A DNA stretch of 64,000 nt from Chlorella sorokiniana (taxonomy: Eukaryota > Chlorophyta > Trebouxiophyceae > Chlorellales > Chlorellaceae): contig CP084612.1 of NCBI GenBank assembly GCA_025917655.1, positions 1 through 64,000 of the forward strand, in the 5' to 3' direction. The position numbers and the translations under genes were made by a program. Each line of letters starts with the position of its first letter. The first letter of the stretch is position 1. Below, in pieces: positions 1-64,000 of this stretch. The notes below the pieces were generated by a model, which was not told the DNA's origin, ran no database searches, and saw nothing but the letters and a program-made list of their open reading frames with translations.

Positions 1-180
1 CTAAACCCTAAACCCTAAACCCTAAACCCTAAACCCTAAACCCTAAACCCTAAACCCTAAACCCTAAACCCTAAACCCTAAACCCTAAACCCTAAACCCT
101 AAACCCTAAACCCTAAACCCTAAACCCTAAACCCTAAACCCTAAACCCTAAACCCTAAACCCTAAACCCTAAACCCTAAA
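1..180. repeat. Telomere, perfect CCCTAAA repeats
   Basis: Uninterrupted array of the 7-base unit CCCTAAA, about 25 copies. Read on the other strand it is TTTAGGG, the plant and Chlorella-type telomere unit. The C-rich strand lies at the left edge and runs into the chromosome, as expected for a left chromosome end, so base 1 is at or near a natural terminus. The taxonomic reading rests on established knowledge of telomere repeat types. Confidence 0.98.
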
Positions 181-358
181 ACCCTAAAACCTAAAACCTA
201 AACCCTAACCCTAAACCCTAAAAACCTAAACCCTAAAACCTAAAAACCTAAACTCCTAAACCCCAAAACCTAAACCCTAAAACCTAAAAACTAAAACCTA
301 AACCCTAAAAAACCCAAAAAAAAAAACCTAAAAAAACCCTAACCCTAAAAACCCTAAA
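181..358. repeat. Degenerate telomeric repeat zone
   Basis: Variant units such as AACCTAAA, CCCTAAAA, CCTAAAAA and CTCCTAAA replace the perfect heptamer, and A-runs lengthen towards the chromosome interior. This is the usual proximal telomere zone, no longer homogenised by telomerase. It ends abruptly where unique-looking subtelomeric sequence starts. Confidence 0.93.
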
Positions 359-1201
359 AGAAATGAGTTTCGCATTTCTTGTACCATCTAGAAAGCCCGC
401 GGCAGCCCCTTCAAGTGTTGTCGATAGCACACTTGTCGAGCAATTACACAACACATCCATAAGGAAGCAAACTCATGGAGCTATCAATGAAAGGCATGGG
501 CAAGTTTAAATTTGCTGAAAATCAAACTACCCATCGTGATCGAGGGGGGCTGTCTTGGTGAGAAAGAGCCTGGATGTATGAGGCAAGGGTGCGGGCATGG
601 TTGGTCGGGCAACGTTCCACCTGGCTAACACCTAATTTCACTATTTGGGCAAAGAAAGTATTTCGCTTAGGGTTGCCTAGCAACCGCCAACGCCCACACG
701 GCCCGCCGTGCCTAGATCTCCTTCATCGGGTGCTTGACTTGAATGCGGCCAACTACGGGTGGAGCTATTTAATGGTGTTTCGGCGGCTTTTGCAACGGCG
801 GCATGTTGCCGCCGCCATGCGCATGCCGTGCCCAAGAAAATGCCCCCACGGGCTTGTTGCACGTGGAATCACGGGGCTAGCGCCCAAGGGTGCCCTTTGG
901 TGCTTTGGTGTAAGCATTACGGGGGTGGGGCATGGTTGGAGGCTAGGTGAAAGGGGAGAAGATGGCATGTGGAAAATGGAAAAAACACACATCAATCAGA
1001 ATATGCAAAGAAACAATGGCGATTTCACTTCCGTTGTTGTTCTTTGTTCCCTTTGCTCCTCTTGTGAGTTTTGGTCATGGAGGGCATTACGGCGAGCACG
1101 CTTCCTCCTGCGATTCCCGACCATTATAGCGTCGTCAAAATCATCCAGACTATCACCGTCGCCCTCGCTATTGCCATAGGCACCGCCTACTTGACCCCGC
1201 T
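359..1201. other. Subtelomeric DNA, no supported gene
   Basis: Between the telomere and the first long repeat copy. Open frames exist on both strands, the longest about 200 codons, but they overlap each other, lack recognisable domains and have proline/arginine-rich compositions typical of GC-rich non-coding DNA. I see no RNA gene here. Confidence 0.6.
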
Positions 1202-2470
1202 CTTGTGGTAGCCCCACCAAGGGGAATAGCAGTTCCCTAAGCGGACCCAATCCGGGTGGCTCAAGGGCGGGCCGGGCGGCTCCATGGGCGGCTCTGTGTG
1301 GAACTGCAGGGAACAAGTACAACATGTCGCATACGTGTGAGGCTAGCATGATGCTCACATGGTCCACTAACAATCGCAAGTGTGCACCCTTGCTCCCCCT
1401 CGGCATTATGCACCCATACTCACAAAGAAGCGCCAACGAACAGCCGCATCGCACAACTCGGGAACAAGGCCGGTGCCTTGCCGGGCCGACGCCGGATGAA
1501 TGAGATCGGAGTCGTGGTACACGATTCGCCGTGCCACGTCGATGGGGTGGTGGGGTGGGTGGGTGTGGGGGAGGGGGCAAGACACATATCAAAGCACGGT
1601 CAAAGGATAGGATGCTTCCCAAAAATCAATACTTAACCCGGATAACTCAAACACACCCGCAAGAGTTGGACCGCCTCGGGGCCGGCTCGTGCATACGCCT
1701 CCACAATCGGCATGTGAGTCACCACCCAAGCGGCGCTCGGCCGCAACGAATCCTTTGCCCTTGTGTGCGGCCACCGCGGCCTCCCCGCATCACATCCAAA
1801 AAGATGGAGAGCGCTTGGGGGGGGTGAAAATACTTTGACAACTGAAGTACAATTGTTTTCGGCGGGCAACTTACGTGGCGATGTTGACCGGTGGGGGTGT
1901 TGTGAAACACGCCCTTTCCAAAGCTTACGGTTGGGAAGCCGGGAGGCCAGGTGTGCTTGTGTGCCACTTCCACCCCATCGCCGCCCGCCTTCCGCACTTG
2001 CCGAGTTAGCATCGAGTACCTAGTGGGTGATGGGGAGGCTCGAGGAGCAACGTGAAGAAGGTACAAGCCTCGGCATGGCTCGGGATTGAACGAAAACGAC
2101 CCGCAATCTGTGGCTGCATGGCCAAGGTTGGGCTTGCCCGCAAGGGTCCACCCTTGGCACCCGCAATCAATACTCACCCGGGTTCCACCAGCTTCCCATA
2201 TGCCCACTGCGGCCCGCCCTCGCTTGGGCAAAACTGGTCCTTGAACTTCTGTGTGCTGGCCTTCCACACCTGGTCGTAGAACGGAAAGACCTGGTTCGAC
2301 GGGGGCCGGTGGTGATTGCCGCAAGCGGCGCCAAAGGCGCTTCCCTCCTCACGGCCGCAAGGAAAGGCAAGCTACGCTTAGTATTCTAGGCATCCCAACG
2401 CGCTCGGGCAGAAATTGTGGATGACGGACATTCGCGAGCGAAGGCAAACCATCCATTGCACCAACATGCA
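1202..2470 (+). repeat. Subtelomeric direct repeat, copy 1
   Basis: Starts with CTTGTGGTAGCCCCACCAAG and matches 4035-5310 nearly base for base, with only scattered substitutions and a few 1-3 base indels. The two starts are 2833 bases apart in the same orientation. It carries a G-rich tract near 1545-1577 and, on the minus strand near 2175-2290, a short open stretch (FYDQVWKASTQKFKDQF) followed by a GTGAGT donor-like site that is also kept in copy 2. I do not recognise a protein family. It is best read as a segmentally duplicated subtelomeric unit, perhaps with remains of a coding exon. Confidence 0.88.
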
Positions 2471-4034
2471 TACTAACAAAGACACGGCCCGGCACCTATC
2501 GTCTCACCCCGCCCCCGAGCCCAGGCCCACTTGTACTTGAGCTGTGCCGGGGACGGTTTGCTCCAGTTGGTGATCCGGTTGTTGCTCTCGCCGCAATTGC
2601 GCCTCCTCCTCTTGTTGTTGCGACGTGCGTTGTAATGGGCGTGACGGAAGCCGGTCCTCTTTAGCTACCCGAGCGTCCTGTAAGGTGGGCACGGATGGGG
2701 CACTAAGGCACGACTTAGTCGGCATGGTGTAACTCAACCCCCCAAAAAAGAGTGCAACGAAACGAAACGTGCACATCCTTCGATGCCTACCCGAACGACT
2801 TCGCCGACTTGTAGAAAGAGCGGATGCTCGGGTGCTTGGTCAACTTGGTGCCCAGCCATGTTATGGAGTCGCCCAAGGTTGCGTCGTCATCGATGTAGAG
2901 GTCGTGCGGTGATGGTCGCGGAGGGGGCTGGTCTGGCGGCTTCTTCATCAAACTCTTCCAAGCTACCAACCTGTTAGAAGTCCTTGCCACGGCAATCAGA
3001 GCTAACTAGCAATCAGAGCTAAGCGCATAGCGAGAAAGTGAGACAAGATGAGGGTGGAGGCTTGGGAAGCTGTTGTTGCCGCATCACACCCATGAAAATC
3101 AGGATAGGTATGAAAGGCCTGGGATGGGCACACGACCCCCGAAAAGCTTGGCAAGCACATGAAATCGGTAGTTTCTTGGTGCACGCTCGCCAACGGTGCC
3201 AGATGCAAAAACACACCCACCAGACGCCGCTTGGTGCCCGGCTCCGACGGCGGGGTGAAGGGGGTCAAATTCCGGCTTGCAAGCCATGGGCCGCGGCCAC
3301 AACATGATGAGAATCACCACGGAGTGGCGGGGTTCAATCTCTAAGATCATGTTGTGTGCGGCGCATGCCGCTGCGTCCCTCCTACTCACGGGAGCAACAT
3401 GCATTGCCTTCAAAAAGACGCGCTCATCGGGCGTCCGGGAGTTGGTGAAGTCAACAGGCTCCTCCTCGTATCCACCAGACGAAGCTACAACTGTGGGTCC
3501 CGTCGTACGACCGGGGGTGGGAGATGCGTCGCCTTCGGCCTTCACGGACCGCCCCCAAGCGTCTTGCTCCAAGGGAGAATCGTCGTGCTCCCCCCGCACG
3601 GGAGTGGAAGCTTGGAGGTAGGCCCAATGCGACATGGTTGCCCAGTGCCATACATGGGTGCATGGTTGGCGGGCGGGGGCGACGTGCGAGGCTTGCTGTT
3701 GTGCCAAGTCATGGTGCCCCTCGCGAGAGGTTGCGTCTCTCTGCGGCACGCAAGGAACGGCAAATCACACCTGGTAGTCTAGGCAGCCCGGAGCGGGCAA
3801 ACTTGAAGATGACGGACCTCTGCATGCGTAGACAATCATCTTGTGCATTTTCATGCGTTTTATCACGGCAAGCGAGGCATGTACCCCGCTCCTCGAGTGG
3901 AGGCCGGGTTGTACTTGAGATGTGCCGGTGATGGCTTGCTCTCGTTGCTTCTTCATTTTTTCCTCTTCTTTGCGGCAACAACAACAATTGGATGAGGACA
4001 CCAATGTCCTCCTCCACATCCTCCTCCTCCTGCC
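2471..4034. other. Spacer between subtelomeric repeat copies
   Basis: No supported gene. A diverged match to the tail of the repeat is visible near 3690-3935: it shares a CTAGGCA box, a GATGACGGAC box and TTGTACTTGAG-TGTGCCGG with 2375-2550. A degraded third unit, or a higher-order array with a period near 2.8 kb, is therefore likely. The remaining open frames overlap on both strands and have no domain signature. Confidence 0.55.
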
Positions 4035-5310
4035 CTTGTGGTAGCCCCACCAAGGGGAATAGCAGTTCCCTAAGCGGACCCAATCCGGGTGGCTCAAGGG
4101 CGGGCCGGGCGGCTCCATGGGCGGCTCTGTGTGGAACTGCGGGGAACAAGTACAACATGTCGCATACGTGTGAGGCTAGCATGATGCTCACATGGTCCAC
4201 TAACAATCGCAAGTGTGCACCCTTGCTCCCCTCGGCATTATGCACCCACACTCACAAAGAAGCGCCAACGAACAGCCGCATCGCACAACTCTGGGAACAA
4301 GGCCGGTGCCTTGCCGGGCGACGCCGGATGAATGAGATCGGAGTCGTGGTACACGATTCGCTGTGCCACGTCGATGGGGTGGTGGGGTGGGTGGGTGTGG
4401 GGGAGGGGGCAAGACACATATCAAAGCACGGTCAAAGGATAGGATGCTTCCCAAAAATCAATACTTAACCCGGATAACTCAAACACACCCGCAAGAGTTG
4501 GACTGCGCCTCGGGGCCGGCTCGTGCATACGCCTCCACAATCAGCATGTGAGTCACCACCCAAGCGCTGCTCTGGCTCGCAACGAATCCTTTGCCCTTGT
4601 GTGCGGCCACCGCGGCCTCCCCGCATCACATCCCAAAAAGATGGAGAGCGCTTGGGGGGGGGGTGAAAATACTTTGACAACTGAAGTACAATTGTTTTCA
4701 GCAGGCAACTTACGTGGCGATGTTGACCAGTGGGGGTGTTGTGAAACACGCCCTTTCCAAAGCTTACGGTTGGGAAGCCGGGAGGCCAGGTGTGCTTGTG
4801 TGCCACTTCCACCCCATCGCCGCCCGCCTTCCGCACTTGCCGAGTTAGCATCGAGTACCTAGTGGGTGGTGGGGAGGCTCGAGGAGCAACGTGAAGAAGG
4901 TGCAAGCCTCAGCATGGCTCAGGATTGAACGAAAACGACCCGCAATCTGTGGCCTGCATGGCCAAGGTTGGGCTTGCCCGCAAGGGTCCACCTTGGCACC
5001 CGCAATCAACACTCACCCGGGTTCCACCAGCTTCCCATCTGCCCACTGCAGCCCGCCCTCGCTTGGGCAAAACTGGTCCTTGAACTTCTGTGTGCTGGCC
5101 TTCCACACCTGGTCGTAGAACGGAAAGACCTGGTTCGACAGGGGCCCGGTGGTGAATGCTGCAGGCGGCGCCACAGGCGCCTCCCTCGCCGCAGCCTGCA
5201 AGGAAGGGCAAGTTACGCTCAGTATTCTAGGCACCCCTGGCGCTCGGGCAGAAATTGTGGATGACGGACCTCCGCGATCGCAGGCAAACCATTCATTGCA
5301 TCACCATGCG
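4035..5310 (+). repeat. Subtelomeric direct repeat, copy 2
   Basis: Second copy of the 1202-2470 unit in the same orientation. It retains the G-rich tract near 4375-4410 and the FYDQVWKASTQKFKDQF open stretch on the minus strand near 5015-5130. Similarity fades after about 5310. High identity over 1.27 kb implies recent duplication or ongoing exchange, as is common near chromosome ends. Confidence 0.88.
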
Positions 5311-6386
5311 TTCGGCAGAAGAAGAAGAAGCAGCGAAATAACAGCAAGGAGGCGCACGGGGCGCATTCGCGCAGTGCCCGCTCACCAAGGGCACTACTCA
5401 GGAGGAACGGGGTTTATGACGAGCTCGTGCCCCTGTCTTTTATTTGAAAAGGCAAGGCAAATGAGATTCGCCAGGATTGATAGGTCTCCGCCGCGTCCCA
5501 GCTGTCTGCCGCCACCCGCTCGCCCCATCGTTGGTGCTGCCTCAGCCTCGTGCGGTGAAGCCGCCTCCGCCATGACAAACTCAACCCCCTGCTGTCCCTG
5601 TTGCTGCCATTGCTGGTGACTCTTGGCTTGTATGGGGGCCGGCCAGGGTGGAGGCTTGGTTTTCAGGGCTAAATAACCAGTTGCAACCGCCAACGTCACT
5701 CTAGCCTGCAAAACACAAGGCTGCTCTGTTTGTGCACGGCTTGCAGGCAAGAGACTGAACTGAAAGGGTGCGTAGAATAGCATGAGATGGCAAGCCTTAA
5801 GGCTGCATATGACCTCCACCCCGACCGCTGCCAGACTCTCAAACCGTGAACTGAAATCGCAGACGCTTACAGATAGATGGACCCCAGTTACTTGAAATCT
5901 GCAATGGATCACGTACAAGACAACTGCAGGCTGCAGCCCGGCCGACAGCCCGCAAAATGCAACGACTGAAGGCCAACCTACAGTTGCCTGGCGTAGTGAC
6001 GGACAGCGAGAGGAAGCACAGGGCAGTCAATGTGGCAGAAGAAAAGTTGCCGCAAGAAAAGTTGCCGCATGCAGCAGGCACAAGCTCAACAATGCCGCTC
6101 CACCACATCAGCAGGTTGCGGCCCGGCCAGGCAAGCCGCTGTGAAGCGGTGCTCTGACCAACCCGCCGGTGAAGTGGGACGGAATGTCAGTTCGGCCTTG
6201 GCAAAACACATGCAAAACACAGAGGGGGCACAAAGGTGTGTCGAGAGTGGGTATGCAGAGTGGGTTTGCAGCGCGCCTCCAAGGCAGCAGTCTTCAAAAC
6301 AGACACGGACACTGTCACGATAGTCAGTTCAAACAAATCACAAAAAGACTGCACAAAGCAGCAGCAAGGCGGTTTAGCAGAGCCCC
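5311..6386. other. Spacer and probable 3' UTR of the NRPS gene
   Basis: No independent gene is supported. A 174-codon open frame on the minus strand (5394-5918) lacks any domain and looks like chance coding in GC-rich DNA. The part next to 6386 should be transcribed as the 3' UTR of the large minus-strand gene. A short tandem duplication, GAAAAGTTGCCGCA, lies near 6040-6071. Confidence 0.5.
5867..5871 (-). terminator. Candidate TGTAA polyadenylation signal for the NRPS gene
   Basis: TTACA on the plus strand is TGTAA on the gene strand, the common polyadenylation signal of chlorophyte green algae. It lies about 520 bases past the stop codon at 6387-6389. The motif is short, so the assignment is tentative. 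Confidence 0.35.
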
Positions 6387-9300
6387 TCACGGTCCCTCCT
6401 CAGGAAGGGGTGGATCAGCAAAGCGGACGCTGGTAAAGCGGGCAGTGGCCCCCGCAGCGCCGGTGGGCTGTCGACGCATGGTGCGCCCACGGTTGCCGCT
6501 AGGCAAGCGTGCACGCGAGTAGGTCGGCCCAAACGCGGCACCGGATGCCCCGTTCTCGTCCAATGTCGCCAGCTCATCATCCTCGGGCACAGCCTGGACC
6601 CGGAAGGTGCTGCCAGCGAGGCCGGTGGCGTGCGAGTGCTTGTTCGAGCTGGCGCCCGCGTAGGCTGCGGGGTCGGCGACACGGAAGGAGACGATGCTGG
6701 CCCGCCGATCGAGCCGTGCTGACATCTGTCCAGGTCTCCCGACTGCATCACCTCTTGCAGCTCTTCCACTACAGTCATTGGCTGCAACGCTGCAACCGTG
6801 TCCGAGGGCTCCAGTGCCTTGCGACGAGCAGCCTCCACGGCAGAGCTGATTTCTGGCGGTAGCACCTTGCCCACTGGGTTGGCTGCAATCAGAGGGACAA
6901 GAGGAAAGGTGGCTCACAAGAAACAGCAACTGCATGTCTGTGCAAATGCGGCTCGGGAGATACGAGTCTAACAAACACATCAAGGGTGCACCAGCAGACA
7001 GCTCGAGGGCTCCCCACACCTGGGATGCCTCCCAAATGGTCATGGCCGGCACCTCCTCGTTGGGCAGCACCATGGAGGCGGGCAGCACGCGAGAATGGTC
7101 GCCAAACACAGGGGCCGCCAGCGTCCGCGTGCGAGCTTGCACCCAAACATACTCCTCAGTGCTGCAGGGCAGCACAGGCGCCGCAGGTAAAGAGGAGGGC
7201 GCTTTGCAGCAGGCTGGGGTGCCAACACGTCACAGCCAAACGCATGCGCGGATGTTGGCATGACGCGCCTCCCAATGGCGCGCCACCCTAAACTGCAAGC
7301 CTCCCACATGCCGCGGCTCACGTGACGGGCACATAAAAGAGGCGTCCAGACTGGATGTAGTGTGTGGACATGACAGCGCCAGGCTCAATGATCAGGCCCT
7401 TGCCGCCATTGAACAGCGTCATTTCCTGCAGCCAGACCCATGGGTCAAGGCACGTGAGTGGGCAATCAGGGGGTGCGTGAAATACCAACCAGGGATGCAG
7501 GTGGACGACTGGCAGGCAAAGGTTCCATGCTCCTCCAAGGATGCAGCCCCCAGCCCCAGAAGCCCCTGCCGAACCATGATGTCAGGCACGCTAGCTGCAG
7601 CCGCAGGGTCGCTGTGGCTGCCCTGACCGCTGCCCGCCCACCTGAGACAGAGAGCCGAGAATGATGGATTCCGGAGCCACGCCCCAGCCGGACCAGCGCA
7701 TGGCCAAGTTGAAGGTGGGGGTGCCCTTGAAGGCATCAAACAGCATCTGGATCTTGCCTTCAACAAGGCCTGAAAGAGAAGGAGGCAAGGGCACAGTTGT
7801 GGGCTTGGGCCACGCTCTGTTGGCCAGCAAAGCTGTCTGGTATTGTGCGCATAAGGAAGGAGCTGGCTGGCCAGCAGAGAGCCTTGCATTGATGCATGTC
7901 ATACGCCAGAGCTGTTGGGCGCTGCATGTCAGGCAGAGCTTGACCGCTTACCTAGCATGCGAACGCGCAGGCTCTTGCCCGAGGCGGACTTTTTTCCAGA
8001 GCGCGCGGCCACGCCAAATGAACGTGTGCAGGTTGATCCAGACCACCAAGCAGCACAGGCCCACAGCGGCCAGAACGATGACAAGCGGGATGGTTATAGC
8101 AATAAGGGAACCAATGGCCCAAAACCTTTCCACCTGCATGTTGATCCCGCAGGAAACGGCAGACATCAGGCCAACGGCAGCTGAACAAAGTGTGGGCTGG
8201 AAATGCAGATTGTAGTTCTGGGACACTGATGCATGTGCCAGGGGTTTTGTAAAGGCAGGTGGCCTGTTGGCGGCAGCTAGATGCAGCAAAAACAAGCAGA
8301 AAAGATTACTTGAATGGGCGAGCGGAAAGCTCCAAGCAACGCACCTTGAGGAAACCCATGAAGGCAGCCAGCGCGACCGATGCAGGGGCCCAGCAGGCAG
8401 CGCCAGTGCCGGCATCCATGGCGGCGTCAGCATCACTACGCGAACCGCGGAGTGAATTGCTTTGAGCTTGTGCCACAGGCTGGAGGGAGGTGCAGACGGC
8501 GCAAAGATGTCGAAGTCCGCCACCCTGGCAGGGGGCGTCCTCTTTGCCGCCTGCCTCCAAGTCTTTGATTTCGCTGTCCTCGCTTTTCCCGGAATCAGAG
8601 TCCTCCTTCTCCGGGGTGGTGGTGGCGCCGCCGGGGTATAACAGGTCGCCCTGCAGATTGTGCTGCGGTGGCACAACACGCCCAGCTTGCACGCTCGTCT
8701 CGTTGCCCACAATGGAAGCAAACTGCAGGAGGGGGCAGTGGCATTATGGTTTTGCGCGTGAGCAGCAGGCAAACAAAGAATGCTGCCTGCGTTGCCCGTG
8801 ATAGTGTTGTGTGGTCGTTGGCCACACGATGCAGGCCGGTTACAGCCGGCATCATCACCGCCTAGCACAGCACGCACAGCGGGCACAGCATCCACATCCT
8901 CAAAAAACTCACCCCAACAGAGGAGCCTGGGAAGAAGGTGGTGTGGCCTGCAGCATGGGCAGCACCATGGCACAGGGGTGTTGGGCCATATTTTGGTGGA
9001 GCTGGGGCCAAACTTTAGCAGGCGTGGCATGAGGCATATTGTGCAGCAGCGTTTCGCTGCTGCTTGCTTCCAACAGCACTGCCTGCTTACCGAACGAGGC
9101 AAAGTCCTGCACTCTAATCTCTTGAATAACACCGTCCTCGTCCACCGCGTGGAACGCAGAGCTGCCACCCGTAACGGCAACGTTGCCCACGTCAACAGCA
9201 TCATATTCTGCAAGTCAAGATGGATGACAGAAACAAAGACCAGGCAACGCCGGGGGAGTCAGCAACAGATACATGGAGGCGGTGATGGCCTGGTAGGCAG

Positions 9301-12300
9301 CCAAATCAACAAGCCAAAGGGAGCATGGGGAAGCATGGCCCTGGTACGCATCACTTGCTCATAAACCGCAGCCAAGCCCACCGGTGATGCCGTCCACGTG
9401 AGAGTCGTAGCCGAGCTTGGCACCAAAGGCGCGCAGCAAGGAGTTGGCCACCAGGGTGGAGTGGAAGTATTGCTTGGACAGCTGCCACATGCCGCCGCGC
9501 TGAAGGTTCAGGAAGATGCGGTAGCGGAAAAGCAGCGACTGCGAGGAGGTCAGGCAACGCCCAGGAGACAGCCGGCCCAGCATCTGCAGCACAGCGTTGG
9601 GAACACAGGGCTCTGAGATTGCTAACACCCGCATGTGCAATGACCACACTGACAGAGGGGCGCAGAGATTCGACGCAGCTTTTGGATAGCTGCTCGTGGA
9701 GCTGCCATGCCCTGCTCCTGCTTGGAATTGCATCCAATACAGCATACGGAGTCCACCCAGGCAAGCGACAGCACCAGTATGCGTCAACGCTGGCCCCATA
9801 TCCCTCCCTCCTGCTCACCAGCCACTTCCAGACCAGGTTCATGATGAACTGTACAAACATGGTGGCGGGGGTGAGCACCAGGCCTGAAGCCAGCGTGCCG
9901 CTAATGGGCAGGAGAATGATCTTGAAGTAGAAGGTGGAACCGCGCACGGCAAAGCTCAGCCCCGCATACATCTGCGAGCAGGGAGACAGCCAGTACATGA
10001 ACAGCAATCGGGAGGGTGGCGCAAGTGTGGCGGCCACCTCCATGCTGAGCAAGGGGGACAGCTCAGGCTTTCAGGGCGACGTCCCTGCCGTCGCCTGTTC
10101 ACATGCAAAGCTGCAGGCCAGCACCTACAGCAGCAGTAACAACATGACACAACGCACCGTGGCAACAAAGTTTTCAGGTGAGATGACGGGGTTGAAGGTG
10201 GCGAAACTCGTCGGCGGCTCGGAGGAGGAGGCCAGGTTGTAGGTCCTGCGCATTACGGAAGGGGTTGAATATTCAGGGTGATACAAGCAAAGTTGGGCTG
10301 GCGTGATGCTTGAACAGAAGCTATGAATGTGCACACTGGGTGCGGATGTGTGAATTGACAACGACACAAATGCATGGCAGGGTAAGGCAGCAGGAAAACC
10401 TGATGCTTGAAGGCAACAAGAAAGAGGGGAATACAAGGATGGGGAATGGGGGCGGGGAGCAACTATGCAAGGAGGCCGCCAGGAGCTGCTCACCAGCACA
10501 CAACACAGATGGAGAGCGCTGCGCCTGGGATGTAGGAGAGCGTGTTTAGGATGGAACCAATGAGGGCAGTCCAGAAGCGCGTCCATGGCTTCATGTGGCG
10601 CTCTGCAAGCGCAGGAATTGGGATGGTAGCAAATGCGTCGGATTATGCAACTAGCAACAAACGCACACTTGCGCATCATGCCGATTGTGGCGTCACACAC
10701 AGCCATATCGACTGCAGCTGTGTTTTAGCAGGCATGGCGGCCAAGCTCATGACTCAGAGAAGGGGCCCCACGCAAAGGCGGTCAGCAGCTTACCAGCATA
10801 GAAGTGTGGGTAGAGCTTCCTCCCCTCCTCCAGCTCGAGCACACCCCGCAGATGGTTGGGCGCGGCGTAAGGGCGCAACAGCTTGTCGTGCGCCAGGCGC
10901 GAGCCGGCAGGCACCACCGACCGTCGACCCAGCACGCAGTTGTCGCCAATGACAGCGGTGGACAGGATGAGGCAGCCGGCTGCGAGGGGCGGCAGAGAGG
11001 GTGCAGAGTGAAGCTTGTTCCTCGCAAACACTAGCAGCGGTGGCAGCATGTGCACTGTCTGTGGTGGCACCATGTGCACTGTCTGCAGGGCAGCTTTCCC
11101 AACCCGCCAGCTAGGAAACACACAGCTGGAACGCGCACCGTTCTCGTCCACAAAACCGGGCGGCACAATGGTGGCGGCTGACACGAAGGCGTCCTCTGCC
11201 ACCAGCACGTTGTGTCCAATGGAAATGAGGTCCGGCTCATTTATGTTATTGGTGTCAATCACGCATCCCTGTCCGATGCGGGCGCCCAGCGACCGCAACC
11301 ACCAGTTCCAGACCTCCGTGCCACCAATGTGAGGGGTGAGATACCTGTGGGAGAGGAGGGCGAAGAAATGGTGTGGGCATTGCATTTTTACGCAGCAGCA
11401 TCATCGATGCAGCAGCATCGATGCAGGCAACAGCTCAGCAGGTCACCCCCCAAAGTGTTGCGACGAAGGCAGCTGAACAGATGCAAGAAGTAAATTTGGC
11501 CGGAACCGGAGGCCATGACGCACCACAGTACGCGGCGCTGGAGGGCGTGGTAGGCGGTCCACCTGCAGGCGTAACGCAACAGGTGAGGAGTGTTGTGAAG
11601 GATGTATGTGATATGCTGTGTTGTCAAGAACGGCAGGCAGCAGATTGAGGTTGCAGACATGATTGAGGGTGCAACGGCTGCACCCCAGAACCTGTGGCCA
11701 GGCCAACAGCACGTCCCACCTGAGGTACGTCCACCCATACAGCGGGTAAACGCCCGGGCGCATGCGACGTGGGAACAGGATCCACTTGATGACAGGCAGC
11801 CCCACAAACATGACGGTGAGAAGGCCAAGGTAGATGGCGGGGCCGATGAGGAAGTTCCAGAAGCCGTTCTTGGGGTGCGGCTCGGACTGTATGAGCGCCA
11901 TGAGCGACACAATGGTCGCGGTGACCAGTGGCGCAACCAGGGTGGTGACCAGCGAGAAAAGCACGGAGAGGAACATGTACAGCGGGTATGGCAGGCGTGT
12001 GCGTGCCACCGCGTGCGGCATGTGCTGCCCCAGCTCCAGGTCGGTGGCGTTCATGCGTGCTGCCAGCGCATTCTCCACAGCCAGCGTCCCAAACACGCGC
12101 TTTGTGGCGCCGCCCGCAAGCCTACGCGTGGGGCCGGCCCGCAGCTCGCTCTGGCTGCCGCCGGAAGCCAGCGCCAAAGCCACCTTGCGGATGGTTCGGT
12201 TGGTCAAAATGAGGTTGCCGGGCAGCTCGTCCAGCTGCATAGGAACAGGGCAGGTGTGCGGAAACAGGGCTTGGTGCATGAGGCATGCACGCACATGGAC
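6387..12300 (-). other. NRPS C-terminal membrane and hexapeptide region (Pls-like terminal domain)
   Basis: Replaces the usual thioesterase. Hydrophobic segments are seen in [19 protein letters not shown] and [19 protein letters not shown] (11800-11990), [17 protein letters not shown] (about 10560), [19 protein letters not shown] (about 9890), and [20 protein letters not shown] (about 8070), so about six membrane spans. Between them are left-handed beta-helix stretches: [15 protein letters not shown] and [18 protein letters not shown] (11180-11290), [19 protein letters not shown] (10900-10960), and more degenerate ones near 9150 and 8700. This order of membrane spans and acetyltransferase-like hexapeptide segments matches the NRPS terminal domain of epsilon-poly-lysine synthetases (NRPS_term_dom). 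It should tether the enzyme to a membrane and may act in chain transfer or release. The Ser/Arg-rich end (6387-6750) is probably cytosolic. Confidence 0.75.
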
Positions 12301-15300
12301 TACAAAGCAAAGAAGACATGACGCTTTGTGCTTGGTTCATGCACCGCAATGTACTTGATGTGCGAGCTTGCCTGCATGTACTTGCGGATACGGGCGTTGA
12401 TGATGCCAGCCTTGATGGAGGAGCCTGCAGCATTGGATGTGAGCTCAAGTTAAAGGGGGCACACTGAAGCCAGCAAACTTGCGCAGAAGTGGCAGCACAC
12501 GGCAGGCCAGCAGCCTGCTACACAAGATGGCGCATACCTCCAATCTCAAAGTAGTCTGCATCAATGGAGATGGGCTCAGTGATGCCCAGCACGTCCATCC
12601 AGATGGTCTGGATGACCTGCACAGAGAAGCGGAAACGGTACATATTTGTAAGCTTCCTCAAAAGCACACGCTCACAAGGGAGAATCGCCCAGCACAAGTG
12701 TCCGCCAGCAGGGGACCTTGTCACAATTCATGCGAGGCACGCCCACCTGCTCTGTGGGATTGGTCGGCGCCACATACTCCTCTGACGAAGCGATGCCAAA
12801 CACTGGTGGCGGCAGCGCGCGTGTCGCCACCTTTCCGTTGGGCAGCAGGGGGAAGGATTCCATGGCCACCACCACAGAAGGCACCATGGCAGGGACCAGC
12901 AGAGTGCGGCAGTGGTCCAAGACGTCAGCGGGAGAGACGTCGCCGGGGGTGACATAGCCCACCAGGCGCTTCTGGCCGGCATCCACATCAAGCACGGCGA
13001 CGGCCACCGCCTGGTCGACGCCTGCAAGCAACGCTTGGGAAAAGCGGCAGTGAATAATAAACAGGGCAAGCAAGCACATGCGCACCGGGCGCATGCCAAA
13101 CAACCCTGTTGCGCAGTGTGGATAACAGATGTGCGGCGAGAGCCGAGTGCAGACAAACACACCAGACAATCCACCCACCTGGTGCGGTGCCCAGAGCAGT
13201 CTCCACCTCGCCAAGCTCCATGCGCACACCGTTGATCTTGATTTGGTTGTCGATGCGGCCCAAGCAATCAATTTCGCCGTTTGCCTTGAAGCGGCACAGA
13301 TCCCCTGCAAGTTTTGCAGCTTGTCAGCAGATGTCTATAAATCAGGTGCGAAGATTGACTCAAAAAGCAACAAATAAAAGCAGTAGATGCAACAGGGCAA
13401 GTGCATCGGCGCAAATGGGAGCCGGCTTATTAGTAAGTCAATACCAGCTCCCCTGCCTACCTGTGCGGTATGCAAGCTTGAAGTAACTGCGCAACTGCTC
13501 TGGCAGGAGTGACGACACGTCATCATAGCAGGGGTTGGGAATGAACTTGTCTGCCGTGAGGTCTGGGCGCCCCATGTAGCCACGCGCCAGGCGCGGGCCA
13601 CTCAGCAGCAGCTCTCCCGGCACCCCGACAGGCACCGGCTGCATGAACCTGTCCACGATGTAGCAGTGCATGTTGGCCTCCGGGTAGCCGATGCTCATGT
13701 GCTTCATGCCCGCCCAGCATTTGAGGTTGGTGGCCATGACGGTTGCCTCGGTGGGGCCTGCAAAACAACACAATGCATTAAAAGGCTCTGCACCTTTCGA
13801 GAGTGAAGCAATTAAAATGCCAAGCAGCTGCCAGCATGCCACTTGGCTGCATGACCGAGACCGCATCAGTAGCATCCCGTCCTTGTTTCCAAGCTCACCG
13901 TACGCATTCACCACGGTAACACCCTTAGGCACATTCCTGTAGATCAGTTCAACCAGCTCAAGCGGCATCGCCTCGCCCGAGAAGCAAGCCGTCTTCAGGG
14001 AAGAGCAGTTCTGGGCGGCCGGGCACTTGTAGTACTCCAGGCCCAGCGCAGGCACTGCATCAACGACAAAAGGCAGGAGAAAGTTCAACGCCAGGCCAAA
14101 GCCGATGGCCGTGCAGCGACAAGGCGACATTATGATTTCGGAAACCATGCAGCACTGAAATTGTGCCTGCCACTGCACAACACACCTGTGTTGAAGAAAG
14201 TAACCTTGTGCTCATCCAGCAGGTCAGCAATGTACTCAGGGTCCACGTGCCCGCCTGGCCTTGCAATCACCAGCTGCGCCCCAATAACCAGCGGCGTCCA
14301 CATCTGCAGCAAGGTGGGAGCCAGCAGGTCATGAGGGCTGCTTGATCAACTATGTATTGAGTTCGAAGCAAATTGATGCACCAAGCTTTCTCTTCGAATC
14401 TGCATGCACTGGCTAATGCCCAAAACCTTGTCACCTGCATGATGAAGGGGTCGAAGTTGATGGTGACGGAGAGGAGGAACACGGCGTCGGGCTCGATCTC
14501 ATAGTAGTCCAGGTTGTAGCTGCAGGGGCCAAAGCAGGAAGCAGTGCAAACATGCTTGAATTAGTTTGGTTGGGTATAGAAGATGTCGAGGAGTCAACAG
14601 GGTCTACAGCTGATCACTTGTGAAATTACAGGCACGGCTCAAGGCTAGCACACCAGAGGAAATCGATGAGCGCAGTGTGATCGATCATGACGCCCTTGGG
14701 CCTTCCGGTGGATCCTGAGGTGAAGATGACGTAAGCCAGCGCATCCTGCTCCACCAGCTGGGCCCCAAGGTTGGTATCTGGGCCGTTGCCAAAGTCGAAA
14801 TCCTCACACACCAGCACCTGCATCGCAAAGCAAATGAACGCTAGCCAGTTCAGACAGGTGAACGACAGATGACAACTGCTCTCTGTCCCATCAGGTGGCA
14901 CGTACATAAGATGTCCAAACCTCACCTTCCAAGCGGCAGCCTCTCCACCCAGCTGCTGCGCACGCTCGGCGTGCGCGCGCTGAGTCACCAGCAGCTGCCT
15001 TGGAGTCCTCCATGTAGACCACCAGGCGATCATCTGGGTACTCGGGATCCAGGGGCACAAAGCATCCTCCGGCCTGCAGTGGAAGGCTTGCAATGCAGTT
15101 TATAACAGACAAAGATGCCAAGCTGAGATTTGACAACACAATCAAGGCCAACTGGAAGAAGGAACAATAAAACAAAGGGATGCTGAGACCATGTGCAGCC
15201 CACCTTCATGGCCGCCAGCATGGCGATGACCAGCTCAAAGGAGCGGTCCAGCATGACGCCAACGGCGACATCCCGCCCAACGCCCGCAGCGCGCAGCCAA

Positions 15301-18300
15301 TGCGCCAGGCGGTTGGCCCGCGCATTCACCTCCCCGTAGCTCAACGTTGCGCCATTGAAGATGAGGCAGGGGCGGCTGGGCTCCGATGCAGCGATGCGCT
15401 CAAACCGCTCGACGGTAAGAGCGGCTCCGCCACCAGGGACATAGTGGGGCCGCACCTCGCCCGACGTCATGCGAGCCAGCTGCGCCTTGTTGGCCTGCCC
15501 CAAGATGGGCAGGCCCCAGATGCCGGCGGCCGGCGAGGCAGCGGCGCCCTCCAGCATGCGGTGCAGCGAGTCACCGATGGACTGGATGGTGGACGGATCA
15601 AACAGCTCCGCCATGTAGTCCATGCCAAGGTTCCCCTTGCCATCAATATAGATGGAAATGTCCACCTGCAAGCCCGGGTGGGGATTAGGGGTGAAGGTGG
15701 GTGTGGGGGGCTTTCAAGGGCGGTGGGCGCTACTATGTAGTAAGGCACAAACACAGAAGAGCACCCTCTGCTGACAAGTGACCCTCGCTTTTTAAACATT
15801 GCAGGTGTAGCAGCTATGCGTGCGTTAGGCACCACTACAACTGCATGCTGCTATACATGGACAGCTGTAACAGCAGCCAGTTCAGGCGCAACGCTCACGC
15901 CCATGCCACATACCTTGGCCTGTTCCAGCGGCGGCGCGGGCAGCATCTCCACTTGCAAGCCCTCCAGCGCCGGTTGGAGGCTGGTGCTGTCAGGGAAGTA
16001 CTGGAACATAACCTGCGGCAGGTACGGCGACGGCAATAAGAAGCCATATTGGGCTGTGTGGGCTGTGCAAACCATGCAGCAACCAAAAAGAAAGCAGGAA
16101 TGGAGGCAATGGGTCAGCGAATGCTTGCCTGGAAGATGGGGTTGATGCCGCGTGCACGCTTGGCGCCAACAGCAGACACAACGTCTGCAAAGGGTAGCGC
16201 GGCGTTTTGAAGCGCATCCACCTGCACCAAGCGAAAATCAAATGCGTAAGGAAACAGCGCCACGGTATGTGAACAGCCCGGGCAGGACGGAAGCGGCCAA
16301 TGGGCCAAGGAAATACGACCAGAGTGCTGCTCATGGCATGATGCACTGCAGCAGCCAACACCCCAAATTTGCAGGGGTTGCAGCGACAACAGCCAGCCTG
16401 CCTGTGAGGTAGATACACGCTTGACCAGGGTCTCAAACGTGTCGTCGTCCTCCAACACGGCACGCACCGCCGCCGTATTGACAAAGTAGCCGATGAGCGG
16501 CTGCAGACAAGCAGGGGAAGCGCCAGCAAAATATGTTGCCGAGTAAGCAGCAGCAAGCCAAGCGACAGTCGTCATGACTTTTGCCAAAGAAACTGTGCAG
16601 CACGCCATGCATTACAAAGCAGGCTATTATCAGCGTGCTGCTCTGCGGAGTGGCGCATCAGTAGATACCTGTGCCTCTGCCAAGTCGCGACCCGCAGTGG
16701 GCACACCCACAACCACGTCCTCCTGCCCGCTGTAGCGGCTCAGCACAGCCTGCAGGGCCGCAGGAGGGCAGCAGCGGATTTGTAAGGCTTGCACACCACC
16801 ATGTGGCTCTGTGCAATCAAGTAAGTGGCTGGGCTGGCCAGAGGCAAGCAGGTGCCAGAGGCAAGCAAGCAGGTCTCCGTCAGATTTGTGACCCACCATC
16901 ACGCCCGCCAGCAGCAGCGCCTGCATGTTGACGCCCAGACGCGCGGCCAGCTGGGCCAGACGCGTCATCAGCTGCGGTGGCAGCTCCAGGTGGTGGTTTC
17001 CAGCCTTGGATGTCGGCTCCTCGGGACGGGGCCTGTCAAGCGGCAGCTGCAGGAGCGGGGTGCTCCACGCAGCGCCTCCTGCCACCAGCTCCGCAGGGCC
17101 TCCCCACGCTGCTCCAGCGTGCGCAACTGCCACACCACAAAGTCGGCGTACTGCACCGGCAGCGGCTCCAGCACAGACTCCATGTCCAGCTTGGCACCGC
17201 CAGCTGCTTTGAACGCGTTGTAGGCGGCGGTCAGCTCGTTGATCAGCACGCCCGTGGACCAGGCGTCGCTCACGCTGTGGTGCAGCGTCAGTGCCAGCGT
17301 GGCCTCGCTGGGCGATGCCCGGAACAGCACGACGCGCATCAGCGATTCGTTCTCGAGGTCAAAAGGCCGCCTGGCCTCCACCGCCACAGCCTCATCGACG
17401 GCATCATCCCCGCCAGACGACAGGTCCACAAACTGGAGGGGCACAGAGTAGCCGGCGGCGGGCCGCACCAAACCCACAACCTCGCCAGTGCCCTTCACTT
17501 CGTGGAATGCCAGCCTGCATGCAACCAAGTCACAGCGTGCTTGAAGACGGAAGTCACGCATTGAAGGAACCGGGATTCGGCATCGTACAGACGGCAGCCG
17601 TGTCTGCCGCATCAGGGCAGGCAGCCTTGCTGCTGAGCAGCAAGGGCAGCAGCAGCGCCCACCGTAAGTTCTCATGGCGGGCGGCAATGGCGTCCAGCGC
17701 CAAACGGAGCGCCGCCTCATCCACCAGCCCATTCATGCGCATGCACACCGGAATGTTGTAGGCCGCGTGCGCGCCGCTCTGGTACAGCACCCACATCTGC
17801 TCCTGGTTGGCGCTCAGCGGGCGCATGTTGTCGTCCCATTTGCCCGGCGCCAGCAGCAGCCGGGCAACTGTCCTGCCCCGCAGCCGGGAGGCGCCGCCGG
17901 CCCCAGTCAGCAATGTCCCGCTGCGGTACTCCTCCTCCAGCGCAACCGCCTGCGCACGGATCGTGCGCTGCGCATGCACGAAGATGGCAGGGAGGCCGGG
18001 GGCAGAGAGCTCGCGCGAGATTGCGGCCACGAGGCGGAACACCTGCAGCGGTACGGCCGACACCAGAGGTGGAGAAGCGCGGTTGGCAGAGGATGGACAG
18101 CTGGCCTTGCTGTGCAGGCCTTGCCACGAGAGCTGCTTGCAATCGCCGCGTGTTACAGCCTGTGCGGCACAGCAGCTGCCGCCCCACCAGCAGGGAAGTG
18201 CCGCCGATCGCAAAGAAGTCGGACGTCGCCGAGATGGGCGCTGAGCGGCCCAGCACCTGCACGGCAAGTGCAAATTGAGGACAGGAGCCTATGAATGAAC

Positions 18301-21300
18301 TGGCTTTTGAGTGCAGGCCACAAGCCTATGTATGTAGTCAAGTTCAGCCCAGCACCACAACATGCATGCCAGAGCGGCCAGGGATGCAGAGAGCTGCTGC
18401 CCGCAAGCCCAGCACCTTCATCCAGATGGTCTGCAGCCGCTCCTCCAGCAGCCCCTCTGGCGCCACATACTCCTCGGCGCCCTCGCCGCCCTCAAACGCG
18501 GGAGGCGGCAGGCTCTTCTGGTCCACCTTGCCGTTTGGCAGTAGCGGGAAGGCATCCAGCGGCACAATGACCGAGGGGACCATGGCTGCCACCAGGCGCT
18601 CCTTGCAGTGGGCCAGCATGGCCGGCACAGCGGCAGTGGAGGGGGTCACATAGCCCACCAAGCGCTTGGCGTTAATGCCTGGGTCCAGCACGGCCACAGC
18701 CACCGCACGTGTAACGCCTGCCGCAACACGCAGCAAGGAACACAGCCAGCGGGTGAGTCAGCGAGGAGGTGGAAGAGGTGGACGCAGCTGCCAGCTGTTC
18801 ACAGCCTCGCATCTTGCTCAGGACCCCCTGCCATGCAGCAACCCCAGCTCAAGGCACTGGCTGAAGGCAGTTCCGCAAACAGCCAGAAAGGTGGGTGGCG
18901 CGGCCAGCAGGGAACTCACCGGGTGCGCTGCCAAGCACCGACTCCACCTCCCAAGCTCCACACGCACGCCATCAATCTTGACCTGACGGTCGATGCGACC
19001 AAGATACTCGAGGTTGCCATCCGGGCGCCAGCGTACCAGGTCACCTGCAACGCCGGAGGGGCCAGGTGGAAGGCGGTTAACAATACCGCATTGGGAGTAG
19101 GAGTTAGAGCCCTTTTAGCGCAGAAATGACTGCAGTGCAGTGCACATGCGCGCCCCGCAGAGGCCAATGTCCTACGCAACAGCCCAGCCATCCAGCCTCG
19201 AGCCCAAGCCGCAGTGCATTCACCACCCACCCGTGCGGTATGCGCTCTGGTAGTACTGCCGCATGTGCGCCGGCAGCAGATCTTTCACGTGCTCGTACAG
19301 CGGGCTGGGCACGTAGGCTGCGGCAGTGAGGTCGGGACGCCCCACGTAGCCCTTGCCCAGACGGGGCCCAGAGATGAGCAGCTCTCCCGGCACGCCCACC
19401 GGCACCGGGCGCAGCTGAGCGTCTACCACATAACAGTGCACGTTGGGGTCGGGCGTCCAATGGTGACGTGTTCGCCCGGGGACACCACGCAGGTGGTGGA
19501 CGACAGGGTGCACTCGGTGGGGCCTGCACGAGACGCTCAGGGAAACACGGGAGCAGCTTCAGGAGCAAGGAAGAGGAGGGATGGCGGCTGCTCTGAAAAG
19601 CAGACTCTGGCTACAAGCTCACTGCCGCCTGCTGCAACCACTCACCGTACACGTTGGTGCAGGGCAGCTTGTTGGGGGTCGAAGCGGCAACCAGTGCCAC
19701 CAGCGCCGGCGGCAGCGCCTCGCCGCTAAACGCGGCGTGTTTCAGTGCCGTGCAGCGCTTGGCGGCCTCAGTTTCATAGTAGAGCAGTCCCAGAGCTGGC
19801 ACGGTGTAGAGGAAGGAGACGCCATGGTCGGCGACCAGTCCCATCACGTACTCGGGGTCGGTGTGCCCGCCGGGCGAGAGATCACCACCCGTCCACCGCA
19901 GTACTGCAAAGGACACATGGATGTGTCAATTCATGGCTGGCATTCAGGCCAGAGGCAGCCAGAGGCAACCCCCACAATTGACGGCGTCATGCGTCTTTGG
20001 ATCAAGTCAGAGCTTGCGGAGCCTGCATGTTGTGCTGTCAAAAGTGTGCATGATGCCTGGGTCTGGCAAGGCTCAGCCGGCGGACACCCTCCAAAAAGAC
20101 GCAGGCCAGCTCACCAGGTGTGGCCAGGTCTGGCGCAGGTGCGGGTCAAAGTTGACAGAGATTGTGAGCAGGCTGCACGTGTCTGCGGGCAGGCCCAGCG
20201 TGTCGCGCAGCGCGCAGCAGTAGGCCGCAAAGCCACGGTGGTGGATGGCCACGCCCTTGGGCCGGCCCGTGGACCCTGAAGTGAACTCGATGTAGGCGGT
20301 GTCCTCCGGAGAAACGGCAGCGCCCGCGGCCGGGGGTGGGCCAAGGCTTCGGGGTCGGCAGGCGCAGCCCAGACTTCGCCGATGTTGATGGCCTGCTCGG
20401 GTAGGGCGGAGGCAGACAATGGGAGGCTGGATGCTGGCCAGAGAGTGAGCGCTGCAGGAAGGTTTCAACCTGTCCAATTCCACGGCCGTCCCTGCTTGCA
20501 CCAAGCAAGTGCAGGGCCAGCAGCACCTCAGACGTTTGATGAAGCCTAACACTGCCCCCTCACCTTCCACGTGGCGGCCTCCCCGCCCAGCTGCTGCGCA
20601 CGCTGCGCGTGCGCCTCCTGGGTGAGCAGCACCGCTGCCTTGGAGTCCTCCATGTAGATCGACAGGCGCTCGTCGGGGTACTCGGGGTCAAGGGGCACGT
20701 ACACGCCGCCAGACTGCACACAGAGTGCAAGAGGGCCCCAACGCACAAGTGACTGCATTAAGTCCCTTGAAATACATGGGTGCAGCCAAGCCAGGCTGAC
20801 CACCGCAGGGACGAAACTTGTTCTAAGTGGCATGCACGGCCAGCAAAAAGGCCCCACAGGCCGCCGCACCTTCCAGGCTGCCAGCATGGCGATGAGCAGC
20901 TCTGGCGAGCGGTCCAGCATGATGCCAATGGGCGTGCCCTTAGACGCGCCCGCTGCGGCGAGCGCATGCGCCAGGCGGTTGGCCCGTGCGTTTGCCTCGC
21001 CATAGGTCACAACCTTGCCCTCGAACACCAGGCAGGGCCGGTCTGGCTCCGCGGCCGCGTGCGCCTCAAATGCGGCGTGCACGAATGGCGACGTCAGGTG
21101 GTCTGGCCGTGCCTCGCCAGGCGCCAGGTCGGAGAGCAGCTGGCGCAGGCCGCCGGCAGGGAAGAGGTCTGCGGAGGCAACGGGCGCGTCGGGGCGGCGG
21201 CCATGGAGGCCAGCAGGGAGGAGAAGGAGTCGAAGATGCGGGCGATGGTGGGCTCGTCAAACAGCTCCGCCATGTAGTCCACCACCACGCGCCCCTCGCC

Positions 21301-24300
21301 GTTGACAATCACGGCAATGTCCACCTGCACGAGGCGGCAGCGCAGCGAGGGCGGTGGGCATCCCAGCAGCTTCAAGGGGGCGGCATTGCACTCCTGCGGG
21401 TGAGCACGCCTGGGCTGAGCAACGAGCTGGTGCAGCGCTGCCTGCCCGACTGCTGCAGGCTCACCTTGGCCTGGCCCAGACCCGGCATGTCGTAGAGCCC
21501 GCACTGGGCGTCGCCAAAGGAGGCTGCGAAGGCGCGGCTGTCTGGCAGGTACTGGAACATGACCTGCATACGAGATGGGGGATGGAAAAAGAAGAAAGCT
21601 GCGGCTCAGAACGCCCTCCCAGTAACTCCAAGCGAGTTCACAGCAAGCAACACTCGTAGGAAGCAATGCATAGCTTGCGGTCCTGGCTGTGAGCGCGAGA
21701 CCCTGGCAGATCGGCTGCTAAGAAATGCAAGCTGGCACTGCCCGCACGCACGCTGGCGCCGGACCTGGAAGATGGGGTTGACGCCTGGCGAGCGTGGAGC
21801 GCCAACCGCAGACACCACCTGCACAAGGCAGAACGGACCAGCGCGCAAGGTGAATGCGTGCTGCCGCGAAGGCAGGGCATGCCACCACGAAGGCAGGGCA
21901 TGCCACCACGCCCGCGTGTGACATGCGGATCGCAGCAAAGCAAGTGCCGCCGCCATTACAGGGGCCATCGCCAAACAGGCCACGCGCACCTCGGAGAAGG
22001 GCAGCAGGTTGCGGTCGAGCGCTGCCAGCACACCCGTCGACACGCGCTTGGCCAGCGCAGCAAAGGTGTCGTCCGCCTCCAGCAGGGTGCGCACCGCCGT
22101 GGTGTTGATGAAGTAGCCGATGAGCGGCTGCGGGGAGGAGACCAAGCGCCGATAATTCAACCGACCAGCAGGAGAATGAACTAAGAGGCTTCATTGCAAG
22201 CGCGCCCCTCCTCAAGAAACCAAGACTCTGCTCTGCTGCTCACCTGCGTCTCTGGCAGGTCGCGGCCAGCAGTGGGCACGCCCACAACAACGTCTTCCTG
22301 CGCGCTGTAGCGCCCCAGCACAGCCTGCGGTGGCTCGGCTGGGAGGTCACTTATGAGCGACATTTAAAGAAGAGCAAGCAGGCAAGCTGTGGAAGCAGAC
22401 CAGGCGACAAAGCGTGGCAGCATTGCGGCAACCGCTGCTGGTGGCGAACACCCAATGAGGCTCGTGATGCCAACGCACCTTGAGGCCAGCCAGCAGCACC
22501 GCCTGCATGTTGACGCCAAGGCTACTTGCTACCGCTGCCAGGCGCGCCATGAGGCCCGGCTCCAGGACCAGCCGATAGTTGCCGCCCTCAAAGCTGGGCT
22601 GGTCGGGCGCTGGCGATCCCAGGGCAGCTGCAGCACCTGCGGCGCGCCACCCAGCGTCTTGCGCCACCAGGCACGCTGGCGGGCGGCCGCGTCGCTGCCC
22701 AGCTGCTCCTTCTGCCATGCCGCAAAGTCGGCGTACTGCAGCGGCAGCGCCGGCAGCAGGGCGGTCGCGGAGCCGTCGCCATTGGCTGCAACAGCTGCAG
22801 CATACGCCTGCTGCAGCTCTCCCAGGAGGAGGTCCATGGACCAGCCGTCGCCCACGCTGTGGTGCAGCGTCAGCGCCAGCACGCCGTCGTCACGCCCGGG
22901 GCCGCGCACCAGCCGCGCACGCACCAGCGGCGCCTGCTGCAGGTCAAACGGTGTGCGCGCCTCTGCTTGCACCGCCTCTGCCAGCGCTTCTGGGGAGCCC
23001 GCCTTGCTCACGGCCAGCGGGATAGAGGCGGCCTCTGGCGGAGTCACTACGCCCACCACAGACCCATCTGCCTTCTCGTCAAACCGCATCCTGCGCGACA
23101 TGGCGGGGCAGGCGGATGAGCTCGTGGCGGGCAACGAGGGCTGGGCAGAGCCGCTTGAAGCAGCGCTTATCAATGGGAGCGCTGGGCGAACACCAGGTGA
23201 GTCTTTGCAGGCTGGTAGCAAGCGCAACAACCAACGAGGCACAGGGCAGGCAGCAAAAGCGCCACAGCCCAGCCGCCGCCGCACCTGAGCGTCTCGTGCC
23301 TCTGAGCCACGGCATCCAGCGCTGCAGCGCCGCCATGTCGACGCCGCCCAGGCCCTCCAGGGTGAGGCCCAGGGGGATGTTGTACGCGCTGGTCTGCCCG
23401 CCACTCTTGTACAGCACCCACATCTGCTCTTGGTTGGCGCTCAGCGGGCGCAGCGCGTCGGGCCACGCCGTTGCCACCACCGGGGGCAGCAGCGCCGCGC
23501 CGCCGCTGCCATCGCCGCCGCCCTGCAGCTTCTCAAGCTCCGCGGCGGTGGCGGCGATGGTGCGCGCAGTGTGGATGAGGGTGGCGGGCACGGCCACGCC
23601 CAGGGCTGCCTGCATGGCGGCTTGGACTCGGAAGACCTGCGGGCAGGGCGGCGGAACCAGGAGAACAAGCACACGCTCAGCGAACAGACTGGCCTCCCAG
23701 AGACATGCGTGCCGCAGTTCACAGCAGGATGTGCCACATTGTACCCGCATCTATGCGAGTGGCTGCTCCTTGCAGCCAGCTTGACTGGGTGTGGGGTGAC
23801 CCCGGGCTGGCCACTGCAGCAGGCAGGCGCACGGCGCCCACCTGGAGGGACGTGCCGCCCGCGGCGAAGAAGTCGGCCTCCACGGAGAGGGGCTCCTCAG
23901 CAGGCAGGCCCAGAATCTGCGTCATCACAATGACGGGAGGTGGCAGCATTATTGACAGCCTGATGGCTTGATGCACCCATGCACACTGCAGTGCTCTTGC
24001 TAAGCAGGGCGGAGATTGACATGCTAGATGCCGCGCGTAATGCTGGGGGCAGAAGCCACTCTTGCCATGCCCCGCACCTTCATCCAGATGGCCTGCAGCT
24101 GAGTCTGCAGCTCGGTGCTGGGCGCCACATACTCCTCTCCCGCGCCAGGCCCGAAATCAGGGGGCGGCAGGCTCTTCTGGTCCACCTTGCCGTTGGGCAG
24201 CAGCGGGAAGGCATCCAGGGCCACGATTGCAGAGGGCACCATGGCGGGGACCAGCAGCGCGCGGCAGTGGGCCAGCAGGGCGCCAATGTCCACAGAAGCG

Positions 24301-27300
24301 GGTGCCACGTAGCCCACGAGGCGCTTCTTGCCGGCCGCGTCGGTGGCGGTGGCGGCCACAGTCTGGGTGACGCCTGCAGGTAGAAAGGTGGGGATGCAGC
24401 GCATGACAGCACAAGTGTAAGCAAGGCTCGATCCGTGGGAATGCATATGGCCGTTGATGACGCGACCCTCCTCCTCTTGAGAAGCGGGCAGCACCGCAGC
24501 TTCAGCAGCAAGGCACTTCCCGCAGTCACAGCCTGGTAAACAGCCTACATGACCCCTTGTAAGAAGCAAGGCAACCGTGCCCACTGTGGACAGCATGCAC
24601 TGTGCATGTGCGTCCTTGGCTTGTTAGCCTTGCCTGCAAAGGAGCCCATTGTGATTTCCACCTCGCCCAGCTCGATGCGCACGCCGTTGACCTTGACCTG
24701 CCGGTCGATGCGCCCCAGGAAGTCAATGTACCCGTCGGGCGCCAGCGCACCAGGTCGCCTGCAGCGGTGGGGCAAGGCACCCCCGTTGCAGCCAGTAACA
24801 ACCGCGCACGCAATCGAGGTGTTTCCCAAATCCCCAGACCAGACATGGCCCCGCTTCTGTGTTCTCACCAGTACGATACGCCAGGCGGAAGTGCGGCTGC
24901 AGCGCCGGCGGCACAGTGTCGATGTACTGGCGGTAGCATGGGTTCTGCAGCCGAGCAGGCGGGATAAAAGCGACGATCAGAGGCTGCCGCGCTTTCAGGC
25001 GGGCAGACTATGCTTGCCCTGCAGTGCTTCTGTGTCCAGGGCGCCCGCGCCTGCCCCGGCTGGTCCCCCCACCTGAATGAACTTCTCAGCGGTGATGTCG
25101 GGCGGCCAATGTAGCCGCGCCCCAGGCGGGGGCCGCTCAGCAGCAGCTCGCCGGGCACGCCGACGGGAACAGGGCGCAGCTTGGCGTCGACCACATACGC
25201 GTGCACATTGTAGTCAGGCCGGCCCAGCACGTGCACGTTGGCACCTGGCTCGAAGGTGTGGTTCACAGTCAGGGCCGTGACCTCGGTGGGGCCTGCAGTG
25301 AAAATAAACAATCAGCCCAACATGCTCATCATTTCCGTCTGGAACTTGGCCCTGCAGGCTTGCTGTTGCACCTGCCGCTCTTCACGACAACACGTTGCAT
25401 GTAGCTGACGTCGCAGCCTGTGGTCACAGCTGAAGCCCCCAGGCAGCCCAGATCAGCCCCCTATCCCTCCGCGGGGATAGCGCACCATAGCTGTTGACAG
25501 GGCCCCGGATGTTGGGGAACGTCTTCTGCATGAGCGCCACATCAGCCAGGCTCACGTTCTCGCCGCCGATGCCCCACATGCGCATGGCCTCCGGGCGCCG
25601 GTCGCCCAGGCACGCCACCCACTCCCTCATCAGCGTGGGCACCGTGAAGATGAGGCCGGTGGCTGCGCTGCTGCAGATCAGGTCGGCCATGTAGTCGGGG
25701 TCCAGGTGGCCCCTCGGAGAGGCAATCACCAGCTTGGCACCCACCACCAGCGGCGGGAACACCTGCTCAGGAGGTCGGCATGCAGGGTGGTTGCGCCCAC
25801 AAGCGCACAGCAGCTTTTTTCAACACAGGGCCGTGCACAGGCAGCCAGCGAAGAGCATGGGCAGCCCACAATCACAAGCCGCACACCCACGCGGATGCAG
25901 GGTGCGGCAGAGCGGCAACAAACCAACCTGGAGCACGTGCGCATCGAAGCTGATGGTGTTGGTGAGCAGCACCACGTCTTCTGGGCCTGCAGAGGGTCCG
26001 GAGCACTCATATGAAGCTTGTGAAGCAGCGGCAGGGGGTGAAAGGGTTGCAGCCACGCAGCCACTTGCTGGAACCCCACACAGCAATGAGTGACCTGCAT
26101 CAGGAGGAGAGTCGAGAAAAACAGCTGGCGTGGCACCCACCGCACTGGAAGTAGTCCACCAGCCACAGGGTGAGGTCGCGCAGGCCGCCGTGCAGCAGCT
26201 GCGCGCCCTTGGGCCGCCCAGTGGACCCGGAGGTGAAGATGGCGTAGCAGGCGCCGTCTGGCTGCGCCCTGCTGCGCGGCAGGTTGCCGGGGTCGGCGCC
26301 TGCCGCATCAGCCTCCACCAGCAGAGTGGGGGTGGACTCGCGGCCGCCGGCCGCCAGCAGCGCTTTGGCACGCGGCGACAGGTCGCTGCTGGTCAGCATC
26401 AGCGCAACGGCGGCGTCCTCTGTGTAGATGGACAGCCGATCGTCTGGGTAGGCTGGGTCCAGGGGCAGGTAGCCACCGCCGGCCTGCAGCAGCGCAACAG
26501 CAGCGGTGAAGCACTGTGCCGGGAACTCGCCACCAGCTGCTCTGTGTGGCGGCGGTGCGCTGGAGCCATGGCTCGGCTGGAGGCGTGCCCTCCGCTGGAG
26601 GCCGGCCCGCTATCCACAATGCAGCGGATAAGAAAAACGGCGTGACCCGTTTGACACTTTCAGCTTGTCTCCCGCTCTGTTCGTACCTTGAGGGTGGCCA
26701 GGATGGCGATGATGAGCTCGAAGGAGCGCTCCAGCATGATGCCCAGCACCACGTCGTGGCAAACGCCCCGCTCCACCAGCTGGTGAGCGAGGCGGTTTGC
26801 CCGAGCGTTGAGCTGCACAGAGGGACAGGCCAGAAGAGTGAGGCCAGGGGCAAACAGCTAAATGTAGGCTGCAACTCATCAGTGAAGAAAGCAGGCCCAG
26901 TGAGGGGAGGCACAGCGTCGGTGCAGGCCGGCAGCCGTCCGCTGTTGCTACCCAGAAGTAAAGCAAGCATGCGAGTGCCCGTGTCCCTCACCTCGCTGTA
27001 CGTCATTGGCTGCCCCTCGAACTCGAGCGCCACGCGGTCGGGGTGCGCCGCCGCCACCTCCTCAAACCCATGCACCGTCAGCGGCGCCGACAGGTACTCT
27101 GGGTGCATGGTGCCGGGCACGAAGCTGGCCAGCAGCTTTGCGTCCTCCGGGGTGGCCAGGTCCACGTCGGCGGCGGGGGTGTAGGGCGCGGCGGCGGCGG
27201 CCGCCAGCAGCGCCAGGTAAGCGCCAGCGAGGCGGCGAACTGTGCCCGCGTCGTACAGCTCCTCCATGTACTCCACCGTCATCAGGCCGTCGCCGCCAAT

Positions 27301-30300
27301 GTTGAACAGCAGGTCCATCTTGGCCCTTGCCGGCGCCGGAGGGGCGGTCACCAGGGACACCCTGCCCGCGCCCGCCAGGTCAAGGCTCACGCTGTCGGCG
27401 TCAGGCAGGTACTGCAACAGAACCTGCGGTACGAAAAGCCAGGGCAGCAGCAGGCGGACGGTTGAGCAGCAGCAAAGGTGTGAGGCTGCCGTTGCGGTCT
27501 TGCATGGAAACGCAGGGGACAGCTTAGCTGTAAGGGGGCCGTTTGCCGCTGCCATTATGCACCGCACACAGCAGTACTGCAGCGTTGGCAGAGCGACCAA
27601 GCAGGCAGCTGCCTGTGGAACAGCACGGGTCGCAACCCCTGCCAGCAAGTAGCCCATCGCACCTGGAAGACGGGGTTTGCGCCCGGGAAGCGCTCCGCCC
27701 GCACCGCCGCCGCGAGCTGCGCGAGGGGCAGCAGCGCGTGTGCCAGGGCCTCGGTGAGAGCTTGGGACGCGGCGCGCGCCATGGCTGCCAGCGTGGGCCC
27801 CTCGGCCTCGGCGCTTGTGTCGCCCAGGCCGCCGCGGATGGGCAGGGAGTTGATGAAGTAGCCGATGATGGGGTGCGTCTCGGGCGGTCGCGGCCCGCCA
27901 CGGGCACGCCCACCACCACCTCCTCCTGCCCGCTGTAGCGGCACAGCACGGCCTGCAAGGGCAAGGGCAGAGGATAGTGGGGGTAATATGGTTAGGGGCC
28001 TGGGTCTGTGAAGCTAGTTGTCTTATTGCACCAGGGGTAACCACGTGGAGTGCAGTTTGCATGCAGGAGGCGGCAGTGGCAGGCCGCAGCAGGCATGAGG
28101 CGGCGGTTGCGTGGCAAGCAGCCATGAGGCGGTGCGCGGGCCGATGCATCCCGCAGACGCCCCTCACCTGAAGGCAGGCCAGCAGCAGGGCCTGGGTGTT
28201 GACCCCCAGCCCGTGCGCCGTGCTGCCCAGCTTGGCCATGATTGACGGCTCAATCTGCACGGTCACCGAGCCGCAGGCATAGGTGGGCGCCGCTGGGCGA
28301 GCACACAGCGTGGGGAGCTGCAGCAGGGACGGCGCCCCAGCCAGGGTCTTGACCCAGTACGAGCGCGCGTCGGCGGCAGCAGGGCCCGCCAGCTGCTCCT
28401 GCTGCCAGGCCGCATAGTCGCTGTATTGCAGGTCCAGCGGCGGCAGCGCAGGCGCGGGGAGCCACGCTGGGCGGAGGCGTTATAGGCGGCGGCCAGCTCG
28501 CGCAGGAAGATGCCCTGCAGGCGTTGGTGCAAGCAACAGGGCGGCAATGGTCGGCCCAAAAGCCAGCAAGGAGGCGTGGCAGCCGGGAGCCCAGCGCAGC
28601 TCCCCTTGAATAATAGAACAAAACACGGAGCTGAAGGTGGTGAGCCCGCACCAGACGGCAGATACAAACACGCCCAGCCACGCCGCTTGCCGCACAGCAC
28701 CAGATGCAGCCCCACCTGCGACCAGGCGTCGCCCACAGCGTGGTGCATCACAATCGCCAGGGTGGAGGCGGACTTGCCACTCAGAAGCAGCAGCGCCCGG
28801 ATCAGGGGCCCCGCAGCCAGGTCGAATGGCTCGGTGGCGGCCGCCGCCAGGCGCGCGGCAAGGTCGCCATTTGCGCCAGCCTTGACCACGGTGAGGGCAC
28901 CTTGTAGCCTTCGGCCGGGCGATGTGGGCCTGCGCGATGCCGTCGCGGCCCTCCACATAGTGCATCCTGCGGTCAGGAAGGGGGCAGGGAGCGAGGGAGC
29001 CAAAATCCAGTGAGCGTAACGGAAACGCGTTGCTGGTCCGCAACCTGAAATGCAGCGAGGTGAGCTCCATGGCAGACGGCCCTCATGCAGTACCAAGCAA
29101 GCAACCGTGGAGCATCCGCAATGGCCAGGGTTGGGCGGTGGGCGCGTGGTGGCGCCGTTGCCCTGCAGCAGCGCTGCTGTGAGAGCTTCAGAATCTCTCA
29201 CCTCAGCACCTCGTGGCGGGCAGCCACAAAGCTGAGCGCCGCCTGCAGCCGCGCGGCATCGAACACGCCCCCTCGCTCGTCACCACCAGGGGCATGTTGT
29301 AGGCCGAAGACTTGGGGCTGGCCTTGAACAGCAGCCACATCTGCTCCTGGTTGGCGCTCAGAGGGCGCAGCGCCGAGGGCCAGGCACGGGAGGCGATGGC
29401 GTCGCCGCCACCGCCCAGGCCCAGGGCTGCAGATGAGAGGTCTGCAGAGCCCTCGGTCGCGAGGAGGGCTTGGATCGCAGAGGCGGTGGCAACGGATGGT
29501 GCGGTGCGTATGGATAAGGGTGGGCGGCAGCGCGGGCAGCACGCCGCCGGCGCGTTTCTGCATGCCCGCCACCACGCGGAAGACCTGCGGAGCCAGCGGG
29601 GGCAGGTGAAGAACTTTGGGGGATGGCTTCCAGTAACTGACGGGCCCCGTGACTCCGCATTCTGTGCTGGCAACTGGCAGCAAAGGGAGCCAGACATATA
29701 CAGCAACCGCTCCACAAGAACACCCCACACCCCTGCAAGGTGTGTTCCCATTGCCAATCAGCTGCCCAGCCCACCTGGAGGGAGGTGCCACCCGACATGA
29801 AGAAGTCAGACGTGACGGAGATGGGCTTCGGCAGGCCCAGCACCTCCGTCCACACCTCCTGCAGCTGAGTCTCCAGCTCGCTGGCAGGAGCCACATACTC
29901 CTCGGTGACGCCAAAGGCAGGGTCAGGCAGCGCCTTGACATTGACCTGCAGTTAATAATGAAAACACAATCTGCGTGAACAAACACTTCAATCGCCACAG
30001 GTGGCCGCCACTACAATGCAGCACTTTCCACCACGGCCCCGCTGGCTGCAGGGTACACCACGACAACACACCTTGCCGTTGGGCAGGAGCGGGAAAGTGT
30101 CCAGGGCCACGATTGCGGAGGGGACCATGGCGGGGACCAGCATGGCGCGGCAGTGGGCCACCACAGCGGCGACGTCCACCGACGCAGGCATTACGTAGCC
30201 CACCAGGCGCTTGGCGTTGATGGCGGGGTCCAGACGGGCAGTGGCGACAGCCTGGGCTACGCCTGCTTGGGAGGGAAGAAGGGGGCGGATGGGGAAGAAT

Positions 30301-33300
30301 CAGCGCAGCATGGCAAGATGAAGCATTGGCATCAGAGCGCAAGGCCAGGGTGGTACCGGGCATGACCAAGCCTAAGCCGCGCTGGTTGGAGCCACGGCAA
30401 CCGGATTGCAACAAGGCTGCCTGATGTGGCACTCACCCGGCGCGCTGCCGAGGGCCACCTCCACCTCTCCAAGCTCCATGCGCACGCCGTTGATCTTGAC
30501 CTGGTTGTCGATGCGGCCCTGGAAGTCAATCTCGCCATTGGCCTTGAAGCGGCAGAGGTCGCCTGCAAGATAGCAATGAAAAAGCAAAGCCTCACAGGAG
30601 TACAACGAAGAAATCCAAAAGCGCAGAGACGAGGAAACAAGCAAGGCCGCCAGCAGCCTGCCCCTCACCCGTGCGGTATGCAAGCTGGAAGTACTTGCGC
30701 AGCGGGTCAGGCAGCAGCGGGGCCACGTCATCGTAGCAAGGGTTGGGAATGAACTTGTCTGCCGTGAGGTCTGGGCGCCCCATGTAGCCGCGCGCCAGGC
30801 GGGGGCCGCTCAGCAGCAGCTCTCCCGGCACGCCGACAGGCACCGGCTGCATGAATCTGTCAACGATGTAGCAGTGCATATTGGCCTCTGGGTAGCCGAT
30901 GGTCATGTGCTTCATGCCCGCCCAGCACTTGAGGTTGGTGGCCATGACGGTTGCCTCGGTAGGGCCTGGGTTGACACAAACAGCAATCATAACGGTTGGC
31001 GGATGGGAAAAGCACGATAAAGATTGCGCTCAAAGCAACACGATGACACAAGAAACTAAGACAGGCTCATCTAGTAACTGCAGCGCATGCCCGATAGGCA
31101 TACTAGATTCTCACCGTATGCGTTGTAAACCGTGACCTGCTTGGGCACGTTCCTGTAGATCAGCTCAACCAGCTCAAGCGGCATCGCCTCGCCCGAGAAA
31201 ATGGCTGAGCGCAGCGCCGTGCACTTGGAGGCGGCCGGGCACTTGTAGTACTCCAGGCCCAGTGCGGGCACTGCAGCAAACAGGGCCACAGTGAGGTACG
31301 TAGCACTCACGATTGGCTGGTCGCAAAATGCCTTTGCCTGGGAAGAAAGTCCGGGGTGGGTGTCGCCACTCACCAGTGTTGTAGAAGGATACGTCGTAGG
31401 CAGCGAGCAGTCCCGCCATGTACTCGGGGTCAACGTGGCCGCCGGGCGAGCGATCACAAGTCGCGAACCCACAATCAGGCCAGTGAACAGCTGCACGGAA
31501 GGCGAAGCAGCTCAGAATTACAGCGGCAGAATTGCGCGCGCTTGAGACTTTCATATCAAAATCACAAGGACAGGAACACCAACCTGCATGACGTGTGGGT
31601 CGAAGTTAATGGTGACCGACAGAAGGCAGGTGTCCTCCTTGGTGACCGAGTAATAGTCCAGGTTGTAGCTGCAGCGGCAAAGTAGCACAACGGATGCAGG
31701 GATAATGAAGTTGGCAAGGAAAACAACAGCCCTGCACATAGCTGTGCCAACAAGCTGCAAGGCAGCCGTAGAGTAGGCCAGAGTCAGCAAGAAGCACCAC
31801 GCCCGCCCGCTCACAGCAAGAAGTCGATGAGCGCAGTGTGGTCAATCATGACGCCCTTGGGGCGCCCGGTGGAGCCGGAGGTGAAGATGACGTAGGCCAG
31901 GGAGTCGGGCAGGACACGCTCCGGCGGCAGGTTGCTGGCATCACCGCTGCTGAAGTCAAACTCCTCAGCCACCAGCACCTGCGGCAATGGGGGGCAGCAT
32001 GGAAGGGTGGGTGGCGTGGGTGACAAGGTGGCATTGCTAAACTTGATGTGCGTTGGCTCGCCAGCCTGCACAGCAAGCTTGTCCTATGTGCATGAGCGCC
32101 TGCCCACCTTCCATCCGGCGTCGGCGCCGCCCAGCTGCTGCGCACGGCTGTTGTGCGCGCGCTGAGTCACCAGCACCGCTGCCTTGGAGTCCTCCATGTA
32201 GCACACCAGGCGATCGTCAGGGTAGTCAGGGTCGAGAGGGACATAGCAGCCGCCAGCCTGCAAGGGTACTAGGAGAGAGCGATCGGGTCGATGCAGGAAG
32301 GCGCAGGAGGAGATGCTGGTGCTGCCACGGCAGGGTTTGTTGAGGCTCCGCCAGCCAAGCCAGCCTCAGTCCCACCTTCATGGCTGCCAGCATGGCGATG
32401 ACCAGCTCAAAGGAGCGATCCATCATCAGGCCGACGCCGACGTCCCTGCTCACGCCCAACTCCACCAGCGTGCGAGCCAGGCGGTTGGCCCGCGCATTGA
32501 CCTCCCGTAGCTGAGCGTGGCGCCGTTGAAAATGAGGCAGGGGCGGTCGGGCTCTGATGCCGCCACGCTCTCAAAGCGCTCGGTGGTGAGCGCAGCGCCG
32601 CCCTCCGGCACATAATGCGGGCGCAGGTCACCTGCGGTCATATGGGACTCAGGTTTGATTGAGGGCACTTTGCAGGAGCACCTTGCAGGTATGCAATGCT
32701 GGCATGGTCTGTAGGTCTGCCAACCCTACCAGCCAGCGCTTCACAACCCCAACAAGCCAGCAACTCACCCGAGGCGAGGGTGGTGAACAGCTCGCGCTTC
32801 TGCGCGGCGCTGAGCAGCGGCAGCGTCCCAACCGACTTGGCCGGCTGGGCCAGGCCTTCGGTGAGCAGAGCCACGTAGCCATCCAGGAAGGACTGGGCGG
32901 TGGCTGGTGTGAACAGGTCGCTGTTGTACTCTGCACAGCCAACCAGGGGGGCAGCGTGTCAGCTTAAACGGTGCCTTGAGAAGAACGCCAACGAAGGCTT
33001 GGCTCTAGTGAGCCAGCAAGTTCGCCCTGCCATCCACTCTCCCGCTGTCCCACGCCGTCTCACCAATGCCGATGGTGTATGCGTCGCCGTGCGGGAAGAA
33101 CGCCAGGTTCATGTCCATCTTGGAGCCCTCGTGGTGGTAGTAACTTACCTGGGTGGGCTCGAGGCCGTCCAGCCCCAGCACGGGCAGGAAGCCTGCAGGC
33201 AACGCCACACAGTGGGCACCGTCGTCAAGACGTTCGTGTTGGTGGGATGAATTTTGTTGAAACGTGCCAATCAGCAGCACTACTATCCCCCAATGATAGG

Positions 33301-36300
33301 CAGTGAGAACACAGCCTGCCCTCAGGCTCACCCTCTTCCTCCGTGGTGATCAGCGCCTGCACCAGCGGGTTGTGGGCAGGGCTGCGCTGCACGCCGCAGG
33401 CATCGACAATCTGATCAAACGGAACCTCCCCGTGCGCCATTGCCTCCCGAAGCGTCTGCAGCTCCCGCTTGACCAGCTCGCGCAGCGAGTCGTTGTTGGG
33501 CCAGACCTTGCCATACAGTGGCAGCACCTGGGGGCAGCATACGGGGGCCAGCGTCAGGGCCATCGAGGAGGAAGCCGCAACAGCAGCAGGCAGCAAGAGA
33601 GTTCTTGCAGTCCTTGCGCTAGGACAAACAGGTCCTGTGCAGAAGCGGGAGCGAGCCCTGTGGCCTGGAAATGCTGCAAATGTTGCGAGCTGCCACACTT
33701 GCAGGGCAGCCTAGGGCCTCACATTCAGGAAGTAACCCATCAGGTTCTCGGTGTTGGCTGGGCGGCTAGACTGGGTGGTGCCAATCACGATTCCGTCTTC
33801 GCCAGAAAGGCGGCACAGCAGCAGCCTACGGTGGGCAGGGGAACACAGCAGGAAGCACCAAAGATGAAATTGCTGCCTTTGTGTCTCAACCCCACAGGTT
33901 GAAGGCGGGGAACGCAAAGCGGCTTACATCGCGCTGGCAGCGCAGGCAAGGCATCCCGCAGCAGCATGCCAGCTTGCCTGTACACGCTGAGGAAGAGCGA
34001 GTAGAGAGTGCAGCCCATCTCGCGGGCAAAGGCCTTTGCCGCCGCCGTGGTGGCGGCGTCCAGCTGCACGTGCACCGAGCCACCTTTGCCTGTTGGCACC
34101 GAAGGCCGCTGGAAGTCGGCGGGCAGCTGCAGCAACGAGGGCGCGTCCTTCAGCTGCTCCTTCCACCAGGAGCGCTGAACCTCGGCCTGGGGCCGGGCCA
34201 GCCAGTCGCGCTGCCAGGCTGCAAAGTCGGAGTAGGCGATGGGCGGCTGTGGCCACGATGCGTCACGGTTGTACATGGCAGTGAGGTCGCGCAAAAACAC
34301 GCCAATGGACCTGCATGGACAGGCAAGAGAGGGTGGAGTGAGGGAAGAGGCTGTTGCGATGGTGAATTTTCATAGCCAGAAAAGCAGCAGCAACTCAAGG
34401 GGAAGCTGCACGGCTGGTCAACCAGCGGGGCATTGTATGGAAATGCACAGAGGCATACATGCTGATGGCCCACACGCAACAAGCAAACCGTAGACTCACC
34501 AACCATCCATGATTGCGTGGTGCATCGTGAAGAGCACCAGCGCGCGCTTGTCGGTCACCCGCAGCACCAGGCCGCGCCACAGCGGGGCTCCAGACAGCAG
34601 GTCGAAAGTGCGGTGCGAGTCGGCCTTCAGCTCTGCCGCCACATGCTCCTCCTCCTGCCCTGCATCCGCGGGCACCTTGCCCCGCAGGTCCACCACACGC
34701 AGCGGTGCGGAGTCCAGCGCCGGCAGCAGCTTGATGGCCAGGCCTTGCGGCGACTGCGTGTAGCAGCAGCGCAGCGCCTCCTGGCGAGCCGCAGTCGCCA
34801 GCAGGGCGGCATCCAGGCGGGGAAGGTCCACGGCGCCACGCATGTCGATGAGGAGGGGCTCGTTGTACAGGGAGCCAGTCTGGTCAAACTGACACACCAC
34901 ATAGAGCTGCGGGTGGCGGCACGGGTAGCGGTGCAGGCACAATTTAGTCAAGCTGCGTGGCTGCGTAACAGGCAGCGAAGCTGGCCGAAACCCAAAGTGT
35001 ACCAGCGTAGCTGGCTTGGCTGCTGCAGCTCATGCAAATGGCACAGTGACTCCCGCTGCGGCCGCCTACGCAAATCAACCTGCCGGTCGGGTATGCCAGT
35101 TCCAAAGACACATAGTAACGCACCTGCTCTTGACCCAGTGAGGCGGGCGCAGCTGCGCATCCGGCCACTGCCGCGGCGCGAGCGCAACAGTGCCCGCGTC
35201 CTCCGCCGCCACCTCGGCCACGTACGCCGCCATCTGCTGGATGGTGGACAGCTCGTGCAGGCGGTTGAGGGGGAGGAGAGGCTGAAGGCCACCTGGATGG
35301 CGCTGGCCAGGCGTATGACCTGCGCCGGGCGGTTTGAGGGAGCGGGGGCAAAGAGTTGTTGGTGAGGGCAGAGTGAGAAGCGGAAAGGGAGCGCCACACC
35401 ACCAACATTCACGGATTGGAGGCGGTCACCAGGCTCGCACAATAACGCACCCCACCATGCTGTCTTTCAAACAGAGCGGATACAAGCAGCAGGCCAGTCT
35501 GTTTATCAGGCGAAAGCCCACTGACCAGCATGGAGGTGCCGCCCACGGTAAGGAAATCCGCGATGGAAGAAACCGGCTCCTTGCGGCCCAGGACCTGACA
35601 GCGAGGGGCCAGAGGCGCGGGAGCGAGGGATGGGCATGGCGAGAGGTGAGTAAGGTGGAGACAAGTGAACGACACACAATTGACCGCAAGGGTATGGCGA
35701 GGCAAAGTAGGGACGGGCCCACACCCGGCAACGCAGCACTCGCATCCGCCATGTGCCAGCGCAGACACTGAGCCCGTGCGTGCACACCACAACGCAGACA
35801 ACACAAGAAGCATGTCGCTCAGACTTTAAGGTCCCACGGCGGCAGCCGCGCACCTCGAGCCACAGGTCGTGAATGCGGCGCTCCGTCTCGTTGGCCGGCT
35901 CCACATACTCGACCTCCTCCTCTTGCAGGCTGCCCCAATCGGGCAGCGGCAGCCCGTTCATGTCAATTTTCCCGTTGGGCAGCAGCGGGAAGGCATCCAG
36001 GGCCACGATTGCGGAGGGGACCATGGCGGGGACCAGCAGGGAGCGGCAGTGGGCCACCACTGCGGCGGGGTCACGCCAGCCGCCACAACGTAGCCCACCA
36101 GGCGCTTGGCGCCAATGCCCGGGTCCAGCACGGCGGTGGCCACGGCCTGGTCCACGCCTGCGCATGGATGGGACCAGTGGCGGCAAGGTTGAGGATGGGG
36201 GTGAATGGGATGGGCGAGTGGTTGTGCCCGCAGCACGTCAGCTGAGAAGCACAAGCACAGCAGCACGCAGCCGACGGCGTGCCGCCACTTGGCTATACAT

Positions 36301-39300
36301 GTCGGGCAGTAGGCGACAACCAAGCGATGGGTGCATTGGAGCCTTGAAGTTGCAAGCTGGAACAAGAGCAGGCTCACCCTGTGCGCTGCCGAGGGCGGCC
36401 TCAACCTCGCCCAGCTCGATGCGCACGCCGTTGACCTTGACCTGCCGATCGATGCGCCCCAGGAAGTCCAGGTTGCCGTCGGGCGCCACCGCACCAAGTC
36501 ACCTGCAGCGGTAGGGCCCCAAACAGCAGCCAAGTCAGGCCAAGCGCTGGGCCACAAAAAGACAGCAGGCGCACGCATGCTCGCCGCCAGTAGAACGAAG
36601 CGGGCTCAGATCGCATGTCTTCTGTTTACGGCAGGTCCCAGGCATTACACATCACGCTGCACTGCTGTCGAGCCCACCGGTGCGGTACGCCATCCCGTAG
36701 TGCTGCTTCATCCCCGCCGGGATGCTGCTCGCCAGCAGCTCCAGGCACGGGTTGGGCACAAACTTGTCGGCCGTGAGGTCCTCCCTGCCCACATAGCCGC
36801 CCGCCAGGCGGGGCCCGCTCAGCAGCAGCTCGCCGGGCACGCCGGGCGGCACAGGGCGCAGCGAGCGGTCGACGATGTAGGTGTGGGCGTTGGTGTTGGG
36901 GCGGCCCACGTGGATGCCATCGCCCACATTGTCCTCTGTGAAGACCCCCATCGTGATCAGGATGGTGGCCTCTGTGGGGCCGTAAACGTTGTGGGAGGGC
37001 AGCGCCTGGGGCGTCTGCAGGCAGGGCAGAGGGACAAACGACGGACGACAGGAATCAGTCGAGGCACGGCGGCGGGGCAGGAGCTCCTCACGTACACACC
37101 CCCATACTGCCTCTGAAAGCAGCGGTGACCAGAGGGCGAGCGGCAGCCGGGGTCTCCACGCCTGCTCCGCAGGCTGCATATGATGGCAACCATTTGCAGC
37201 GACTTGCAGCAGACAGCCAGCGAGACTCACCGCGTTCTGGACCACGCCCACCAGCTCCGGCGGCAGCGGCTCCCCGCCAAACAGGTAGGCCTTCAGCTTG
37301 TCGCAGCGAGACGCGTGCCTGGTGGGGAGCACCAGCATGTTCAGCGCTCCATGGCAGCATCAGTGAGGCAGGCAGGTGGGCGGCCAAGCAGCAATACCAG
37401 CATGGAGATGGTGGGCACGCCGCAGGAGCAGCCATGCAGGGAAGGTGAGTGAGCAAGCGGGTCCATGAATGCGGCTGCAGCCGCAACAAGCAGCAAGCAC
37501 CGATTCTTGAAGTGCTCCCAGCCAAAGGTGGGCACCGAGGGCAGGAAGGAGACGCCATGGTCGGCCACCAGCCCCATGATGTAGTCGGCAGACGACTGGC
37601 CACCCGGGCGCGGGATGACCAGGCGCCCACCCACAAACAGCGGCACAAAGGTGCAGGCGACGTGCGGGTCGAACTGGACTGCAGAGGATGTAGGGAGACA
37701 GCACAGACGATCGTCAGGAGCGAGCCCGCTGGCAGCAGATAGGCTGGCACGCGTGCCGTTGCAAGCAAACATGGCTTCACCGATGCTGCGGTTGCCGGTG
37801 CTGCCCACAAGCAAGAAAGGAACAGGCAGGCATGCAGGCAGCGAGCAAGCAAGCTGTGACAGCAGGTGGCAGCGCAGCGCACTGGAGATGAGCAGCAGGG
37901 AGGCGTCTGTGGGCCCAAGCTCCCAAGTGTCACGCGCCCAGCTGCGGGACAGGGGAGGCGGGGAGCGGCAGGGCGCTGATCAAAGCCAGGTGCAGGCAGC
38001 AATGTGGGCACCGCTCGATTTGAGAGGGGAGTGCCCAGCGATGAGCACAAGCGCGCAGCAGCCATGGCCAGCACCTGGGCCCTGGCCCAACTGGCGTTCC
38101 CCGCCCCAGGCTGGCGCAGCCTCACCAGAGGAAGTCTGCCAGGGCCCTGTGTGAGATGACGACGCCCTTGGGGCGGCCAGTGGAGCCGGAGGTGAACTCG
38201 ATGTAGGCGGCGTCCTCTGGGAGGCGCCCGCCACCACGGGCGGCGCAGTCGACCCATTGGTGGAGGGGCGGTCCCAGAAGGAGTCCAACAGAAGAGTCTG
38301 CAGGGCGGCGGGGGCGTTGGTTGAGAATGGGTTGAGAGTGTGGCAAGTGGCCACAGCTGGCCAAAATTCAGGCGATGCAGAAGGCAGAGCGGGGGGGCAT
38401 CAGCGCAGCGCAGCATGGTGCCACACAGACGCAGGCAGCATGTGCCAATGCAGCCTGAGCATCACTGGACTCAGTGTCCACTCACCTTCCACGTGGCGGC
38501 CTCCCCGCCCAGCTGGGCAGCGCGATCAGCGTGAGCCTGCTGGGTGAGCAGCACCGCTGCCTTGGAGTCCTCCATGTAGCCAGCAAGACGCTCATCGGGG
38601 TACTCGGGGTCAAGGGGCACGTAGCAGCCTCCGGCCTGCAGCAGCACAAAGGCATGAGACGATGGGAGTAAGGGTGCAGCAAGACCAGCCCGAACACAAG
38701 CTTCACACCACGTCACACGGCCGCAGCCCCACCTTCATGGCCGCCAGCATGGCGATGACCAGCTCAAAGGAGCGGTCCAGCATCAGGCCCACGGGCGTGC
38801 CGCGCCCAACGCCCATCCCAGCCAGCGTGTGCGCCAGCAGGTTGGCGCGGCGCTCCACCTCGCCGTAGTTCAGCGTCTCCCCCTCGAAGATGAGGCAGGG
38901 GCGCTGGGGCTGCGTGCGGCATGCTGCTGGAAAGCCAGGTGCACCGCAGGCGCTTGCAGGTAGTCCTCGCGGTAAGGAGCGGCGGAAAGGGTTGCCAGAG
39001 AGGCGCGGGACGTGCCTCCCAGCAGCGGCAGCGCTGCCAGCGGGGTGGCGGGTGCCGCGGCGGCAGCCTCACACAGCGCGGCCATGGCTGCAGCCATGGC
39101 CTCCATCGTAGGCGCTGCCAGCTTGTCACTGTTGTACACCAGACGGCCCTGCAAGAGGTGTTAGGCATGCAACTGAGATTCATGGCCCAACACTTGACGC
39201 AAAGCAGGGCGCAGGGCAAGAGGGGGCACGTTGCCGTGCTGGACTTTGTAAGCAGCACGTGCACCGTGACCGCCAGCCTGCAGCAACCTTCGATTACGGC

Positions 39301-42300
39301 AAGCAAAGCTGCAGCTGCCTGCCCACCTTGACCTCCCCCTCCGGGGTGGACAGCAGCTCAAAGGTGGCGTCAAACTGAGAGGCGCCCAGGTCAATGTCCA
39401 GGATCGGCTCAACCTGCCACGAGAGGTGGGGCAAGAGAACAAATCGATTAGTAAAAATTAACGACAAGAAGGACAGAAAGGAAGAGGCTTGTGCAGGGGG
39501 CAGGCAGAATGCTGGGCAGATGGCGGCGCTGCAGCAAGCACACACCTCGAGGCCATCAAAGGGCGCCACCTGCAGCAGGCGGTAGTCCTGGTGCACGAGG
39601 TAGACCTGCGGAATGAGCAGCAGAGCAAATCGTTCAAGGGCCAGCACAATGGGTAAGCGAACGGACACCAGCATGAGCACACGGAACGAAAGAGCTGCCG
39701 CTAGTGCAGCGCTCGGCTGCCAATGACCGCCACACGATGCCTGCAAGCCACGCCAGCTGAGGCCAGACGTGGCAGCCAGCCCAGGGCTCAGCAGCAGCCC
39801 CCAGCTCACCTGGAAGGGCTGCGAGCCGCGGGCGCCGCCCGCGTGGCCACCTGCTGGAAGGGCACGCCGCCGTGCGAGGTGGCGGCCTGCACCTCGGCCT
39901 TGGCCGCCGCCACCAGCTCCTCAAAGGGCTGCGCCGGGTCGGCGGCCATGCGCAGCACCAGGGTGTTGACATAGTAGCCGACCTGGCGCAGCAGGGGCGC
40001 CGGGCCTGCCTCACGTCCCGAAAACGGAATGCCGAGCGTCACGTCGTCCTGATCGGCATAGCGCATGAGCAGCGCTGACACGGCTGCCGCCAGCACGCTG
40101 AACAGCGTGGTTCCAGAGCGGCCGGCCAGCGCAGACAGGCCTGCCACCACCTCCTTTGGCAGGAAGAGCGGCACGGAGGCGCCGGGGCCCGCGGCTGCGG
40201 CGCTGCCGCTCGCTCCCGCCTTGCGGTACGGCAGGGCCAGGTGGCTCGGCGCGCCCAGCAGGCGGCCGCGCCAGTAGTCCAGGTCGGCATCCCAGGCACC
40301 CTGCTCCGCCTGCTGGTGCTGCCAGGTCGCGTAGGCAGCGTAGGTGGCAGGCACGGGCGGCAGTGACGGCTCCTCCCCGCGCACAAAAGCAGAGTAGGCA
40401 GCCGCAAGGTCGTTCATCAGCACGCGCACTGCAAGCAGCAGGGGCAGAGGGGCGGCAGGGATTTCAGAGGCAAGCGGCGGAGGCGCGAGAGGCGGCGATG
40501 AGGCAGCAGCCGAAACGGAAGCCAGCTGAGGCCTCGCAGTAAGCTGCACAGCAACGCCCCCTGCAGCTGCTGTTCTTCGGTGTGACGTGCAAGCTACGGG
40601 GGCTTGAAGCAACGTGCATCCCCCAGCAATGCCCTGCCCACCTGACCAGCCGTCGGAGATGGCGTGGTGTGTGGTGACGACCAGGACGTTGCGCTGGGGG
40701 CTCTCCAGCAGCAGCAGGCGCAGCAGGGGGCCGTCCAGCAGGCTGAAGGGCCGCGTGGCCTCCGCCTCGATCGCCGCTGCCACTGCGGCGTCGCCGCCGT
40801 CTGGCAGCGGCGCGCGCACCAGGCGCGGCGCAAAGGCGCCGGGAGATGGGGGCGCGGGGGCATAGACGACGGCGGGGGCGCCGTCGCGCACGGTGAAGTG
40901 GGCGCGCAGAGCGTCGTGGCGGGCGGCCAGGGCATCCAGTGCCTTGAGCAGGGCCACCAGCTGCAGCTGCCCCCTCAAATCCAGGGCAAAGGGGATGTTG
41001 AGGGAGGCACCAGCACCCTTGGAGTCCAGCACAAACATCTGGGCCTGGTTGAACGACGCCGGCTGCGCCTCGCCGGCAGCTGCCGCCGCCGCAGCGGCCG
41101 CCGCAACCGCCGCTGCATTGGCGCTCGCCGCGGCGCCCGCCCCTCCCTCGGCGAGTTTTGCCGTCTCGTCGACCATCTGCTGCAGCGTGAGCCCCTCGAA
41201 CCAGAGGGTGGGGTCCAGCGCCACGCCGTACCGCTCCTGCACCTCGCCCACAATTTGCAGCGCCTGAAGCGAGCCGACCCCCAGCTCGGCCAGCGGGGCG
41301 TCCGGGGCCAGCTGGCTCAGCGGGATGCCGGTGGCGCCGCTGATGATGTCTGCCAGCTCGGCACGCATCCGGTCGGCGGGGCTGGCATCGGATGGCAGCA
41401 GGTTGCGCGCAGAAGGCGCGCGCGCAGCCGCCGCCTCCTCGGCCGTCGGCGGCTGCCACTCGGCGCCCATTCCGGCAATCTCTGCAAGCAAGCAAGCGAC
41501 GCGGCGCGGGTGGGCACGGGTGTGTCAATCGCAGCGTGACCAGCTGCGGGCGCGCACTTATGCCTGTGACAGCTGTGCAGGGCGACGTATCGCAGGTGGG
41601 CAAGCTGGCAGGGACCCAAAGAGTCCAGGCATGGAGCTGGCACGACGCGGTCGCCACGGGGCAGCCTGCACCCAAACCCACCCGCAGCCTGCTTGGCGTC
41701 CGCGGCGTCAAACGCGCCGCCGGGTATGATCTCCAGCTTGCCGCCGCTCAGCAGCAGGTCCTTGCACGTGGAGCGTCGAATCTTACCTGAGGTCTGCGGG
41801 AAGAGCAGGGGAGGAGGCGGCGCAGCCCTTAGTAGATGGACAAGAGTGTGCGCAAAGTTGGGTCCGCAGGGGTGGTGGCTGGCTGACTCGCACAGCCACG
41901 AGAAAATCAGGGCTGAAGCGGGAGCGCCGGCGAGGCGGCAAGGCGCCACCCTGCATGCACCCCGGTGTGCTGTACTCCTGCTGCGCCCTCCCTGCCGCAG
42001 AACAGGATCCTGCCCACCGTCTTGGGGATGGTGCGGGCCTTCACAATCGCGATGCGCGCGACAGAGAGGCCGTGCTCCGCCGTCACCGCCTGGCGAATGC
42101 CCGCAAACAGGGAGTTGAGCGTCGCCGCGTCCAGCTTGGCGGAGCGCACTTCGGCCACGATGCCGATCTGGTCTGGTGCCGTCGCGGCGGCGGCCCGGCA
42201 TCACCATTCCCCAGCCCGGTCTGCAGCTGGAAAGCGGCCACGCAGCCGGGCGGATCTCCTTGCTGACCGCCTCAACCGTCACCTCCACATCCTGCGGCGG

Positions 42301-45300
42301 TGTGAAAGTGGGGGGACACGATTGTGAGTAGGAGCAGCTCATGCAAAGCGGACACGCCATGTGTGCGCACATCAAGGAGGCAGCCCAGGCTGACGGTGTG
42401 CTGGGCCTGGCCGATCGGCTCCCCTGCCCGAGGCGCTGAAGTGGCACTCGGCTGCCATTGACAGGCAGCCAGTCCCAGCCTGCTGGCGCCGCAGGAACGC
42501 TGGTCGCTGCCTAGCAAGGCTGCCCCCAACGCCCAAGCGGCCAGCATGCCAGCGACAGCCCACCTGGGGGTACAGGTTGCGGCCGCCGACGATGATGACG
42601 TCCTTCAGGCGGCCCGTGATGTACAGCAGGCCATCCTTGATGTACGCCAGGTCACTGCGGTGAGACGCGGAAAGGATAATCAGGAGCGAATGCCAAACAT
42701 GAAGGGCGCAGCCGCGGCACGAAGCGCACGCACGCCGAAACCAGCGGGTCGGCGCCGGCCTCCAGCCGTGCAGGCCAGCCGTGCAGGCACGGTGGGGCAG
42801 CGCATGGGCAGGTGTCGCTGCCCAGGCGATCCGGTGTCGCTCCTGACGGCGCGCGCGCAGGCGCAGCCGCAGCAGCGGCAGCAGCGCCCGGCGCGTCTCA
42901 CCCCGTGCGCAAGTACTGGCGGCCCTGGTACATGTTCTGGAAGGTGTCCTTGGTGACGTCGGGCCGGGCCCCTGCGGGGAGCAGCAGCGCAGAGCAAGGC
43001 AGGTTGGCGTGCTTGCAACTTGAGCTACGCAGTGGGGAGTGCTGCAGGCGGCAAGGCGTGACTTGTAGCACAGCCCGGCACCGTTGCAGCAGCGGCAGCA
43101 TACTCACAGTAGCCGGCGGCATTGGAGGGCGAACTCAGCCAGACCTCGCCTGCGGCAGGCAGGGTGGGCGGCGGCTGAACAGACGAGTATGGCGCGGGCA
43201 GGGCACGGGAGGGTGTGTGGCCCATGCAGGAAACAGGCTGCGCTGGCCAGCACCCCTTGCCAGCCTCCGGAAGGCACCGCCCTGCGCGCAGCACCCACAT
43301 CTGGCAGGCTGACTGTGAGCACCACCTCTTGCTGCCAACCCAACCCACCTGTGGCTCCGGGCGGCACGGGGGAGGGGGCGCACCCTCCTCGTCACCACCG
43401 AAGCTCATCAGCTGGAGGTCAATGTCCGAGTTGGACCCCACCACAGCGCATGCCACAAAGCCGGTGTCCGGGTCAATCACTGTCGGCTGGTGCGGGCGGG
43501 CGATGGTGCCGGCATACACCACGTGCTCTGCCAGGCCGTAGGCGGGGCACATGGCGGTGGTCGAGAAGCCCACCGGCCCAAACGTCGCCTGGAAGTCGGC
43601 CAGGGTGGACGGGCGGATGGGCTCCGCGGCGTTGCAGGCAAACAGGAGGGAGGAGAGGTCGAGGTGGGGGCGGCGCTCGGCGGGCATGCGCTCCCAGGCC
43701 AGCACGCAGCGGGTGAAGGCGAAGTTGGGGGCCGCCGTGATCTCGCCGCGGTACTTGGTGATGGTGCGCAGCCAGACCAGGGGGTCCTTGAGGAAGGCGA
43801 AGGGGGACATGACCACAGAGTTGTAGCCCACGTACCTGCGGCCAGAGGAGGAAACAAGGGAGACCGCGGGCGCACGCAGGGTGGGTGGATGGGGGTGCGT
43901 AGATGAAGTGGCAGAGGCGGGACATCATTGCATGGCATAGCATTGCGGGGCCCAAACGGCGAGACAAGCAGGGGCTGCTGCCCAGGCGCAGGCCTGCAGC
44001 AGGAGGAGGAAAGAGCAGCAACGGCACCCGCACTGCCGCATGCAATGGCAGGCCACACTCACAGGGGCAGCAACATCATCACAATAAGGCCAAAATCTGC
44101 AGGGGAGTGGGCAAGAAAGCGGGGCATCAACAGTGGCAGAAACCAAGTGGCCCATAACAATGAGGCAAGCCATCAGCAACCGCAGGCGCTGCAGCATGCC
44201 AGCCGCACGCCGCAGAAGCAGGTCCACAGCGGCGGGTTCATAGCAACGGTAACAGGCAGGCGGCCTTCGGCGGTAATACTGCACCGTGGTACTGCGGCAT
44301 CCAGGAGATCATGGTGACCCCGGGCGCTGCGGCAGGTGTATGTAGATGGAGGCGAGGTTGTGAACGATGTTGCCGTGCGTCACCATCACGCCCTTGGGGT
44401 CGCCTGCGGGGGACATGAAAGTGGAGGGCGGTGAGAAGAGCGTTCCGCGGACCCCCGCACTGCTTGCCTGGCCAAGAGAGTGTGAAAATGGTAAATGCGC
44501 AAACAGCAGCCAGGCAGCGCTAATGCGCAAACAGCAGCCAGGCAGCGCTGTGCCCATCACTTCCACAGCTGTGCTGGCTGAGCGCCCTAATCGACTTCCG
44601 CTGCTTCTGTGACAGCAGCCAGAATCAATGCCGCTGCTGCGGCGGCAACGGCACACAATGACATCGCCCCCACCCACCGGTGGAGCCGGAGGTGAACTGC
44701 AGGAAGGCCACGGCCTCCGGGCGGACAGTGCAGGGCTTCATGCGCCGTCCCTGCAAGAAGGTGGACAGGCACAACGGAAGCCACACGCCTACAGTCAGTG
44801 CGGGCTTGATTGCAAGCTACAGCAGCCCTGCTGCGCCAAGCACCTAAAGGTGCAGCGGGGCATGTGAGGCGCGCTTCGAAAGGCAGGGAAATCCACCTTT
44901 CCCGTTTTGAAGAGGTTATCCGGAACCGCCTTCCAGTTCACGCTGCCTGCCCCACCGCCGCCGCCAGTGAAGAAGCTCTTCCATTTCAGGCCTGCATAAT
45001 GGGGTGGGGCGTGGGCGGGTGTTTGGGGTAGGGGTGGAGGTGAGGGTGGGGGAGGTCACTCCCAGTTTGCACAAGCGCACACAATACGCCAGACGGGAGC
45101 ACAGCGGCTGCTCATTTTGAATGAAAGGCACAGCAAGCAGCAGTAGCTGGACGCCGCATATACGCATGCAATGTGCAAGCTGCAGGCCCCATAAAAGAGC
45201 GAACAGGAGTTACTGTTATCAGGCTGCAGAGACAGCGCTTTCGATCCCCAAATCGCGTGATGCAGCAAGCTCCAAAGGCTGCGTGTCACGAGCCCTACCT

Positions 45301-46234
45301 GTCACAACAAGATGATAGTCGCCAGAAGTGAGAGCAATGGAGGCGCCCGATGTCTTGGCTATGAGTGCCAGCCGCGCAGAGTCCTTCTTGAACGTTGCTG
45401 GGCTTGGAGGGTACACCGGCACTGCAGGTTGGGAGGTGAAGAGGGCACCGTCAGAGAGCAGCCTGCTGTTAGCTGCCGAAGCCAACACCAAGGTGATGCT
45501 TGGGTCCATCGGCTCGAAGCGGCCGCTACCAGCCGCGTCGACAGATCGCTGAAAGTTTCCTACTCCCTGGCTGACACCTTGCAGCGGAAGCGGCAAACCG
45601 ACACGCACACCAGTTGAGGCGGCAGGCGCAGCACATGACGTTCCGCCTGGAGCAGCACCCACCAGCGATGATGCCTGTGGCCAAGCAGGAGAGGAAGGCC
45701 ACCAGGAATTTGAGGCCTGGCGGGAAGCTGAGAACGACGCGGTCGCCGGGCTTCAGGCGAAGCGTCTTTGTCAGCCACTCGTTCACGGCCGCAACCTGGG
45801 ACTCGAGCTGCAGTGCGGGCGAGACCATGGCGGCGGGGTGAGCCCCGCGCAGATTGGCAGATGGGCTGCGTGCGAGCCAACGCCGGCAACGACGGCGGAT
45901 ATAATTCGCTGCTGGCTTGATAAGGAGCCGCTGTAGGGTGCCTATGCTTGAGCAAAACAGGGTAGGTTTCCGGAGGATAGCGATGGCAAGATACCGGGGC
46001 GAGCTGGTCACAAGTGCGACAACTGTATCCAGCTTAGAGGCAGTGTAATCGTGCCCCGCCCAAAACCGAGCACACCTCGCCATAGGTGAGAGCGGCCACC
46101 TCGTTGCCGCCATCATCCAGCCACCGCAGGGCCACAGCGGCGGGCTGTCTCTCAGACAGCGCTCGGAACGCCTCCAAGAGCATGGTGCTGCTGCTGGGTC
46201 CCGATGACGGAGCCATGTCTGCAGCCTCGGGCAC
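6387..46234 (-). CDS. Giant FAAL-loaded five-module non-ribosomal peptide synthetase, intron-rich
   Basis: Multi-domain enzyme predicted to activate a fatty acid and five amino acids and join them into an N-acylated pentapeptide. Gene order is FAAL, ACP, then C-A-T five times, then a membrane and hexapeptide C-terminal region. All five A domains show [11 protein letters not shown]; all C domains show HHxxxD; the T domains show GGTSL or GGSSI. The chosen start, 46234, opens [12 protein letters not shown] and runs into a FAAL-type LTYGE motif. The stop is TGA at 6387-6389, after PLPEEGP. Length is roughly 7,000-7,500 residues over scores of exons. I treat it as one gene because domains follow in a strict order, neighbouring domains are joined by introns inside conserved motifs, and no internal start, promoter or poly(A) region is apparent. 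Many one-base losses in C/G runs interrupt the frame and are probably consensus errors. Alternatively it could be two or more adjacent genes. Confidence 0.85.
12370..12800 (-). other. NRPS thiolation domain 5
   Basis: NPTEQ then [27 protein letters not shown], with an intron inside the second glycine codon, then [15 protein letters not shown]. Spliced, the loop reads FEIGGSSIKAG, serine codon 12417-12419. Both the loop sequence and the intron position (before the serine rather than after GGTSL) differ from T1-T4, so this domain has a different history. It feeds the C-terminal membrane region instead of a condensation domain. Confidence 0.85.
12830..15450 (-). other. NRPS adenylation domain 5
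   Basis: Motifs: [20 protein letters not shown] (about 15330), [11 protein letters not shown] (about 15220), [17 protein letters not shown] (about 15055), [19 protein letters not shown] (14680-14730), [11 protein letters not shown] (about 14450), [14 protein letters not shown] (about 14250), [19 protein letters not shown] (about 13960), NAYG, an intron, [14 protein letters not shown] (about 13730), [19 protein letters not shown] (about 13560), [19 protein letters not shown] (about 13280) and LPNGKV (about 12835). Near 14995 the frame appears to miss two bases relative to A2 (GCAGCTGCTGG against GCAGCGGTGCTGG). This is not in a long homopolymer and might be real. Confidence 0.9.
14985..14999 (-). 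other. Apparent 2-base loss inside A5
   Basis: Between [10 protein letters not shown] and [14 protein letters not shown] the frame changes. The paralogous A2 sequence carries two extra bases at this point. Unlike other frame breaks in the gene it is not a C/G-run shortening. If real, it would truncate the synthetase within module 5; otherwise it is an assembly slip. Confidence 0.5.
15460..17850 (-). other. NRPS condensation domain 5
   Basis: [19 protein letters not shown] near 17800; catalytic [20 protein letters not shown] (17240-17290), with DA instead of [22 protein letters not shown] (about 17120); [14 protein letters not shown] (about 16920); [20 protein letters not shown] (about 16710); [17 protein letters not shown] (about 16480); [14 protein letters not shown] (about 15990); [20 protein letters not shown] (about 15600). 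Very similar to C4, consistent with duplication of that domain. A one-base loss lies near 17057. Confidence 0.86.
17920..18510 (-). other. NRPS thiolation domain 4
   Basis: [16 protein letters not shown], an intron, then [19 protein letters not shown] and GGTSLL with serine codon near 18196. The intron again follows the attachment loop. The next exon continues [18 protein letters not shown] (about 18030). Confidence 0.86.
18520..21100 (-). other. NRPS adenylation domain 4
   Basis: Motifs: [18 protein letters not shown] (about 21020), [19 protein letters not shown] (about 20900), [17 protein letters not shown] (about 20690), [19 protein letters not shown] (20240-20290), [12 protein letters not shown] (about 20140), [14 protein letters not shown] (about 19710), NVYG split by an intron from PTECTL (about 19520), [20 protein letters not shown] (about 19360), [24 protein letters not shown] (about 18970) and [14 protein letters not shown] (about 18520). 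C-run losses near 19452 and 19870 interrupt the reading frame. Confidence 0.9.
21130..23470 (-). other. NRPS condensation domain 4
   Basis: [19 protein letters not shown] near 23440; catalytic [16 protein letters not shown] (22830-22870); [12 protein letters not shown] (about 22715); [14 protein letters not shown] (about 22500); [20 protein letters not shown] (about 22290); [13 protein letters not shown] (about 22105); [10 protein letters not shown] (about 21775); VMFQYLPDS (about 21550); [20 protein letters not shown] (about 21260). It is closely related to C5. One-base losses are likely near 21191 and 22605 and one near 23315. Confidence 0.86.
21866..21912. repeat. 21-base tandem duplication in an NRPS intron
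   Basis: Two adjacent copies of CGAAGGCAGGGCATGCCACC(A) in an intron of condensation domain 4. Short minisatellite, no function evident. Confidence 0.8.
23540..24160 (-). other. NRPS thiolation domain 3
   Basis: [12 protein letters not shown], an intron, [21 protein letters not shown] and GGTSLQ with serine codon near 23850. The intron after GGTSLQ matches those of T1, T2 and T4. The next exon reads [20 protein letters not shown] (about 23620), completing the helical bundle. Confidence 0.87.
24110..27060 (-). other. NRPS adenylation domain 3
   Basis: Motifs: PMTYSEV (about 27000), [11 protein letters not shown] (about 26700), [17 protein letters not shown] (about 26450), [18 protein letters not shown] (26195-26245), [10 protein letters not shown] (about 25935), IGGENV (about 25560), NSYG then [13 protein letters not shown] (about 25270), [18 protein letters not shown] (about 25110), FRLAYRTG (about 24880), [26 protein letters not shown] (about 24680) and [14 protein letters not shown] (about 24175). 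It is the most divergent A domain of the five. Two losses of one C from CGCCCCGAC lie near 24737 and 25100. Confidence 0.9.
27060..29400 (-). other. NRPS condensation domain 3
   Basis: Starts [19 protein letters not shown] near 29370. The catalytic block is [11 protein letters not shown] (28720-28750), with DA where most C domains have DG. Other motifs are [13 protein letters not shown] (about 28490), [14 protein letters not shown] (about 28190), [17 protein letters not shown] (about 27910), [11 protein letters not shown] (about 27850), [10 protein letters not shown] (about 27680) and [18 protein letters not shown] (about 27260). Four probable one-base losses in C/G runs lie near 27883, 28458, 28895 and 28915. 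Confidence 0.84.
29560..29950 (-). other. NRPS thiolation domain 2
   Basis: [20 protein letters not shown] and [19 protein letters not shown] lead to GGTSLQ, serine codon near 29780. An intron splits the domain right after GGTSLQ; the next exon continues [14 protein letters not shown] near 29585. It carries the growing chain to condensation domain 3. Confidence 0.86.
29960..32640 (-). other. NRPS adenylation domain 2
   Basis: Motifs: [14 protein letters not shown] (about 32530), [11 protein letters not shown] (about 32390), [17 protein letters not shown] (about 32240), [19 protein letters not shown] (31835-31890), [11 protein letters not shown] (about 31590), [19 protein letters not shown] (about 31170), NAYG (about 31120) then [14 protein letters not shown] after an intron (about 30930), [19 protein letters not shown] (about 30770), [23 protein letters not shown] (about 30540), [10 protein letters not shown] and LPNGKV (about 30075). 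It is nearly identical to A5 over a long central block. Apparent one-base losses lie near 31445 and 32505. Confidence 0.9.
32770..34960 (-). other. NRPS condensation domain 2
   Basis: Exon at 34500-34950 carries a long N-terminal lobe and MHHAIMDGW near 34500-34525. Next exons hold [19 protein letters not shown] (about 34270), [21 protein letters not shown]-like [11 protein letters not shown] and MGYFLNVRP (about 33720-33800), then [12 protein letters not shown] (about 33410) and a C-terminal part ending in [12 protein letters not shown] near 32800. Its C-terminal lobe ([20 protein letters not shown]) is unlike those of C3-C5, so it belongs to a different C-domain lineage from its neighbours. 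Confidence 0.84.
35130..35930 (-). other. NRPS thiolation domain 1
   Basis: Starts with [13 protein letters not shown], continues after an intron with [23 protein letters not shown]; the phosphopantetheine serine codon is near 35533. An intron follows directly after GGTSML, and the next exon opens with [14 protein letters not shown], the expected third helix, then an [15 protein letters not shown] stretch near 35220. The GGTS variant replaces the common GGHS/GGDS. Confidence 0.85.
35960..38930 (-). other. NRPS adenylation domain 1
   Basis: Amino-acid activating domain of module 1. Motifs in order: [15 protein letters not shown] (about 38860), [27 protein letters not shown] (about 38610), [12 protein letters not shown] (38155-38200), FDPH (about 37665), [11 protein letters not shown] (about 37260), NVYGPTEAT (about 36975), [17 protein letters not shown] (about 36810), YRTGG (about 36690), GDLVRWR (about 36495), [19 protein letters not shown] (about 36430) and LPNGKID (about 35970). 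Unlike A2-A5, its NVYGPTEAT is not split by an intron. One base seems lost near 36480 and one near 36070. The substrate cannot be named. Confidence 0.9.
38960..41080 (-). other. NRPS condensation domain 1 (lipo-initiation)
   Basis: Begins [19 protein letters not shown], typical of the C-domain N terminus. The catalytic motif [10 protein letters not shown] lies near 40645-40670. Later motifs are [28 protein letters not shown] and [11 protein letters not shown] (about 39960-40050), and a downstream exon with FDATFELL (about 39365). It is positioned to join the fatty acyl group on the ACP to the amino acid of module 1. It is the least similar to the other four C domains, which fits an acyl-accepting starter role. 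Confidence 0.85.
41140..41491 (-). other. NRPS acyl carrier protein after FAAL
   Basis: Encoded in one exon that runs on into condensation domain 1. The helix-one region [16 protein letters not shown] and the attachment loop [11 protein letters not shown] are clear; the phosphopantetheine serine is the S of GVGSL (codon near 41270). Most ACPs have DSL here, so the aspartate before the serine is replaced by glycine. Helix 3 ends with [12 protein letters not shown]. It would carry the acyl group from the FAAL to the first condensation domain. An Ala-rich linker of about 25 residues follows. Confidence 0.88.
44492..44548. repeat. 28-29-base tandem duplication in a FAAL intron
   Basis: Two head-to-tail copies of a unit starting TAAATGCGCAAACAGCAGCC and ending CAGGCAGCGC, in the intron between the FTSGSTG exon and the VMVTHGN exon. 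No function evident. Confidence 0.85.
45000..45056 (+). other. G-run-rich tract in a FAAL intron
   Basis: Dense runs of three to five G on the plus strand (GGGGTGGGG, GTTTGGGGTAGGGG, GAGGGTGGGGG). They could fold as a G-quadruplex on the strand that is template for the NRPS gene. Pattern seen directly; structure is inferred. Confidence 0.5.
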
Positions 46235-46704
46235 TGTGCGCCTAAAAGATGTAACAAACGTGGGCGTATGTGCTTTCTGGCCTGCGTTGCCTTTTTCAGA
46301 AAGGGTCGGCTGCTAGGCCATGGGGTGTCGACCTTGATAGCCAACTCGGTAGCCCACAACCAGGGTACGAATGCTATTGAAGACAGTCAGACTCGACTAG
46401 AACCTGCAATTGGCACGGCTGAGAGGGCGTTGCGCCGGAGGCGAGCTCCACATCGGCGAGTACGGAGGTGGGTCATCCCACGTGGCGATTTATCCTCTTT
46501 GGGCTCAAGCAAATGCAATGCACTTGGCGCATCCTTTCGTGTGAGTGCCATCGAGGCTGTGCAGAGCACTGGGAACACCTTCAGGCCCGCCAGTCCCATC
46601 CCACGTGATCCTCGCCCCTGGGCGAACTTGCACTCTGCTTTTAGTTTTTATTTAGGATCAGAGCTGCTCAATTCGGCGTCTGATGCCGGCCCTCTCTCCG
46701 TAAC
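46235..46704. promoter_or_regulatory. Divergent intergenic promoter between NRPS and lipase
   Basis: 470 bases separate the start of the minus-strand synthetase from the start of the plus-strand lipase, so both promoters must lie here or overlap. An AT-rich stretch, TTAGTTTTTATTTAGG near 46641-46656, stands out from the GC-rich surroundings about 50 bases upstream of the lipase ATG. I see no other defined element. Open frames crossing the region lack domains. Confidence 0.55.
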
Positions 46705-49700
46705 ATGCGCGCCCGCCTCGCCAGCCTCGCGGGGCACCTCGTTCTTGCCCTCCTCTTCTTTTTTGTACCCTTGATATTTGCTTTTTGGGCTGTATGGACG
46801 TCACGAGTGATCTCCCAGCGCCGCTTGAAGAAACTGCAGCGCAAGCAGAGCCTTTTCAAGCAGCAGCACACCAACCAGGGTGTGAGGTTTCTGAGAAATC
46901 TCGTGAGCTCAGGGTGAGGACGACATTCAGCAGGGGGCAACCAGCAGTCGCGCCCTGTCGGCCTTGGCAGCGGCTGAACCCATGCGTCCTTGCGGCGCCC
47001 TCACATTGGTCTGCATCCAGATGCCTGCATGATCACCCCCTATGCGTATTTGAATCGAAGCTACTGGTTGTGCTTGTGCCCGACCCTGAACCACCCCTGC
47101 TCCTGTGTGCCTCCTCCCTGCCTGCCGCAGCACCCACAGCACGCGGCACATCCAGGCCGTGTCCTCCTGGCACGACTGCACCTCATTCTTCACACGGCGC
47201 TTCCGTCGCTTTGCCAACGGAGTGGCTTGGGACATGGGTGCCTGGTGGCTTCTGGCCAAGCGGCACACGCAGCTGTACGAGCGTGAGAGGGTGAGAACCG
47301 AGCTTTGGGCTGTCTCCGCAACCAGGCTGCTTAAATCATGCCGGTACAGCGTGAGCTTTCCCAGTTGTGTGTGGAGGCAAAGGATCAGGGCCTAGCTGAT
47401 ACATGTGCAGATGTTTTGCGCCAAAGATCCAAGCCAACCTGTGCCCCACAGGAGGCTGCGGCGAAGCGCCGGCTGGATGCAGCGGCGCTGGAGCAACTGC
47501 CCACGGTGCTCCAAGGCGGCCGCACATTCTTCGACGAACTGCTCTGCGCGTCTCACCATGCCGAGGCTGCATGTAAGGGGTTGCGCATGGTTTAGATCAG
47601 GCATGCACCTGTTGCCAGACTGAGGGCCCCGTTGGCGTTGTGCAGCCATTCCCGTGCCGGCAGGCCACCAGCGGTTTTGATAATGAAAGTTATCAACGTC
47701 CGCCGTGTGCTTGGCCTGCAGATGGCTTCCATACACCCACCAGTAGCAGCGTGCTCTGGCAGATGCTGACGTGGCTGCCGCAGGTTGCGGGCGCGCGCTG
47801 TGGCCCTCCCGATTCGTGGGCCAGATGCAATCGGCACGCGTTCTGAGCATTGCAGGGCTGCAGGTGCGCAGACACCTTGCAGTTGCCTTGTGCATACGAG
47901 CGTGATAGAGCAGATGATGACAACAGCAGCCGCAGCTGCACGCCCGCATATAATGAAGTACTGCGTGTTGTTGTGCCAGTGCCTGCCGTTGCAGTGCTTC
48001 CAAGGTTGCCTCACCCATCATCTTTGCATTGCTGGCGTGTTGCATTCCTCACGCTTCAATGTCGTCAATTATGCAGGAGAGAGACATGCTGCATGTGGCA
48101 TATAGCAACAGCGTTTTCCAACCCTGCTTCTACGTCGCCTTGGACAGAAAGAACGAGTGCGTTGTCATTGCGACACGCGGAAGGTGCGCTGCCAGCGAGC
48201 ACGTCCCCGGCAGGCTGTGCTGTTTCTGCTCTGCTGGCTGCGGGGGCGGGGGAGGGGGTTCTAATAGTGGGAAGCCCGGGCGCCGTTTTTCACAGAGTAC
48301 GCATCAGGTGTTTTGGCCCTGCGGAACAGCGCAGAGGTCTTCATGCCCACACGGGGCGCGGTTTGAAGCTGCGATTTTGAATGCGCAGGCCTTGAAGCTC
48401 CCCTTCCTCATCATGCATGCAGCATCACCGTGTCAGACTGGTGGTCGGACTTGGCGGGCCGCCAGCTCCAGCTGGAGGCGGCTGGCGTGGTGGGGTATGC
48501 CCATGAAGGCACCTTGGCGGCAGCCCTGTACATGCTGGAGCGTGTCAAAGCGGTCCTCACGGAGGCGGCGGACCAGGTCCCAGGGTGGCCGGTGCTGGTC
48601 ACTGGCCACTCGCTAGGAGGTGAGCCGTTCAACGCCGTCTATTGAGCTGCAGTGTCAGCAAGGCTGACACGACCTTTGCTGGTCGAGCGGCGAGGCGGAT
48701 GAAACGGGGCAGTGTTAGAAACATGGCACGTGCTCCCTCTCGTCTGCAGGTGGCGTTGCAGCGCTGCTGGCCCTGCTGCTGAACAACAAGGAAAACCTGA
48801 CGCCCGGGCTGGGCCCCGTGCGGGCGTGGCCTTTGCCTCATCTGCCGTGGCCTGCCAGACACTTTCTGTTGCAGGCCGCAAATACGTCACTTCGCTGCTT
48901 GTGGGGTGAGCTGGCAATGGCTGCTCGAAGTTCACTGCGTCATTCCCACCTGATTGTTGGGACTGTCTCGATCTGCAGATCAGAACGTCCGCTGCTTGAC
49001 TTTCTGTTGTGGCGGATATTCATGCAGAGCGGATCTGGTCCCCAGGCTGGGGCAGTTCACCGCTGACTACATGCTGGCTGAGGCAGCGCGGCTCAGGTGG
49101 GATGCCTGTGGCCCTGCAAGGGTTTTGGGAACGGGGACATGTTGTTTTTCCTTCCCAAGGCGGCAACTTTCTTTTGCCCATCCCTTCGGCCTTCGGCACG
49201 GCCACTTCATGCTGATCCCTCCTCAACACGTTGCCGCTTTATCACCGCAGCGCGCTGCGCAAGGTTGGATCCATCCTGGGCAAGGGGGTGCAGAAGCTGA
49301 CCACTTGGGCGTACCGCAAGGAGCACGACATGCTGCACCGCACGCCTGTGCAGTTGTTCCCCGCTGGTGCGCTACCCGCCGGCTGTCCACGATTGCGTTA
49401 GTTGTTTATGTTGCACTGTTTGCTGTTTGATTCTGGCCCTGCTGTGGTGTGTTCGCCTCAACTTCTTCTGGGCTGCAAAGTGCATTTCACTGTTTGCTTC
49501 TTGGTTGCCGTGCAGGGCGCCTGCTGTGGTGCTTGCCGCCTGCAAGCCAAGCGGCCAGAGTTGCAGAGCCGCCGCTACTGGTGGAGTCAGAGTTGGCATC
49601 ATTCCGCTGTATTCTGCTGCACCTTGACATGATCAATCACCACGTGAGTGACTGCCTTGGCATGCATGGGCATTCAATGCAAAATCTTCAGTCGCCACCG

Positions 49701-49955
49701 CACTGTTGGCACCCTGCGAAAACTGGTGATGGAAGGACCGGATCACGTCCTGATCCATCCTTCTGCATCCCCGTGCAGCTCCCATCATTCCACTTTGGCG
49801 TCCTTCGCTTGCTGCTGGCTGCTAAGAATGCAGCGGGCGCTGAAAATGGGCATGATCGCAATTCTGATAATGTGCATGTTGAGCGAGGGAGCCCTGAAGC
49901 CCTGGTCTGCAATGCCAGCGGTGTTTGCAGCCTCTCACAAGAAATTGAGGGGTGA
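46705..49955 (+). CDS. Class-3 lipase, diacylglycerol-lipase-like, membrane-anchored
   Basis: Alpha/beta-hydrolase predicted to cut acylglycerols or related lipids at a membrane. The start MRARLASLAGH is followed by one hydrophobic span (LVLALLFFFVPLIFAFWAVW) and a basic stretch, a signal anchor. Exons carry SSWHDCTSFFTRRF and WWLLAKRHTQLYERE (about 47160-47285), LDAAALEQLPTVLQGGRTFF (47470-47530), MLHVAYSNSVFQPCFYVALD (about 48090-48150), VSDWWSDLAGRQL and WPVLVTGHSLGG (48430-48618, nucleophile serine in GHSLG), VAFASSAVACQTLSVAGRKY, then ADLVPRLGQFTADYM (about 49028-49070, probable catalytic aspartate). GHSLGG ends an exon and GVAALLALLLNNKE opens the next. One C appears missing near 48815. 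The last exon, ending EIEG at 49955, is tentative; some middle exons are unresolved. It is divergent from the lipopeptide synthetase. Confidence 0.78.
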
Positions 49956-50294
49956 TGCTGCAATGTCACCCTGCCTGCGTTGCTCCTGAGTGTCTAGCTG
50001 TTGGCACGTGATGTGATTTTGAGACGTCCAACCCCACTGCAGTGTCTGATATGTGTACACCTGTTACAATCGTGATTACAATCGTGATTGACCGGAATTT
50101 TGCTGCAATGTCTGAAGCCTGTGAATTTAGTACTTTTACTATCTGAAGAGGGTGAAAATGATTAGCGGCGGCTGAACAGACAGCAGAAATACAAAACAGG
50201 TTCACGCACATTTTGGAGGTCTGATGAAGCTTACCCGTCCGACCAGGGCAAAAAGCAGAAAAGCAACCATGTGAATGTGGACTGCTTGAACCAC
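49956..50294. other. Convergent intergenic region, 3' UTRs
   Basis: Lies between the ends of the plus-strand lipase and the minus-strand antiporter. It is AT-richer than its surroundings and carries no gene. It should hold the 3' ends of both transcripts. Confidence 0.6.
50064..50080 (-). terminator. Twin TGTAA polyadenylation signals for the antiporter gene
   Basis: Two TTACA pentamers on the plus strand (50064-50068 and 50076-50080), i.e. TGTAA on the gene strand, sit in a 12-base tandem repeat (TTACAATCGTGA) about 215-230 bases past the antiporter stop codon. TGTAA is the known chlorophyte signal. Confidence 0.55.
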
Positions 50295-53200
50295 TCATCG
50301 CGCACCATTGAACGATCGGCCAGACGTGTCGTGCCGCCGGCTGACCAGCTGCTCCAGTGGCAGCCGCAAAGTGCCATGGTCCGGGCCATCGCTGTTGCTT
50401 GGCACGTGCTCCCCAGCCGCACCAGGTCTGGTTGTGTCCCCGCCACCCTGGGATGTTGTGTGGCTGCGAGATGTGCTGTGCTGCCATGGCATCAGCCGCC
50501 TGCACATGATTGCAGGAACCATGACATAAGGGTATTAGTCCCAGGCAGGGGGCAACCAGTGGGAGGCAGAGCCAGCAGCCCCGTGGCAGGCGCGCTCACA
50601 TGAGGCCGGCAGCGGCTTGCGTGGCGGGTCCCGTGGCCTTCCAGGCAGAACGAGCCGCCGTTTTAACTCCTGCAGCGCGGCTGCCCACGCGCGCTGACAC
50701 ATCAGACCGCAAGTGGTGGCTGCCACTGCTGTTTGAGATGTCAACTGGGTGAGACTCCAGCTCCGAAGCCGCAGCCGCAGCCTCAGCCTCAGCCTCCCCA
50801 GCAGCAGCAGCGGCCGCCTCCTCAGCCGCCGTCTCTGCCTCACCCACGCCAGAGGGCACCTCCCCGCTGTCCGTCAGGCACACCAGCAGCAGGGCACCAC
50901 TGTCCCCTGCTCGCCAGAGCTGCTCAAGAACAGGGCGCGCACCCCCGCTGCAGCGGTAACGCGAATTCCAGAGCCATGGCAACAGGCAGGGGGCTGCTGG
51001 GGACGCCGCAGCAGCAGCAGCCTCAGCCACCCAAGCCTCCCTATCGGGCTCGCCGCCACTAGCAGCCCCCAAGCTGGCCCGGCGAAGTGCGCTGCTGCCG
51101 CGCGGCATGCTGAGACCGCTGGCTGCCAGTTCCATGCTGCTGCGCAGGCCTCCCGAAACTGAGGGGCTGTCAAGTGGCGAGCCGGAAGGTGAGCTGTCGT
51201 CTGAAGCCAGCGGCGGGCCCGCCGCCAGCAGCTGGCCCCGCAGCAGCACCACGTGTGTGGTTTGGCTGAAGTGAATGCCGGCAGGAAGCTCCAGGAGTGC
51301 ACCGGAGGGCAGGCCGCGCTTCAAGTCCGCCAGCACTGCATGGAAAGCAAACATGAGTACGAGGCACAGGGCATGCAGCATCTGCAGGTTTGCCCTTTTC
51401 AAAGGTTTGCCACTTCTCATAACAACTTTAAACCTGCATCAAACAGAGCCTCCTCACCTTCCACTGCGTACTGCGGCGCGCGCTGCTCAGCCGCCCGCAC
51501 CCGCTGCCGCATCGCCTTGCCGACAGCCTTGGCGGCGGAAGCTGCAGGCTTGGCGTGATCAACGCTGTCGCCTGCGGCAAGCGACTTCCTGGATAGCCGC
51601 GGCTCTTGCAGGCTCGTGCCAAGGCCGCTTTCGGCTGCCGCCCTGCCACCACTGCCCAAGCCAGGCAGGTCGGCGGCGCTGCCTTCATGGCCTGTGCCGT
51701 CAGACGGGTGAGGAGAGGTTGATGCGCGGTCGTCATACCCCGCTCCTGCCTGCAAACAGCATGCCAGGTCAGCAATGCAACAAGCTCATGCCCAAGCTGC
51801 AGTGCAAAAGCGTGCAGATGGTGCCCGCAGCGCACCTGCTCCTGCTGGTCGCCCGCACCCATCTCCTCAAACTCTTCCGTCGCAATTTGCTGCACAGGAA
51901 GCCACAGCGAACCGTTGTTTTAGGAATGCATTGACATGAACGTGGGGACGATGCCTTCAGCCGTGAAGACCAGCATGAAATGCGACCTGAGGGGAGGCCA
52001 ACGCAAGCATGCCCTTGGACATTACACTCAACGTGTCGGAAACAGAACTTGACAGGCAGCCCACCTGCATCAGCTGTGCCAGTTGGCCGCCAAAGCTCTT
52101 GGACGTGTGCAGTGCGCCTGGAACAGCAGTCTGGCGATGTAGCGCTGCTGCAGGGCCACTTGGCCGCAGCCCGGCGCCTCCTTGCTCCTCCTCAGCATCT
52201 TCGGCGCCTGCCCCAGAGCCACGCTTCTGCCGCGCCGACAGGCGGGCAAGAGAAGGAGTGGCGGCTGCAACGCGATCCCGCCGCTGCAACGTATTGCCTG
52301 CCGAGGCAGCTGGCCGCTGCAGCGTGGCACTTCGGGGCTGTCGCTGGCTGGCAAGCGGGCTGCTGGGTTGACCAGCATCAACCCTCCCGGAGCGACGCCG
52401 CAGCAACCGCTGCGCCCTGAAGCGACAGGCGGGTTGAATCGTTTCAGCCAGCCTTGCTACACAGCACATGCTTGATACCACACAGCAGCAGGCAAGCGTG
52501 CACTCACTTTGCAGCAGCAAGCTGCACAAGGTGGAGGTACATGGCATTCGTCACGTCTGCAAGCATCAAGGTCGACACAGTGGTTGAGCGGCAGCAAACG
52601 AAGGCCATCTCGCTCCCAAGTTGATTGTGTACTAACGTAACACGCATCCAAGCACTGCCAGCAGTGCTGCTCATGGATCGTGTGCAAGCCAACGCAGAGG
52701 CTCACCCTGCTCGCAGCTCTCGCACACATAGGCGGCCGCCAAGCGCAGCAGCTGCAGGCGCAGCAGGCTGGCGTCAGGGTCGTCGCCAGCCGCACGCTGC
52801 AGCACGTCCACAACGGCGCCCTGGGGCACGTGAAACAGCATGGGGCCCTTCCCCAAAGTGTTGCCCTCTGCCACCGCTGTCTCCTGTCCAGGCAGGCGCG
52901 TGCCTGCAAGTCAAACAAAGAACGCTGAAGGGCCAGGGGTGGTGCTGAAATGCCAGGCATGGCAATAGCTAATCCCCAATGTGAGCGCAACGGCTAGTAC
53001 CAGTAGTACAATGCCAGCCCGCAGTTTACCTGTAATTGCCAATAGCGAGCCGATCACCCCACCAATGCCCTGGAAATACTCCTGAAGAGATAGATAAAGC
53101 AAGGTGTAGCCCTCAAACTTCCTGATCACAGCAGCATAAACACCGATGTCCAGCGGTACCGCTGTCAAGCAGTCTGTGATACATGCCAGCAGCAGACTCC

Positions 53201-56200
53201 CAGGGGTGCCACCCACCTGCACCGTGCCGTCGGGCGTTGGTGTATGCGCCGCACCACCCCAGACAGGACCACGTAAGCGCCCGGGCCGGCTGCCAACCCG
53301 CTGAGGGAGGGCAGGTCGGAGGAAGACCAGAAGGCAGCCCCCGTCTTGTACTCTGCGCACGATACCCAGGGTATCGTGACGTAAAGGGCACCTCACAATA
53401 ACGTGATGAACGACGCACGACGACAAAGTCGCATGCAATGCTCAACAGTGGGAAGCAGCGGCAGGCCAGAGCAGCAGCAAAGGCCAAGCACGTCACCCAC
53501 CCTTGATGGTGCCGGCCCTGAGTATAGCGGCAAACATATGGTCGGGCAGCGCCTGCATGAAGGGCAGGCCACGCAGCACAGCGCGGGGGCGGGGCGGCTT
53601 CCACACGGGGCCTGCGCAGGGAGGGAAGAAAGGCGGGAACGCCGAGTGAGGTGGAGGCAAGCGGCCACAGCCCAGCCGCTGCAGCGGGCCTCCAACCTTT
53701 TGAAGCAGCGTGGCTGCCGAGCCCCACCGGTGATCTCCAGGTGGCGCATGCGCTTGTCCAAGGGGGCCACCATGTCGTCCTTCTCGCCCCCGTCCACCAT
53801 GCCTGCAGGGGCAGGGGTGCTCATGCAGGGTGTTTTTCAGCGCTGCAATCCCCATAGTAGACAGGATAAACCATGCACTGCAGATGTGCCACCCACCAGA
53901 GTCGTACAACTCCTGCACAAAGGTGAGCTGCTGGCGCAGCACAGCCATGGCGGCTCTGCAAAACGGGGGCAACGGGCAGACACCAAGGGGCAGGGTCATA
54001 GCTGAGCAATGGCAACACTGCGCAAGCCTGCAACTGTTTGAGTCATGCACTCGGAGATGCGGCAACTCAAGGACGTGGCCAGCCAGGCACCCACCGGTAA
54101 GACTGGATGGCCTGGAAGCGGTCGGGGGCCTCGATCTCGGTCGATGATGAAGCGGTACGCAGCATCCACCTCCCCCTCCACCTCCTGCTGCAGCGGCCAC
54201 GCATCGTCCGCCTGCTGCAGCCACTGGATCTGCAGAGGTGCGCAAGAGGAAAGGGCAGACTGGGCTGATGAGCATCGCTGACAAGGTGCAGCGGCCCAAA
54301 GGGATGAAAGCAGCACGCTGAACGTCAGCTGAGGTGCAGCACAGTGACAGCGCCGTGCCTGAGGCGAGTGGATCATGGCTAGGTAGTACTCGACAGCCAC
54401 CTCGCAAGACACCAGCATGCGCTGGCCCAGCAGGCGGCGCAGGAAGCCTGGAAGCAGGGGGGCAAAGCGCAGTGGGGGCAAAGCGGGGTAAGGAGGCCAA
54501 AAACGCGTGTCAGAGCTCAAGCAGGGTCTGGCTATTAAGATGTATCATGAATACTCGTGTGCATCAGAAATGCTGCAGGGTCTGATCTTGCATTGTGGAA
54601 AGCCACATCTGCATGAAGAGATCAGGGCAGAAGAGTAGCTGCCAGGCCCTTGCCTGACAGCTTCTTCACGGGCCAGGAGGTGGCGACTTGCAGCCAGCGG
54701 GGGCTTGCACGCCAGGAGCGCGCCACCAGCATCAGCGACTGAGCCATGACACGCGTCGACAGGTTCCCCTGCAGATCAGCGGAGGAAGGAGCCTTGGATT
54801 GAGTACATAGCGAATGTCAGAATCAAGAGAGCAACAAGGAGGGCGGATGCGGTTGTTGAAACAACAGCAAGCAGCGAGCAAAGCTGGTGACGCGGCGGCC
54901 GCTCACCGCCACCTCCTTTTCCAGCAGGCGCCACATGGACAGCGCGCCGTGCGTGCGCTCCGCGGCATGGTCGCAGGCGTACTCCAGAATGCGCAGGCCC
55001 TGCCGGGGGGCAGGACAGGCAGGTGCTGTAGGATGCTATGGGGGCAGCATCACAAGCACACACATGCAGCCAAATGCTGCTGTTCCTGCCTCTGAGCGCG
55101 CTCCCCGCAGACGCCGCATCGGTGCGAGCACAGTCGACAGGCGCAACAACGTTGGAGGAGGGAAGGCCTGCCAGCACAGGGAATATCGCCCACCTTGCTG
55201 GACAGCAGGCCCTCCATGCGCTTGGCGTGGAAGTAGCGCTTGATGCCCGCAATCAGGCGGCTGCGCATTTCCGCCAGCAGGCCCTTACTTAACCCGTTGC
55301 TGCTGCAAGTTGCACGATAGCAGTGCAAGGCATTCACACCAAGTCTTAATGGTAAGCCAAAGACGTGTCACTTGCTGCTGACCCCAAAACTGGCAATGAC
55401 AATGCAGTCGAGTCACAACCCTAGGAAACACTGGTGGCATGCGAATAGCTTGCCTGGCGCCAGGAGCAGCTGCAGTTGATGGCAGCGGGGCAAGCTCTTG
55501 AGGGCCAAAGTTACCGCCGCTTTCCATGATTGCACCGGCGCCGTGCACTGAAGAAACTCCAACTGAGCCAGCCTGCAAAGAAGCAAAGCTGCACACAGTC
55601 AGCAACCCATTCCCCCGGGGAACATATGCATGACACGCCCTGGGGTCCCAGGTTCAATGGGCTAACTGCAATCGGTCGTATGTCCCCCTCACCGAAGAGG
55701 CATGGGTGAAGCGGGCAAGTGCGGAAGGTGGTCGATTCAGGCCATCGTCACTTGCAGCACGAGGCAAAGGATTGATTGCGGGTGGACCAAAGGCCAGCCA
55801 TGGATTGGTTGGAGTGGAAGCCTGTGTGCCTGCCAGCGGCACCGGGACTGGACGGTGCTGCCACGACCTGTCTTGCCTGCGACAAAAGAATGGGTTGACG
55901 TGAGCAAGAAGCAGCAACACACCAGAGCGCAAAACGAACGATATTGCAAGGCTCAGGGCTGTTGGTTTGGGCACAGACGAGTTGCGTACCTTGTAGGACC
56001 AGAGGAGACGCTGCCATGCACAGCCCCAGCATCCAGCTGTGCGACAACGCCGGCCGCGCTGCTAGGCGAGTCTGCGGTGAAGGCCTGCTGCGCACGCTGC
56101 ATCGTGCGAGCCCGCTGCATGTGCAGCGACACTGACATGGGTGTTGGGGCGGGCTGCGCGGCAGCAACGCCTGGCGGCATCACCATATCGAACGCCCGCG

Positions 56201-59200
56201 GGCTTGAGCCCCTGCAGAAACGAACAGACAAGGAAACCAAAGTGCAGGTGTGGGCGATGGAACAAAGCCAAAAGGTCATGCCGCCCCAGCAACGAGCATG
56301 GACTGATGTTCGCAAACAAGCCAGGGCATGTGCTCCCATTCGCAGTGGCTGCACAGGGCAATCAGGCTCTCACTTGGACAGGGGCCGCTGGTGAGCCCGG
56401 GCGGCAGCGCCAAACACATCAGAACTGGAGGCAGGGCGCTGCAGCCTGCGGCCCAGCAGGTCACGCTGCGGGCGGCGGTGAGAGGGCCGGCAGGGCTGGT
56501 CAGGGCTGCCGGAGCCCCTTTGGCCTGAGCCAGCTGCCGCTGCAGCTCAGCAGCAAGGCTGGATCCTGCAATCACCAGGAATTGCTTTGCTGGTCAGCAT
56601 GTCATGCAATCAGCTCCACACGGAAGGTGCAAGGCACCGGCCGGCAACAAGCCGCAGGCTCCCACCAGCTGCCCCCGACACAGTGCGGTGGTACGCCTCC
56701 CAACCAGGCTTCAGCTGCGCTGTCCGCGGGGTTCGCATGCCGGGCCGGGGGCATGGCAAGCAGGCCTGCTGCAGCGGACGCTTGCTGGCTCAAGGGACCT
56801 GCAGCTCGTGCCAGCATGCCGTGGACTTCAGGTGATGAGCACGGGAGGAGGCAGGGCTTGCAAGGCGGCATTGCTGTCAGCACAGCAGGGACAGATGCAG
56901 CTGACCTTGATTGCCAGCCTGGGTTGAGGCATTTGGACCAATCGGCTGTGGCGAGGGCGCCTGCAGGACGTCTTTTGCACTGCTGAAGTTCCTCTGCAGG
57001 CTGGCAATTGTGTGATCGCTGGGAGGGCCCTCAAGAAGGGGTTGCTGACCTAGCTGCTCTGCAAGCCGGCGCTGCAAAGTGCGGCCCATAGATGCAGGCA
57101 CGGTTGAGTAGCTGGCGGCTGCATGCACCGGCTCTGCACCTAGTTCTGGCTGGATTTCGTCGTGCTGCTGCCGCTGCTCCTGCCCGGGTGTAGCGGCTGC
57201 CGCTTGCTCATGCCGCAGCTGCTGTGCCAGCTGTCGCCCCACCGCCGCAGGGACGCTGCTGTAATACCCCAGAGGCTGCAGGGTGTCCTCCCCGTCGCTA
57301 GGCTGCGTGGAAAGGCGGGGCTGCACCCCATCCCTGCTGCCCGAGGAATTCGCTGTGGATCCCTCAGCCGCAGGGGCCTTCATTGCCTCCCGCTTCAGCT
57401 GCTCAGCCATCTGGCGGCCAACGGCCGCTGGCATGCTGGAGTAATAAGCAGCATGGTATGCTGGACCCTCCGGGTCAGGAGCCACTCCAGCAGGGGGCCC
57501 TGCTCGGCGGTGCTCAGCTGTTGCAGCCGTTCACGCTTCAGCTGGGCAGCCAGCTGGCGCCCGCAGCCGCCGGCAGGCTGGAGTAGTAGGAGGGGGGCTG
57601 CGCTGCTCTCCATCTGCGGAGATGGGCGGGCACCCTGGTCCCAGGCGTCATCCTGCTGCAGGCCCTCCTTGATGGACTGCAGGCTGCCCACGCGGACAAA
57701 GCTGCCGCTGCTGCGTCCGCCACCGGCGGAAGGCTGTGCCTCGTCAGCTTGACTGCTGAACAGGGAGCCCAGAGTTGGCCGTGACTGCTGCTGTCTCAAC
57801 TGGCGTTGAAGCCTGATGAACGAGGCGTGCTCAGCCATAAGCGCGTCGTCAGCGTCTGCCGGTACAAGTGGGGGTGATGGGCGGGGAGGGGGGCTTGGGG
57901 GAAGACGGCGGATTCGTGCCCGCCTCCACTCATAACGTCCCCTGCAGGAAGAGCATCAAGGGCGCACTTCGCACCCGCGGATGGCACAGCTGTTGCGCTC
58001 AGGTGCGGCACCACCGTTTTGCATGCCGCACCGCGCAAGCCCAACTCGACGTCCCCCTTGCCACCCGCAATGTTGGCTGGTGGGGGAACTGGAGGCGGAG
58101 CTCCCTTCTCGTCTAGTTGCGACTGGCTAGGCTGCGCATATGTGCCCGCGCCGCCCTGGATGAAGGGGCACTCCTCCAGGGCCTCTTCCACCAGAGAGTC
58201 GGCGTCGCCGTCGTCGGCAAACAGGCTGCCGCGGGGGGCTGCTGCCCAGCGAGCGCCCGACGCGGCTGCTGCTGTCGCTGCTGTTGCCGGATGCGTCGCT
58301 TTCGTCCAGGTCTGCTACAGCAGAAGCGGAGGGACGGGGGGGAGGAGGGAGGGGAGTCAGGGCTAGACAATCAACCGAAAAGCAGCGGATCGGTGCCAGC
58401 CAGGCGAGCTGGTGCTGACCGAGCATGCTGCGCTGGGCATGTCGGTTGGCAGCTGGGCCAGAGGGCAGCAGTCAGCAGCGGCGCCCACCGCTGTCCGAGC
58501 TGCCGTCGGAGCTGAAGCCGGCGCCGCCCGCAAACGCGCGGCCGGCGGCGTTGTGCCGCCGGTGGCGCCGCCGCCGCGACCGCCCCGACCGCTCCTTGGT
58601 TGCGCTGGTTGTGCGGCCCAGGCCCGCAGCGGCGGAAGAGGCGCGGAAGAGGCCCATGGCGCGCCGCCGGCTGCGCTGGCTCACGTCTGTTTCGAAGCCT
58701 GCACCGCCGCCGCCGTCGGTTTCGCCGCCGCCGCCACCGCCGCCGGCCGCCACAAACGGCGCCAGGGGCGCCAGCAGGGCTTGCGTGACGGAATGGACGA
58801 TGGACTTGCGGGCGAGGGGGTGTCTGCGGCTGCAGCAAGGGAGGGGGCGCGGGAATGATGCTGACACACCGCAACCAGCCTCGCGAAAACGTTGGGCCCA
58901 TTAAAGCGCGTGAGTCGGGCGGCAGCTCAGCAACCCCAGCAGCAGGAGGCTCACCCTTGCCCTCGCCGCCGCCGCCGTCGCCACTGCCGCCGTTGTCGCC
59001 CTCCCGGGCGCCACCACCACCGTCACGCCACCAGCACCGGGAGGCGGCGGAGGCGGGTCGAACTTTCTGAGCGCCCGCTCACGTCCACATATTGCGCCAC
59101 CGCCTCCCAGTTGGCACCTGCAATTCAGGCAACAGCAAGGCCGTTGTAATGCAAACATAGCTAAATTTTATTACATTGGTGCATCAGAGATACTGGTTGG

Positions 59201-62200
59201 CATTCAATTGAACAAGCTACAATCACTGCTGCTGAAGCGGCTGCTCTCGTTGTCCGCTACTTGGGCAAACAAAGCTGCCCTGACCTTGCATCAACTCATC
59301 GTCATCCTCCTTCAAACTGGCAATCGCAGCGTCTGTGAACCGCAGAAGAGCACGCTTAGCATTTGAGCGCATAACCTGCACACAATGACAGGCTGGCAAC
59401 AGTGCGTTGCCCCAAAAATGAAAGTAAGGTGTGCCCACCCGAAATGTGGAACAAACAGAATGTGATAGTGCTGCTACCATGTTCCAAGTCAGGCAAGGAT
59501 ACAGGGCCCATACATTGCTATTTCTATTTAGACCGCCAAGCCCCAAAGGTGCATCTCATGCACAAAGACCCGGGAAACATGTGTTCCCTACAAAAGAGAT
59601 GTGAGCTTGCAGCTGCAAGTTGTATGCACTCACTTGCTTCTCCGGTGTGATACGGTCAAGCTTCAGCCAGTGCATAAGATAGCTGCAACATGCAGATGCA
59701 ACAGCGCTCAGCATGGAAAGTATGGTGAAAGCTGCAGCTCCAAATGAAAAGCTCCCTATTGCTCCCACACCTTATGGAGGGTGCGTTGATGATCAAAGTA
59801 AGAAACACGAAGGAAGCAGTCCAGATGGCGATGGTGCTGCTCACTTGGTCTGCAAGACAGTTGACAGCAGGGTGAGAGAGCGTGTTGTCAGGCGTTGTGA
59901 AGGGGCTTAAGAACAACAATGTCACAAAATGAACGCTGGAGAGCATTTGAACCTCCATAATCCCCAAGCTTCACTGCCATCGCATACCAATGCCGCCAGG
60001 TTGATCATCAGCATTGCTCCCGTCGCCTTGCTGGCTGCAACCCAGAAAACTAATGGATTAATGCTTGCAGCAGGCAAACCAGAGACACATTTATGCCAGT
60101 TTCACCTTTTGTTGATAAAGTCGGCAAGTATGATAAGGGAAACGGAGCCGCGCAAACCCGACCACCCCGTAAAAAGAACCTCTGGTAGGCTGAGGCCTGC
60201 AACGCAGGAGCAATGCGTGGTACATAATAAAGCTGCAACCGCTCGCAATCCAAGTGCCAAGCTGCCCAGCACTCACGCTCTCTGATCCAGGCAAAAAATG
60301 AAACATTGAAGGCTCCAATGCACCCAGTCCGAATGATTACCATGAAAATGTAAATGAGGGGAATAGCAGCATAGGACCATGCACTGGTCCCCAAAGTGAC
60401 AGTGGATCTACATGCCATTGGCAGCACCTTAAGCATGATCAGGATGAGCTTTCCCTCCAGAAGCAACAAACTCAATGCATTGCTTAACGGCTGTTCCTCA
60501 CCTGATCAAGAAGTTGATTGCTGAAATTCCCGACCAAAAGAACACAATGCCATTGGAGGCAAATGCAACTGTGTCCCAGACTGCGGCAGGAAGCAGGCCA
60601 ACAAATACATGGAGATGCTATTGCGGTTATACATGTTGCATGCACATAAGGCTTACAGGCTTCAAAGGCACCGCTTTCCTCAGTGGCCGATAACATGCCC
60701 CAGTGGCTTGTGTAGTTACCCCACAGGCCGTAAACAGCTACAGCAATGACGCCAGAGCCCTGCGCCACTTGAAAAATTGTCAACAATACTGTTTCATGAT
60801 CAAACACCTGCTTCGTGCCAAATGCAGAGGCAGGCCACATCCTTGCAGCCTGCTGCATCTTTCCCATTTCTGTAAACATGTTGTAGCATCGTTCTTGGAA
60901 AGATCAGTGCCGCACAACCCACCATGCTTGGGCTTTGGGCAACGTAGTATGCTAGGTACGCTATGGCAAGCACGCCAGTAAGTTCCACTGACGTCTTTGC
61001 ACCACGCCAGCGCAACCACCTGCAAAATACCAAAGAAGCAAGGCCCACAATGTCCTTCTGAGTCGTGCACATGGAAATGTGCAAAACCTGGCAACAAGCC
61101 TGCATACATCATCATATGATGACAGCGCAAACTAGCAAGGCTCACCGTAAAAGGTAACCTGTTGCCACTCCCATTCCAAGGCCAACTCCAGCTCCGATAG
61201 CGGACAGCCTGCATCATGGGTGATATCCATTAGCCTCCAACACGTAGCCAATGCAACCATGGCCAAATCTTAAGGCTTTCAGGCGACAGCATGTGCAACA
61301 GCACCTCACTTTGCAATATCACGGAGTATTGTAGGGATGGCGGACCACACACTGGGTGCGATATTAGAACCCGCCATGTCGCCCAAGAAATTCATGAAGA
61401 CTGTATACAAAGTAATGGCTGCAGTACAAGGCACCATAAGAAAACATTTGACACTACACATTTAACGTGTTTGCCACTGCGCTCGGCATTAGAGTGATAC
61501 AGGTACACATCTTGCACAACTCGCCTGAAGCATCGTTGAGCAGCGCCTCCCCTTCCAACATTACAATCAGTTTTTCAGGGCCACCGCCTAAGAGACAATA
61601 ATAGAGGTCAGTAAGATGTTGCATACATCCGCAATATGAGAGTTGCATGAGCTTCACCTTGTTTCAAGATGGCAGTCGTCGAAACAGCATCGGTGGAGGC
61701 AATCATGGCAGAGAAGACTGCACAATGCACCCAATTGAATCCTCTACCAGCAAACCCTAACACAAAAAGGATGACTGCAGGCAGGACAACACAAAGTTTG
61801 GAGGCTAGCATGTAAGCTGCTTTCTGAGGGACATGAGAATCAACATTGATACATGTGGGGGAGTGCAGTAAGCATGTCAGCTTACGTGGCGATAGCATGA
61901 TGGTTGACAGCACCACCATCACAAACGCATTCAATATGATGTGCACCCACAACTGCATTAGGGCAAGCATGGGCAGGGATGTGGCAAACCTTTCCAACAG
62001 TCGCACAGCAGCCACAACGCGATAACATAGTAACGAACCTTGGAGAACATGAAGAAGTCCAGAGCCATTGACGCTTCTACTATTAAAGGCGGTAAAAACT
62101 GGGGGACGGGCATCACATTTTCAACACTCACGAAGTTCTCAGAGGATTTTGGCCACAATGCGTAAGAATCATTAAAAATGCAGCAGCAGTATAAAGCAGC

Positions 62201-63263
62201 AGACAAAAGCATGTCCGCTTCAGATCCAAGTGATCCACATATCTTCACCGCTCACCGCATAAAAGAAAATGTCAGGGGGAGATGCCTAGCCAGAGAGAGA
62301 TACTGTTTGAAATCTGGAGCAGGTTGACATAGTAGTTCAAAGTTCCCAGGGCAGCGCCTGCAGCAAAGCACAGGACGCATTCCAAACCGGTCCCAGGCTC
62401 GCAATGACAGCCATATCCCATACAGCATGCATGCATGCATGCAGCTGGCCCTTCCATACCTGCCACGAGCACCCAGACTGCAGAAAGCTTTCCAAAGAGG
62501 CATATCGCCGCCAAGAGCGCCAAGGAAACAAAGAGGAAGGCATCGCTGCCCCTGAGCGGCACGCTACACCAGTTGTAACTGGCTGCACGGCTAGCATGGC
62601 AAAAACTTTGGTAAGCAACGTTGAGGCACCAAACAAGATGGGGTGTTATGCAATGACGCAAAAATTAGCTGCAGAAAGCCTGGCAAACCGATCTGACGGG
62701 AAAAGCTGCTCAGTATTCACTAGGAACATGCATTTTTAGCACGCGATCGACGCTTGCAGCAAGACAAACCAAGCATGAAAAACGAGCACCTGGCACATCA
62801 ACACGGTTGTTGTACGTGACGTTGGACAGCAAGCAGGTGACAGGCTGCCATAAGTAGGAAAACAGGTCCCACGAGTAAATGCTGCACATCAAAGTGGCAG
62901 CATTCATGAGTGGGGAGAGGAGAAGCAGACGTCGCTCAGCGTAGCGTAGCTTCAGCAAGCGGGGGCAGCTGAGTGAGACTGTAGCCCAGCCCTGCGGAGG
63001 ACACACCTCGGCGGATCTGTGATGTTCAGCTGCTGACTGGAGCAAGCCACTTGCGCCTGCCAGGGCTGCAGGGCAAAACAAGCCGCCGCCGTCGTGTTTG
63101 CGTAGCTCGTGGCCTCGTAGCTTGTCATTTCACGTGCATTAGACGGTTGGATGTATCCATCTAATTGGCGTCTACCCAGCCCCCTCGTTCGCGTGCGGAC
63201 AAAGAAACTGAGCTCAAGGACTACTGAGCGGCAAAGAGCAACCCACACAATTCCTTGAATCAT
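50295..63263 (-). CDS. SOS1-like Na+/H+ antiporter with extended linker
   Basis: CPA1-family exchanger that would expel Na+ in exchange for H+ across the plasma membrane. Exons in gene order: GSDAFLFVSLALLAAICLFG (about 62550), FLPPLIVEASMALDFFMF (62040-62100), VFSAMIASTDAVSTTAILKQ (61660-61730), KLIVMLEGEALLNDASG (about 61550), GVLAIAYLAYYVAQSP (about 60950), WDTVAFASNGIVFFWSGIS (60510-60585), VLFTGWSGLRGSVSLIILAD (60110-60180), FVFLTLIINAP (about 59790), DRITPEKQ and RFTDAAIASLKEDDDELM (59280-59670), then ANWEAVAQYV (about 59110). After a long linker come GLLAEMRSRLIAGIKRYF (about 55270), EVAVEYYLAM (about 54390), RGLPFMQALPDHMFAAIL (about 53540, start of the cyclic-nucleotide-binding-like fold), GKGPMLFHVPQGAVVDVL (about 52820) and LLELPAGIHFSQTTHVVLL (about 51260). 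The last exon joins ...AAGL(M) to RLMPWQHSTSRS and ends RRHDTSGRSFNGAR. The N-terminal exons (62700-63263) are uncertain. Order and motifs follow plant SOS1. Confidence 0.78.
55340..59060 (-). other. Low-complexity linker inserted in the SOS1-like antiporter
   Basis: In plant SOS1 the DDEELGxxDWPTV segment is followed at once by the helical RMRFLxxLKxxYW segment. Here their counterparts (ANWEAVAQYV near 59110 and EMRSRLIAGIKRYF near 55260) are separated by about 3.8 kb. The open exons in between are rich in Ala, Gly, Ser, Gln and Arg (for example AAGGGGGGGETDGGGGAGF near 58730). No known fold is visible. It is probably disordered and cytosolic, and a lineage-specific expansion. Confidence 0.65.
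57040..57600 (-). repeat. Degenerate protein repeats in the antiporter linker
   Basis: At least four copies of a roughly 22-residue motif at irregular spacing of about 55-65 residues: YYSSLPAAAG-RQLAAQLKRE (about 57580), YYSSMPAAVGRQMAEQLKRE (about 57415), YYSSVPAAVGRQLAQQLRHE (about 57235) and SYSTVPASMGRTLQRRLAEQ (about 57080); a weaker one, SSLAAELQRQLAQAKG, lies near 56540. Each has a Tyr/Ser head and an amphipathic Gln/Leu/Arg helix, as expected of a repeated docking or phosphorylation motif. The first copy is interrupted by a probable one-base loss in a C/G run. Confidence 0.75.
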
Positions 63264-63758
63264 TCAAGGTTTCAATCCAGGCGGGTTGGGGTCGCACGCT
63301 GTGATGTCAAGCCAAGTTGCCCCTCGTCACGTCCAGGTCACAGCGTCGCTGGGCAACATGTGCTGGGCAACATGTGAGTAGAGGAGGTAGCCAAGCGGAA
63401 CAGACGGCAAGGCACTGTGAGCACTCTCTCACCACTGCAAGCGAGAGTGGACGCTATATCAATTTGGATGCAGGCAGGCATGCCGAACAGGTAGGGAAAG
63501 CAAGGGTCAGGCTGGAAAACGGCTGCAGCAACGATGAGGCTATTTGAGTATACAGTTATGGATGTTGTGCAAGTGCAACCGACTGCGGCCAATTTCCTTC
63601 AGGTCACGGGTCCATGCAAACGCAAACGAGACCGACCACTGACATGGCGACAGCTTACTGCAGCGACGCCAGCTCAATGGTGCCGCTGAAAAATCGCAGT
63701 AGATGGCAGTGAAGCGCTGCGGCTACAGAAGGCTCAAATAGATCTGAGCCCCCGCCAC
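63264..63758. other. Intergenic region between tandem antiporter genes
   Basis: Lies between the probable start of the SOS1-like gene and the stop of the next copy. It should hold the promoter of the first and the 3' UTR of the second. A 14-base tandem duplication (CTGGGCAACATGTG) is at 63349-63376. No gene is seen. Confidence 0.55.
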
Positions 63759-63968
63759 TCATCGTGCGCTGTTGAATGATCGGCTTGATGAGTCGTGCCG
63801 CCGGCTAGCCAGCCGCTCCAGCGGCAACCGCAAGCTGCCGTGCCCGTTGCCAGTGCCGCTGCTCGGCACCAGGCTGACGGTGTCAGCACCCATGTTGGCC
63901 GTTCCGTTGACGTCCTTGGGCGCTGTGCGGCTGCGAGACATGCGGTGCTGCCATGGCATCAGCCGCCT
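63759..63968 (-). CDS. Last exon of a second SOS1-like antiporter (partial, off the right edge)
   Basis: A minus-strand open stretch starting after a CCCATGTGCAG acceptor reads RLMPWQHRMSRSRTAPK and ends RLPLERLASRRHD and RSFNSAR with stop. It matches the last exon of the first antiporter (50295-50510: RLMPWQHSTSRS, LRLPLEQLVSRRHD, RSFNGAR) including the acceptor context GTGCAG|GCGGCTGATGCC and reading phase. Nothing else of the gene is in the window, so the identity of the full product is inferred from this tail and the tandem layout. Confidence 0.7.
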   Translation of the reverse strand, partial: RRLMPWQHRMSRSRTAPKDVNGTANMGADTVSLVPSSGTGNGHGSLRLPLERLASRRHDSSSRSFNSAR

Positions 63969-64000
63969 GCACATGGGTGGAGGATCCGGTTCCGGAACCA

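Follow-up and report, generated by a model that had tools for sequence, protein, structure and literature searches.

A predicted lipopeptide synthetase gene with five C-A-T modules and a Pls/PosA-related terminal domain beside a telomere of Chlorella sorokiniana

Organization of the locus and its second copy

The window, the whole 64,000-nucleotide stretch of Chlorella sorokiniana DNA analysed here, is the left end of contig C10 in a 15-contig assembly totalling 38,804,885 bases, and its minus strand carries a synthetase gene running from 46216 to 6387. The features of the locus are the following.

1..309, no strand: telomere repeat CCCTAAA (repeat reading)
41066..46216, minus strand: loading part, FAAL-like ligase and carrier (carrier motif GVGSLQAL near 41281; PF00501, 2e-46; PF00550, 7e-13)
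35186..41065, minus strand: module 1, C-A-T (HHxxxD codon 40669; pocket code DPAPLGVIL)
29401..35185, minus strand: module 2, C-A-T (HHxxxD 34522; pocket code DPMNISAVM)
23481..29400, minus strand: module 3, C-A-T (HHxxxD 28745; pocket code DALFGGSAL, in the paralogue DATAGGSVL)
17860..23480, minus strand: module 4, C-A-T (HHxxxD 22864; pocket code DPRYASVLS)
12160..17859, minus strand: module 5, C-A-T (HHxxxD 17282; pocket code DPMNCSAVM; last carrier motif near 12553)
6387..12159, minus strand: terminal domain related to the Pls/PosA NRPS terminal domain (TIGR02353; hhalign)

The order read by the first-pass annotation, FAAL-ACP-(C-A-T)x5, was recovered by a Pfam search of the spliced model, which gave FAAL plus carrier and five C-A-T modules, and the CCCTAAA repeats at 1-309 bear out its description of the gene as telomere-adjacent. 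Its account of the gene content was incomplete in that it missed the terminal domain (about 12159-6387), the second copy on contig C11, the orthologue and the introns shared between modules.

A six-frame profile search of the whole 38.8 Mb assembly with PF00668 returned 21 matches at E <= 0.001, all in two loci, with five regions in the window and five at C11:2,051,501-2,076,071; outside these two loci none of the candidates (38 of 38 scored, 38.8 Mb) reached that threshold. The C11 locus is a collinear paralogue, window positions 6592 to 46239 aligning with C11:2,046,401 to about 2,085,922, and it lies ~9.4 kb from the end of C11 (2,095,291 bases), which also consists of telomere repeat. Beyond the paralogous stretch, the flanks of the C11 copy (about 10.4 and 9.4 kb) match nothing further in the window except telomere repeats. 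No flanking biosynthetic cluster was found among 20 long flanking open frames, which gave 0 Pfam matches, and Rfam returned nothing at gathering scores. Two phosphopantetheinyl-transferase-type matches are present in the genome.

Gene model and the Chlorella vulgaris orthologue

Exons were modelled on the minus strand from the window and its paralogue by scoring codon-wise conservation and splice sites. Using these two sequences alone, the unguided model has 134 exons and 6,289 aa, and the model guided by the C. vulgaris protein has 124 exons and 6,803 aa. The exon borders are those of a home-made model in which the paralogue was used to choose the coding sequence, which pulls both dN/dS and the stop count down. 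The stop codon at 6389-6387 stands in the frame of the last conserved exon and is most likely the 3′ end of the gene, in agreement with the end at 6387 given by the earlier annotation; the guided run set the last six bases at 5802-5797, a placement that we took as wrong. The start at 46234 proposed earlier is near the beginning of the gene but lies slightly upstream of the candidate ATGs at 46216 and 46183.

The guided model predicts 123 introns (104 GT-AG and 19 GC-AG), of which 119 have a donor that is GT or GC in the paralogue as well, so the gene is intron-rich as first described. Some of the predicted introns may be the model stepping round frame breaks.

The collinear orthologue in C. 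vulgaris, D9Q98_010372, is a protein of 7250 aa deposited as 'hypothetical protein'; it is 84.2% identical to the unguided model over 6,256 residues and 82.5% identical to the guided model over 6,720, the guided model leaving 530 of its residues unmatched. Its collinearity with the model argues for one gene, the C. vulgaris protein being itself a prediction. The claim of a nuclear, FAAL-started five-module NRPS in a green alga is supported, and the gene is conserved in a second Chlorella.

Loading part and modules

The loader carrier, which follows directly after the ligase, was also found as a six-frame PF00550 match at 41168-41359. Among the best 25 of 105 NCBIfam matches of the loader, FAAL and FAAL-NRPS models rank first four, all under their cut-offs (PRK05850, 254.6 bits; FAAL21, 222.9; PRK12476, 220.6), whereas most CoA-ligase models reach at most 116 bits, an exception being PRK07768 at rank five (215.9 bits). 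The ligase therefore scores nearer to FAALs than to CoA ligases; as it misses the curated FAAL cut-off (254.6 versus 775 bits), we call it FAAL-like.

All five modules contain a condensation domain (PF00668 E-values for modules 1 to 5: 3e-63, 4e-80, 1e-42, 3e-54 and 5e-53) and an adenylation domain (PF00501, 4e-71 to 3e-53) with an NGK motif. The carrier exceeds the PF00550 cut-off in modules 2 to 5, and that of module 1 scores 20.6 bits in the window model against a cut-off of 20.8 and 39.4 bits in the C. vulgaris orthologue. HHxxxD is kept in each of the five condensation domains, the Gly that follows it being replaced by Ala in modules 3 and 5. A Pfam scan of seven pieces of the gene detected no thioesterase and no reductase, and in the pieces scanned there was no extra PF00668 region that might represent an epimerase.

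Pocket codes were read with the ten-position numbering, the trailing K being supplied by the NGK motif, and the naming of amino acids from them was given up. The codes are identical between the two C. sorokiniana copies in modules 1, 2, 4 and 5. For module 3, the window copy shares 8 of 9 positions with C. vulgaris and the C11 copy departs from the window copy at 3 of 9, a change that could alter the third residue of a predicted product; the C. vulgaris orthologue differs at 2 of 9 positions in module 5. Selection for a changed module 3 pocket in the paralogue (3 of 9 positions, against 0 of 36 elsewhere) is not supported, as its surroundings have diverged too: 60-residue windows in that region are 83-90% identical between the copies, so that ~1.2 pocket differences are expected and three or more would occur about one time in ten (hand calculation).

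The terminal domain

The last ~840 residues of the gene product combine hydrophobic segments with hexapeptide-repeat stretches. Its match to TIGR02353 ('Pls/PosA family non-ribosomal peptide synthetase') has an E-value of 1.4e-29 (103 bits) for the window copy and of 6.6e-35 (120.6 bits) for C. vulgaris, and neither reaches the curated cut-off of 423.1 bits. When a profile of the window and C. vulgaris sequences was aligned by hhalign to a 19-protein profile, the probability was 99.85% and the E-value 1.4e-30 over 603 columns. The 19 are A-T-terminal proteins from the 24 found besides the metagenome protein P0002 (P0009, P0013, P0015, P0016 and P0020 were omitted), and the named ones are all bacterial. 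P0002 (994 aa, from a 3101-base contig) starts near the end of an adenylation domain and is 46% identical to the algal sequence across the whole terminal domain; pairwise matches to bacterial proteins span just 11-33% of it.

An alignment of 14 terminal-domain sequences has 19 invariant columns, one of which is a His in the third repeat, encoded at codon 7362 and present in 14 of 14 sequences. Hydropathy windows mark five distinct segments in the terminal domain of both the window copy and the orthologue; the measure is crude, as soluble parts are flagged as well, with 14 stretches marked outside the domain. A PDB sequence search with the terminal domain yielded weak hexapeptide-repeat matches alone (E 0.02 and 0.099), and a literature search for TIGR02353 found no paper.

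In the parts of PMC10522769 available to us, the PosA terminal domain is described as ~730 residues long, with three pairs of transmembrane helices, six in all, and with three beta-helices in a predicted model. The algal gene resembles Pls/PosA as treated there in having a terminal domain after a carrier, an invariant His, and hydrophobic and hexapeptide-repeat stretches. The known members described in those parts consist of one A-T module and the terminal domain, a three-domain A-T-terminal layout from which the algal gene departs in that a loader and five C-A-T modules come first.

The same combination was sought among proteins and bacterial genomes. One of 1,383 scored proteins of ~2,540-8,080 aa shares the terminal region, and it is D9Q98_010372; in the range ~460-1,470 aa, 25 proteins share it, 22 of them 1,277-1,398 aa long. 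Across 1,478 bacterial genomes, sampled evenly from the phyla to which five anchor genomes belong, TIGR02353 exceeds its cut-off at no fewer than 60 places, the longest frame being 1565 aa. By set, there are 27 such places in 396 genomes, 26 in 398, 0 in 193, 2 in 292 and 5 in 199, all lower bounds as the best few candidates per genome were scored. The threshold was 1e-60 in the sets of 396 and 398 genomes, which would therefore have missed weak relatives such as the algal domain, and the other sets were searched at 1e-12 and 1e-15. The 193-genome set has 31 weak places, and at one of them, in a genome from the phylum of Pyxidicoccus, a frame of 2144 aa takes up a whole 6,434-base contig and combines a condensation domain and an amine oxidase with a carrier under its cut-off and part of a terminal domain; this case refutes the proposition that bacteria never join the terminal domain to a condensation domain. 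In an adenylation-motif scan of bacterial contigs, 72 of 80 loci carry a condensation domain and four carry the terminal domain, those four giving no condensation match.

Reading frames of the two copies

The module logic fits the earlier description of the synthetase as complete, but the frame does not: of the 35 sites tested against C. vulgaris, 8 are broken in the window copy. Within the exons of the guided model, the alignment of the two copies contains 35 gaps that are not a multiple of three (19 with the unguided model). At each gap, a copy was scored as reading through if at least 13 of 20 residues match the C. vulgaris protein; only the window copy does so at 19 of them and only the paralogue at 8, while 1 is read by both copies and 7 by neither. 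As assembled, the window copy is thus broken at no fewer than 8 sites and the paralogue at no fewer than 19, and the frame-gap count and read-through test together do not bear out the proposition that both copies have open frames. All eight breaks of the window copy and 16 of the paralogue's 19 are losses of one base, as would be expected of long-read errors.

Among 20,406 exonic bases of the pair there are 32 single-base gaps, whereas the control, a PKS duplicated in tandem on C8, shows far fewer, with 3 gap openings over 10,326 columns. This control did not display a matching error rate, although its near-identical copies may share errors through the mixing of reads between them. The paralogue has 0 nonsense codons among 6,272 aligned codons, where neutrality of its 1,130 substitutions would predict 27, and comparing each copy with C. 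vulgaris independently of the gene model (5,196 and 5,000 of 7,250 residues) found none in either. It follows that neutral substitutions number at most about 124 (95%), which at the intronic rate of 0.039 single-base gaps per substitution would leave ~5 gaps, not 27. The lack of nonsense codons together with a dN/dS of 0.13 favours assembly error over decay, and we favour the view that most of the single-base frame breaks are assembly errors.

Selection and history of the gene

Over 6,778 aligned codons the two copies show dN = 0.026, dS = 0.203 and dN/dS = 0.127, a ratio biased down because the model selects codons partly by conservation. By part, dN/dS extends from 0.058 (module 2) to 0.218 (module 3) and is 0.10 in the terminal domain. 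Module 1 has a dS of 0.10 and the terminal domain one of 0.54, a rise which suggests that part of the gene has undergone gene conversion.

Introns common to modules, counted as pairs equal in alignment column and phase, number 46 in the guided and 70 in the unguided model, against 2.0 ± 1.4 (maximum 8) and 2.9 ± 1.7 (maximum 12), respectively, in a null matched for phase and flanking bases (2,000 draws each). Some of the predicted introns are possibly false, but these have no reason to coincide between modules. In trees with 150 other domains each, taken from 120 proteins (the A pool also holding seven Pls-type proteins), the ten algal domains, five from C. vulgaris and five from the window, form one clade with support of 1.0 for A and 0.965 for C; as the 120 proteins were picked by similarity to loader plus module 1, a closer bacterial group may be missed. 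C1 and C2 have a longer path to the other algal modules than to the nearest bacterial domain.

Shared introns far above chance and the single clade indicate that the line grew inside an intron-bearing gene, and growth by module duplication within such a gene is the simplest reading of these sequences. Module duplication has been reported for algal PKSs (PMC4661987, in the portion available to us). The whole gene appears to have been copied later between two chromosome ends.

Proposed assembly and release of the product

We consider it fairly probable, judging from domain content, that one nuclear gene at this locus encodes a membrane-anchored lipopeptide synthetase in which transfer by the terminal domain replaces thioesterase release. 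The synthetase would have a size of roughly 0.7-0.8 MDa. Its FAAL would adenylate a free fatty acid and load it onto the first carrier, after which the five condensation domains would add five amino acids picked by the five adenylation domains, residues 2 and 5 of the peptide probably being alike. The last carrier would hand the lipopentapeptide to the Pls/PosA-like terminal domain at the membrane, which would transfer it to an amine or hydroxyl acceptor with no release by a thioesterase. Substrates, product, release chemistry and membrane site are what we infer from the sequence. The loading and extension steps follow well-known family behaviour; the final transfer, argued from homology to a polymerising domain, would be the weakest link of the scheme. 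An N-acyl pentapeptide, as predicted before, agrees with the loader and the five modules, but the gene continues past the fifth carrier into the Pls/PosA-related domain, and a plain N-acyl pentapeptide is therefore one of several possible products.

The terminal domain might be a membrane anchor or structural remnant, the chain being freed by hydrolysis or by a separate thioesterase. In favour of this are the TIGR02353 score, which stays under its cut-off and falls in two or three separate stretches, and the pairwise bacterial matches, which cover 11-33% of the domain; against it are the 603-column alignment with a catalytic family, the 19 residues invariant across 14 sequences, one His among them, and a dN/dS of 0.10, so that it is unlikely, if a serious contender. 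The domain might also act iteratively like Pls and yield a lipid-capped polyamide rather than a pentapeptide. Its homology to lysine- and ornithine-polymerising domains (for PosA, PMC10522769, as far as available) speaks for this reading, which we nevertheless regard as improbable given that the domain is divergent and that the module 5 code, by our own reading, has no extra acidic residue of the sort expected for a diamino acid. Whether the C. sorokiniana genes work at all is questioned by the proposal that one or both copies are recently decayed pseudogenes and that the working gene is that of C. vulgaris. The breaks at 8 and 19 sites, the far lower gap count of the C8 duplicate (3 openings in 10,326 columns) and the greater divergence of module 3 and the gene ends are in its favour; yet the zero nonsense codons in the compared stretches allow for ~5 gaps and not 27, nearly all breaks are single-base losses like long-read errors, and the C8 copies may share errors, so decay is rather unlikely.

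With regard to origin, transfer of a whole five-module bacterial gene, with introns gained later, would fit the finding that the best 120 relatives of loader plus module 1 are bacterial where named (29-36% identity) and that C1 and C2 lie nearer in path length to the nearest bacterial domain than to other algal modules. It does not fit modules that share intron column and phase above chance, even with splice context matched, and that fall in one clade in both trees, which makes it very improbable; transfer of a smaller bacterial ancestor is possible. Bacterial contamination or a chimeric contig can be rejected as barely conceivable: FAAL-NRPSs are common in bacteria, but here the gene has numerous predicted introns whose splice sites are conserved, C. 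vulgaris has an orthologue, the contig bears a plant-type telomere, and the paralogue lies on another contig that likewise ends in telomere repeats. A fuller account of the locus, in which membrane release of the Pls/PosA type is joined to a line built by duplication of intron-bearing modules and copied between chromosome ends, one copy changing its third residue, is tentative and as a whole somewhat doubtful.

On this evidence the alga may make its own lipopeptide, and production by the alga would fit the introns and the telomere linkage, the frames being broken in places as assembled. This matters in several ways: multimodular NRPSs are thought rare in green algae, and here there are two copies plus a C. 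vulgaris orthologue; the locus offers a concrete candidate gene for lipopeptide production by an alga whose genus is cultivated as food; the terminal domain is a possible new mode of releasing the chain; and the introns common to the modules show how a line of this kind can expand in a eukaryotic nucleus.

Comparison with known systems

The architecture had been presumed poorly described or undescribed, and among the titles and beginnings of abstracts listed in a literature search that took in few subscription papers none describes it; chlorophyte NRPSs are nevertheless on record, and the orthologue had been deposited, unnamed. In the portion of the 2015 survey PMC4661987 available to us, NRPSs are listed for 7 of 32 algal species, the largest then known having three C domains and those of Chlorella variabilis and Coccomyxa one each. 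According to the sections of PMC7073580 considered here, algal NRPSs are few; C. variabilis is listed there with one and Parachlorella kessleri with two, and no modules are described for them in those sections. The accessible text of the C. vulgaris genome paper PMC6972661 discusses a PKS/FAS gene and does not contain the terms 'non-ribosomal', 'nonribosomal' or 'peptide synthetase'. In the available part of PMC6019070, 'non-ribosomal peptide synthetase' is listed once among annotated genes whose expression rises in Hydra carrying a foreign Chlorella, and as far as seen there it is another gene than this synthetase.

Among bacterial systems, the puwainaphycin synthetase of Cylindrospermum, in the part of PMC4219810 available to us, likewise loads through a FAAL and a carrier and then elongates by NRPS modules; its FAAL and carrier are separate proteins, and it includes a PKS part and ends in a thioesterase, whereas the algal synthetase is one intron-bearing nuclear gene with no PKS part and a Pls/PosA-like terminus. 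With the Chlamydomonas-type giant type I PKS, as far as the consulted sections of PMC7073580 describe it, the gene shares an acyl-ligase start and giant size in an alga; it differs from that PKS in being without a ketosynthase and building with amino acids. The ketosynthase profile PF00109 gave 53 matches in the genome, 0 of them on C10. A Chlamydomonas-type, ligase-started PKS locus is also present in the genome, on contig C1.

Relatives of the terminal domain outside the alga

Two sequences from outside the alga carry domains related to the Pls/PosA-like terminal domain of the window NRPS. One is a bacterial contig of 6,434 bases (L095) from a genome of the phylum to which Pyxidicoccus belongs, in which a 2144-aa frame (L095:3-6434) encodes a condensation domain, a flavin amine oxidase, a carrier-like stretch and a partial Pls-type terminal domain. 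The other is a 994-aa metagenome protein (P0002), in which the end of an adenylation domain is followed by a carrier and then by a terminal domain that shares 46% identity with its algal counterpart.

Frame breaks and introns of the NRPS genes

In both NRPS copies, the window gene (6387-46216) and its collinear paralogue (C11:2,046,401-2,085,922), the frame breaks are single-base, mostly losses, and nonsense codons are absent from the stretches compared; the breaks stem from either assembly error or recent decay. GC replaces GT as donor in 19 of the 123 predicted introns of the window gene, which is a high share for GC donors, and part of this excess may reflect the gene model stepping round frame breaks. 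In the subtelomere between the telomere and the NRPS gene, one tandem unit is present twice (1252-1291 and 4085-4124).

PKS loci and phosphopantetheinyl transferases

PKS loci were found elsewhere in the assembly:

C1:4,155,410-4,216,355, a very large type I PKS locus that opens with an acyl-ligase match and contains numerous matches to ketosynthase and carrier domains
C2:36,234-71,617, further PKS locus, less than 72 kb from the contig start
C8:520,081-540,725, 10.3 kb tandem duplicate inside a PKS locus

Alignment of the C8 duplicate gave 8 mismatches and 3 gap openings over 10,326 columns, indicating recent doubling of a module block. Among the matches listed, only two in the assembly are of phosphopantetheinyl-transferase type, at C1:4,084,918 and C6:1,921,982.
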